Assembly (NCBI RefSeq): GCF_011397635.1
Contig: NC_064756.1
Coordinates: 21,568,907-21,632,906, forward strand
Length of the DNA stretch: 64,000 bases
Direction: 5' to 3'
Source of the DNA: Epinephelus fuscoguttatus
Taxonomy: Eukaryota > Chordata > Actinopteri > Perciformes > Serranidae
Position 1 is the first letter of the stretch; each line of letters opens with the position of its first letter. This document shows, piece after piece, positions 1 through 64,000 of the stretch. A program made the position numbers and the translations under genes. A model generated the notes under the pieces. It did not search any database. It was given only the letters and a program-made list of their open reading frames with translations, and was not told the DNA's origin.

Positions 1-513
1 TGCTCCCCAGAGTCTAATTACTGCCAAGCCTTCCAAGCTCCTCTGCCATGCTGGAGGAGAGGTGGATCATGATGGGATAGACTCTATGACTAATAAAAAC
101 GTGACTTAGAAATAGACTGAAAGCAATTTCCAAGCTCAATAAAAATCTCCCACTTTCATTATCTGTGGACATTTAATTTTCTACTTACTGTAAGCTACGA
201 ATAATTATGCACATGTTTGTGTGCTTGTTCATCTGTGCTTGTGTGTGCCCGAGATGCTGTATGCGTATTCATGAGTCTGTGTGCCAAGGAATAAATTGTG
301 TTTCCAATAGAACAAAGACGGCAAAGCTCAGATCAAAACATGCGGATCTGATGTGCTTATGTAACCACAAGACTCATCACACCTTCCGTAACGGAAGACA
401 CATTTCAGGATAAAAGCAAAAAATAAAATCATGCAGATTTTCATGACAAAAGGCGTCCAGCTGGACCTCTGAAGGGAGCACATTATCCTGATAATAGTGA
501 TGGACCAGGCCAC

Positions 514-560
<47 letters not shown>

Positions 561-1842
561 ATTAATACACTTCTTTACAAGCTTGTACCTCACAACCATT
601 CAGCACATCTTTTAATCTTTAATCTGTCTGGTCTTTTTATTCCATGCTCCCTCACAGTGTTTTTATGCAATGGAAAAAACAACTGAGGATAAAATGAACC
701 CATATTAAGTAATCACTTCCCTCATGCATAGATACAGCTGCCTAAAGCCATTTGCTTATTTTCAGGAACACACACACATCAGGGAGAGCCTCTTCTTAGA
801 AAACCAGACTGACCACACATCGTTGACTTAAAGCCTCCTCTTAAAGTTGATTAGCTCACATTATCTATATTTATTTATATCTTTTATTCATGATTTAGAT
901 AGAACTGTGAGTTCAAGCACAGCCTGACCCTCACTGACCTTCGAATGTGAAGTAACAGAAGCGCAAGAGGCACTTTGTCATCAGTCAACCACTTGTTCTT
1001 GGATGCCGTCTTTAAAGCAAAAGGGGCAAAACAATGATGACATGTTCATAGCATGAAACATAACTTTGCACAATATGTCACCAACATATCATATGTCAGC
1101 TGCTACATCTTATGGATTAAAAGTGGTAAAGGTAAAATATATTTTCAAGTAAATCACTTCCTGACAAGTGTGCATTGAAATAAAGGATTCAAAGAAATGT
1201 GTGGGTGACACCTAATGGACAAGACGGGAATTACACTCATACTCCATAATGGCAGATCCCACTCAGCCTCAGGTTTCTCAGAATGTAAAGCATTTCTACT
1301 TTGTTAAAAAAAAGTGTTTGTGGTGGAGAATGTGACAACATTGATGACAAACCGCAAACTATTTGAACTGCTTTTATTACCTTAGGTTATAGGATGACCT
1401 AATGGTGAATAAGAATACACTTTGTGGTTTAATTGTTCAAAACAAAAACAAAAACAAAACAAAAAAAAGACCTGACCCAAACTATTAACTTACATATGTA
1501 CAGGTACTTATCAAAATCTCCCAAGATATTCATAATTCAAGAAGCAAAATATATACCAGAGGTGGAAAATCTTCACTGTCTCAGCATCATTTCCATGATC
1601 TACTACATGCTGGTGGACAGAATATAAATTTTCACATGACTTCAAAAAACTACAGGGATACTGTGCATAGCCATAGAGACATCGATGATAAATAATGGCA
1701 TATGAAGAGTTAGCTGACAGTGAACTCATCTCTTATCCTAGTGCATCAAATCCATCACCCTTGTGGCAGGATATAACAGAAGACCAACAAACTACACATG
1801 ACTTTACATATCACAGAATGAAAACATACATTCGAGCTGTTG
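1..1842. other. 3' flank of hepacam, no gene seen
   Basis: No coding exon could be supported in this stretch. It lies downstream of the hepacam stop codon (minus strand), so part of it is probably hepacam 3' untranslated sequence. A minus-strand AATAAA (TTTATT at 1373-1378 on the plus strand) is one possible polyadenylation signal, but the choice is not secure. A (TG)n tract sits at 516-559. The remainder looks like ordinary AT-rich intergenic DNA. Confidence 0.5.
516..559. repeat. (TG)n microsatellite
   Basis: A pure TG dinucleotide run of about 22 units. The apparent poly-His/Thr reading frame on the opposite strand is an artefact of this repeat. Confidence 0.97.
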
Positions 1843-12423
<10,581 letters not shown>

Positions 12424-15400
12424 CTTGTGTCCTGGGCAGAGTCTTTCTCCCACTTAGTGAGCATGGTTTATCCACCCTGGGCACGTCTCTGCGGCTCAAC
12501 ACTCTCTCCACTGCCTGCCTGCCTGCAACACTGGCCTCTGCCTGGTCACACTGAGCCCCACTCTCCTCACAGCACCCCAGTCACAGCCAACAACAGCCAA
12601 CTGTGCATGTGTGTATGTGTGTGTGTGTTAGTGTGACACAGAGACATAGTGTAGATGAGCTCCTCTCTTCCACTCTGCGTTTCCCTTTCAGTATGGAGCT
12701 CAAAGAAGATAGTGTTTGTGTATTTAGGCGGTTATTTATCTTAATGTATGTGTGTGTTATTCTTTAAAGCTTCCTGTGGAAAAAAAGTGCTGCTTTTTTT
12801 CCCACACTTTAAGTAAACCATTAAGGGGTCGAATTCAAAATTGAGTTCAGCGACTTTGCAAGAATTCTTGCCTGGAAGAACAACAACTGTACTCCAGCTC
12901 TGAGAGGAGAACACTTAAAGCTCTGAAATGTCTGAGTTTGAAAAACAACTCACTTCCCCCCTCTCTGGCCCACTTATCGTCACATTGTGCAAACTCCTCT
13001 CTGGACCAGAGCCTCACAATAAACTCACAATTTGTCACTTGGCAACCGGCCTTGTTGTTGACCCACAAGCTCATGCAGCCTCAAAGCATTTCTGCTGCTA
13101 GTCCCTATAGCACCTGTCAAGTGTATGAACATGGATCTTTACCTGGAAATGTGAGCTATGTATAATAAGAGCAACAAAATATGAAACAAAAAAAAAAGAG
13201 TTGTTGTACCTACTCTGCCCTCTAGGTGGTGTTGCAGCTACATTAAGGCAGGGAATTGAAGTCAATGCTGCCATCAGCAGTGTTGGCCATGTTTTGACTT
13301 TGAAGTTGTGGCTTGTTTACATCATTTTTGCTCTTTTATTTGTCATTTAAAAGCCCAATACACATGTGGGAAGCAAAAAAGTAGTGCACCACATGGGTCA
13401 AAAGGCGTAAGTAAAAGAAGACGACAATGCCAAAAGCTCAAAAAGTAAAAATACAATAGATTTAAATGCATTAGATCCACCTTCTGGCTGCCAATCTACC
13501 ATTTAGTTTTAATTTTCTTGCAAACTTGACTGTCACTTTTTATTATATCCAACATAATGCCATGTAAATCCCCATATGTTACATCACTCATTCCCCACTC
13601 TGTTTTGGAGATTAACGCTTGTATGCATTGATGAGTCAATTGCATTATAAGTCATCTCCCTCACTTTAGAAAAGTCTTTTGTTTCAAAGTGAGGGTTTTT
13701 TTTTTCCCGAGCATTTTGTTTGACAACAAAAGGAGGTTTTATGCAGAGGAGGAAGCTGAAACGCGAAAGCTCCAGGAATGTGGGAACAGCTGCTGCTCAC
13801 CACCACTCTCCCAGGGCTCAGACTACTGTGTAGTGGGCCATCAAAGCCGAACCTCTCCCCTCCACCTCTGCCCTCGATAAAAGCAGCATCTCCCTCTTCC
13901 TCTCATCTTCTAACGCGCTCTGAATCAAGGGGGACTCTTTCCACTCAATACAGGAAGAGAGCGGGAGCACAGACAGGGCCTGTGTGTGTCTCACTAAGTT
14001 TCGGGTGTATGTGTTATGACAGAAACCATTATCAAGTTTGATCCACAACAAGACTAATGTCACTCTGTGTGACTCAGACGTACAGATATCACATCATGAT
14101 GCTGGTAACACATCTACTGACTGTGATTCCTACATGTTTTAACCAATAAGGAACAATCAGGTGTTGATCATGCAGCTGTGGCATTCAAGTCCTCTCATTA
14201 CTGATAAGTTATGTAACCTCCTTAGTATTAAAGATACTGTTACTCCTAAAATGGCGAGGCCACTGGCATAACCACTGGAAAGCAGAAAATTGCGCCCCCT
14301 GCTGTTTGTCCTGACTTATTCATCTCTAATTATCACCCAGGAGACCAGAAAGATCTTTTCTCTCTGACAAGCTGTCTGAGAAAGAGCACAAACCAACCAA
14401 GCAGATCTTTCACATGATTTACTCCTAAAATAGTCCACGTTCGGCTTAAGTTGTAAAAGGGACAGAACCATTATTCTTTGCTTTACCATGTGCTTTACAA
14501 ACTCGCACTCCTTCACATGACTCACATTAGAACCTATTAAGACCCAAAGTAACACAATTTTCAAACTCTTTTTTTTTTTTTAAACCTGTCTTTTCCTTCA
14601 CTCCCAGAATTCAATCTACAGCACAAAGTGGGTGTTGTGCTATGTTTGGAGGTGTGCAGGTTATTGATTGTTCACCCACAGTCATTAAAGAGACAGGAGA
14701 ACGTGGCCATGGCACCTCTGGGACTGAGTAAGAGAAAAGAGAGAAGCGGTCCATATAAAACCCGTAGAGGATGCTTATGTGAGCGTGGTGGAGGAGGATT
14801 GTCAGGCTGAGAAGGAAGCGCTTTGCACTCTGGCACTGCAAAACCACTGAGAGCAAGACTCATGTTGGTTGTTCCATCTCTGCAGCTGGTGACACAATCA
14901 ACAACGCCTGTGTATATGTGTGCGCACGAGAGGGAGAATGAGTGACTTGAGTGGGATCTGCATACTAAAGTATGGGTTGTGTTTTTCCTGTGTGAGGATG
15001 CATGTGCAGTTTGACTTTGTGCAGAGTGCTGTATGGCTCAGATGTGTGTAGGTGGGCTGAGTGGGAGCACTGGGAGACTGAAGATGCTCTAGTCTGTTTC
15101 TCATAAAGCGCACAAGACTGCCTGGGCAAATGAAGCTAAAATTGTGTTGTTCTTTTGTGATTGAAACAACCTTATTGCAATAAAGGTGGACCAAAACAGT
15201 ATTGCAACAGGCGCACACATCACTCAGTGGTGGAGTTGATTATAACAACACAACTGTGGATGGGATAAAAACATTTGTAGCTGAATGCATCCAGGCTTCG
15301 CAACTGCATACAATCTAATTATTTAAATGGCTCTATTTATTAGCTATTATTATGAGTAAAAACCTGATTAATTTGTCTCGTATAATTGACACTTGTAAAA

Positions 15401-15999
15401 TAGGAAATGCACTGTTTCATGCTATGAACTATTCATGAGATTCCTTGTGCAAGAGGCCACACGGGAGACAAAACATTGCTCCAGCTTCGTGGAAACTGCT
15501 CCCTCCAATTAGCAGCCTCACTTATGTTGCAGTGACACACGAGAAAAGAGCAGCTTTGGCTGCTGTGATGTCGTAGGAAAAATTTCAAATTTAGCACTGA
15601 AGAATAGGGACGGATGTGACAGATGGCATGAAAGGTACTGTTTGAAACAAGCAGGTACTTAACCTGAATTAATGAAGTTTAAAACAGACATTTCACTGTA
15701 TATTTAAGGTGGATTTATTAGTGTAATGACATGACTCTACAGCAAAGTTCAGCAAGGTACTATTCAGTTCGTTTTAAAGCATGACGGCTCTGCAAACTCT
15801 GACAATGGAATTTCACACACCTGATTTAACATACGTCAAAGAAGTCAAACCCACCAACACAACAGAGCATATTGAAGCAATGTCTCATAAAGTAATGTTG
15901 TACCAAATGCATCTGGAAAAAAGTGTAATTACTGCATGCTTACTGTTCTGGAAGATCAGATTTATAGAAAATGCTTGAAAAGGTGAAAAGAGAACCTAT
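12424..15999. other. hepacam upstream region and intergenic DNA
   Basis: No coding exon could be supported between the hepacam start codon and the candidate 3' end of nrgn. The hepacam promoter and 5' untranslated sequence must lie in the right-hand part of its upstream flank, but no TATA box or other core element is clear enough to call. Several open frames of 60-106 codons here show no signal peptide, domain or splice support. No transposon ends were recognised. Confidence 0.45.
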
Positions 16000-16650
16000 C
16001 GAGGCGACTGCAATCTGAATTAAGTAACTTAGAATAAATAGAACATACATAGCTATTTCTCCTTTAGTGTTTTAATCGTTTTTATAAGCAAGTCAAATCT
16101 GTAAATGTTGGTCAAGATACAAGCACATCATCAACAATGCAAAATAACAAATAGTTCAAGCCACTGAATACGCAAAGTCTAACGCTGATGCATACAAGGT
16201 CTATACACAGATGGTATGAACTGATCCATCCAAAATAAGCCCCGTTTAGCATTTAGAGGACATTCATTTTCACATTCACAGATCATCATCTAAAAACTAG
16301 CACACTACCAGAAGTTTCACAAGTACATGCAGTGAGTTGCAAATTCTGGGTCAAAGACATCCGTACTGATGAGACTGCTGAAGAAGCAGAGAAGGAGTGT
16401 TAAAGTTCACAAAATTCACATAACACACCCTCAAAACTGTCGGTTCATTTTCTACTGCTAATTTGTGTCGGAAAAAAGAAAATGACTCCTGGGGTAAAAA
16501 GGTGTGCCTGAAAGCCAGCCCAGCCAGCTTATGCCAGCCATCTCTCGCTACCTTGCTTCCCCTCTTTCTCTTCATCCAGGTCAGGACAGGGGCGTCACTG
16601 CTCTGGCACAGATGTGTCGTCTCTCTCTACTGCCCCCGATCCTCCTGTCT
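16000..16650 (-). other. nrgn: Candidate nrgn 3' untranslated exon
   Basis: A good minus-strand acceptor (CTGTTTCTGTTTTTAG) ends at 16651, and an untranslated exon could begin at 16650. From memory, mammalian NRGN ends its reading frame in exon 2 and carries further 3' exons that are untranslated. The donor at 17886 (below) would pair with this acceptor. The 3' end is not defined: a minus-strand ATTAAA lies near 16070 and an AATAAA at 15719-15714. Confidence 0.35.
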
Positions 16651-18008
16651 CTAAAAACAGAAACAGGCAAGGCGTAGTTAAACACTGCGGAGCCTGGAAA
16701 AAACAAAAAAAACAGTTTCTGCACACATGCTTGTCGTCAAGGTTAAAGGCTCTAAAGCATAGTCACAAACTGTAAGGTTACTGGTGGGTGGATCTATTAT
16801 AAAAACACACTTGAAAAAAACTTTGAGCTGCTGCTTGAGTGGAATTGATTTTCAAAGGAAACTTTCCATTACAATCTGTTTGTAGAATTAATGTTTAGGT
16901 TTTTAGGTATTAAGCAACGCTAAGAACCTGACTGACATTACCGTTAAGCTCATAAACCCAGTACTGCTGTGAAAAGGGGGTCTCCCCCAGTGGGAGGGAA
17001 TGCATGGTTCCAGTCCGACAGGTCCATTAATTCTGCTTGGCCCTCTGAAGCATATACTGTACCTGAAGCACCTGGAGCTATAAATACATCTCCTACATAA
17101 GGATGCAACCAGCAACTGGGTTAGGGAGAATCATTGACGAACATCCCTTGTGTCAGCCACACCCCCAAAGAAAATGCTGCTTTGTCTTTTAGGAAAGGTG
17201 AAATCTTGAGCTCTGGTTTCAAAAAAATTATCTGAGTGGACTTCTGAGTTACATTTCATACTGTTTCAGAGTGTGATTGTTTTCTTTTGTTCTTTTAGAG
17301 CTAAAAATAAGCGGTAAAATTAAATCTGAGTGCAACCTTCGCTTGAGTTGAAACACTGGATGCCCTCAGGAGAAAACAGTGAAACACATTTGGACTAAAA
17401 ACACTGAATATACTGGATATAAATACATGTTTACCATTGTGAGAATGTAAGTTGACATTTTCCAGGTGACAAACATCTTTCCTCTCCAGCAATTTAACAG
17501 CGCAGCCACAAGCAGATTCATTTATAACCCCTTTAACGGAATAAGTAATTGAAAGATTCAATCATGTGTTGCTGGAGACCCTACGGGGTAATTAAATGAG
17601 TCACGCAGTTATGTATTGCATTAATCACACTTGGGATAACCCATAAGGGGCTCTAATAGGTGTATTTAATTATGTATAGCTTTTAAATGGTTTCTTCTCC
17701 CCGTGTGTATGATGGTAAATCAGTTTGTGTTCCTGCATTATGTGTTTGGCTCTGAGAAAAGGTCACAAATTGACCCTGTGACATCTTATCTCAAGATTCA
17801 ACCAACAACATGATCATCAGACTAAGCTAACTTAAATTGCTTTAACGCTAAGTCTGTTTATGATCAAATAAGCAACTTAAACTTACCTTCCGTCACCTAC
17901 TGTAGTTCAAGCTCCTGAGGGGAGCCGCTGCTACCGTCCTTACAGTCACTAGCCATAATGCCCCCTTTAACGGCATTATGTGACCTACTCTTACCCCGTG
18001 GTTCTACA

Positions 18009-18218
18009 CTACTGACCTGTGTCCCCCTGGCTGCCGTTGAGCACATCCCCAGTGCTGCTCACCTCCTCCCCTTCCGCTTTGTCCTCCGGCTTCATCTTCT
18101 TACGGGTCATATGCCCACGGAAGCCAGCCTGGATCTTGGCAGCAGCCCTGTTGGCCTCGGGGTCATCCAGGGGGATATCCATGATGTCCTCCTCCTCCTG
18201 GGGTCGGCTGCACTCCTC
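18009..18218 (-). CDS. nrgn: nrgn exon 2, IQ domain
   Basis: Holds 69 of the 74 codons. The acceptor (CCTCTCTGCAG) puts the exon in phase 0. Order: cysteine-containing acidic N-part ([10 protein letters not shown]), DIPLDDP clamp, IQ motif at protein residues 30-46, then a short charged tail ending GSQGDTGQ. The mammalian glycine-rich tail is absent. Confidence 0.93.
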
Positions 18219-19763
18219 CTGCAGAGAGGACCAGAGAGTAGTAGTCTGTCACAGAAGGGTAGCATATTACATGATCATCTGAGGGTGTTTTTTTTTATTG
18301 GAACATTGGTGAAAGAATCTAATCCTCAACAGATTGCAACAGCATATTTTGTTAACTGTATACGCTACAACACTATCTTTCAGACAGCGAGGGATGTGCG
18401 CTTGTTGCAAAGTGGCTCACCCTTATTACATGACTTCAATGGGGCTCTCAGGAGGTCACTAACCCACATTGCCACCTTTTTTCTCTCCCCTTCTCTTCTT
18501 GTCATATAATACACTGATGTCTGAGTCAGTCTATTTTGTAATGAATCATCATTGTCTGCTGTTTTTTTTCTTTTGCCATGGAAAAGATTTTTTTAAAATG
18601 GCATTAAACTGCTCACTGAGCAGACATATGAATTCCCAAGTGAAGTAACAGCCAATGATTTTACGATCATTAGTCGTTTATCACACAAAATAAACCAATC
18701 TGCGATTTTTTTTGGTGAGAAACAATGCTGGTGTGAAAGACTGCTCCATGTGTGATATTTCATTTGTAGCCAGTTCTTCTTGTTTCAGATAGACCGCAGG
18801 TATGGTTAAAAAGGTTTCTTTCAAGGGAAAAATAACTTTTGTCTCTGGGCAAAAAAAAGATGAACCAGCGAAAAAGTGGCTTTAGTCAAAACCAGGAGCT
18901 CACTCGGCGACTGAAAGTACAGCATCCACTGTCCCAAAGGAAACATGGGGTGGGCGGAAGAGAAATTCTGGCTTGTCATAAAGTGTCAGTGGAATAGCGC
19001 CAAGGCTGTCGACAAGTTATGTAAACACCAATTCAAATTCTGTGTCGAACACATATCAGCTACACCCCGTGCTTTGCTTATAGAAACAGATTGACATTTC
19101 ACACAAAGGCAGCCCACAGAATGAGCCCACTGTCATCCCACTGCCTTGGTAAAGCAGTGCATCATGTCTCCAGTGAAACCCCTCCAGTGTAGGAGTGTGA
19201 CCACCCACCTGTTCAGCCAGCATTCATTAGCCTCTCTGTCTGACTGCTCACTGAGCAGCCAGAATCCAGTTTTTTTGTTTTTTTTCAGCAGCGGCAGCAG
19301 CAACAGCAGAGATGCAGGACTGCTGCACTGGATTTTGCTGGCTACACACCTTCTCAGGGGGTTTATTGTTTTTATTGCATCAGGGATCCTTAAACTTGAT
19401 CTGACACAAATTGATTTGAGATATTCTGATGCAAACCTGAAGTAATATGATGCACCTATGATGAAAATAGCTTCAAATGGTGTAAAATAGGACTTTATGT
19501 GGTGAATTTTGTGTCAAAAATTTACAATTTGTGAGTCAGAATTATTCAAATGGTTACTAATATATATTTTACTCTACTAAAAGGACAAAAACAAACACAC
19601 ACACGGCAGTATGCAGTTTGAAGGCAACTAAACACTTGTAAATACCATTAATATCCTGCAAACTGTGTCACCCAATTCTCCAAACTGATTTGTGATCACA
19701 AATATAAGAAGAATGTATTGAAAAAGTTAATGTGAAGCTTCTACTTACATTGTGACAGTCCAT
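18009..19763 (-). CDS. nrgn: Neurogranin, calmodulin-binding IQ protein
   Basis: Two coding exons, 19763-19749 (MDCHN) and 18218-18009, give 74 residues and a TAG stop at 18011-18009 (human 78). The split after five codons matches my memory of human NRGN (MDCCT, then the rest). The acidic [16 protein letters not shown] and the IQ motif [17 protein letters not shown] (about 30-46) are diagnostic. Neurogranin binds apo-calmodulin in postsynaptic neurons and releases it when calcium rises or when PKC phosphorylates the IQ serine. Here that serine is glycine (Gly37). A second donor (GTAAGT) at 17886 suggests exon 2 runs on as 3' UTR. The alternative donor at 18016 would remove the stop, but no coding acceptor is seen for it. 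Confidence 0.93.
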
Positions 19764-21702
19764 GTCTTACTCTCAGAGATGCCTTCAGTCTTCAGGTGAG
19801 CTGACCTAGTATGACTTGTACGCCTCGATTTTCTATGTGAACCAAGCAAAGCTCTCTTTAAATGAGTCTCCGGTATAATACAGATGCCTCACTGGCTCTT
19901 ACTAACAATCACTGTATGTTCAGTAACACCCGCTCACGCACGGAGTGAGAGAGAGACATACAGTCACAGAGAGAGGAAGAGAGAAAGAGGGAGGGAGGGA
20001 AAGAGAGACCTCCTACAAACATGACAGCATGTGTTCCATCTTTTCAGTCCCATTAAGGCTGCTCACCTACTGTGTTCATATTACTGTTAAAGAGCTTAAC
20101 CAGACTTCAATGTTCACCGGGCATCACCTAAAGACTTCAGAAAAGTCACTGAAACAGCCTAAAAATGTGCGCAGTTTCAGCGCTTCAAAGTTTGACACAA
20201 GCAAAAATGACAAGCTGATACAGCCTGGATAAAGTATAGGGAACCACAAAGTGACTGCCGTGTGCCGAGCATCATGAAAAAATCACAAGTTTCAGTGTTA
20301 CAACAACTAACTCCACAAATAAACACAAATGACCAACATAGAAATACTATGTAAAAGACAGATGGTCGTAAAACAATAATTGCTGACTTTCAAATTCCAC
20401 TAATAGCGAGGAAATAAAACCGTGTAAGCATCTTGGACTGTTTTACACTAGGAGGTGTTATAAATTTATTAGAGGCAGAGTGAGCTAACAACCCTCTCCA
20501 TCCCTCTGATCCCAGCTGGTATGGCCGCCCACACTCCTCTGCCAGCCTCAGAGACAAGACGGAGAGGGAGAGAAACAGAAAACATCCATTTATCTGAGTT
20601 ATGTATCTGACATTAACGCTCTCCTGCTGGTTTCCCGACCAGTCGAACAATATGTTAAGTTATCCTCACGCCTGATTTCACAAAGCTGACTTGCTTTATC
20701 AATCAATGCACTGTTAATTTGAAGGAACGAGCACCACTGTCTAATTAAATTAGCTGTAATCAGTCATGGTGGTAAGTCTGCTCATATTAGTCAAATCATT
20801 AGTGTATCTAACATCGTCTGTATTCTGCTGAGATGACAGGAGTGTGGGAACATCATTTAGGGCACTTGTAAACAGTGAGTTAAAGGCTTAGAAATTAAAA
20901 TAAAAGACCAGACAAGGCATCTGCAGCTGGGTCACTGTTAGAATAGATGGCCTATATATTGTACAGTTATGTGGTAGCTTGGTTTCAGCTGAAATAACTT
21001 CCGCCACGAAGCAAGAGCACACCGAATAGCTCCACTGTATGTAAAAATACAGAAAGTGCTGTTTTAATGTTTAATCAGTCAGCAACTGCTATTAAAGGTA
21101 GATTACTGATACAGATGGTGCCTAGCAACTATCAGCATCACCATCTCCTATTAATTCCATGACGACACTAAGAGAGAGCAGGATGGTGAGGGGTTACCAT
21201 GGAAACATTCTCAGTAACCCTTCCTACACTCCCCTCCCTATGTGTTTGGAGCCCTGTTGGTCCAGACAAATCAGACAGGGCTAACTGTGACAGCAGTAAA
21301 AATGTTAAAGGCCTTAATTCGCAAGACGAATCGTCCGGTCGGTCTTTTATGATGATGGATTACTCAATCAAGTTTCAATCTGTGGAGGCTGCGGTGGCTC
21401 CCAAGAGGAGAGTGGATCTGGCACTAACAAAGCCACAGTATTACAGTTTTATGAGCACGCGGCACAGCAAAGGCCTCAAACAGCATCTTCACACGCTTGT
21501 ATGTGATCACAGACACAGATTATGGTGAAGTTGGAGAGGGAAACTAGAATTTCTGCACATTTCCCTCTCGATGACATCCTACTACTGTAAGTGGAGAGCG
21601 GATGTGTGTGTGTGTGTCCATTCCTCCAATCCACATTCCTCCAGTCCCTCCTAACTTGCCCTAAAAAGGGTTCAGGGGGTTGTCCACTGCAAAATTTGCC
21701 GT

Positions 21703-21778
21703 CTTTTTTTTTTTTTTTTTTTAATTTTTTTTATTTTATTTTTTTTTTTTTCTATTTTATCTCAATTTTTTTTTTATG
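21703..21778. repeat. T-rich low-complexity tract
   Basis: Almost pure T with a few A and C. It abuts the left end of the TTAA element at 21779. The phenylalanine-rich frame across it is not a gene. Confidence 0.95.
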
Positions 21779-22620
21779 TTAAAGGAACAGTATGTAAGAT
21801 TTAGGCTGGTTTATTGGCATCTAGTGGCGAGGACTGCAAATTGCAACCAGCTGAAACTTCTTCCAGTTAGAATTCCTTCAGAGATTTTTAACAGGAGCTG
21901 AAATATTCGAAGAAGTCTCCTCCTCTCCCAAACAAAATAAAGCAGTTTCACATTACAAATCACTGTTTCTCCTACACTGCTCAGCATGTTGCAGATAGGC
22001 CACTAGCCCAGCACCTGCTAATGCGTGCTCACCTATCTTCTCTGATAATGTGTCCTAATGTGAGAGGTCACCGCCTCGCCAAAACAAACGGACCCACGTA
22101 ATCCAGTAACAGCAACTGAGTAAGTGTGTTTTTCCAACGATGTCTGGCATGTTGGAGACGGGACGCTAGCCCAGCACCTGCTTATGTCCGCTTCCTTTTT
22201 CTTATAACTTAAGATTCAGACGCTCACAAGGTTTTCACCATGAGCTAAATTATCGGCAGAGGTCTCTCCCTCTCCAAAACAAACGAACCTGGTGATTTAA
22301 ACTGGTAATAACACAGAATAAAGCAGTTTCACCTTCAAAGAATCTGCGTTCTTCTGACCCTCTGGTCATGGAGGGGCTGCTAACTACAGTGGCTAACAGG
22401 GAAACTTGAGTGGCCCCATCTAGAGCCACTGTTTGGTTTGTCTGTTCTGGGCTATTGTAGAAACATGGGGGTGCAACATAGTGATCTCTGTGGACGAGGA
22501 CCTGCTCCCAATGTAGATATAAATGGCTCATTGTTATTTTCACGTGATTATACACAACAGTAAACATACTTATTATATTAAATTCCATTTCTTCCAATAT
22601 AACCCCCTAAATCCTAAATA
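21779..22620. mobile_element. TTAA-flanked inverted-repeat element, family 1, copy B
   Basis: The left end is intact: TTAA, then AGGAACAGTATGTAAGATTTAG. The right end stops at about 22620 after CCCCCTAAATCCTA, roughly 10 bp short of the terminal repeat. Compared with copy A (9887) the interior is inverted: TAAACATACTTATTATATT lies near the right end here and near the left end in A. It contains at least two internal repeat units with AAACAAACG and TTTTCACC landmarks. Confidence 0.72.
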
Positions 22621-23313
22621 TAACATAAATACTCTGCAGTTTTACTTTTGAATCCTTTGTTTTTAAAATCTCCTTCATTTCAACATCCGGGAATACTGTC
22701 ACCCTTTATCTACCGGATAAACGACAGGAGAAGAGCAAAAAAACTACTTTTACTTTTTGTACTAAGGGTTTGCATAATGCCTAAAAAGAAGTGCAAACTT
22801 CTGTTGGCAAGTATTAATGCTGCCACACATAAGAGATTGGCATACAGTTGCGAATCTTCAGAAAAGTCAGTGCTGAGCATACATTGGTGACCTTAAGATA
22901 CAACTATGACTGCATGATGTTGTTAGAGTTGAGTATACAGATCTTCGGATATGTGCCATGCACCTTTGGTCATGTCCCTTCAAAATCCATTCATCTAATG
23001 CTCAGAGGTCTGCCCTTTCCATGGGATATTTTTAAGGTGTGTGGCCAGAGGGTGAAGGAGAGTCATGGAAGACTGGGGATGAAAGCAAAGGAGAGGGCTG
23101 GGGTACCTGGGCAAAACTCTCAAGGGTCAGGGGAGGTTCAAGGACGTAGGCTGCAATGCCCAAAGGGCACTCTGCTCTAGTTCAAAGTTTATCAGAGCAA
23201 CCACCATCCAGAAAATAAACTATTCTGGGGATATTTTCAATCACCTACCCCCAGAGACTCCAAGGGGCGGAAAAAAATGAGGGCCACTGTTGATCAGACT
23301 CGTCCTTGAAGGG

Positions 23314-23319
23314 TTTATT
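23314..23319 (-). terminator. spa17: spa17 polyadenylation signal
   Basis: A minus-strand AATAAA lies 170 nt past the spa17 stop codon, consistent with a short 3' UTR ending near 23300. It favours reading the acidic exon to its own stop. Confidence 0.55.
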
Positions 23320-23488
23320 TATATAGGCTACCTGTGACAGGAATGGGAGCAGAGCAGACTGTCGCTGAAGACACCCCTGTCTGAAAGTGTACGAACATTT
23401 ATTCTCAGCCTGCGTGTACAAGTGGAGGAGATGTGGTGAGCTGTTATATTCAAATCAAGTTATGGCTATAAATGGTAAAATATCAGGG

Positions 23489-25361
23489 CTATTTTTCCAT
23501 TGGAAAAATGTCCATCTCTTGTGTGGGGTATATAAATGTGTGATTGCTGTTTTGATAAGAAGCATCAAACTTTACCTTGTCAACACTCTTGTTTTCAGGC
23601 TCTGTGGAGTCCATTTCAGGCCCAAGAGACACGTCTTCTCCTTGTTGGTCTGCTGCCAGCTGATCTTCATGTTGAGTGTGCCCGATGCTGCCCTCTTCAC
23701 CCATTGCATCATTCTTCTCTCGTACATCAGAATCAATCTGTCCTTCTTCAACAAGTTCATCTGCTTCTGAACTTCTCTCCTTTGATGTGACCTCTTTTTC
23801 TACCACTGTCTCCTCCAGCTGTGACTCTACAAGTGTTCTCTGACTCTCCTCGATCTCCCCTGATAGATGTTGTGCACTTGCCTCTAAAGTTTCACTCTCC
23901 GCCTCCGTCCTGGCAGTTGATATATTTGACTGGAAAACTTGCGATGAAGGATTATCCGCACCACCACCATCAATCTCTTGATCCTGCACTTTGCTATAAC
24001 CTTTTGTGTGGATGTCCTTTTTGTCTTCTCCAGCCACGTCTGTTGTCTCATCTCCTTTAATGTCAGGATCGTTTGACTTTGCCTCTTTTTCAGGATCCTC
24101 ACTCCGGTGAAATTCGCCTTCACTTATCTTCTCACTATCTTCATTTTTATGATCGGTTTCATCCTCTGGGTTTCCTTCGTCTGCCTCGGTGGTGGGCTGA
24201 TGTGACGAGCCGATGGTTTTAACACCTTCATGCTTCTCATCATCATCACTATCATTTACATTAGAATCATTTGAATCCACCTTCTCCTTCATTTTATCAG
24301 ACGCCTCTTGCTGAGTCTGCATTTCCTCCAATTCTTTTTCAACTCCCATCATTTCAGGTTCACTTTGGTCTTGTGTGCTAGATATATTTTGGTCTGTTGC
24401 CTCTTCGGACTCTTCCTCCAGTTGCGTTTCTAATATCGTAGACTGTAAGCCCTCTTCCTCTGGCTGTTTCTCCTCAACCTCTTCAATCTGCTGAGCCTCT
24501 GGAATGTCTTCAAAGCTAATCTCAACCAAGGAATCTTCCATTGGTATAGCATTGCTGTTAAAACCACCCTTTATATGAGCTAAACTTTCATGTATTCCTC
24601 CAGAAGAAGCCTCAATCTCTGTTCCTTCCTCCTCCTTTGTTTCTGCTTCATCTTCTGCTTCACGTTGATTGCCCTCTAGGGTTTTAGATTGAAACGATGA
24701 GCGTACAACTGCTTCCTCAGGTTTGGGTGTTGAGGTGTCCTCTTCAGTGAGCTGTGTATCATCTTCAGCAGTAGCTTCTTCCATTGTTACCTGTGTTCCT
24801 CCAAGCTCTGTAGCACACACATCCACATCTGCTAGTCCAGAATATGGAGGGACCTCCACTGGTTTGTCATTGTCAATGTTTTCCTCTCCTTCTGAATCTT
24901 CAATCTCCTCATCTACAACTGCAAACTCTTTTTTATCACCTCCTACATCTTGTGCCATCCCTAACTCCTGAGCACACACATCTACATTAGAAATCCCTCT
25001 GAATGATGATAAGTCAGTGGGCTCTAACTCAGATTGAGGTTTATCTCGGTCTGAAGCAGAGCTGCTATCATTTCCATTAGCTGCCCTGTCAACTTGATCA
25101 AGTTCAGTTATTATTGGGTCTCTCTCCTCCTCTGTCACGCTCAGATCATCTGGCTGCACATCTTGGAGCCTGTTGACTGATTCCTCTTCTGAAGGCCCCT
25201 TTTCCACAACCTGTTCCTCTGTAATATCGTGTTTTCTTTCTTCGCCCATGCTTTCGCTTAAATCAGCCTCTTCAGAGACATTGGGTTGTGTGGTGGAAGC
25301 ATGTGAGGCCTCTGCTGAATGACTGTGTTCGTCGTCAGTTTGGGACTCGTCAGATTTTTCT
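23489..25361 (-). CDS. spa17: spa17 exon 4, giant acidic low-complexity exon
   Basis: One 1.87 kb exon encodes residues 93-716, dominated by Glu, Asp, Ser, Gln and Lys with very few hydrophobic residues. The only ordered-looking parts are two related segments, SFRGISNVDVCAQELG (about residues 212-227) and YSGLADVDVCATELGG (about 266-281), which hold the exon's only cysteines. They could be short docking motifs. The tail end (FDASYQNSNHTFIYP) is less acidic and may be intronic if the donor at 23576 is used. Confidence 0.85.
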
Positions 25362-26664
25362 CTAAAAAATACCAATCAAAGTGAAAGACTTGGTGAGAAA
25401 TGAGTGATACTTCTTTAAAACATTACAGAGTCATATTGCCTCATCTGTGACTGTCACTGGTGGTCCCTTGTCTTCCACACCTGCCCCCTCTTCTCACTCT
25501 TGACACTTCAAACCTCAAAGCGCTTGCCATATTGAGCTGGTGTTTTGTACTAGTTCCAGGCTTCTACTGTACAATGTATTTTTGCTCTAGAGGTTATTAT
25601 TATTATTATTACTACTAATAATAAAAATTATTATTGTTGTAGTTAAATTATAGTGCTTATATGAGTTGATTACTTTCATTATGTTTATTTTTTTATTATT
25701 ATTATATCTTATTTATCTTATCTTATTTATTATTGTTATATTTCTATTATATTTATGATATATTTCAAATTATTTTTATTTATTTGTTTTATTTATATTT
25801 ATTACATTTTTTATACTTTTTTCATGCCTTTATTATTTTTTTCTATTCTATATTATGCTTCTATAATTATGTTTCTTGTTTCTTTTGCAATACTTGCCTT
25901 TATTTCATTTCCTCTCACTATGTTTATGTTATGCACCAATACACCAGAGCAATAAACTGGATTCTGATGTCTGAAAAGCTGAAGCGGGACATACGGCTAT
26001 CTCATTCAGGACAAAAAGCAAAAAAACATAACTACACAATACCTCACACAGCAACTTCAGAAAAATGAAAAATACAGTAGTTTATTCTCATTTCTACGTC
26101 ACTTCTCACTTCACTTGTTACTATTCTGTCCTTCCATGTCCGTCCTCTCCCTCTCTGATCCTCCTGGCTGCTGATAGCACATAAAGTGAGACTCACTTGG
26201 AGCTGGTCTCCTCTGCAGCAGGCTCTTCTTTAACACTAACCTGTTAGGAGAAAAAACAAAACAACAACAAGGATTAAATGGTGAATAATTAGAGAGACAT
26301 AGATAAACAGAGTTAAGATTTATAGGTATGCTGAGAGTGGTGTCTTTGGTGAAGTACCTCAGTTGCCTTAAACGCATGGTTGTTGTAGAATCTGTCTTCC
26401 AGTTTAGCAGCCCACTCAGCAGGGTCCATGCCACTCTCTACAGGAAAACACAGACTCAGTTATTTGTCAGCAGTTAATGGTACTTGTCTCACATATAAAG
26501 TTGGAGTTACCTTCTCTTTTTCTGAGAAGAGCCTCGAAGTACTGAGCCGCATATTTCGGGATGTCTTCAGGCTGGTCTCGCAGGATTTCCCTGGTAAGCC
26601 CCTCCAGGATGGTACCAAATCCTCGAGGGACCCGCAGGTGAGTGTTGGAGAAAGGCACCGACAT
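23489..26664 (-). CDS. spa17: Sp17-like protein with RIIa domain and long acidic tail
   Basis: Four coding exons: 26664-26511, 26437-26358, 26240-26197 and 25361-23489, all in phase, 716 residues (human SPA17 about 151). The first 50 residues (MSVPFSNTHLRVPRGFGTIL, then EGLTREILRDQPEDIPKYAA) match human SPA17 closely. They form an RIIa dimerisation/docking domain of the kind that binds A-kinase anchoring proteins in sperm flagella and cilia. Exon 2 (MDPAEWAAKLEDRFYNNHAF) also matches. The remainder is a glutamate-rich, probably disordered tail in place of the short human tail. The human C-terminal IQ motif is not found. An AATAAA at 23319-23314 makes the large exon a plausible last exon, though a phase-0 donor (AAG|GTAAAG at 23576) exists. 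The name is secure; the function of the tail is unknown. Confidence 0.9.
25590..25930. repeat. AT-rich low-complexity block in spa17 intron 3
   Basis: TTATTA- and TTTAT-rich sequence begins with a short (TTA)n run at about 25596. The Phe/Tyr/Ile-rich frames across it are compositional artefacts. Confidence 0.85.
26511..26664 (-). CDS. spa17: spa17 exon 1, RIIa docking domain
   Basis: Codons 1-51 plus one base. The ATG at 26664 is the first ATG in frame; an open upstream extension would need a GTG. The hydrophobic pattern of the helix pair (ILEGLTREILRDQP, IPKYAAQYFEALL) is that of PKA regulatory-subunit RIIa domains. Confidence 0.93.
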
Positions 26665-27060
26665 GTTTAAGGATACACTGGGAGGGTAACTTCTGTGACA
26701 CTGAGGGAAAACGGACTGCAGAAGAAGAAGGCGAAGTTCTCCTCTGTTATTTACTTTCTGCCGGGTGCTTACACTGGAAGTTTTCACGGAATATGAGTTA
26801 ACGTTAACTTAACGTTTGTAGTTAGCTAACTATGCTAATTAGCCAGTCGTCACACACCACTTAAACTGCTTAAATATATATTTAGCATATTTCAAAATGT
26901 CCACACATTAGTATGTTACTTTAAATGTCTTGCAATTCGTGCCTACCTTTATGTTTCTTCTGAATGTTTTAGCTGTCAGCTACTCTGTTTTGTTGATAAA
27001 CGTTTCTAGGCAACGGCTCTAACTACGGATACTGACAAGGCTCAAGTGTAACAAAACTCA
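26665..27060 (-). promoter_or_regulatory. spa17: spa17 upstream region with X-box-like site
   Basis: This is the interval between the spa17 start codon and the end of the upstream receptor gene. It holds TTAACGTTAACTTAACG at about 26801 and a near-palindrome GTTTCT-A-GGCAAC at 27002-27014. The latter resembles the X-box bound by RFX factors, which drive ciliary and flagellar genes: the right half matches perfectly and the left half matches 4 of 6. Transcription probably starts between these points. Confidence 0.45.
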
Positions 27061-27074
27061 CAAGACAGACTGGC

Positions 27075-27091
27075 TTTATTGGATTTTTATT
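27075..27091 (-). terminator. Receptor gene polyadenylation signals
   Basis: Two minus-strand AATAAA hexamers (27091-27086 and 27080-27075) lie about 190 nt past the receptor stop codon. They place the 3' end of that mRNA near 27060, under 100 bp from the spa17 X-box-like site. Confidence 0.6.
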
Positions 27092-27227
27092 GCAAGTCCA
27101 TTATAAACACAGAGTAAGTCACAAAACAACACAAGAAGTACACATAAAATAGCATTACTTAAAAAATATGACTTGTATTAGCATGAACATCAAATACCAG
27201 ATGTGTGTACATATATATACATCTTCT

Positions 27228-27256
27228 TCCCCTCCTCTCCTCTCCTCTCCTCTCCC
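27228..27256. repeat. (CTCCT)n short tandem repeat
   Basis: Five to six units of CTCCT/TCTCC lie just past the receptor stop codon, in its presumed 3' UTR. Confidence 0.85.
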
Positions 27257-27274
27257 AGCAGCAGCTGTCCTCAG

Positions 27275-27400
27275 TCAGGCATATGTGATGACTGCATACT
27301 CAGAGTTGGTGCTCATCTTGCGGCTGACCTGCTGGGGGACATGCAGTCTGTCAGCTGAGCGGGAGGCCTGCAGGTGAGACCTTGAATCATCTCCCCACCA
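27275..27400 (-). CDS. Receptor last exon with C-terminal ITIM
   Basis: The terminal 41 codons and TGA stop. NSEYAVITYA closes the protein, so the ITIM tyrosine is seven residues from the end and a second tyrosine follows five residues later. The exon enters in phase 0 after GDQNE. Confidence 0.87.
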   Translation of the reverse strand, partial: WWGDDSRSHLQASRSADRLHVPQQVSRKMSTNSEYAVITYA

Positions 27401-30214
27401 CTGGAGGAGAAGCAGAGAAAAACTCATGGACTGGCTAAGACTCTTGGGGACCTTCACCTAGTTAGTTTTATACTAAAATATACCCCTTATGTGGTGACAG
27501 CATCACATTTATTCTACTCTGTGCAACCACTTGTTCTACTACAACACAATTTGTCATTAGGTGTACTTTTTAAACTTGTAATCAACAGACCAACAGTGAA
27601 ATCAGTGATGATAATGTAAAATTCAAACAATATATCCATTCAGTTGCCATTTTATTATGCGCATTAAGCTATTTCAACACATTTGCAATAAATCTTAACT
27701 ACACTTGCATTTTTGCCAAAACCTTAATATTTAAAATTGAACTAAAAGTGAAACTTATTTATGCTCTCTTCAAAGCCAGAATCCAATATTGTTGTTTTTT
27801 ATCAAAGCGGAAAATGCATAGGCTTCGAGCATACGACTGCATAAATGACACTTGGATTATACTGCACTAGTTGTGTGAGAGTTTGTAGACATATATTTAG
27901 ATATAGTTTTGCTGTTAAATGTGGTCCCGAGCAAGTATGTTTGCTTTTTCCGTGAAGGCATGCGAGAAATCAGTGTCTTCTTCATGAATTCCAGGTTAAC
28001 ACAGCGTGACTAACTGGTATACAAATTGGAATTTTTGTGCGTAAAATATTCCTTTAATTCTATGCATACTGATATAAATGCCTCATAAATGGGCAACCTG
28101 TATGGTTATTTATACAGCTCCATATTTAAACAACTAACATACACTTAGATAGTGTTAAAATTGCAATTGCAATAAAAAGTGAGCACACCACATTTAAAAG
28201 TTTCTTGCTTGGCAACCTCATAATAACTAACACTCAGTATGCACAGTAGCTCCTTACTTGAGCTGTCTATGAAGCCTAGCAAAGTAGCTGGTCATTTATA
28301 TAAGCTGATATATTCTGGGTATGCACTGTGTTTCCTTGTGCACCAATTACAGTAAACTATAAGTGATCACCACAACATCATTTACTTACTTTACATAGAT
28401 TTATGTACATCATTTAAGATTGCTTATAGAACAGAGAAGAATAAACACTCAGTAAGATAAATAGAGACAAACATATTGACCCTGAAGTGTCCTCTCTCAC
28501 CTCATTTTGATCTCCAGGAGTCAAGTAGCCGACCTGAGTGAGCTCTGGTGTACTGACACCTCGGACCGTGATCATTATGTCGGCATATGGGACCTCAGTG
28601 TCACTCTCGTTGTCTGGGTGAAAGAAATTATTCACTACGTTAGTCTTTGTATTATAGAAAGTCACTTAGAAAACAACTGTGATGACACTGCTGATCCAGA
28701 GATCAACTTACCTGGTGTAGGGATCCTCAAAGTCACTCTTTCACTTTGTGTCACTGACCCTGGGGAATATGACGGGTATGAATGGCAGGGCTGCAGTTTT
28801 CAGAGGTTAAAGTGAATTTTATTTTTTATATTATAAAGTGTTTACCCTTCACTGGCAAGAGGACAGCGTGAGGAGATAGTGGTGAGCTGAAATTGTAAAG
28901 GATAAAGAAATAAACGAAGTTGCACAATCATATATTTTAAAAGGTAACTGAACACAGATTTACACAAATAGATAATAAATCTTAAATTGTACTCACCCAG
29001 ACCTGGACACAACAGGCTCCCCTGAAATGTATGACATTATTAACACAATAATATAGAGATCAAAATGTGTGTATTTTCATATTCAGAAATGTATGTTCAA
29101 AATGTAATATTTAGTAATCACCTTTATCGTTCCAGCTCAGTCTGTTCCAGTTCAGACACAGGTAAACGGCCAATGCTGCAAGCACCATGGCCACAGCGAC
29201 GGTAACTGTTGCTAAAACCTTTATTCCTGTAAATTCTTCTGTCAGCATGGACAAGCAACAGTGTTAACACGGATTGTATTGAACTGAAAGGGCAACTTTT
29301 GCCTTTCAGTTTCAAATATAGATGTACATAATTATATAAAGTGCAATCATACATTATCTACATCAGTAAACTTAATGCATTGCTTCAAAGAGCCGTCTTA
29401 CCTCCACTTGAATCGTTCGGCTTAACAGGGAGAGACGCTGAGAAATGTAGATGTAATATTTATAAATACAAGCAATGTGTGAATAAATAATGTATAGTTA
29501 CAATCATAGAATATTTTATATCAGACATTTGAATATAATTAATTCAACATTTTAAAGTCCTCACCATTTTTAGTCCCAGTCTTTGGGGTAACTGTCCAGT
29601 TTGGAGCACTTGTGTGAGCTGAAACAAAACAAACCATCAAAATGAATTTATTTCCGCTTTGTAATATTTATAATCATCCCTTTATTAAAGACTGACTGAA
29701 GATATATGTATAGCCTATATACCCTGAAGCTGCAGTAAAACAACCAGCTCTGTTTTTTGTGGAACGTGAGGGTCATCTGTATCTTGTGTGTAGCAAGTGT
29801 AGTTCTTCTTGAGATCTTCAGTGGACACATTTGATAAATGAAGGGACACTGTGCAAAAGTTGCTTTTGCTAAGTGTCCCGTGACAGCCAGAGTTGTCTGA
29901 TGCTTTACTCCAACAGCCGCGAACAAATCCGATGGAGCAATTGTAGGTGCAGTTTAATGTGAGAGAGTCCCCTAATGCGACAGCCAAGACATCAAAAGGC
30001 GTCTTCAGATAAAAGGAGCTCACAAAATCTGCAAAAAGAGAGGACATATTATTGACTTTACAGAAAAAAACTATTGAATCAAATACCGAGCACATTTTTT
30101 TAGATGAAAAGTGAATACATGCACATATAGTTAACACACTTAATTGCTAAAGTAGATATACATACCCGGTGTCACCCAAACAAAGAGCAGAGTGAAGTAC
30201 ACTGAGATCATCAT
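27275..30214 (-). CDS. Single-Ig membrane receptor with two ITIM-like motifs
   Basis: Ten coding exons: 30214-30166, 30028-29723, 29618-29565, 29437-29402, 29238-29122, 29021-28997, 28886-28846, 28759-28712, 28613-28501 and 27400-27275. They total 915 nt, in phase, for 304 residues. Order: signal peptide (1-16), one cysteine-rich Ig domain (about 17-118), short Ser/Thr/Pro stalk, one membrane helix (about 156-177) and a cytoplasmic tail of about 125 residues. The tail carries VPYADI (Tyr235) and SEYAVI (Tyr298), both fitting the [SIVL]-x-Y-x-x-[ILV] ITIM consensus, plus Tyr255 and Tyr303. Such receptors recruit SHP phosphatases and restrain leukocytes, so an inhibitory immune role is inferred. 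I do not recognise an orthologue. It is not HEPACAM, VSIG2 or ESAM, which have two Ig domains. Confidence 0.88.
27780..28057. mobile_element. TTAA-type inverted-repeat element, copy 2 (truncated)
   Basis: The right end, ATATTCCTTTAA at 28046-28057, and inner landmarks (GGCATGC, TTCTTCA, TAACTGGTATACAA) match the right part of the element at 2275-3670. The left end is missing or too diverged to place. It lies in the last intron of the receptor gene. Confidence 0.5.
29122..29238 (-). CDS. Receptor exon 5, transmembrane helix
   Basis: Encodes GIKVLATVTVAVAMVLAALA and VYLCLNW, a clear single span with no charged residue in its core (the lysine lies at the outer edge). Two in-frame acceptors 12 nt apart, exon starting at 29238 or 29226, would add or omit four residues (EEFT) just outside the membrane; the sequence alone does not decide. 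The four small exons that follow (25-48 nt, then 113 nt) carry the tail. Confidence 0.85.
29723..30028 (-). CDS. Receptor exon 2, cysteine-rich Ig domain
   Basis: Encodes residues 17-118. LTLNCTYNCSIG holds the B-strand cysteine and an extra one two residues on. RGCWSK gives a cysteine before the core tryptophan. CHGT and FCTV supply two more, and NYTCYTQD carries the F-strand cysteine. Six cysteines in one Ig domain imply additional disulphides. Potential N-glycosylation sites include NCT, NCS, NVS and NYT. Confidence 0.88.
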
Positions 30215-31131
30215 GGTTGTTCTGATTCCTGCTGCCTCAGAACAAAACATGCAATCAAATAGCTTGTGCTCACACAGTTTGGTGATGCTTGCACCTGCAG
30301 AACAATACCGAAATACCAACACATATGCTTCAACCCTCGGGTAAGGGTACAGGAAGTGGTAAACAACAGGATCCAGAGCTGTGTAAAAATAATTCATAAT
30401 TTTCCATTTATTGCACCTGACTTCCTGCAAAGGAAAAAAAAACTAATCTTCAACATGATAAAACAAAAATCCCGCTCTAACATATGTAAATAAACAAAAT
30501 TTCACTTTTGCATTAAAAGTGCAAAGAATGCATTTTAGCAGCTGTCTTAAAAAAGAAGAAAACACACATGATAATGTGGTTTGCACAGACTGTAGCTTAT
30601 CTGCAGATGCACCATTGCAGCTGCAGTGCCTGACATTCATACTCCACCAACATTAAATAATTTATTTTCAAATCCTCACACTCTGAAGACAAAGGGGATC
30701 TTTTGTGATACGGCTTTTCAACATTGGCGTGTGAATCCATTTAATTGATTCCAGAAATCCATCTGCTTTTTCATATCAGCCCCATATTTTCCTCTCTTTA
30801 TAACCCCTAAATTAATTACACAGGTGACATAAATAATTGAAGTGATCCACTAACAGAGACAATATCTAGGTTAGCCTTTGCACATGCTCATGCATTATGA
30901 AAGTGGAAGGTACAGTTACAGAACACCATCGCACACCATTATCAGCTAGAGCAATCACATGGGACTCACATTTCGTGCTCTTGTTTCACTTTCAGTGACT
31001 GAGGGCCTCTCACTTTCATGCCTTTAAACAATCAGTCCTGTAGACTCAGGCTAAACAGGCTTGAATGATAATACACAAAAAATGAAACAGTGGATTTGAT
31101 TAGAGATTCAGTGATAATGTGCTTGTGGAAA
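30215..31131. promoter_or_regulatory. Divergent promoter interval
   Basis: Start codons of the minus-strand ITIM receptor (30214) and the plus-strand giant gene (31132) face away from each other across about 0.92 kb. No coding exon is supported here, and I see no TATA box or CpG-rich core clear enough to call. Both 5' untranslated regions and promoters are expected in this interval, so shared regulation is possible but inferred. Confidence 0.45.
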
Positions 31132-34100
31132 ATGATGCACCTGTTCTGTTTTTCGGCTTCATGGATTTTTCTGCTGCTGGCACAATGTGGACTCCCCTCA
31201 GGTAAGAGCAATAATTATTTTGTTTTTTTACACTATATTTAAAAAATGCTATTTTAACAAGGAAGGTTGACAAACATATTAACTAATAACAGACTTCTAC
31301 ATCCTTCCTGGTATTAATTTATGTGTATAAGAATCATCTGAAGGGAGTGCAGACCTCCCCCTCAGCGAAGAGACTGACTTTGATCAGTGTCCAGAGGGAA
31401 AATACTTCTCCCACCAGCTTTGTCTGGAGTGTCCATCTGGTCATTTGTAAGTCATCAACCACCTCTGAACCTGTATACTCGTACTATGTACACAACGAAA
31501 TACACCAATAAGACCTTAACATAAGGAGACATTTTTGCTCCTCTTAAGGAGATTCAATATATGAAATATGTCACTACTACTGAGAGATTTAACTGTAACA
31601 CATATATATAATAAATGGACATATTTCTGTTTTCTAGTTGTCCTGGCAGTGTATCTGCACCTCATAGATGTCCAGCAGGAACATTCAACCTCTACACAGG
31701 GAAAAGCAGCATCAGTGCCTGCAAGGTAAGAGACAGCTGTGGATTAAAACCCATCATCATATGTCAAAGTTTTTTTTTTCTGCCCTCCTTTGAAAGCCAA
31801 AAAAATTGCATCTTGCACTTGATAGTTTTTCTAGCAGTAGATATAAATTAAAGACCTTTTTTCACAGCAATCATTTTGACTTGTCATAGCAGGGAAAGCT
31901 AAGGAAGTATTTTATATATTTATTTGTTCAACTAGAAAAATCAGCAACTTAAGTTACAGACAGATAACACAGAAAACAAAACACAGAATAAAAATGTGCA
32001 GCTCTAAAACATGCAATATAATCACAAAATAAAATTACTACAAAGAAAAGCCAAAAAGTGTGTTAATGTATACTAGAAGTGAACCATAAAAACACAAGAA
32101 AGGGCACTACACATGCTTACAAAGACCAACTAAGACACACTATGACACTGACATATAGAAGATTGTGTACAAAAATGCTGCAACAGTGCTTTGAAACAGC
32201 CGAGAGGAACCAAAGACTGCAGCTCAGCTTGCAGAAAATCCCACATATAAGGAACTGCATACCGAAATGCACGCTTGCTAAACTTTGTAAGTACCAGCAG
32301 TTACTGAAATGAAATTGATAAATAGTTGAATCTGTGATTGACAAGTCAAAATGTTTGCTGTGTATATTGACTTTTTTCTCATCATGTGTTTCTAAATCCG
32401 AAATACTTCACATATTGTCTTTGTTCTGTATGTTGTAGCCTTGTTTTCCAGGTCTGATCAGCTCAGAGGACAGAGCGGACTGCAGGCTGTGTCCTGCAGG
32501 TTTCTCATGTGATCCACCCAATGGGACCCTGTCTTTATGCCCCCCAGGACAATATTCTCCCGAGGGTGCCCTACAGTGTCTCACCTGCCCTGTAGATTCT
32601 ATCTGCACCTCTGGATTTCCTGTTAAAGTAACTATTACAGCATACTATTTCAATTCAAATCCTTCGTCCTGTTGTATCTGAGAGAGAAGAACCGGTAGTA
32701 AATGGTTTGTAAAGTGTGCTCTAAAAATTGGAATTAATCTAAGTCGTATGCTTTTTCTCCTTGCTCCTTTATTCATCTCTTATATGTGCTTAAAGTGTGG
32801 ACCTGGCAAGGAGCCCAACGTAAATCACACTGTGTGTAATGACTGTCCCCCGGGCTCCTACTCCACCGTGTGTACTATTCAGTGTGTGCAGTGTCCAGCA
32901 GGTAGTGCACTAATATTGATCTAATCTTAATTTGTGATTTAAAAGGTTCCACAGCCTTAGAAATGTGTCTTCTGCCTGTTACAGGAAGTTACTGTCCAGA
33001 TAGTGGGATGTCACAGCCGCTCCCCTGTCCTCCCAGTTGGTCTTCCACACCTGGGCAGACTCACTGCCGTAGCTGCAATGATACGTCTTTGCTGTGTGGG
33101 GGAGCTGCGGCCCCCCGCTGGAGCCAGCCAGTCCACAGGTCCAGTCCAATCACCTGTCGACCAGGAACTTACAAAGACACGAGGGACGAGTCAGCATGTG
33201 TGGTCTGTCCAACAGGTCAGTGTTTATCACTGCGTACTGACATTTATGTTACAGTTTCCATTCCTCCTAGAGGAAGCCTAAAATGTATTTGTACACGTTT
33301 TTCTTGGCTCCAGGTTATTACTGTGTGGGAGGTGTAGCTCTACCATGTCCTGCAGGGACTTTTGGTCTTAAAGAAGGTTTGCAGAGGCTGAGAGACTGCA
33401 CAATCTGTCCTGCAGGTAAAGACTGATAGTGCCAAACCTTCTAAATGGATTCTTTTCACAGCGTTAACTTTGGCTTGTCGAGGCAGGACAAACAAGGGTG
33501 TAAATAATAACATTGACAATGACCTGATTTCAATAAGTGTTCCAGTGCACCATGTCAGCGAGTGAGTGAGCAAGAACAATATCAGCAGAACTGGCTCACC
33601 TAAATGGAACAGAGCCATCACTGATGTTATAAAATCCACCTGTGCATTTCCTGCTTTGACACATTAAAATGTCTGCCATGTGCGTATGTGTGTAACAGAA
33701 GGTATACTTATACACTTATTTACTCAGTAACAGTTTCCAGGCCAATTTTACTCAACTAGTTGTTTTGCATGACTTTACCATACATACATACATACATATC
33801 CTGTAAGAAAAACAAAAATCATTCTTATGAACTTGTCTATAAATACATTTCTCTAGGGTTTTACTGTCTGGAAGGCAGCTCACGAAGACCCACCTCCCAG
33901 TTCCTGTGTCCGCAAGGCTATTACTGTGAAGAGGGCACCGCCACCCCTCATGGGTCACCTTGCCCTGCTGGCACAGCGGGGGAACAACTGGGTCAGACAA
34001 GTAGGGCAGCCTGCAAGAGATGCAGAGAAGGACGCTTCTGTCCTGCAGGTAAGTCTTAGCACTAATACACTGACATCAATGGAGCAACAAAATACTGAAA

Positions 34101-34298
34101 AATAGGTGTCACAGTAGGTAACTATAGCTATACTTGAAGGCAGAACAAAGTATGTGATGCATATGTGTGTGCATGCGTGTGTGACAGGCTCATCTGGTCC
34201 TGGTTTGCCCTGTGCTCGTGGGAGATACTGTCCTGCTGGCAGCTTGGAAGAAGTCATATGCCCCCGAGGCACCTTCACCCCCCATCAAGGAGCAATAA
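31132..34298 (+). CDS. Giant gene exons 1-9 (residues 1-401)
   Basis: Exons: 31132-31201, 31332-31446, 31638-31725, 32439-32627, 32796-32901, 32985-33215, 33314-33415, 33857-34048 and 34188-34298. Exon 1 is the leader. Exon 2 has a short acidic non-repeat segment ([16 protein letters not shown]) before the first CPEGKYF module; an in-frame acceptor 21 nt later (31353) could shorten it. Exon 4 (PVDSICTSG) and exon 6 ([10 protein letters not shown]) carry less regular modules. Exons 6-9 are symmetric phase 1-1, starting on the glycine of a G-x-Y-C or similar module. Confidence 0.9.
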
Positions 34299-37200
34299 GT
34301 GAATTTATAAGCCTCATAATGACTGTTTTATACTCACCACTTATTCAGTAATATTTCAGTCTCACAGTTATTGATTTCTCCCCCCTGCATACTGAGTACG
34401 AGGCTCTGTCTTGGGTGCTTTAGTGAAATTATTATCTGAGAAAAGCCCTGCAGTCCCTCAGCAGCTCAGCTTACACCAGTGTGGTGCTATAGCAGCCTAT
34501 CATAGCAAAACTCTGTAATTATATAAAGATATAGGTGTTGTTTCACTCCCATGATGAACCAGGATATGTGGACGAGAAATTGCAACAGATGGATGCCAAG
34601 AGGGCAAAGAGAGAGAGTGTTTAATTTAGCAATGAAAAAACACAACTGTTGGTGGCAAGCTGAAGCTGTGAGTCCAGTAAAAAAATAAGGGATGACTGTT
34701 AAGGGAAATCCAACAATGTGCTACATTAACAGGGCCTATAAAATAAGGGGTTGATTGCAAATATATTAAAAGATATCCTAATAAAGTCGACCAGCAGCTT
34801 GTTGTAAACCTAAATTAATCTTGTAACTATTCCCTCCAGGTGTGAAGGACTGTCTCAAATGTCCGGCTGGTTTTTACTGTCCTGAGGGGACAAGCGACCC
34901 TGTGCCCTGTCCACCAGGCTCCTTTAACCCCTTAGAGGGTCAGGATGAGTTGGCCGATTGCAGGGAGTGCTATGCAGGGAAGGCCTGCACACAGGTGGCT
35001 CTGAGAGCCCCAGATGTGGACTGCATGCAAGGGTGAGTAACCTCTACAGATTCAAGATAAGGTTTCCTGTGAAGCATGTTCCAGTGATACAATAAACTTG
35101 TGTTCTTTAGTACTGCATGTCTGATTTGAAGGAGTAAAAACTTGCCACTTTGTTGCCTTTGCCTGAATCCGATAAGGTTTGTGTGTCCGCCTGGTTCCTC
35201 AAAACCCAACGCTCCGACCAGTGCCTGCCCACCGGGGACACTGAGCAATCGCACTGACCTCACTGACCGCTCACAGTGTCAGCGGTGCCCAGCTCGATAC
35301 GCCTGTCTTCGAGGTGCCATTTGTCTTTCACACATATGCATGTTCACTTGGCCTTTAAAAGTACTATTTAATATTTTATAGTTTCAGAAGAAATGAATGT
35401 AGTCACCTATGCCAAATTGTGCTAGACTTAAAGTGTGCATTAAGAATAGAATATACAAACTTCTGAGCTTACTTAACTACTAGAAAAATTAAATTAACAA
35501 CTGCCTCATCCATGATGATAAATTCTTTGCAAGTTTTCCCACATTAATGCTTCTATTATTTATCCTTTATCAGGCACTGGTGGTATCCAGAGACCTCCTC
35601 TCTCCTGCTTTGCGGGGCATTATTGCCCCCCCGGCACTATGTTCCCCACCCAGTATAAATGTCCTGTGGGGACATGGAGTGGTCACAGTGGATTGGAGGC
35701 TGAAAGTGAGTGCCGGCCATGCCCACAGGGCTGGTACTGTTTGGCTGGATCTGGAGCTCCGTCAGGTCGATGCAGCTCTGGACACTACTGTCCTGAAGGT
35801 ACAGCTGAGCGTGACATAATATAGGTATAATCTAAATTAAATTAATAAATGTGTTTACTGCTGTAGTTTAAAGATCTAACACACAAAAGTATCTTTAAAT
35901 GAATTATGTTTTGCTTTTAAAAATACAGCTTTCTGTATGAAATCGATTTCATAAAATAAGATGTGATTTCTCCTCTAGAGCTGTAATTGTGAGTCATTCA
36001 TGTGGATATAACTATTTCGATGTTGCATCACCAGGGACTGCATATGGCACCCAGTTCCCTTGCCCTGCAGGCACCTTCAGCATCCAAATAGGTAACAGAT
36101 ACAGAGAAGACTGCCTGATTTGCCCTAAAGGCTCATTCTGTCAAAAAGGCACCTCCAAACCTTCACCCTGCCCACCGTAAGCAGCCTATGTGCTTTGGAC
36201 GGATGCTATATGGGTTAAAATGAAGGATTAAGCTGATGTAATAAGTATGATTTAGTATATCCACTCTGTCCTGTCTTTCTCCAGCTCCACATTTCGCCAT
36301 CTGAAAGGAGGTCGGAGGCTGGAGGACTGCTCCGCTTGCCCTGCTGGCTATTTTTGTCCCCACTCAGCCACTGTCAACCCCAGAGTGTGCGGAGCAGGCA
36401 GCTACTCTGTAAGGCCCTATCTATAACAGAGTCCACTGTGACTGGCCAAGTGACTGAACCAGTGGAAACCAGAGCTGGTCTATTAGTCTCGTCCCTCCAT
36501 GAACTGTTCTGATTGTCCTATTTTTAGATTAGCATTTTCCGCCCACAGTGATCATCTTAGATTACTCACCACGTCTGTACATCTGTAAATGTCAGCAAGA
36601 GGAGCAGTTAAAGTCAAATTTTATTATAGTTCATCTTCTGCTCTCAATATTGAAGAAATATCAGTGTGCTATTCCAGCATCTTGCGAGTTCGATCGTACT
36701 CTCCCTTGTGTTTTCAGTCCGTATTTTGCTCTGTCCCTCCCCCATATGTGTTGATATCTTTAACTTCAACTCTGAATCTTTCTTCACGTTCTCTTGTGTG
36801 TAGGATGAGGGCTCTGTGGAGTGTTCTCCATGCCTGCAGGGCCACTACTGCAGTAATGAGACCACTAGCGAGGAAGCCATGTTAAGCATCATGGTGTGCC
36901 CCCCAGGCTTTCTCTGCTCCCAGGGTTTGGCTCGAGACCCCCAGCGCTCAGCCACCCTCTGTCCTCGAGGCTTCTACTGCCCTGGAGGAGGCATTGTGAG
37001 TGAAAGAGCGATGTCTACAGCAGGGGATTTATTGTTTTTTAATTAATATGTCTGATTTTCAAATGTCTGGAGCATTACACTACCTACAAATGTTATTCTC
37101 CTCATAGGATCCCAACCCTGTACCGTGCCCCAATGGTACGTACAGTGAAATTCCTGGTCTGCGTGATGCCAGTGAGTGTGTCCAGTGTCCGCAGGGGAAG

Positions 37201-40200
37201 TACTGTTACTCCCAGGAGCCTCATCTGCAGCCTATTACCAGGCCTGTAAGACACCGAATGAATTAGATATACAGTACTCAAGATTCAATAGAGTGTCCTA
37301 TTACAATTTTCTCTCCCTAATCAATTTTATCATGGAGTTAGGATTGCACTTCCACCATAAATGACACAGTTATTATGTATGCTGTGATATTTCAGACAGG
37401 TGTGTGTCCTCATGGGCACTATTGCCCCGCAGGGACTGGCTACCCGTACACCTACCCCTGTCAGGCTGGCCAATACAGGAACAACACACTTGGTCACAGT
37501 GGAGAGGCATGTGTTTCATGTCCATCCAGGCATTTCTGCGACAGACTGGGAACTGACATGCCTTTAGTCTGCCCTCAGGTAGGAATATCCAGCATTTTGC
37601 ATGTGTGAGACAGTGTAACCTGCCTCTAAATGTGCACTCTGCAACTCTAATCCAATATACTTTTTGTCAAATTGAGCAAATATATCCTCAAGGTCCCCTC
37701 GCTGTCTATTCTGTGCGTGCGCTGAAAAAAATCTGATCTTCATACACGGCTCTGGCTCTGTAAACAGCAAACAAAAGTGGCTTGGACAGAGTTACACAAC
37801 ACTATTTCTCTGTGCTCGTGCACAGGACAGGGGAAAGGCCGTGGATGTATAAAGAGAAAGGCAGTGGGATGAGAGGGATGGTGAAACAGAACTTCTGAAG
37901 GAGCACTGATCTGATGGGAGGGGTGTATTTGTTTTTTTGTTGAGTTCAGATATCAACAATCTTTCTCCAGAGTGGCTGACTCCACCTTGAAGTGCCAACG
38001 TGCTATGTCTCTCTGTCTGTCACTCTATTTTAGGGCTTTTACTGTCCGGACGGCACTTCTACTCCTGAGCCTTGTCCTGAAGGAACCTACAGCTCACGAT
38101 CAGCTCTCAGTGATGGGTCTCAGTGCTCCCCTTGTGGCGGAGGCCGGTACTGCACCGGTGTGGGACTCTCAGAGCCCTCTGGAAGCTGCAAGGAGCGCTT
38201 CTACTGTCGAGAGGGAGCCAAGTCTGCAGTACGAAAATGCTGTTTAAATCATTTATGAAATAGTAGTTGCCAGTCTTTAATGCTTTATTCTTGTCTTTAT
38301 ACTTGACTATTTCTATAAATGACTTAACTACAGTTTTTTTCTCATTACATGTATGTACTATGACAATGTCCAGGCTCCTGCAGATGGGCCGACAGGAGGT
38401 TTGTGTCCAGTAGGAAGTTACTGTCCTCCAGCTTCGTCCTCTCCCCTCCCTTGCCCCCCTGGCACCTTCAGCAACAGCTCTGGCCTCAGCAGACATGAGG
38501 AGTGTGTCAGCTGTCCACCAGGGTAACGCCACCCATATTCACTTGCTTTACTATCTCATGACATGATTATGTGATATGCAGCCCCACACAGCAGTTGCAC
38601 CCGTGGAGTTCTGACAACATCACTGCAGATTTGTAAAAGAAAATCTGCCGAATCCATTTGGGTCTGATGATGTGATCAATATGTTTCTCTTCTTGTCAGT
38701 TTGTATTGTTCAGGTTCCAACAACACCTCACCTTCAGGTCCTTGCTTTCCTGGTTTCTACTGTACCGGCGGCTCAGCTTCGCCTGTTCAGAATGAAGCAG
38801 AGGAGGGTTATTACACCCTGGAGGGGGCAGCCAGGCCACAGCCATGTCCTCTTGGCACTTTCCAGCCGGTAGGAAGTAATGCATACAGAACTCTGAGTGC
38901 TGTTACACTGAAAGTGTCCTGTTAAAGTTAGATAATGAGATAAAAAAAAAAAAAAAAGAAATCAAGGTTATTCCCTTGTCTGTAAATCCTCCACAGCATC
39001 GAGGTGCACAGTCATGTGTGGAGTGTCAGGGAGGCAGACTGTGTAACCGGACACGCTTGTCCCAGCCAGCGCTGTGTCCCACAGGACACTACTGTCCTCC
39101 GGGGTCCTCTGTTGCTCGACCCTGTCCTCCAGTCAGTATCTGTGTGTTAGCATGTGTTAAGTGTGGTGTTTGTGTGTGAATGTGGGTGCGTCTATTTTGC
39201 TCCTTACCCAGCTTTCTTCTCATCTCTGTCTTCTTAGTCAGTCATGTTTGCTGTATCTCGGTCTGCTGCACTTAAAGGAATGCTTCACCCACAAAATGAT
39301 CATTTGCATATCAATTAGTCATGCATATTGATTCACTGATTGATTGGGGATCATGTTTAAGGAAGCAAAACTGTATCCACACATCTGTTAATAAACTCTC
39401 ACACAACTTGTGCAGTATAATCCTGGTCTCATTTATCCAGTCATATAAATGACATGGATGCTTCACACACCTCAGCACAGAAGATCTATACAATCAGCAC
39501 AGTTGCAAGTTGGGCGACTATTTCCCCTTCTGTTCCTGAGATATGACCCTGAGTAATGGCCAGGAAAGTGTTTTATGCGGAACATTATGATGTCACAGTG
39601 AAGCTGACCTTTGACCTTTTGTATATAAATGTCATCACTTCATTATTGTATTCTATTAAGCATTTGTGTGAAGTTTTGTCATAATTAGCATATGAATTTT
39701 TGAGTTATGGCCAAAAACACATTTTGTGAGGCGACACTGACCTTGACCTTTGACCCCAAAATTCTAATCAGTTTATTCTTTAGTGCAAGTGGATTTTCGC
39801 GTCAAGTTTAAAGAAATTCCATATGGACTATATGTACGTAGGCATAAAAAAAAACAAACAAATCTTGCTGGGATCTAGAGGGCATATATATCTTAGGTTA
39901 CACATAATTCATATGCAAATGATCATTTTGTGAGTGAGGTATTCCTTTAAGCTTCATGCACCTTTCATTTCAACTGATATGACTGATATTGTAAAATTAT
40001 ACTGTCTAATTATTCAGGGCTCTTACTCTGACCAGCCTGGTGGCGACGCTGTGCAGCACTGTCGTCCATGCGAGGCTGGTTGGTACTGCAGCCGAGCCGG
40101 TCTCTCTAAGCCTCAGGGTCTCTGTGACCCGGGACACTACTGCACCTCTGGAGCCTCCACTGCCTCTCCAGTAAGACGTGATGATTAATGACTTTGATAA

Positions 40201-43200
40201 CTTGGCTTCCAGCAGCTTATCTGAGGAAGAACTGCTGTCTTAGTAAGAAGTAGTAGTATGGAATTGGAAGAGAAATGTAATTACAGAAAGGCATTTTAAG
40301 AAGTAGTTTTAAACACTTGGTACACACAGTATTACAGAACATAACTACTCTTACTGCAGTCTCCTTTACTAGATGTAGAGTGCCTCTGCCTAAGTTGTGC
40401 ATAGAGAGTGAGAGAATTAATAAAATTAAGTGTTAAAAGGAATTTAATTGACTACTATGTTTTCTATTTTGTCTTACCAAACTAATTTTCTGTTCACTCC
40501 ATAGATGTTTCAAATAAATGTAACAAGAAACCAGACCTGCCTTTCATATTTACCATGTTGATCTCTGAGTGATATACAATGAGAGAAGTGTTTGACATCT
40601 TGTCTGCTATGTGCTTGTTGATTATTTTTGCTTATAAAATGGTTTAGCTCAAGTGAGAGCTTGAATAGAAAAGCTGGAAATAAGCTGGTCTTTAAAATGA
40701 ATATTTCTCTTCCCTCTCTGAAATAAAGCTGTGCAGCTGATTTGATGGCAGCTATTAATTTCCCACACACTTTGACTGCTAAAGTGTTTTCTGTCATTTG
40801 ATATGCATATGAATCTAGAGGCATGTGAAGTTCAGGTTTGCATTAGGCAAATAAATAATGTTTTTCAGCAGTGTTTTTTGGATAAGCTGCTGATAGTGCG
40901 TGGGAAATGAGTGACAGCTACCAAATCAAACTGCCCACAGCTTTTAACTTTTAAAGTTCTAACTATAACTGGAAGAGAAAAATGATCAAACTTTATCATA
41001 TTCTGATGATTACGCCGATATTCCCACAGGTGGCTGTGGCCTCTGGCGGTGTATGTCCTGCAGGGTATGTCTGTCCACATGGGACTATGTACCCCCAGCA
41101 GCACCCGTGCCCTGTGGGGACCTGGAGCAGCACTGTGGGAGCCCAAAACCTTTCATCATGCTGGCCCTGCCCTCCAGGACTCTACTGCAACAGTACTGGA
41201 CTCAGCCAGCCCTCAGGAATCTGTGATGCAGGTATGGAAATTAATTATCCAGTACAACAGGGTGTGAGAAGCAATTTGATGTTTCAAAACATACGTCACA
41301 TGAAAAAAAAGTACAGAAGTCAGTGCTTAATAACATGTAGGCATTTGAGATGAAGTGTTTTTTATATTTGTCCTCTGACCATTTTATGGGTAGGTGAAGC
41401 TGCTTGTCCTTCTTTCTTACTTTATGTTCATAGTTTTTATATATATATATATTTTGATTTATAGGCTATTACTGTTCAGGAGGAGCTGCGTCTTCAGTGC
41501 CCTCAGATGGTGTGACTGGAGACATTTGTCCAGTTGGACAGTACTGTCCCATGGGCTCAGCTTCTCCTGTCCTCTGCCCTGATGGGACGTACTCGAACAC
41601 TACAGGTATAGAAAATAGAACTGCACGACATATCAAGTACAGTGATACCCTCTTGTAGTGATCATGTGTGTACAGATCAAATTAATTACAATAGGTTTTT
41701 TTTATGTCAGAATTATCATGCATATGCTACCACTTAACATCTGTTATTCTCTTTGCATGGGAGGCGAACTGGTGAGGGTCTACTAAAATGTAAAGTTAAG
41801 ATGTATCCACTGCACCTGACAGATTAGAGCACATGACTCTGACTAGGGTGCAGAGAGGCGGAGGAGGAAGGGCAGATAACAGCCATGCAGGGGGAGACTT
41901 TAAGATCACTGTGACAAAGCTCAGGAAGCTGATGGAGCTTCTGGGGGAACAATGCCCTCAGAAGCTCCATCAGCTACGCTGACACAGAAGGGCTCTACCA
42001 GAGACTACTGTCCAACACCACTGATGGTCTCAGTGGGGATCTGGCAGACCTGGAGTGTTGGCGCTAAATGTTCAGCCAAATCTTCATCACCCCTAAAGAA
42101 GCCTAAGACTCTCCTGGAGCTTGTGTGGGAGGCCCACCAGGATGTCACACTCTTGGAAACAAAAATCTCCCTCGGCCTCTCTTTCTGCCAACCTCTTGTA
42201 AAGGAAATTGAGTCATGTGGGAATGTGGTGGGGTCTGCAGAGGATGAGGGCAAGGACGGTGCTGGTTGGATCGAGGGTGCCGCTATCGTGCTGTCTGTTG
42301 TGTGTGTCGTCCTGGTGAGGGCGTTTAACGACTGGTCCAGAAAGAAGCAGTTCCAGGGTCTACGGAGTTGGATCGAACAATAATAGAAGTTCACTGTTGT
42401 GTGTAATGGGAATGTCATCCAGATCCCTGGAGCTGACATGGTGGTGGGGGACATGGCCCTGGTCAAATACAGGGACCTGCTGTCAGCTGATGGTATTTTG
42501 GTTCAAGGCAACAATCTCAAGATAGATGAGAGCTGTCTTACAGGAAAATCTGACCACGTACGCAAGTCTGTGGTTAAGGACCCTATGCTGCTGTCAGGTA
42601 CCCATGTGGTGGAGTGCTCAGACAGGATGCTGGTGGCAGCTGTGGATGTCAACTCACAGATGGGCATCATCTTTACCCTGCTGTGTGCTGGAGAGGTGGT
42701 GGAAGATGGGGAGGAGTAGAAAGGAAAACAACCTGATGGAGCTGTGGGGAACAATCAGAACAAAGCCAAGAAGCAGAACGGGGGTGTTGCCCCTGACCAG
42801 TGCAGAAGGGGGTTATGTAAGGACAGAGAGAAGATGACCAACGTTTCAATGACAGAGAGGTGTTGCATTTGTTGTTGAAGGTCGCACGTGGTTGCCAAAG
42901 TGTGCTCCAGTCTACATCCAGTACTCAGAGTCAGTGTGCTGGTGGTATCTGTCCCAGAAGGTTTACCTCTTGCTGTCGCCATCTCTCTGGCTTACTCTGT
43001 CAAGAAACCAACAACCTTGTACACCACCTGGATGTGTGCGAGACCATTGGCAATGCCACGGCCATCTGCTCTGACAAGACTGGCACCCTCACCACCAACT
43101 GCATGACTGTGGTGCAGACTTACATCAGTGACATGCACCACAGTGTGATCCAAGACAAATGCCCATATGTAGCCCACCCACTCAAGTCCAATTATGTCAC

Positions 43201-46200
43201 AGAGTCATCTTGCATACACTATCACTTTACATCTGTTAATCTCTTTGCATGGGAGGTGAATTGGCAAGAGGATAAATGTAAAATTAGGGCATATGACTCT
43301 GACTAACATGCAGAGAGGCCTAGTTAGCTTATTAGCAATACTGTTATTGTGAGCTCAAACCTTCCATGCATTTATATTTATATATAATCAACTACAACCA
43401 ACTCATTTGCCACTTTACCACACATATTTCAACATATGAATAAGTATTAAACCAAAAGGATTACATGAAATAACAATCAAAGTGTTTATTACAAACCATG
43501 TGAGTCACACCAGAAAATAAACCCAAAATACCCAGGATTTTATAATCAAGGAAAACACTGTCTGTACTTGCTGTTCCTTTAATTAAGAAAGCTGTTGGTA
43601 GCCGTCTTTGCAAACCTCCCTGTCCAGACGTGATCTGTGCGTTGGAGATGCCTCGTCCTGAGTACCTCTACTGCAGCAGCATGTGTGGCAGCATCTGACA
43701 CACACTACCCAAAAATTCATAAAAATAATGAACCTTCTGGCCTTTTATCATGAATGTCCGTATCAGAACAGTTCACATGATCCACACTCACGCAGGCACA
43801 TGGTGACAAAGGATTTCCTGCACGCAGTCAGTTGGTGCGTCTCAAAATCAAGGCTGCGTCCTTGGTACGACAGGTCCTTCCATGTCGGGTACTACAGAGG
43901 CTAGGAAAGACTCCTTCCTAGCATTTGGTGAACGCACATTGGAACCGGCTAGTGAGTGCCCAGGTGTGTGCATCACTGAAGAGGCCCTGCCTTCAATTAT
44001 GGTAAATCAGGCACAAAGAATTGTGGGCACTTCAGGCCTGCTGAGGATACACATGTGTCCCTGAAAATTCTCTCAAGGAAGGAGTTGGTCCTCGGTAGAA
44101 TTCAAAGAATCCTTGACATTAGAACATTGGAGCAGTCCTTCGGCATTGGGGAAGTTCTTTGGCAGGATTTGATCACGCAGCCTCCTTGAAGCACACTTGC
44201 ACAAATAGGAATGTACTGATTGGTTATCCAGAGCACCACACTCTCTGGGTACTAGTTGTGTAGAAACAGAATGCTTTGTTTCTTCGAACAACACTGCTGT
44301 AGTAGAACGTCAGATTGGATTTAGGTATGCACCCCTAGTCTCTCTCCTCCAAGCTAGCCAGGGAGATAGCCAATTAGCAACAGTCCACACTTGGCTAGGG
44401 TGTTTGTGCTAGTTTAAAAGAATTACTCACTGAAAACAACACACTCTTTCCTTCTCTTTAACAGGTTACATGCTGGTAAAAAAAAATCTTAACAGTCATA
44501 TAGCAGATTGTACTGAACTTAGAACTAGCGCTTACATCTTTGTACTTCCACCAGCTCCTTCACCCTATGTTTGCGCTCCATCTAGTCCCACCTCCTCTCA
44601 GAACCCAGTAGGTTCATCTGTGATGGCACTGATTGGCTTATAACAAATTCACACCAGGCCACCCAATGCACCTGGTAACAAAAAGGATCTGAGGCGTTCA
44701 AGGTCTTCTCAAAATTGGACATCGGACATTAAACATCTTACCAAACTTTACCAAACTTACTTTTTTTTTTTTTGCAAAATCCTTTATTTGACTGGGGTGT
44801 TTATCTGACTAAACTACAAATCTCTAAATATTCAAGTTATTACACACCAGTCATAATTGAGCTGGAGCCTGTTTCAAGGTATAGGCCAGCTATGTTTTTG
44901 TAAACAGAAATACATATAAAAAAAACAATATGTAAACAAAGTTATATTGACTACATAAATATAAAGCAATGGGGGGCATTACCTGGGGGTTACGTGGTTG
45001 ACAGCTTCAAACACAGGTGCTTTTCATGTGCACACTTGTTTTCTGTCTCCATTAGCAGCCATTTCTTGTTATTTGACTGGTTACAAGCGAGCCTGAACAG
45101 CAAGCTTCACATCTCATTGGCTCATTTTTGGCAGTTTGTCATAAGCTTCGAGGACACTATGTTTTTTATTTGGAGAAAATGACTTTTTCCGGGCAAAGTG
45201 TCATGGGAGTAAAATGTTGGGATAAAATGGGATAAAATGTTGTTGTTTTTTTTTTTTTCCCACATATATTGACATGTAGAAAAAGACTCAAAATGAACAC
45301 TGTAAGTGAACTAATTGATTACTATAAGTAAATTATTTAAACAGCATTTGTATCAGAAGAAGTGGTTGTTTATAGTAACCTGTGCAGGTTCCACTGTATC
45401 ACGTTTTGAAATACATGTGTTATTGTTCCTCCTTTGGATAAAGGAGCAGAGGTGTGCGATGACTGCCTGTCAGGGACCTACTGTCTGTCAGGAGAAGGTG
45501 TCCAGCTCTGTCCAGCAGGACACTACTGTCTCGGTGGCGGTGTTGAGGGTATCCTGCCCTGCCCTCCTGGCACATACAGTCCTCACTTTGGCCTCAGCCA
45601 AGTGGAGCAGTGCCTCATTTGTCCAGCAGGTGAGAGTATTGTCACATGGTTGTCTTCACTGCTCTGCAAGACACTGGTTAGTCTTTCATTTAATGTTAAG
45701 TGAGCTGAATTGGCTTTTAATGTACCAACACCTTCATTTGCTAGATGTGTTGGAACTAATTGATTCAGATAAAAGGCAATAATAGAATATTTTAGCACGT
45801 TAAATTATCTAGAGGAGGGATATTGTTTTATGAAGTGATGGGACACCTTGAGGATTTCCATGCTTTATTATTACTGCAGTGGTGTTTTTAATTCTTCATG
45901 CTGTGTTAACAGGGCTTTACTGTGAGGACTGGGGTCTGTTTGAGCCTACTGGACCCTGTCAAGCTGGTTATTACTGCATAGCAGGTACACTACATGCATG
46001 ATGGACAATGGCAATATTACCATTTATCATTGCAACCTAACCTAAAGCCCTGCTGCTGTACCAGTGTGTGTGGCAAAACTGAATTGGACACTAAATCTGT
46101 CTTAAATGTGCAACTTCCCAAGGTGTGAACTTTCAGAACCCAGATGGTAACTTTAGCACTGGAGTGGGAGGAGCATGTCCAAAAGGGAACTACTGTCCTG

Positions 46201-49200
46201 AGGGCACCAGTCTCCCGCTGCCCTGTCCACCAGGAACCTACTCTAACAGGTTAGTGGACCCAGATGTCACACACACTTGTGCAGTTTTGTTTTGCCATTT
46301 AACTGTGTTTGTGTGTGCATGTGTTTACACGTGTGTGCTTGCAGTCTTTATCTGACAGACATCACTGGCTGTAGGCCATGTCAAGCGGGTCAGTTCTGCA
46401 GCACTGCAGGCCTCGCTCGTCCATCTGGACTGTGTCAGGCAGGATATTACTGTCCAGGGGAAGACACTACAGCTACAGGTAGAGCAGCAAAATTATGAGT
46501 TTTTATTTTATTCATGAGAATTTTGTTTGTGCTTGTTGAATAATTTCTACACCATTCCATCTTGTCTGCAGGATTAACCTAGCTGAACCAGCTTCAAACA
46601 TCAATACAATGATCCCTCTGTTCGTTAATTAATATTTAATTATGTGTGTAGTTCATGCATGACATAAAATAGTGGAGAACAGAGCTAATATATAATGTGC
46701 AGAGACAAATCTTATGAATAAGCATCAGAGAGAAGAGAGACAAATGTTGATAAATGCAGGAAATCTGAATGTGCGAGGGTGTTTTGTTGAACGAATGATT
46801 ACTGAATTAATAAGGGTTTATCACATGATTCATCACATTAAGGGCTCAGCAATCATAATCTCAGTAATTCAGCACATCTAATTGGTTTTTCCTCTGCAGG
46901 CTCAGGAGGAGGTCTTTGCCCACCAGCTCATTACTGCCCTGAGGGTAGTGCGAGCCCAGTGCCCTGCCCAGCTGGGGCCTACACCAACCTCACGGGCCAG
47001 TCAGTGTGTTTCCGCTGCCCTGCTGGCTACTACTGTCCAGAGAGGACTGGCAACTTCACCAAGTTCCCCTGCCCCCCTGGCTTCTACTGCCCTGATGGTA
47101 GACTCACCCAAAACACTATCAATCATATTTATTTTTGTTTTGTTTATTTGACAATTCATTTTAAAAAGACAGATACGTGGCTGCAAGACTAGAGTACATG
47201 CATGATTAAAAGAACATCAAGGATGACAAAAGAAAAGGCACATGACTTATTTTCATTGTGGTCCTTATTGTAGTTAGAGCTCAGAAAGGTGCGTGCGTGT
47301 ACATGTGTGTCGAGATAGTGGTGCACACAAGGGCTTAGGTTTTGTTTAACAGCGGGGAGGTTCTCAGCCAGACAGTCTCTTTTCTGGCTGTCTTTTATGT
47401 ATTAATTTTGCTGTGAATGTCTTTAATATTGTCAACATAAAAATCCTCTGCTACTTTTATGTTTTTATTGCGGGTGGAGAGGTGGGGAAACAATGCACAC
47501 TTTCTAAATATTTGGGCAGACGTGCCTCCTGCCCCCCGCCCAGATTTACACTTACAGAAGTAGGGCATTCATGGCATATAATGGTACACAAAACATTAGT
47601 ATAGATGTAATCAGCATGATGTCGCACGAACAAAAAAATGTAATCACTTCCTGGTTGAAAACTGGGGATTGATTTCAGTTGCGGACATATGTAATATTGG
47701 CAAACTTGTAGAAACCAAATCTATCGGCACAGAAGCCAAGCAATGCACTGCTATGTACAGGCACTGCAGCAAAACATGTTTTAGCCACCTAAAAAGACAC
47801 ATCTTAAAGTAGGTCAGGTAAAGTGCATGCTATATTTGGAATATTTTCACTGCTCCACCTTGCATACAAACTGATTAAGGCAGCAGTAGATCAGCAACTC
47901 TCATGTTCTGTGCAGTAAAATTACTATTTTGTTTCAATGGGGTCCGGTGGCTTTGAGATTAGAGCTTCATTCATTCATTCATTCATTCATCTTCTAACCG
48001 CTTCATCCTCTTGAGGGTCGCCCCCTATCGCAGCTGACATCGGGCGAGAGGCAGGGTACACCCTGGACAGGTCACCAGACTATTGCAGGGCTGACACATA
48101 GAGACAAACAACCATTCACGCTCACATTCACACCTACGGACAATTTAGAGTTACCAATTAACCTGCATGTCTTTGGACTGTGGGAGGAAGCCGGAGTGCC
48201 CGGAGAGAACCCACGCCGACACGGGGAGAACGTGCAAACTCCGCACAGAAGGGCTCCCACGCCCGGGATCGAACCGGCAACCCTCTTGCTGTGAGGCGAG
48301 AGTGCTAACCACCACACCACCGTGCCGCCCGATTAGAGTTTCAGTTCCATTCAATTTTTTTAGGTGGACCTTTTTTTAGGTGGTTAAAAACTAACTAATT
48401 GTGGCAGCGTTGCTTGGTGTGGTTACATTGTATGTACATGATACAGGGAATTTTCTTCCTGTAAGTCATTGTAAACAAACATTGTGATTAAGCCCATATG
48501 GAAAATAATCACAGTGGCATCAACAGGCATTATGTAAATAATAGGCTTAAGTGCACAATTGCTATTGTACTAGAACTGGTCTGTTACATGAGTTATATAC
48601 GACTGCCTACACAAATGTCTTTGCAGGAGTAGGTTGCATTTCTTCATTAATTTATTGTCAGTAGTAACACTGTTTTAGAAGCTTCTTGTTATAATTAAAG
48701 GCTGTTTCTGCTTTGATCAATGGCTCCCCTTAGCTTTTACAATACAAGTAAAAATGCAGTGTACTTTAAACACCGACATTGCATGTAGCAATTTCTAATA
48801 ATGTTGCATTATGTGCATAGGTACAAGGCATGCCACCCAGTTCCCCTGTCCTCGTGGATACTACAACCCCGAGCCCATGACTCAGAGTCTGGACAGCTGC
48901 CTGCCTTGTCCTCCAGGACACTACTGTGAGAAGGAGAGGCTGACAAAAGTGTCTGGAAAGTGCAAGGCTGGTCAGTAATGGCGTCTTTGTTTTTTTTCTT
49001 CCCAAGACACAATCACAGCCACACAGCGTGGCTTCTCAGTGTCAGGACTTTGTCCTCTGTGCCAGCCTTTTTGTCTCTAGGGGTCGGCGAGCCAGTCTAA
49101 AGCAGTCTGAAAGACTTGAGGGCAGGGAAGGAAGAGTGCACATAAAGCACGAAACATCACAACTCGACAGCAGCCACATCAGTCATTATTTTACTTCTCC

Positions 49201-52200
49201 CCTCTTTACAGTTTCACTCTTGCGTTCTGGCAGTAGCAGCAGCTTTTAGATAATTCCCTGTATATTATTTATTTATATACAAACAGCCTGGCTCCATATG
49301 CCAGCCAGCTAATGCACACAAGTCTCAGGCAGATATTAGAACAGTGGCTCCCTGGTTTATTAAGCCTGCTTTTTTTCACATTAATGACTCATCTCTTTCA
49401 CCTTGCTCTTCGCTGCTCTTGTCTCTTTTCACCTTGTGCTGAGAAAGTCATCATGTGAGTGTGTCTCACTGATTCTATTTTGTGTCAGCAGCAGCAGAGT
49501 TTGTGTGTCACAGGGACAGATAGCAGTCACAACATCAGTACATCATCTTCATTGTCTCCCACTCTGTCTCTTGCTGCGTCTGTTCCTTTCAGGTTGGTTC
49601 TGTGTGTCAGCAGCATGGAACTCCCAGCCTTTTGACCTGGACAATTACACAAATGCCAACTGTCTTTGTCCAGCTACGTCCACAGGGGGGCGCTGCCAGG
49701 TGGGCTTTTACTGTCCCTTAGGTAGCTCAGAGCCGGTGCCATGTCCACCTGGAGCCTTCTGCAATATCTCAGGTATCATAAAACACACAGTAAGATAAAC
49801 TAAAATGTCATTAAATGTCATCCATCAAGAGAAAAGTTTGATTAAATACCAAAGTGAATGATAAAATAACAATCTGATAACAAACAACAAATTAAAAATC
49901 AAAAAGATGGTAGTAATATACACAGACAGCTCAGATAAAATCAGGGCATGCTTTCCAATAAAAGTACCTCAAAGAAAACACTGACTTTAACAGCCTCATT
50001 TCCTCGAGCAGGTCGTTCCAGGACATCAGGGTCCTGATTGCAAAAGCTCCGTCCCCCGTTAATCAAAAGGCAGCCTGCAAAAAGTGCTATTTGACATTTA
50101 CAGATCTATTATGATGAAACATACACTAACTTACGTATGTTGAAAAATGTCCTGCAATATGTGCAACATGTAATTGAAAGACAGAAAGGCACATTTTCTG
50201 TGATGAATTACATTACATTGTCTTACCCATCAACAAAAATATTGGTATATTTTACAATATATTTTGAACACATTTTTCCAAATTTTACACCAACTATTAC
50301 AAACAGATTAAAATATACATGTATTTCTGTGATGTGATGATAGAGATCGAAGTGTTTTTTGAGGTGGAACTATGGGTTTGGATTTCCTTTTTGTTAGTAC
50401 AGATATTGCTCACACATTGGGTTCACACATTGTTTTCAAGGGGGACAGAAAGAGTTATTTGTTGCCTTATTTTAGCAGTGACATTACTTTTTCCTGTAGT
50501 GTTTAACAACCAATCAAAGTGCTTGATGCAAAGAAAACAAAGACCAACTGATTTTATTAAGTTATTTTGAGAAAAGATGGGTAAAAGGCAACTTAGACGT
50601 CAAATTTTAAGGTATATAAAATACACATAACAAGTGTACTTATGTTGCTCCACAGGTTTAGCTCTGCCAATGGGCCCCTGCCTCCCTGGGTATTACTGTA
50701 CAGGAGGAGCCACTGAGGCCAGACCAACAGATGGAGCAACAGGCAGCATCTGTCCACCTGGGACATACTGTGGTAAGCCCTGCTTTACTGCATTAGAACA
50801 GTCTTATCACTAACTTGCCAACAAAGTTTTTAAGCCTATGAATAAAGGAACGTCAAGTGCTTGGTGAAATGGACAGTGCATGGTGTCCACAGATGTTTGG
50901 CATAATGCTTAATTTTGATATTTATATTTATGAAGAAAAAACGTACTTATCCATAACATGCACCATATATGAGCTGTTGGTGTCATGGTGCATCATAGAT
51001 GAATAATAATCAGAAAAGTCTTTGGCATTGATTGAAATTGGGTTTTTTTTATAGCAAAAAGGTCCCAGCCTTTAACATTGGGGTTTTGTTATGCTTCTCC
51101 AATCTCTTCCCACAGCCCAAAGACATGCAAATTAGGTGGACTAGAGACTCTAAAGTAGCTGTGGCGATGACTCAGGTAGACAGGACACACTAAATTAGCC
51201 ATGGATATAAGTGTGAGTCATCTTGTGTCTATTTTTGTTATCTTGCCGATAAACTGTTGACCTGTGTAGGGTGTCTCCACACTTTCTGCTTGATGTGTCC
51301 TGGGAGAAAGCTTTTGTGCCCTACAGCCCAGTATAGGTATTGGCATGTAAATGTAATAAGTGAATGGCTGAATGAATGACTGCTTTCTCTCTACAGTTGA
51401 GGGCTCAGGAGAGCCAGAGTTGTGTCCAGCGGGTACTTTCTCCAAAGTGCCAGGTCTGACTAGTGAAGCTGGCTGTCAGCCTTGTACTGCAGGTTTCTAC
51501 TGCAAAGAAGCAGGTCTCAAGGCACCGACTGGACCCTGCAGCCAAGGTCAGTCCATAAAGTTAGAGGTTCAGTGTGCAGGATTTAGGAAGATATATTGGC
51601 AGAAATTAAATATAATAAGTATGTTTTATTTAATGTATAATCGCTTGAAATAAGAATTGTTGTGTTTTCGTTACCTTGGAATGACACGTTTATATCTACA
51701 TTGGAAGTGGGTCTTTGTCCACGGAGATCACCGTGTTGCAGCACTATGTTTCTACGGTAGTCCAGAACAGACAAACCAAACACTGGCTCTAGATGGGCCC
51801 TTTAGCTGTCAGCCACTATAGTTCATTTGAAGCTGCTTTATTCAGTGCTTTTACCAGTTTAAGTCACAGTGTCTGTTTGTTTTGGAGAGGAAGAGACCTC
51901 TGTGGATAACTCAGCTCCTAGTAAAAACCCCCTGAACATCTGGGTCAGAAATAAGGTGAGCACATATTAGCAGATACTGGGCAAGCAGCCCACCTGCGAT
52001 GTGCCAGACAGAGTAGGACAAACACTGATTTGTAACTTGTTTGTAACCACGTGGTCTGTTTGTTTTGGAGAAGAAGACACCTCTGCAGGTACTTCACCGC
52101 CCCTAGAGAAGTTTCAGCAGGTTGCAGTCTGTAATCCTCCCCACTAGATGCCACTAATTCCCCCTAAATCCTACACACTGTTCCTGCCAGTACATTTTTG

Positions 52201-53331
52201 GTAGTTGCCTGTTTCATCAAGACATGTGTATTTGACACATTCTTTGTTCTGCTCCAACCCAGTTTCCATTCTTTCACACTGTACTGGTGTCTCTTGTCAC
52301 CTTGACAGGCTATTGGTGCCCGCCTGGTCAGACTGTGCCTACAGCTCTGCCATGTCCTCAAGGTCACTTTTGCCCACAGGGTAGTGCAGCTCCAGAACCC
52401 TGTCCATCAGGAACCTATCAGGACAGAGAGAAACAGGCAGCTTGCACTGTCTGTGAGGCAGGTAGGAGCCCCGTTTACTCTAGCATAGCATATTTAGTCC
52501 TTTTCTTTTTTAAACACTTGTTCAGCCTTGTGCCATTTCTGTGTTGCTAAACAGGATGTAATGAAAACAGCTCTTAACCCCCCCCCCCCCAGCAAGTGTT
52601 TTATTTATCAAGGTTGACAGCTTGTTCACATGCATCTGTTCCATTTATTATACTGCTATTTGTAAGCTGGTCAAAAGAACTATTCTATAAATATATCAAG
52701 TCCTCAGTTCTTTCACACACTGGCAGTGCTAATTTAAAGCTATGCATTTCTCTTCTTCCAAGGTTACTACTGTGATTCGACACCAACCAATGTCTCTTTT
52801 CTGAGGCCTTGCCCTAAAGGACACTACTGCCCTGCAGGTACAGCCCTGCCCAACCAACATCCCTGCCCCATAGGCTCCTTCAACCCGAGACAGCGCACTA
52901 CCAGCCTCACAGGCTGCATGCCATGTGTTGCTGGACGGTACTGTCCTTCTGTGGGACTGTCAGAGCCAGCAGGTGGGAGAGAGTATTCTTCATTTGTTTT
53001 CCTTTTCTTTTTCCAAACACACTTTTTTGGACAGTAATTTTGTCATGAATCAGTTCAGGAAGGACCCAAATGCAGAGCAATAGGCAGGTTTGAGGTTTAA
53101 TAAAAGCAAGCTCTAATAAAGCTGATAAAAAACATCCAAAACAGGCAGGTAACTGAAAGTCCAAATGGAAGAAGAACCAAAACTAAAACAGAACACCAAC
53201 CAGGATAATACAATGAACTGGGGTTAAAAAAAAATCCAAACTGAATAAGCATGAAACAGAGCAGGAAACAACAGCAAGAACATGGGGATGAATGCAGACA
53301 AACTGACAAGGAACAAAGGGAAACACACGGG

Positions 53332-53375
<44 letters not shown>

Positions 53376-56300
53376 ACTAATCACAAGAACGAGATACAGC
53401 TGGAGTCGGAGGACAGAGTCTTAAGGAGGGAAATGGGGATTGGCTGACAACAGGGGTGTGGTGGGGAACACCAGGGTGGAGCAAACAAGACTAATACAGA
53501 ACAGGTGTGAAGGGAAGACTCTGGGAACAGGGAGGGACTCACAAGATTGGTGGAAGATTGGTGTGACAGAAAACAGGCGGGAAAACACACAATGACTGGA
53601 AGTAAAACCAGACATGACACGTGAGGAGAGAATCTACAAAATTAAACAGGAAACAGATGAATGAATAACATAAAAGAAGGAAAAACACAAACAGAAACCT
53701 CAAAACAAAGTCCACACGATACTGGAATATAAACAAAAACCCAGCATCATGACAAATTTGTGTCTCTGTCCCTTACGGTTTTCTGCTTCTTTCTGTACCT
53801 TTGCTTTTCTTTTTTGAGCCCCTTATTTTTGATGAGGCATTTTGTCATAACTAGTGAGGCTGCAGTTTGCTTTACATCTTTACATTAGTGGCACATGTGT
53901 GTTCTTCCCATCTGACTCCTGCTGATGAGAAAATGGTGTGAATTTCGATAGCACCATTTTCACAATAGCAGCACTTCATCACATATTGACGTTTGGGTCA
54001 TGGACTTTCCACGTCCACATACGATGTGCAAGGTACCCTGGGTGAGTTGGTTGTTGACGTTCTTGGACACTGTGTCAATTTCTGCCTGTTACATGCATTG
54101 TCTTCTTTCAAGATACACTTCTGTTTTCACAGGAAATTTAACGTTTACATACAGTCTCTTTCAAAATAAACACACTACATCGGTACAGCACCGCAAATTG
54201 ATTTTTTTTCCTTCAACAACAAACACACGTGGTTAGATTTAGGAAAAAAGAACAGGGTTTGGCTTTAGAATCTTATGGGACACAAATGCAGCTCTCTCAG
54301 GTGAAAGACGAGGTTTGTTGGACCCATACACCACTCCTCCCTCTGCCCAACTCGGACTTTTGCCACCTTAACTTTCATCCTTGTCTCGCTTTGACAGTGA
54401 TATAGATCAGTAAGTAAATTGTTTTACCCATTTAAGGGTCAACCATAGACCTCTGTAGCCTCCCCCCAGGACTTGGGCCAGAGTCTGGGCCAGAGTTTGT
54501 ACACCCCTGACAGAGGCCTGGGCAGCTGGTATTGCTGCATATATGATGATGGAAAAACCATTAATTAAAAAGAAAATATTCAATGATTGTGCCTGATGTG
54601 GAAATTAATATTCAAAATTTTTCATGTATGTCCAAACTGTACTTGAAACAATTTATTGTATTTCCAACAAATGATCTTCCTGGGTCACCTTTTGTTATTC
54701 ATTATGTGTTGTTATAAGCTATTTCAGGGGTTTCTGTATGGTTTGCAATGGGCTTCCCCAGTTTTGAATATTTAAATGTGCAGTTTTTAACACTGGAGCT
54801 GGTAGGTTTGGATTTAATTGTATTTGCCAAGGTTTGAGATATTGCTGTTAAAACCAGATATTGTACTCTTTAGCTTGTGCTGTGGAGCCGAAGCTGTATC
54901 TGATTACTTTGACCCTTTATGTATTGTGATATTTGTCTTTCTACAGGACCATGCAACGCTGGTTATTGGTGCAGAGAGGGAGCATCCTCTCCCAGCCCAC
55001 TTGACGGATTCTCTGGTTCCCTGTGTCCACCTGGTCAATACTGCCCCTCAGGTTACTGGCTCGTCCTCCTTAAATAAACAATCAGCCAGCAGCTGCTTCA
55101 GTGCCACTATAGTTTTAATGCCTGAAATGTATCAAGTTGCAGGGGGTCCACATTTTCCACAAATAGTGGTTTTAATAATAATCATAATCCAACGCTGATG
55201 CAGCTTGTTTTATAGGCTAATGTAACCAAATTTATACTGTGTGAGGCTATTAACATTCTACCCCATTATATTCCAGGGCTACAATGTTTTATTCATGCTA
55301 ATTACCATTTGGTGGCCTATGGGGAGTGCTGACAACATTTATCTCGTAACTTCTGATACAGTTTTCTTCAAATTAATTTGTACACTTGTTCTCTCTGACC
55401 TGGGGCACTGACCCATGCTTTAAAATTGCTACTGTAGGGTAAACTCTGCCTTTCTTTTGGGTAGCTTGATTGTCTCACTTATTTAGTTGCGCTAAACTTC
55501 TGCTTACAGTGGTCACAGTATATTGCATCGATGAACCCAATAACTGCATTGTTCCTGCTATTTTTAGTAGTTTTCTGCATACTCCTCTGTTTACCAGAGT
55601 TGAATTGTGAGTTGGTGTTTGTGATGTCTTCACAGGCACCACAGCTCCCATGGCATGCCCTGAAGGAAGCTGGTCAAACAGCTCAGGCTTGCGTAACCAG
55701 GAGGACTGCAAACCCTGTCTGGGGGGATTTTACTGCGACTCTGCCGGCCTTACTAAACCTAGTGGACCCTGCAGTGGGGGGTACACCAGACTCCAATGAC
55801 CTTAATAAATATTGTCCTTTGTTGTTATATAAAATGTACACAAAATTGTGGTTTCAACCTGCTTTAGCGTTTTCCTGCTCTGATATTTTGTATGCAGATA
55901 TTACTGTGTGAAGGGAGCCATCACTTCCACCCCTACTAATGGAATTACAGGGGGACCTTGTCCTGAGGGTTACTACTGCCCAGAGGGAGCTGTTCAACCT
56001 GTGCCCTGTGATCCGGGGACATATGTTGCTGTTACACATGCTACTCAGTGTGAGCCCTGTGTGCCAGGCTGGTACTGTGTGTCTGGCTCGCTGTACTTAT
56101 GTCCTGCAGGTGTGTGGCTTGCTGTTTTGTGTGCCCTTAAAACCTTAAAAGTATATTGTCAGTTTTATGCTAATGAATTAAATATAAATGATCAAGCAAA
56201 ATATTCACCAAAGAACTGAAACAAACAATGACTCGTGATAAAAGCTTATATATTTTTGAATCCTTCATATTTATGCATTTCCTTGTGTCTGCTCTGCGGC

Positions 56301-59300
56301 CTGCAGGCTTTTACTGCCCTGAAGGGACTGGATTCAACTTGAGAGGCTGTCCAGAGGGAACTTACGGTCCTGATCCTGGCTACTGGTCTGTCACTCAGTG
56401 CAAGCAGTGTGACGGCGGTCATTACTGCTCTTCCAGAAATGGCACAGCTGTCACTGGACCATGTCAGGAAGGATATTACTGCTCATACGGAAACACTTCT
56501 CCACAACCTTTCTCAGAGGCTGCAGGTAAACAAACATCTTTATCATGTACTTTAGGAAATGCAGTATAATATAGTCAGTTAATACCACATTTAGTTAAGT
56601 TGTCAGCCTTGTAATTATCTGAGGCAGTGGTTCTCCATCAGTATTTCTATTTTGAGACGGTTGACAAACAGCAGCGTTGTTCTCTGTGTCTCTCACCAGA
56701 AGAGGGAGGGCCATGTCCTGCTGGTCATTACTGCCCCCAGGCCACCGTCCATCCTCTGCCCTGTCCACGTGGAATGTTCTCTAATCTCACCAAATTAGTC
56801 TCCAAGGTCGCTTTGACTCAGTATCACACTCAAATGTCTCCTTGACCGATGACTGAACGAGTCTTTCTCCTCAAAGTTACAGCACGATGTCATTTTGCTT
56901 GGAAATGTCAAATTTTGTTTAGTAATTTTCCAAACATCCAACCACTAAATATTCTTATAACATTTTGTGATTCATGAGACTCAAATTATATAATCATATG
57001 AATATAAATGCAGACAAAATATGGTATATATTCATTCAGATCGAAGCAACAGCCGGTCATATAACTGGCTTGGCCCTGTTTGTCTTGATTGACCGACCAA
57101 GATTTAATGAAAAGCAACTTCATGAAATAAAATGTTTCACAGTCCTGCTACAGTACACCATCCCTTTACAGTATATCCAGTAACTTACATTGCTTTCTCT
57201 GTCTTTCATTGTGACAGCCAATCGATATCTAATCCCAAATCAATGCTGCAATGGGGCACTCTCTCTTTTTCCATTTTCTCACAGCTCCCCCTCCTCCTCT
57301 CTGTTTCTCACTCTTCCTCCGTCTCTTTTTGTCTCTCTTATTTCCTCTCTTAGGAGGATTGCCAGCCGTGTCTCCCTGGTTACTACTGTGATGCTGCGGG
57401 GCTCTCAGCACCTTCAGGACAATGCTGGGAGGGTTTCTTCTGTCTTGGTGGTTCAGACCGCCCTGACCCTCCTTTGAGAGACAGCCAGGGAGGACCGTGC
57501 CCGAAAGGTGATGAGATCTCTCAGAATCTTTATCTCGTTTATAAAGCATCAAAAGAAGATGCATGAAAAAAAAAAAAAAAACACGGGGATAGTGTAATCA
57601 CGTTGCTACTTTTTATACAGGAAACGGCAGCAAAAAGGTTTGCAAAGCATTATATGGAATACAAAAGAAAATGTGAAGCACACACTTAAATTGAATATTC
57701 ACATAAGCCCAGAGCTAGCTTGGTGGAAAGGTAAATAAAACCTTCTTTCTATTTAATAGGGCTAAACATAAGTAGCTGCTCTGTTGACACTGGAAATCGA
57801 GCTCTGTTCCCTGTGGATGTCTCTGTGTGCATTTGAGTGTGCGTCTCTTCCATGACTCTTGCCTTCACACAACCAGGTTATTACTGTTCTGAGGGCTCTG
57901 TGGCTCCTCAGCAGTGCCCCGCGGGAACCATCAGTACAGAAGATGGCAGAGCCAGTTGCAGCACCTGTCCCCAGGGGTAAACTCGCTTATCAACCGCACA
58001 CAGTCACTTTACACCGTAAACATGTAGACACATATAAGCAAAGTAAGTGAATATACATACAGCACATGTTGAAATTTGCCCCCTGGCTTTGCATACATAA
58101 AGTATATACACACACAGACATGCATATTGATGCCTCATGGCCACCATCAGCAGCCAAGCACTAAATTATTCCATCCTTGTTTTGTCTGGATAGTTTTTAT
58201 TGTCCTGGCAGACGTAATGGCTCCCTGTCGAGGACTTATGAGTGTCCAGTGGGTCATTACTGCCCGTCTGGGACCTGGTCCAAACATCAGTACCCGTGTC
58301 CAGCTGGATCTCTCAACCCCCACACTCGCATGGCACAACCCAAGGACTGCATGCCCTGCCCTCCAGGTCACACTCCATTTACTGCTAATAATCATGAGTT
58401 TCCTTAAGGTCACTTACTTAACTCAGAGTTTAGTGCGACCTTGATTGTAAATGGTAATTAAACACTACATTAACAAAATAAGTGAACTTCAAACAGCAGC
58501 TGTAATCACAAGCAGCAAAATCATCAAACAAATGCAACACCACAGCTGGGATTAATATAATATGCAGTGCTTGTTCTACATTTTCTGTTTTGCAGGGTAA
58601 TTCAGGGTAATTAACCATTCCACTCAGTTTCACTCTTTATTTCCATCAAACTAGGCTCCTTCTGTGCGTCCCCTGGGAAGGGTGTTGCGTCAGGCCAGTG
58701 TGGTGCAGGGTACTACTGCCTCTCTGGGGCCTGGTCGCCCACACCAGAGGATGGAGGGATGACAGGTGACAGATGTCCTGAAGGTCATTACTGTCCCGAG
58801 GGCTCCTCAGCACCACTGCCCTGTCCCGTTGGACACTACAGCAACAAAACCAGAAACAGTTATTTCTCTGACTGCCTGCCTTGTCCTCCAGGTTGGAATG
58901 AATTTACGTTGCGCACATTATAGTTTAATTGTGTCTTTTATCTGCCGGAAGATAAAGCTTTCATTACATAACTTGATTTATTGGGGGATAATCCCTTCAC
59001 ACAGTGTGCGCAGCTGCTCAGCAGTGTTCCCTTTTGTTTTGTAGGTTTCCTGTGTGTCACCAGAGGGCTCTCTTTCCCTTCTCATATATGTCCAGCTGGC
59101 TCTTACTGCCCAGGCAGAGGAAACAGCAGCCTGCAGGCCTCTATACCCTGCTCACCTGGAAACATGTGCCCACCTGGGTCTGATAGACAGGTGCCCTGCA
59201 TGCCGGGGACCTACCAGGATTTACCTGGGCAGGTAATGGGGATGATATGATGATATATCCCACAGTCCCACAGGCAACATGCAGAATGAATGCAATTAGA

Positions 59301-61698
59301 ATAACCTGCAGTAACTGGACTGCAAAATATGTTTAACTATAAAACTGTATCTAAAAGAGCACTATTGACTCACTGTATTAGACCTGTAAATCATGGGTTA
59401 GTTAAGCCTCTCCTGAAAGCATTGTCAACATCTGTGTGCACTGAATATTGTTCATAGTTTCGCTTTTATCATCTCCGACACAAGGATTGAAATGTCTGTT
59501 GATATTCATGAACATCTGTAGTCATAATTTTGTATTTGTACTGTGCAGAAAAGAATTATGTGCGTAATGTACCCCTCCACAGGCAGAGTGTGTTAAATGT
59601 CCAGCAGGATTTTATTGTGCTGGCTCGGTGGATGCTGACACAGGGCATGTGTCTGGTACTCACACTCCCACGCTGTGTCCTAAAGGACACTACTGCCCAC
59701 CAGGTAGGATACGATAGTGCAGCTTTTCTAACACATTCATGACAAATGAAAACTGTTACTAGATCGTGTTATCAGATATATGGGACACAAGTGATGCTGC
59801 AGGCTCAGTGAGGTTGATTAACTGGCTAAAAATGTGTTGTGTTACACACACAACATTGTTGAAAATTGCTCTTGTTTTGTGTGTACTCCTGATTAAGTGG
59901 CTGTAACAGTAAATGGCTTCCCAATTATGCAAATGGCCATTATAGAGCATAATCAAGATAAGGACGGCCTTCACAAACTGTTCTGTGATGTTTAGTCCGG
60001 GACCATCTGTAGATATTATACGCTATTTATCTACAGGAACGCAGGCTGGTGTAGCATTCCCATGCCCAGCTGGTGCCTTCAGCAGGCAGATGGGGTTGTC
60101 CAATAAGTCGGGCTGTGAGCTCTGCCCTCCAGGGAGATATTGCAGTTCCTCTGGACTGGCTGCTCCCACTGGGGCCTGCGCTCCTGGGTAAACATGAGCA
60201 AGCTGAACACATACTTCATCATGTTCACAGATAGACTATAAAAGACATGACACCCTGTTTCTGTTTAATTCTGCCTCTCTGGTCTATAATTAAACCTCCC
60301 TTATGCTCTGTCCTCCTCTGTTTTTCTCATCTATCACTTTCTGCATCCCATATCCCCGTCCTCATTGTCTCTGTCTTCATCATCTTGCTGCCCCTAGTTA
60401 CCTCTGTATCCAAGGTTCTGTTTCTGCCCAGCCAGAGGAGGGCCCAACAGGAGGCCGCTGCTCTGCAGGGTCCTATTGCCCTGAGGGTACCAGTTATATG
60501 GTTCCCTGCCCTGCAGGCACCTTCAGCTCCATAGACGGTGACAGAAAACACTATATAATTACGCATTGTTGGTGACATTTGAACATAATGGACTTTAGTG
60601 TGAAGTATAGTGTGACATTTTGTAATCAGTGAAAGAATTTCCCACCCTCCTTCATCAGAAGACAATTACTGAAAACACTTCAAGTGGAATTATTTCACTT
60701 GACCCAAACTGTCATTTTCATCATTCAGACAAAACATATGAACTGTATTATTGTTGTTCCAGGTGCAGTTTCTGTAGAAGTATGTCAGTCCTGTTTGCCC
60801 GGCCATTACTGCGCTGAGGTTGGCATCTCCTCCCCATCTGGGCTCTGCAACCCAGGCTTCTACTGCCGAGAGGGATCCAGAATGGCCACACCTTTGGGAA
60901 ACACCACAGGTAACAGGCTGATTCTTGTCATGCTTTATGTAGTGTTAAATAAATGCAGGGCAGTATGCACAACTGGTTATTCTGGAAATAGTATTCGTAA
61001 TATAAAAAAGGGTCATCTTCAATGAACTTGAAAAATACTGTGCCGTGCAGCATTTCCTCTCAATGCTCTTCTATTTTTATTTAACATTTCCATGACCTTT
61101 GACTCCACAGTGCGGCAGAGGTCTCCACAGAACATTTACCAATGCCCACTGCTTCATCTCAGTAGTATTTCTCTCCCTGGGATTGAGGAAAATGGCCCTG
61201 GCCTTTTGGTTCACTCACTAACCTAATGAGTAATGACATCCAATAAAGGTCTATTGTTTCAGTTACAGGAGATACCACATCACCATCCCCACTTCCTGGC
61301 GATTCAACCCTGGGTCAGTTCCATGGTGGTGTGTGTCCTGCAGGCCACTATTGTCCTAAAGGGAGTGCAAAGCCAAGGCCCTGTCCTCCAGGTAGAAAAC
61401 CAACACATCCATATAAGTTTCCTTCCATTTCACTGAGTGAGCCATGTGTCGGACCTCTTTCTTTTTATAGCACTGCCTCCAAAGGTAGAATACAGTGCCA
61501 CTAAGCCCCCAGAGATATAATGTAATGGCTCAATGTATCCAGAACTTTAGAGGAGGTTGTAAAACCTAATGGGAGCCCAATAAAACTGTCATAATGGTCA
61601 GCTAGCTACTTAACCAAGTGAAAAAATGGAGCCATCTACAGTGTGCATATATGACACTATTATGCCATGCTATTTCCCTTTCTCCCTTTATATGTGCG

Positions 61699-61750
<52 letters not shown>

Positions 61751-61963
61751 AAGAAGTAGAGTGGAAGTTATTTTTACCCACATGATAATTTGTCTCCTCC
61801 ATGTTAGGCACTTTCTTGGGGAGGTCTGCGGCGGAGTCGGAGGCTGACTGTGAAGCTTGTTACCCAGGTTTTTACTGCCCCTCGTGGGCTCAGACCTCTG
61901 CTGACCTTCTCTGTCCCCTGGGGTGGTACTGTCCAACAGGATCAGTGTCTGGACATCAGCCAG
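31132..61963 (+). CDS. Giant secreted cysteine-rich repeat protein (partial, continues right)
   Basis: Fifty-one consecutive coding exons, all with AG/GT borders and compatible phases, give 7,843 nt (2,614 codons) with no stop. The last ends in phase 1, so the gene continues past the window. It starts [20 protein letters not shown], a clear signal peptide (an ATG one codon later is equally usable). Nearly all the rest is short cysteine-rich modules, C-P-x-G-x-[YF]-C alternating with C-P-x-G-T-[YF]-S and closed by D-C-x-x-C. These resemble the ephrin-receptor-like GCC2/GCC3 repeat, also found in SCUBE and SVEP1 proteins. No EGF, CUB, kinase or membrane segment is seen. A secreted or surface matrix-like role is inferred; I do not recognise a named orthologue. 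Exon coordinates are in the seven block entries below. Confidence 0.92.
34840..36408 (+). CDS. Giant gene exons 10-14 (residues 402-675)
   Basis: Exons: 34840-35032, 35177-35313, 35574-35798, 36035-36176 and 36285-36408. Modules include [31 protein letters not shown] and [11 protein letters not shown]. An upstream AG at 35978 was rejected for exon 13 because it leads into a stop within two codons. Exon 14 ends in phase 0 (GAGSYS), starting a run of phase 0 exons. Confidence 0.9.
36804..41605 (+). CDS. Giant gene exons 15-24 (residues 676-1227)
   Basis: Exons: 36804-36995, 37108-37245, 37396-37578, 38034-38228, 38374-38522, 38700-38868, 38997-39131, 40018-40170, 41030-41231 and 41465-41605. 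Exons 15-18, 21 and 22 are symmetric phase 0, unlike the mostly phase 1 remainder; exon 23 returns to phase 1. Modules such as [23 protein letters not shown] and [17 protein letters not shown] are typical. The intron after exon 21 hosts a transposon relic. Confidence 0.9.
37622..37993. mobile_element. Short inverted-repeat element, family 2, copy 2
   Basis: Matches 9603-9890 at both ends (GCACTCTGCAACTCTAATCC on the left, TGACTCCACCTTGAAG on the right) with a diverged centre. It fills most of the intron between exons 17 and 18 of the giant gene and ends about 40 bp before the exon 18 acceptor. Confidence 0.55.
39272..39950. mobile_element. TTAA-type inverted-repeat element, copy 3 (both ends kept)
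   Basis: A 679 bp element with TTAA at each edge. Its inverted repeats of about 46 bp have few mismatches: the left end reads TTAAAGGAATGCTTCACCCA and the right end, on the minus strand, TTAAAGGAATACCTCACTCA. Inside is a piece (CCTTGACCTTTGACCCC) that I recall as a common fish repeat. Non-coding. It lies in the intron between exons 21 and 22 of the giant gene. Confidence 0.8.
41722..41862. repeat. Left direct repeat flanking the PMCA copy
   Basis: About 140 bp containing TTCTCTTTGCATGGGAGG, ATGACTCTGACTA and GCAGAGAGGC, in the same orientation and order as at 43205-43317. It is about 30 bp longer than the right copy in the middle. Confidence 0.75.
41885..43200 (+). pseudogene. Intronless truncated PMCA (atp2b) copy
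   Basis: An intronless copy of a plasma-membrane Ca2+-ATPase coding region, from near the N-terminus to just past the phosphorylation site. Recognisable in order: [110 protein letters not shown] and [16 protein letters not shown] (the catalytic aspartate is in DKTGT). The frame shifts several times, a stop follows WIEQ, the third-membrane-segment region is lost, and everything after about residue 490 is missing. No poly(A) tail is seen. The missing introns imply an mRNA origin. It lies in the 3.8 kb intron between exons 24 and 25 of the giant gene. Confidence 0.88.
43205..43317. repeat. Right direct repeat flanking the PMCA copy
   Basis: About 113 bp matching 41722-41862 with substitutions and one gap (TAATCTCTTTGCATGGGAGG, then CATATGACTCTGACTA, then GCAGAGAGGCC). 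Far longer than a normal retrocopy target-site duplication. Confidence 0.75.
43318..45443. other. Rest of giant gene intron 24, no gene seen
   Basis: AT-rich intron sequence after the PMCA copy. Open frames of 60-77 codons here have no domain, leader or splice support. The stretch at about 43840-44300 has a repeat-like texture (self-similar CTTCC/GGAAG segments), but I could not define ends. Confidence 0.4.
45444..55051 (+). CDS. Giant gene exons 25-36 (residues 1228-1821)
   Basis: Exons: 45444-45629, 45913-45984, 46123-46249, 46345-46478, 46900-47097, 48821-48970, 49593-49772, 50656-50772, 51397-51546, 52309-52461, 52763-52972 and 54947-55051. Ten of the twelve are symmetric phase 1-1, and exons 27/28 are a 1-2/2-1 pair. 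Exon 31 has an unusual insert ([16 protein letters not shown]) with an N-glycosylation site. Introns here are long because of inserted repeats. Confidence 0.9.
47968..48330 (-). mobile_element. tRNA-derived SINE with L2-like (CATT)n tail
   Basis: Read on the minus strand it begins with a tRNA-like head: A box GTGGTTAGCACT, B box GGTTCGATCCC at 48276-48266. A conserved middle (GTGGGAGGAAGCCGGAGTGC, then GGAGAGAACCC) follows, and it ends in (TGAA)n. An 11 bp duplication, GATTAGAGCTT at 47957-47967 and GATTAGAGTTT at 48331-48341, flanks it. The tail type implies mobilisation by an L2-clade LINE. This is a very common vertebrate/fish SINE type from memory. It sits in the intron between exons 29 and 30. 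Confidence 0.92.
51565..52185. mobile_element. TTAA-type inverted-repeat element, family 1, copy C
   Basis: Same ends as copies A and B: AGGTTCAGTGTGCAGGATTTAG on the left, AGGAACAGTGTGTAGGATTTAG on the right (minus strand). The flanks are TTAG and GCCA rather than intact TTAA. It is the shortest copy (621 bp), with fewer internal repeat units. It begins 18 bp after the exon 33 donor and ends 123 bp before exon 34. Confidence 0.75.
52578..52590. repeat. C homopolymer
   Basis: A run of 13 C, between exons 34 and 35 of the giant gene; prone to sequencing-length error. Confidence 0.9.
53039..53756. mobile_element. 718 bp element with TTTGTCATGA inverted ends
   Basis: Perfect 10 bp inverted ends: TTTGTCATGA at 53039-53048 and TCATGACAAA at 53747-53756. 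The interior is A-rich and non-coding (many AAACAGG, GGAAAC words) with a (TA)n(CA)n tract at 53332-53371. I recall similar sequences as dispersed repeats in fish. The superfamily is not determined. It lies in the 2 kb intron between exons 35 and 36. Confidence 0.7.
53332..53371. repeat. (TA)n(CA)n compound microsatellite
   Basis: About 12 TA then 7 CA units inside the 53039-53756 element. Confidence 0.95.
55636..57507 (+). CDS. Giant gene exons 37-41 (residues 1822-2100)
   Basis: Exons: 55636-55780, 55898-56109, 56307-56525, 56700-56806 and 57354-57507, with phases 1-2, 2-1, 1-1, 1-0, 0-1. The first donor falls in a G-run (GGG|GTACAC). Exon 40 ends at AAG|GTCGCT so that SNLTKLVSK joins [12 protein letters not shown], the expected module join. 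This phase order is repeated exactly by the next five exons. Confidence 0.88.
57877..59703 (+). CDS. Giant gene exons 42-46 (residues 2101-2373)
   Basis: Exons: 57877-57976, 58194-58366, 58655-58891, 59045-59232 and 59583-59703. Phases are again 1-2, 2-1, 1-1, 1-0, 0-1. Modules include [36 protein letters not shown] and [11 protein letters not shown]. Confidence 0.9.
60037..61963 (+). CDS. Giant gene exons 47-51 (residues 2374-2614)
   Basis: Exons: 60037-60187, 60398-60537, 60763-60909, 61263-61391 and 61808-61963. Phases are 1-2, 2-1, then three 1-1. The last exon found ends GSVSGHQP plus one base before GTACAG, so coding continues beyond this window. No following exon is visible up to position 64000, meaning the next intron is over 2 kb. 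Confidence 0.88.
61703..61747. repeat. (GA)n microsatellite
   Basis: A pure GA run of about 22 units, 60 bp upstream of the exon 51 acceptor of the giant gene. The Leu/Ser repeat frame on the other strand is an artefact. Confidence 0.97.
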
Positions 61964-64000
61964 GTACAGTGCACATCATCAGGGGTCAGCTCAGGTTTAA
62001 ACATGGTAGTCTTTGCACCTCATAGTTTTCTTGTATTTTATTATTAACACAATGCCTGATCACGTACAGTAAGTGTGGTTTACGAATAGTTATGCTCACA
62101 TGAAAAGGTTGGCTCAGGGGACCAAGCTTTTCTGACTTTACTCACTGTAAAAAGTAGTGTCACATATGAATGATGGATGGACAAAATACTGTACGCAAAA
62201 ATGATTGTACTTTGAAGTAACATGAATCAAATCACAACTGTGATATCAGGTTACATTTTATCCTGTGAAATCCATGTATCTCAGAAACATTGGCCTGGAA
62301 AAAACACTTGTGACAAAGCATTTTCTGTTAATCCGTTAGTCTTACTATATAATGACGAAAACTCTGTCTGTCTGTGGGTGTGTGTGTGTGTGTGGGCGTG
62401 TCTGTTCCATGTTTTTCTCCTCACTGACAATGGGAGGATGCGAATGAGGCAATATTACATCAATGGGCCAAAGGTGGGACGCTATAGCAACCAATTGAAA
62501 TTGCAAACTTTGAATGGGCATATCTCTTGCCCCGTATTTCGTAGAGACATGAATCTTTGCACAGAGCTGCCTCTCCTCATGAGGAACAAATTTGCCTCAC
62601 AAACCCATGACTTCCGGTTATATAGATTTTCCGCCATTTTGATTTTTTTGAAAAACACTTAAAATCGATCTCTTCCTAGAAATTTTGACCGATCAGCATG
62701 AAACTCGGTGAACATAATCTAGGGACCAATATCTAAAGTTCCCTCTTGGCAAAAGTTGGAAAACTTACTAAAACTGAGCTTCTATAAGGCAATGAATATT
62801 GCGGAGGGCGTGGCTCATCACATAAAGGTGTATAACCTCTCAAGGGTTTCACTGATCACCTCGCAACTTTGTAGGCATATAACCACACATAATCTGAGGG
62901 GACCCCTCCATTATTGACCCCATCAAACAAAATGGGGGCGCCAGAGAGCTAATTTCTTATCTAGCCCTAACCGCCATATCGATTTTTACTAAACTTGGTA
63001 GATATGTAGAACAGGACGCCTCAAGGAAACTGGAGAAATTTAACTCTAATTGGCAACTGGGTGGCGCTATAACAACAGAAAAATGCTTAAAAATGGCTAA
63101 AATGCGACTGATTGCTGTGGCTCCCCCTGTGGCTGGATGTTGTTTTTTTCCCCTAATTTTTGGTATGACTAAGTCATGGTATGGTATGCTGTACATAATC
63201 ATGGGAACTGTCAGTGTGTGATTCTGTCAGTCAGTCAGTCAGTCATTCTACCAGTGTGCCCCACTTTTAAGTCAGTACAACACATAAACACTTTAATTGT
63301 CTGCCTTTCAACGTGCTACCTCAACTACTAATGTACAGTTTTAGCCCACTAACTATCCCACTATTGGCAATGGTACTGCTGTTCTTTCAATAAAGCAATC
63401 GTACTATCAAATTCACAAAAACTCTGTCTGAATACATTGCTCTTCTTAATGGGTTCAGTTGACTATTTAATCTGCAGTTTCCTATGACCTGCATCCCAAA
63501 CACACACCATGTGAAACTGTACGTGGGCAACTGTGCAGTCAATGGGTATGGACTGTTGAAGTTGGACAGTTGAAAAATAAAAATGACAAACATTGAAGAT
63601 GCATGGTTTCCATTGGATAGCAACTATCCTCTCTTCTCGTTTGTCCTTTTGTACCTGTTTGATTTCTTTCCTCACCTCCTTTCCTTGTGTCTTAGTCCCT
63701 CTCACCTAAGATGCAAGGGGAGGAGGCAAGGAAAAGACACGAGGAGAGAGGAGCTGAAGCAACAGGCATTTCACAAAATGAAACATCCTGTTTTCAGAGC
63801 TGTCATTTTAAAGCAACGTCAATTGAATATGACGTGTGGCACAGCTGCATCATCTGCCAATTGTTTTGTTATAGCTGTATTTTCATATCTCTGTAAGATG
63901 AGTAGAACACTGAACACTTAAATATTTACTTTGAATTCAGTTAACAACATGGCAGCTGTTTGTCACGCCTCTTTTATACGTCACGGGTGCCAAAAAGACT
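61964..64000. other. Giant gene intron 51 with unclassified repeat-like block
   Basis: No further exon is seen. From about 62345 to 63220 the sequence has the look of a dispersed repeat that I recall from fish genomes (ACTCTGTCTGTCTGTGGG, CGCTATAGCAACCAATTG, GGGTGGCGCTATAACAACAG). CAAAAACTCTGTCTG recurs at 63415-63429. No open frame, terminal repeat or target duplication could be fixed, so the family and limits are left open. Confidence 0.4.

Follow-up and report, generated by a model that had tools for sequence, protein, structure and literature searches.

The window examined here is a stretch of 64,000 nucleotides from Epinephelus fuscoguttatus, placed at contig 5, positions 21,568,907-21,632,906, and the 140 kb downstream of it were examined as well. 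To the left of a giant gene, which starts at 31,132 on the plus strand, lie several genes on the minus strand: a gene with two Ig exons, which we take to be hepacam; an IQ-motif gene (PF00612), presumably neurogranin; and an RIIa-domain gene (PF02197; 23,489-26,808), assumed here to be spa17-like, which adjoins an acidic open frame of 628 codons. Mammalian SPA17 is much shorter than this neighbouring frame. Adjoining the start of the giant gene is a small gene for a one-Ig membrane receptor with an ITIM-like tail (VPYADI; 28,414-30,442, minus strand), whose match to PF00047 is just under the cut-off. The next gene seen to the right of the giant gene has a V-set domain and is presumably a sodium-channel beta subunit. 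This gene order, by our assignments, resembles that of human 11q24, and the locus therefore looks stable. The predicted exons of the giant gene in the window are as follows, with edges from the splice model unless stated otherwise.

31132..31201, +, exon 1: initiation codon plus signal peptide (hydrophobic peak at residue 4)
31344..31446, +, exon 2: weak acceptor, score 0.3
31638..31725, +, exon 3: modules
32439..32627, +, exon 4: modules
32796..32901, +, exon 5: modules; weak acceptor, 0.9
32985..33215, +, exon 6: modules
33314..33415, +, exon 7: modules
33857..34048, +, exon 8: modules
34188..34298, +, exon 9: modules
34840..35032, +, exon 10: modules
35177..35313, +, exon 11: modules; hand-picked acceptor (0.4) in place of the programme's 35,132 (2.7)
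35574..35798, +, exon 12: modules
36035..36176, +, exon 13: modules
36285..36408, +, exon 14: modules
36804..36995, +, exon 15: modules
37108..37245, +, exon 16: modules
37396..37578, +, exon 17: modules
38034..38228, +, exon 18: modules
38374..38522, +, exon 19: modules
38700..38868, +, exon 20: modules
38997..39131, +, exon 21: modules
40018..40170, +, exon 22: modules
41030..41231, +, exon 23: modules
41465..41605, +, exon 24: modules
45444..45629, +, exon 25: modules; preceded by a 3.8 kb intron
45913..45984, +, exon 26: modules
46123..46249, +, exon 27: modules
46345..46478, +, exon 28: modules
46900..47097, +, exon 29: modules
48821..48970, +, exon 30: modules
49593..49772, +, exon 31: modules
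50656..50772, +, exon 32: modules
51397..51546, +, exon 33: modules
52309..52461, +, exon 34: modules
52763..52972, +, exon 35: modules
54947..55051, +, exon 36: modules
55636..55780, +, exon 37: modules
55898..56109, +, exon 38: modules
56307..56525, +, exon 39: modules
56700..56806, +, exon 40: modules
57354..57507, +, exon 41: modules
57877..57976, +, exon 42: modules
58212..58366, +, exon 43: modules
58655..58891, +, exon 44: roughly one super-repeat of 78 residues; used for structure modelling
59045..59232, +, exon 45: modules
59583..59703, +, exon 46: modules
60037..60187, +, exon 47: modules
60398..60537, +, exon 48: modules
60763..60909, +, exon 49: modules
61269..61391, +, exon 50: modules; hand-picked donor in place of the programme's 61,484
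61808..61963, +, exon 51: last in the window; in phase with a predicted exon 5.1 kb beyond, outside the window

This chain was built by a splice-aware dynamic programme, which was given the range 31-64 kb and the start codon proposed in an earlier, sequence-only reading of the window. The donor and acceptor matrices were typed from general knowledge, the codon score was trained on motif-bearing segments and then on the giant gene itself, and all introns and exon edges of the gene are thus predictions of a home-made model. The number of exons depended on the intron penalty (90 at 6, 65 at 9, 56 at 12 and 53 at 15). Our working chain is the 56-exon version (penalty 12) less five exons at 41.9-44.0 kb, which were rejected because that stretch reads like a broken piece of a P-type ATPase, interrupted by stops and changes of frame (PF00122, E 2.2e-17); once these five are removed, the exons on either side join in phase. 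Two further exons were trimmed by hand, to 35,177-35,313 and 61,269-61,391, at sites that restore the modules. The fragment as a whole occupies 41,700-45,300 on the plus strand, within intron 24. We take it to resemble a plasma-membrane calcium pump, and it is possibly a retrocopy.

The part of the giant gene inside the window comprises 51 in-phase exons (31,132-61,963, plus strand; 7,807 nt, 2,602 codons), of whose 50 introns 30 are in phase 1, with a median intron length of 271.5 nt. The 51 in-phase exons of cysteine-rich modules reported in the earlier reading are thereby recovered, as is its picture of one long gene with many small exons; its figure of 2,614 codons was nearly reproduced, differing by 12 from ours. 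The signal peptide that it placed at the beginning agrees with a signal-peptide-like hydrophobic peak (KD 1.71) starting at residue 4.

As the dynamic programme forbids in-frame stops, a stop-free chain proves little by itself, and the score favours the giant gene because it was trained on it. Therefore, greater weight was given to motif counts and to 1,000 shuffles of the protein. The window part of the protein holds 274 cysteines and 82 CxxGx[YFWVL]C sites in 2,602 residues, whereas the shuffled proteins average 0.7 such sites and never exceed 5. An unconstrained chain on the real strand (55 exons, ATPase stretch included) scored 1007.9 and contained 60 CPxGx[YFW][CS] motifs. The controls scored 133.5 for the reverse complement, 69.6 (plus) and 83.4 (minus) for the left 31 kb, and 8.9-29.1 for ten dinucleotide shuffles, and the motif was found in none of the 13 control chains. 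A raw six-frame scan gave 49 motif matches on the plus strand, all within 32,538-61,912 and with frames that change as they do with split exons, and one match on the minus strand. Chance reading frames as the source of the array are ruled out by these strand, flank and shuffle controls.

To describe the repeat unit, we aligned 22 core modules, namely 19 of the 20 found by pattern (one was left out) and three added by hand. The alignment has ten invariant columns, most of which were demanded by the selecting pattern, and 37-53% identity to the first module. The cysteines return at intervals of 6 and of 78 residues, and the unit of the array seems to be a super-repeat of approximately 78 residues. 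Cysteine is encoded by 157 TGT and 117 TGC codons, the module glycine is written with all four of its codons, and TRF lists no tandem repeats over the array exons; recent tandem duplication was rejected as the origin of the array on this last ground. The mixed codon use and the lack of TRF repeats thus mark the modules as old repeats kept at the protein level.

The assignment of these modules to GCC2/GCC3, made in the earlier reading with PF07699 (Ephrin_rec_like) as the proposed check, stands in part. Two of five array pieces exceed the cut-off of 23.1 bits (40.5 and 42.9) and three fall below it (18.3, 18.6 and 17.9), so that the fit is a loose one; two of the five pieces were typed before the two exons were trimmed. 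Among the 22 chosen modules, all match PF07699 at E<=1. The TNFR_c6 family matches 14 of the 22 weakly (best E 3.6e-4; 16.8 against a cut-off of 29.4 bits in one module shown). We also searched the assembly to which the window belongs (1.05 Gb in 26 contigs), for which 45 module matches were reported, all within the giant-gene locus. A PF07699 profile search of the same genome, in which 100 candidates were scored, listed 16 matches; the giant-gene locus is absent from them, and the matches listed include exons on contigs 2, 7, 8, 14, 22 and 23 that we guess to be SCUBE/SVEP1. Viral contigs searched with one exon yielded nine pattern-matching stretches, none of which was confirmed.

Comparison of 1,409 array residues with the PDB by phmmer gave no match at E<=0.1. 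A profile of the 22 modules matched 17 PDB sequences, the best being members of the TNF receptor superfamily (TNFRSF21, TNFRSF9; E 3.4e-6); a viral accessory protein accounts for two of the 17, both chains at E 0.03-0.04, and these were taken as chance. For structure modelling, 16 exon pieces were aligned (two with the first codon read as M), and 14 of these served as input, several re-cut and two omitted. The model of exon 44 is of modest quality (mean pLDDT 69.9, pTM 0.55). It resembles the thyroglobulin hub, ELAPOR1, the mastigoneme protein MST1 and Eph cysteine-rich domains, with modest Z scores that are all <8 and that, according to the structure-comparison tool, may reflect merely a common arrangement. 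Foldseek returned no match to this model at E<=0.001.

The end of the gene had been placed outside the window, and the predicted gene indeed goes on for approximately 37 kb past it. Downstream positions are given on an extended scale on which window base 1 is 1. The stretch 61,964-66,900 is without coding signal (score 0.6), and exon 51 is in phase with an exon at 67,056 that has a good acceptor (5.0). From there the module motif continues on the same strand up to 89.0 kb, the 5.3 kb between 68.0 and 73.3 kb being bridged by a 33-nt exon and a module-poor exon. In total, 31 further array exons and then 23 predicted exons of other content lie past the window. The composite of 105 predicted exons (16,245 nt) can be read through in a single frame for 5,414 residues, its sole stop being the terminal one at 100,917, and its array amounts to 4,273 residues with 452 cysteines and 131 CxxGx[YFWVL]C sites. 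This composite was hand-picked from the programme output, with weak exons such as 64,037-64,085, 69,551-69,634, 72,670-72,769 and 83,600-83,674 omitted; the small exons 55, 91, 92, 96, 97 and 103 are doubtful, and the tail may be wrong in detail.

The last array exon ends at 88,984, and its phase 1 join leads into an exon completing an Eph-like cysteine segment (CFPCGSSSTSPA before the join, GSSSCTC.. after it). Composition shifts from 89.5 kb onwards, where this closing cysteine segment is followed by two more cysteine-bearing exons and then by module-free exons. The C-terminal 11.6 kb have a coding score of 242.1, compared with 67.7 for the opposite strand and no more than 37.4 in any of 20 shuffles. 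Fifteen of the 16 control stretches scored 46.8-137.7, and the remaining one, with the spa17-like gene on its strand, reached 229.6. Because the latter is nearly as high, a high score marks coding sequence rather than membership of the same gene. The C-terminal region is thus coding at the level of a gene, and its exons are assigned to the giant gene on account of strand, phase and joins.

A single R-x-[KR]-R site is found in the entire predicted protein (RPRKKR/D), in the juxtamembrane region 155 residues before a hydrophobic helix, ILSLLLVVVVVLTTTVLVL, located at approximately 92.8 kb. This helix has a hydropathy of 3.03 and a net charge of +7 behind it, which argues for type I topology. Hydropathy and charge in the predicted splice model accordingly give a signal peptide, one transmembrane helix and a positive inside. 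The tail, of 769 residues, is poor in cysteine (19 in all); it also contains the next-best hydrophobic segment (1.59), which may be a second membrane segment.

Pieces covering 18 of the 23 C-terminal exons gave no Pfam match above cut-off in a search at E<=10 (best E 0.0097), and raw plus-strand frames of part of this region gave nothing at E<=0.5 and E<=0.01. PDB sequence searches with C-terminal parts produced nothing convincing (best E 0.64), and a paralogue search of the genome with one juxtamembrane query and one tail exon found only the queries themselves. One tail exon, 96,716-97,051 (112 residues), has neither a Pfam match nor a convincing PDB match and is self-only in the genome. In the composite, exons 86-89 make up the juxtamembrane block and exons 98-102 the tail block. 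The stretch 91,989-92,705, after the furin-type site, looks to us by eye like a cupredoxin-type beta-sandwich, the fold of ephrins; Pfam and the PDB returned no match in favour of it.

On this evidence, a single-copy gene of approximately 69.8 kb, at contig 5, 21,600,038-21,669,823, probably has its 5′ half in the window and encodes a giant membrane protein of type I topology, some 5,400 residues long. Its most likely product is a receptor or tether in the membrane, rather than the pure secreted array that the window alone suggests. The earlier inference that the array has no partner domain arose because the window's edge cut the gene, and it is not supported by the 23 predicted non-array exons beyond, which include the transmembrane helix and a long tail; the description as an extracellular protein has to be revised on the same predicted features.

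We considered it unlikely that the product is instead a secreted extracellular-matrix protein made of modules alone, with the transmembrane and tail exons belonging to a second gene downstream. Such an arrangement would fit the lack of any partner domain at the Pfam cut-off within the window and the secretion of PF07699 proteins such as SCUBE and SVEP1, and the fusion of two genes on the same strand is a common failing of gene prediction. However, the phase 1 join of the last array exon to the Eph-like segment, with a predicted frame that continues to one stop, argues against it. Less probable still is that the prediction merged a row of neighbouring genes whose boundaries lie in the large introns at 41.6-45.4, 62.0-67.1 and 68.0-73.3 kb: these introns are long relative to the window median, but the exons on either side of them share phase 1 and the module pattern is kept across them. 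That the array is a decaying gene, a pseudogene in E. fuscoguttatus, is very improbable, for although the broken ATPase-like insert in intron 24 indicates that the region accepts insertions, the chain needs no forced frameshifts to lie far above the controls, and its cysteine pattern is kept from end to end.

Structural work on long arrays of GCC2/GCC3-like modules has dealt mainly with protists, namely with mastigonemes and apicomplexan CRMPs. In the Chlamydomonas mastigoneme (PDB 8tx1, 8wa2, 9b4h), according to the excerpted text of PMC11015965, 678 residues of MST1 form a domain of 26 nm with 26 disulphides, and this domain pairs in antiparallel fashion and builds a filament; MST1, which polymerizes, further contains a poly-proline helix and nine Ig-like domains. 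The giant protein differs in that no Ig family is listed for its array pieces or for the C-terminal pieces searched, its longest proline run is 2 with at most 8 prolines per 20 residues in the composite, its array is about six times longer, and it has a predicted transmembrane helix and tail. The apicomplexan CRMPs are similarly large and combine ephrin-receptor-like modules with membrane segments, but in the excerpts of PMC9815656 they have nine transmembrane domains, with a Kringle domain in CRMPA, and are termed apicomplexan-specific, whereas the giant protein has one strong hydrophobic segment besides its signal peptide.

Vertebrate families with related modules also differ from the giant protein. 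Solved ELAPOR1 chains are 767-814 residues in length; ELAPOR-type Pfam domains appear in none of the array pieces at E<=1, one module shown scores 16.1 against a cut-off of 33.2 bits, and the tail and juxtamembrane pieces have no Pfam match above cut-off. Eph receptors carry ephrin-binding, fn3, tyrosine kinase and SAM domains, whereas none of these is listed for the giant protein at E<=1 in the array or at E<=10 in the C-terminal pieces, which cover 18 of 23 exons. SCUBE1-3 and SVEP1 are secreted vertebrate proteins with PF07699 modules that also carry EGF, CUB, sushi, VWA or pentraxin domains; searches over the same array and C-terminal pieces, at the same respective thresholds, found none of these five. 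Members of the TNF receptor superfamily have few modules and a death domain or TRAF motifs. TNFR_c6 is unlisted at E<=1 in the array pieces, and the C-terminal pieces (18 of 23 exons) contain no death domain.

The earlier reading's proposal of a candidate undescribed protein agrees with the open-licence literature searched, in which neither listings nor excerpts describe any vertebrate protein carrying an array of this kind. This applies to the excerpts of a domain table (PMC4224354), of work on choanoflagellate receptors (PMC12716839) and of two Eph receptor papers (PMC6485061, PMC6993872); a further excerpt treats thyroglobulin, SVEP1 and SCUBE, and speaks of SCUBE in adhesion (PMC3464141). 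An automatic 'uncharacterized' database entry for the gene or its orthologues is likely.

If the gene is a single one, its product would consist, from N- to C-terminus, of a signal peptide, about 4,250 residues made up of more than 100 cysteine-rich modules at a period of some 78 residues, the Eph-like closing cysteine segment, a juxtamembrane region, the transmembrane helix and a cytoplasmic tail. The modules may fold as a disulphide ladder like those of the MST1, ELAPOR1 and Eph cysteine-rich domains, in which case the ectodomain would be a stiff rod. Scaling from the 26 nm per 678 residues of MST1, which is not a measurement, the 4,273 residues of the array would span approximately 160 nm. 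As a guess on function, furin might cut the ectodomain in the secretory pathway to leave a two-part receptor or a releasable rod, and the rod might tether the cell to a neighbour, a coat or the matrix while the tail couples it to the inside. The predicted protein is perhaps best read as a coat receptor or a long tether on the cell surface whose tail provides internal coupling, and it may serve adhesion, sensing or shedding. More speculatively, and at a low probability, the protein could represent an undescribed class of vertebrate receptor: furin-processed, with a rod of about 160 nm working as a stiff external filament in the manner of the algal mastigoneme, the longest such vertebrate array known to us, perhaps on cilia or sperm, and with a juxtamembrane domain and tail of no described family. 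Adjacency to spa17 alone is no evidence for a role in sperm.

If the type I reading is true, the locus would encode a new giant vertebrate cell-surface protein with more than 100 modules, a membrane anchor and an orphan tail, from a single-copy gene of about 105 predicted exons. The orphan juxtamembrane and tail parts deserve more attention than the array itself. With the exon map and domain boundaries, direct tests of expression, cleavage and knockout become feasible in fish. Downstream of the gene, short transposase-like pieces that we take to be of the Tc1/mariner type are present at 102,510-102,845 and 128,445-128,651 on the extended scale.
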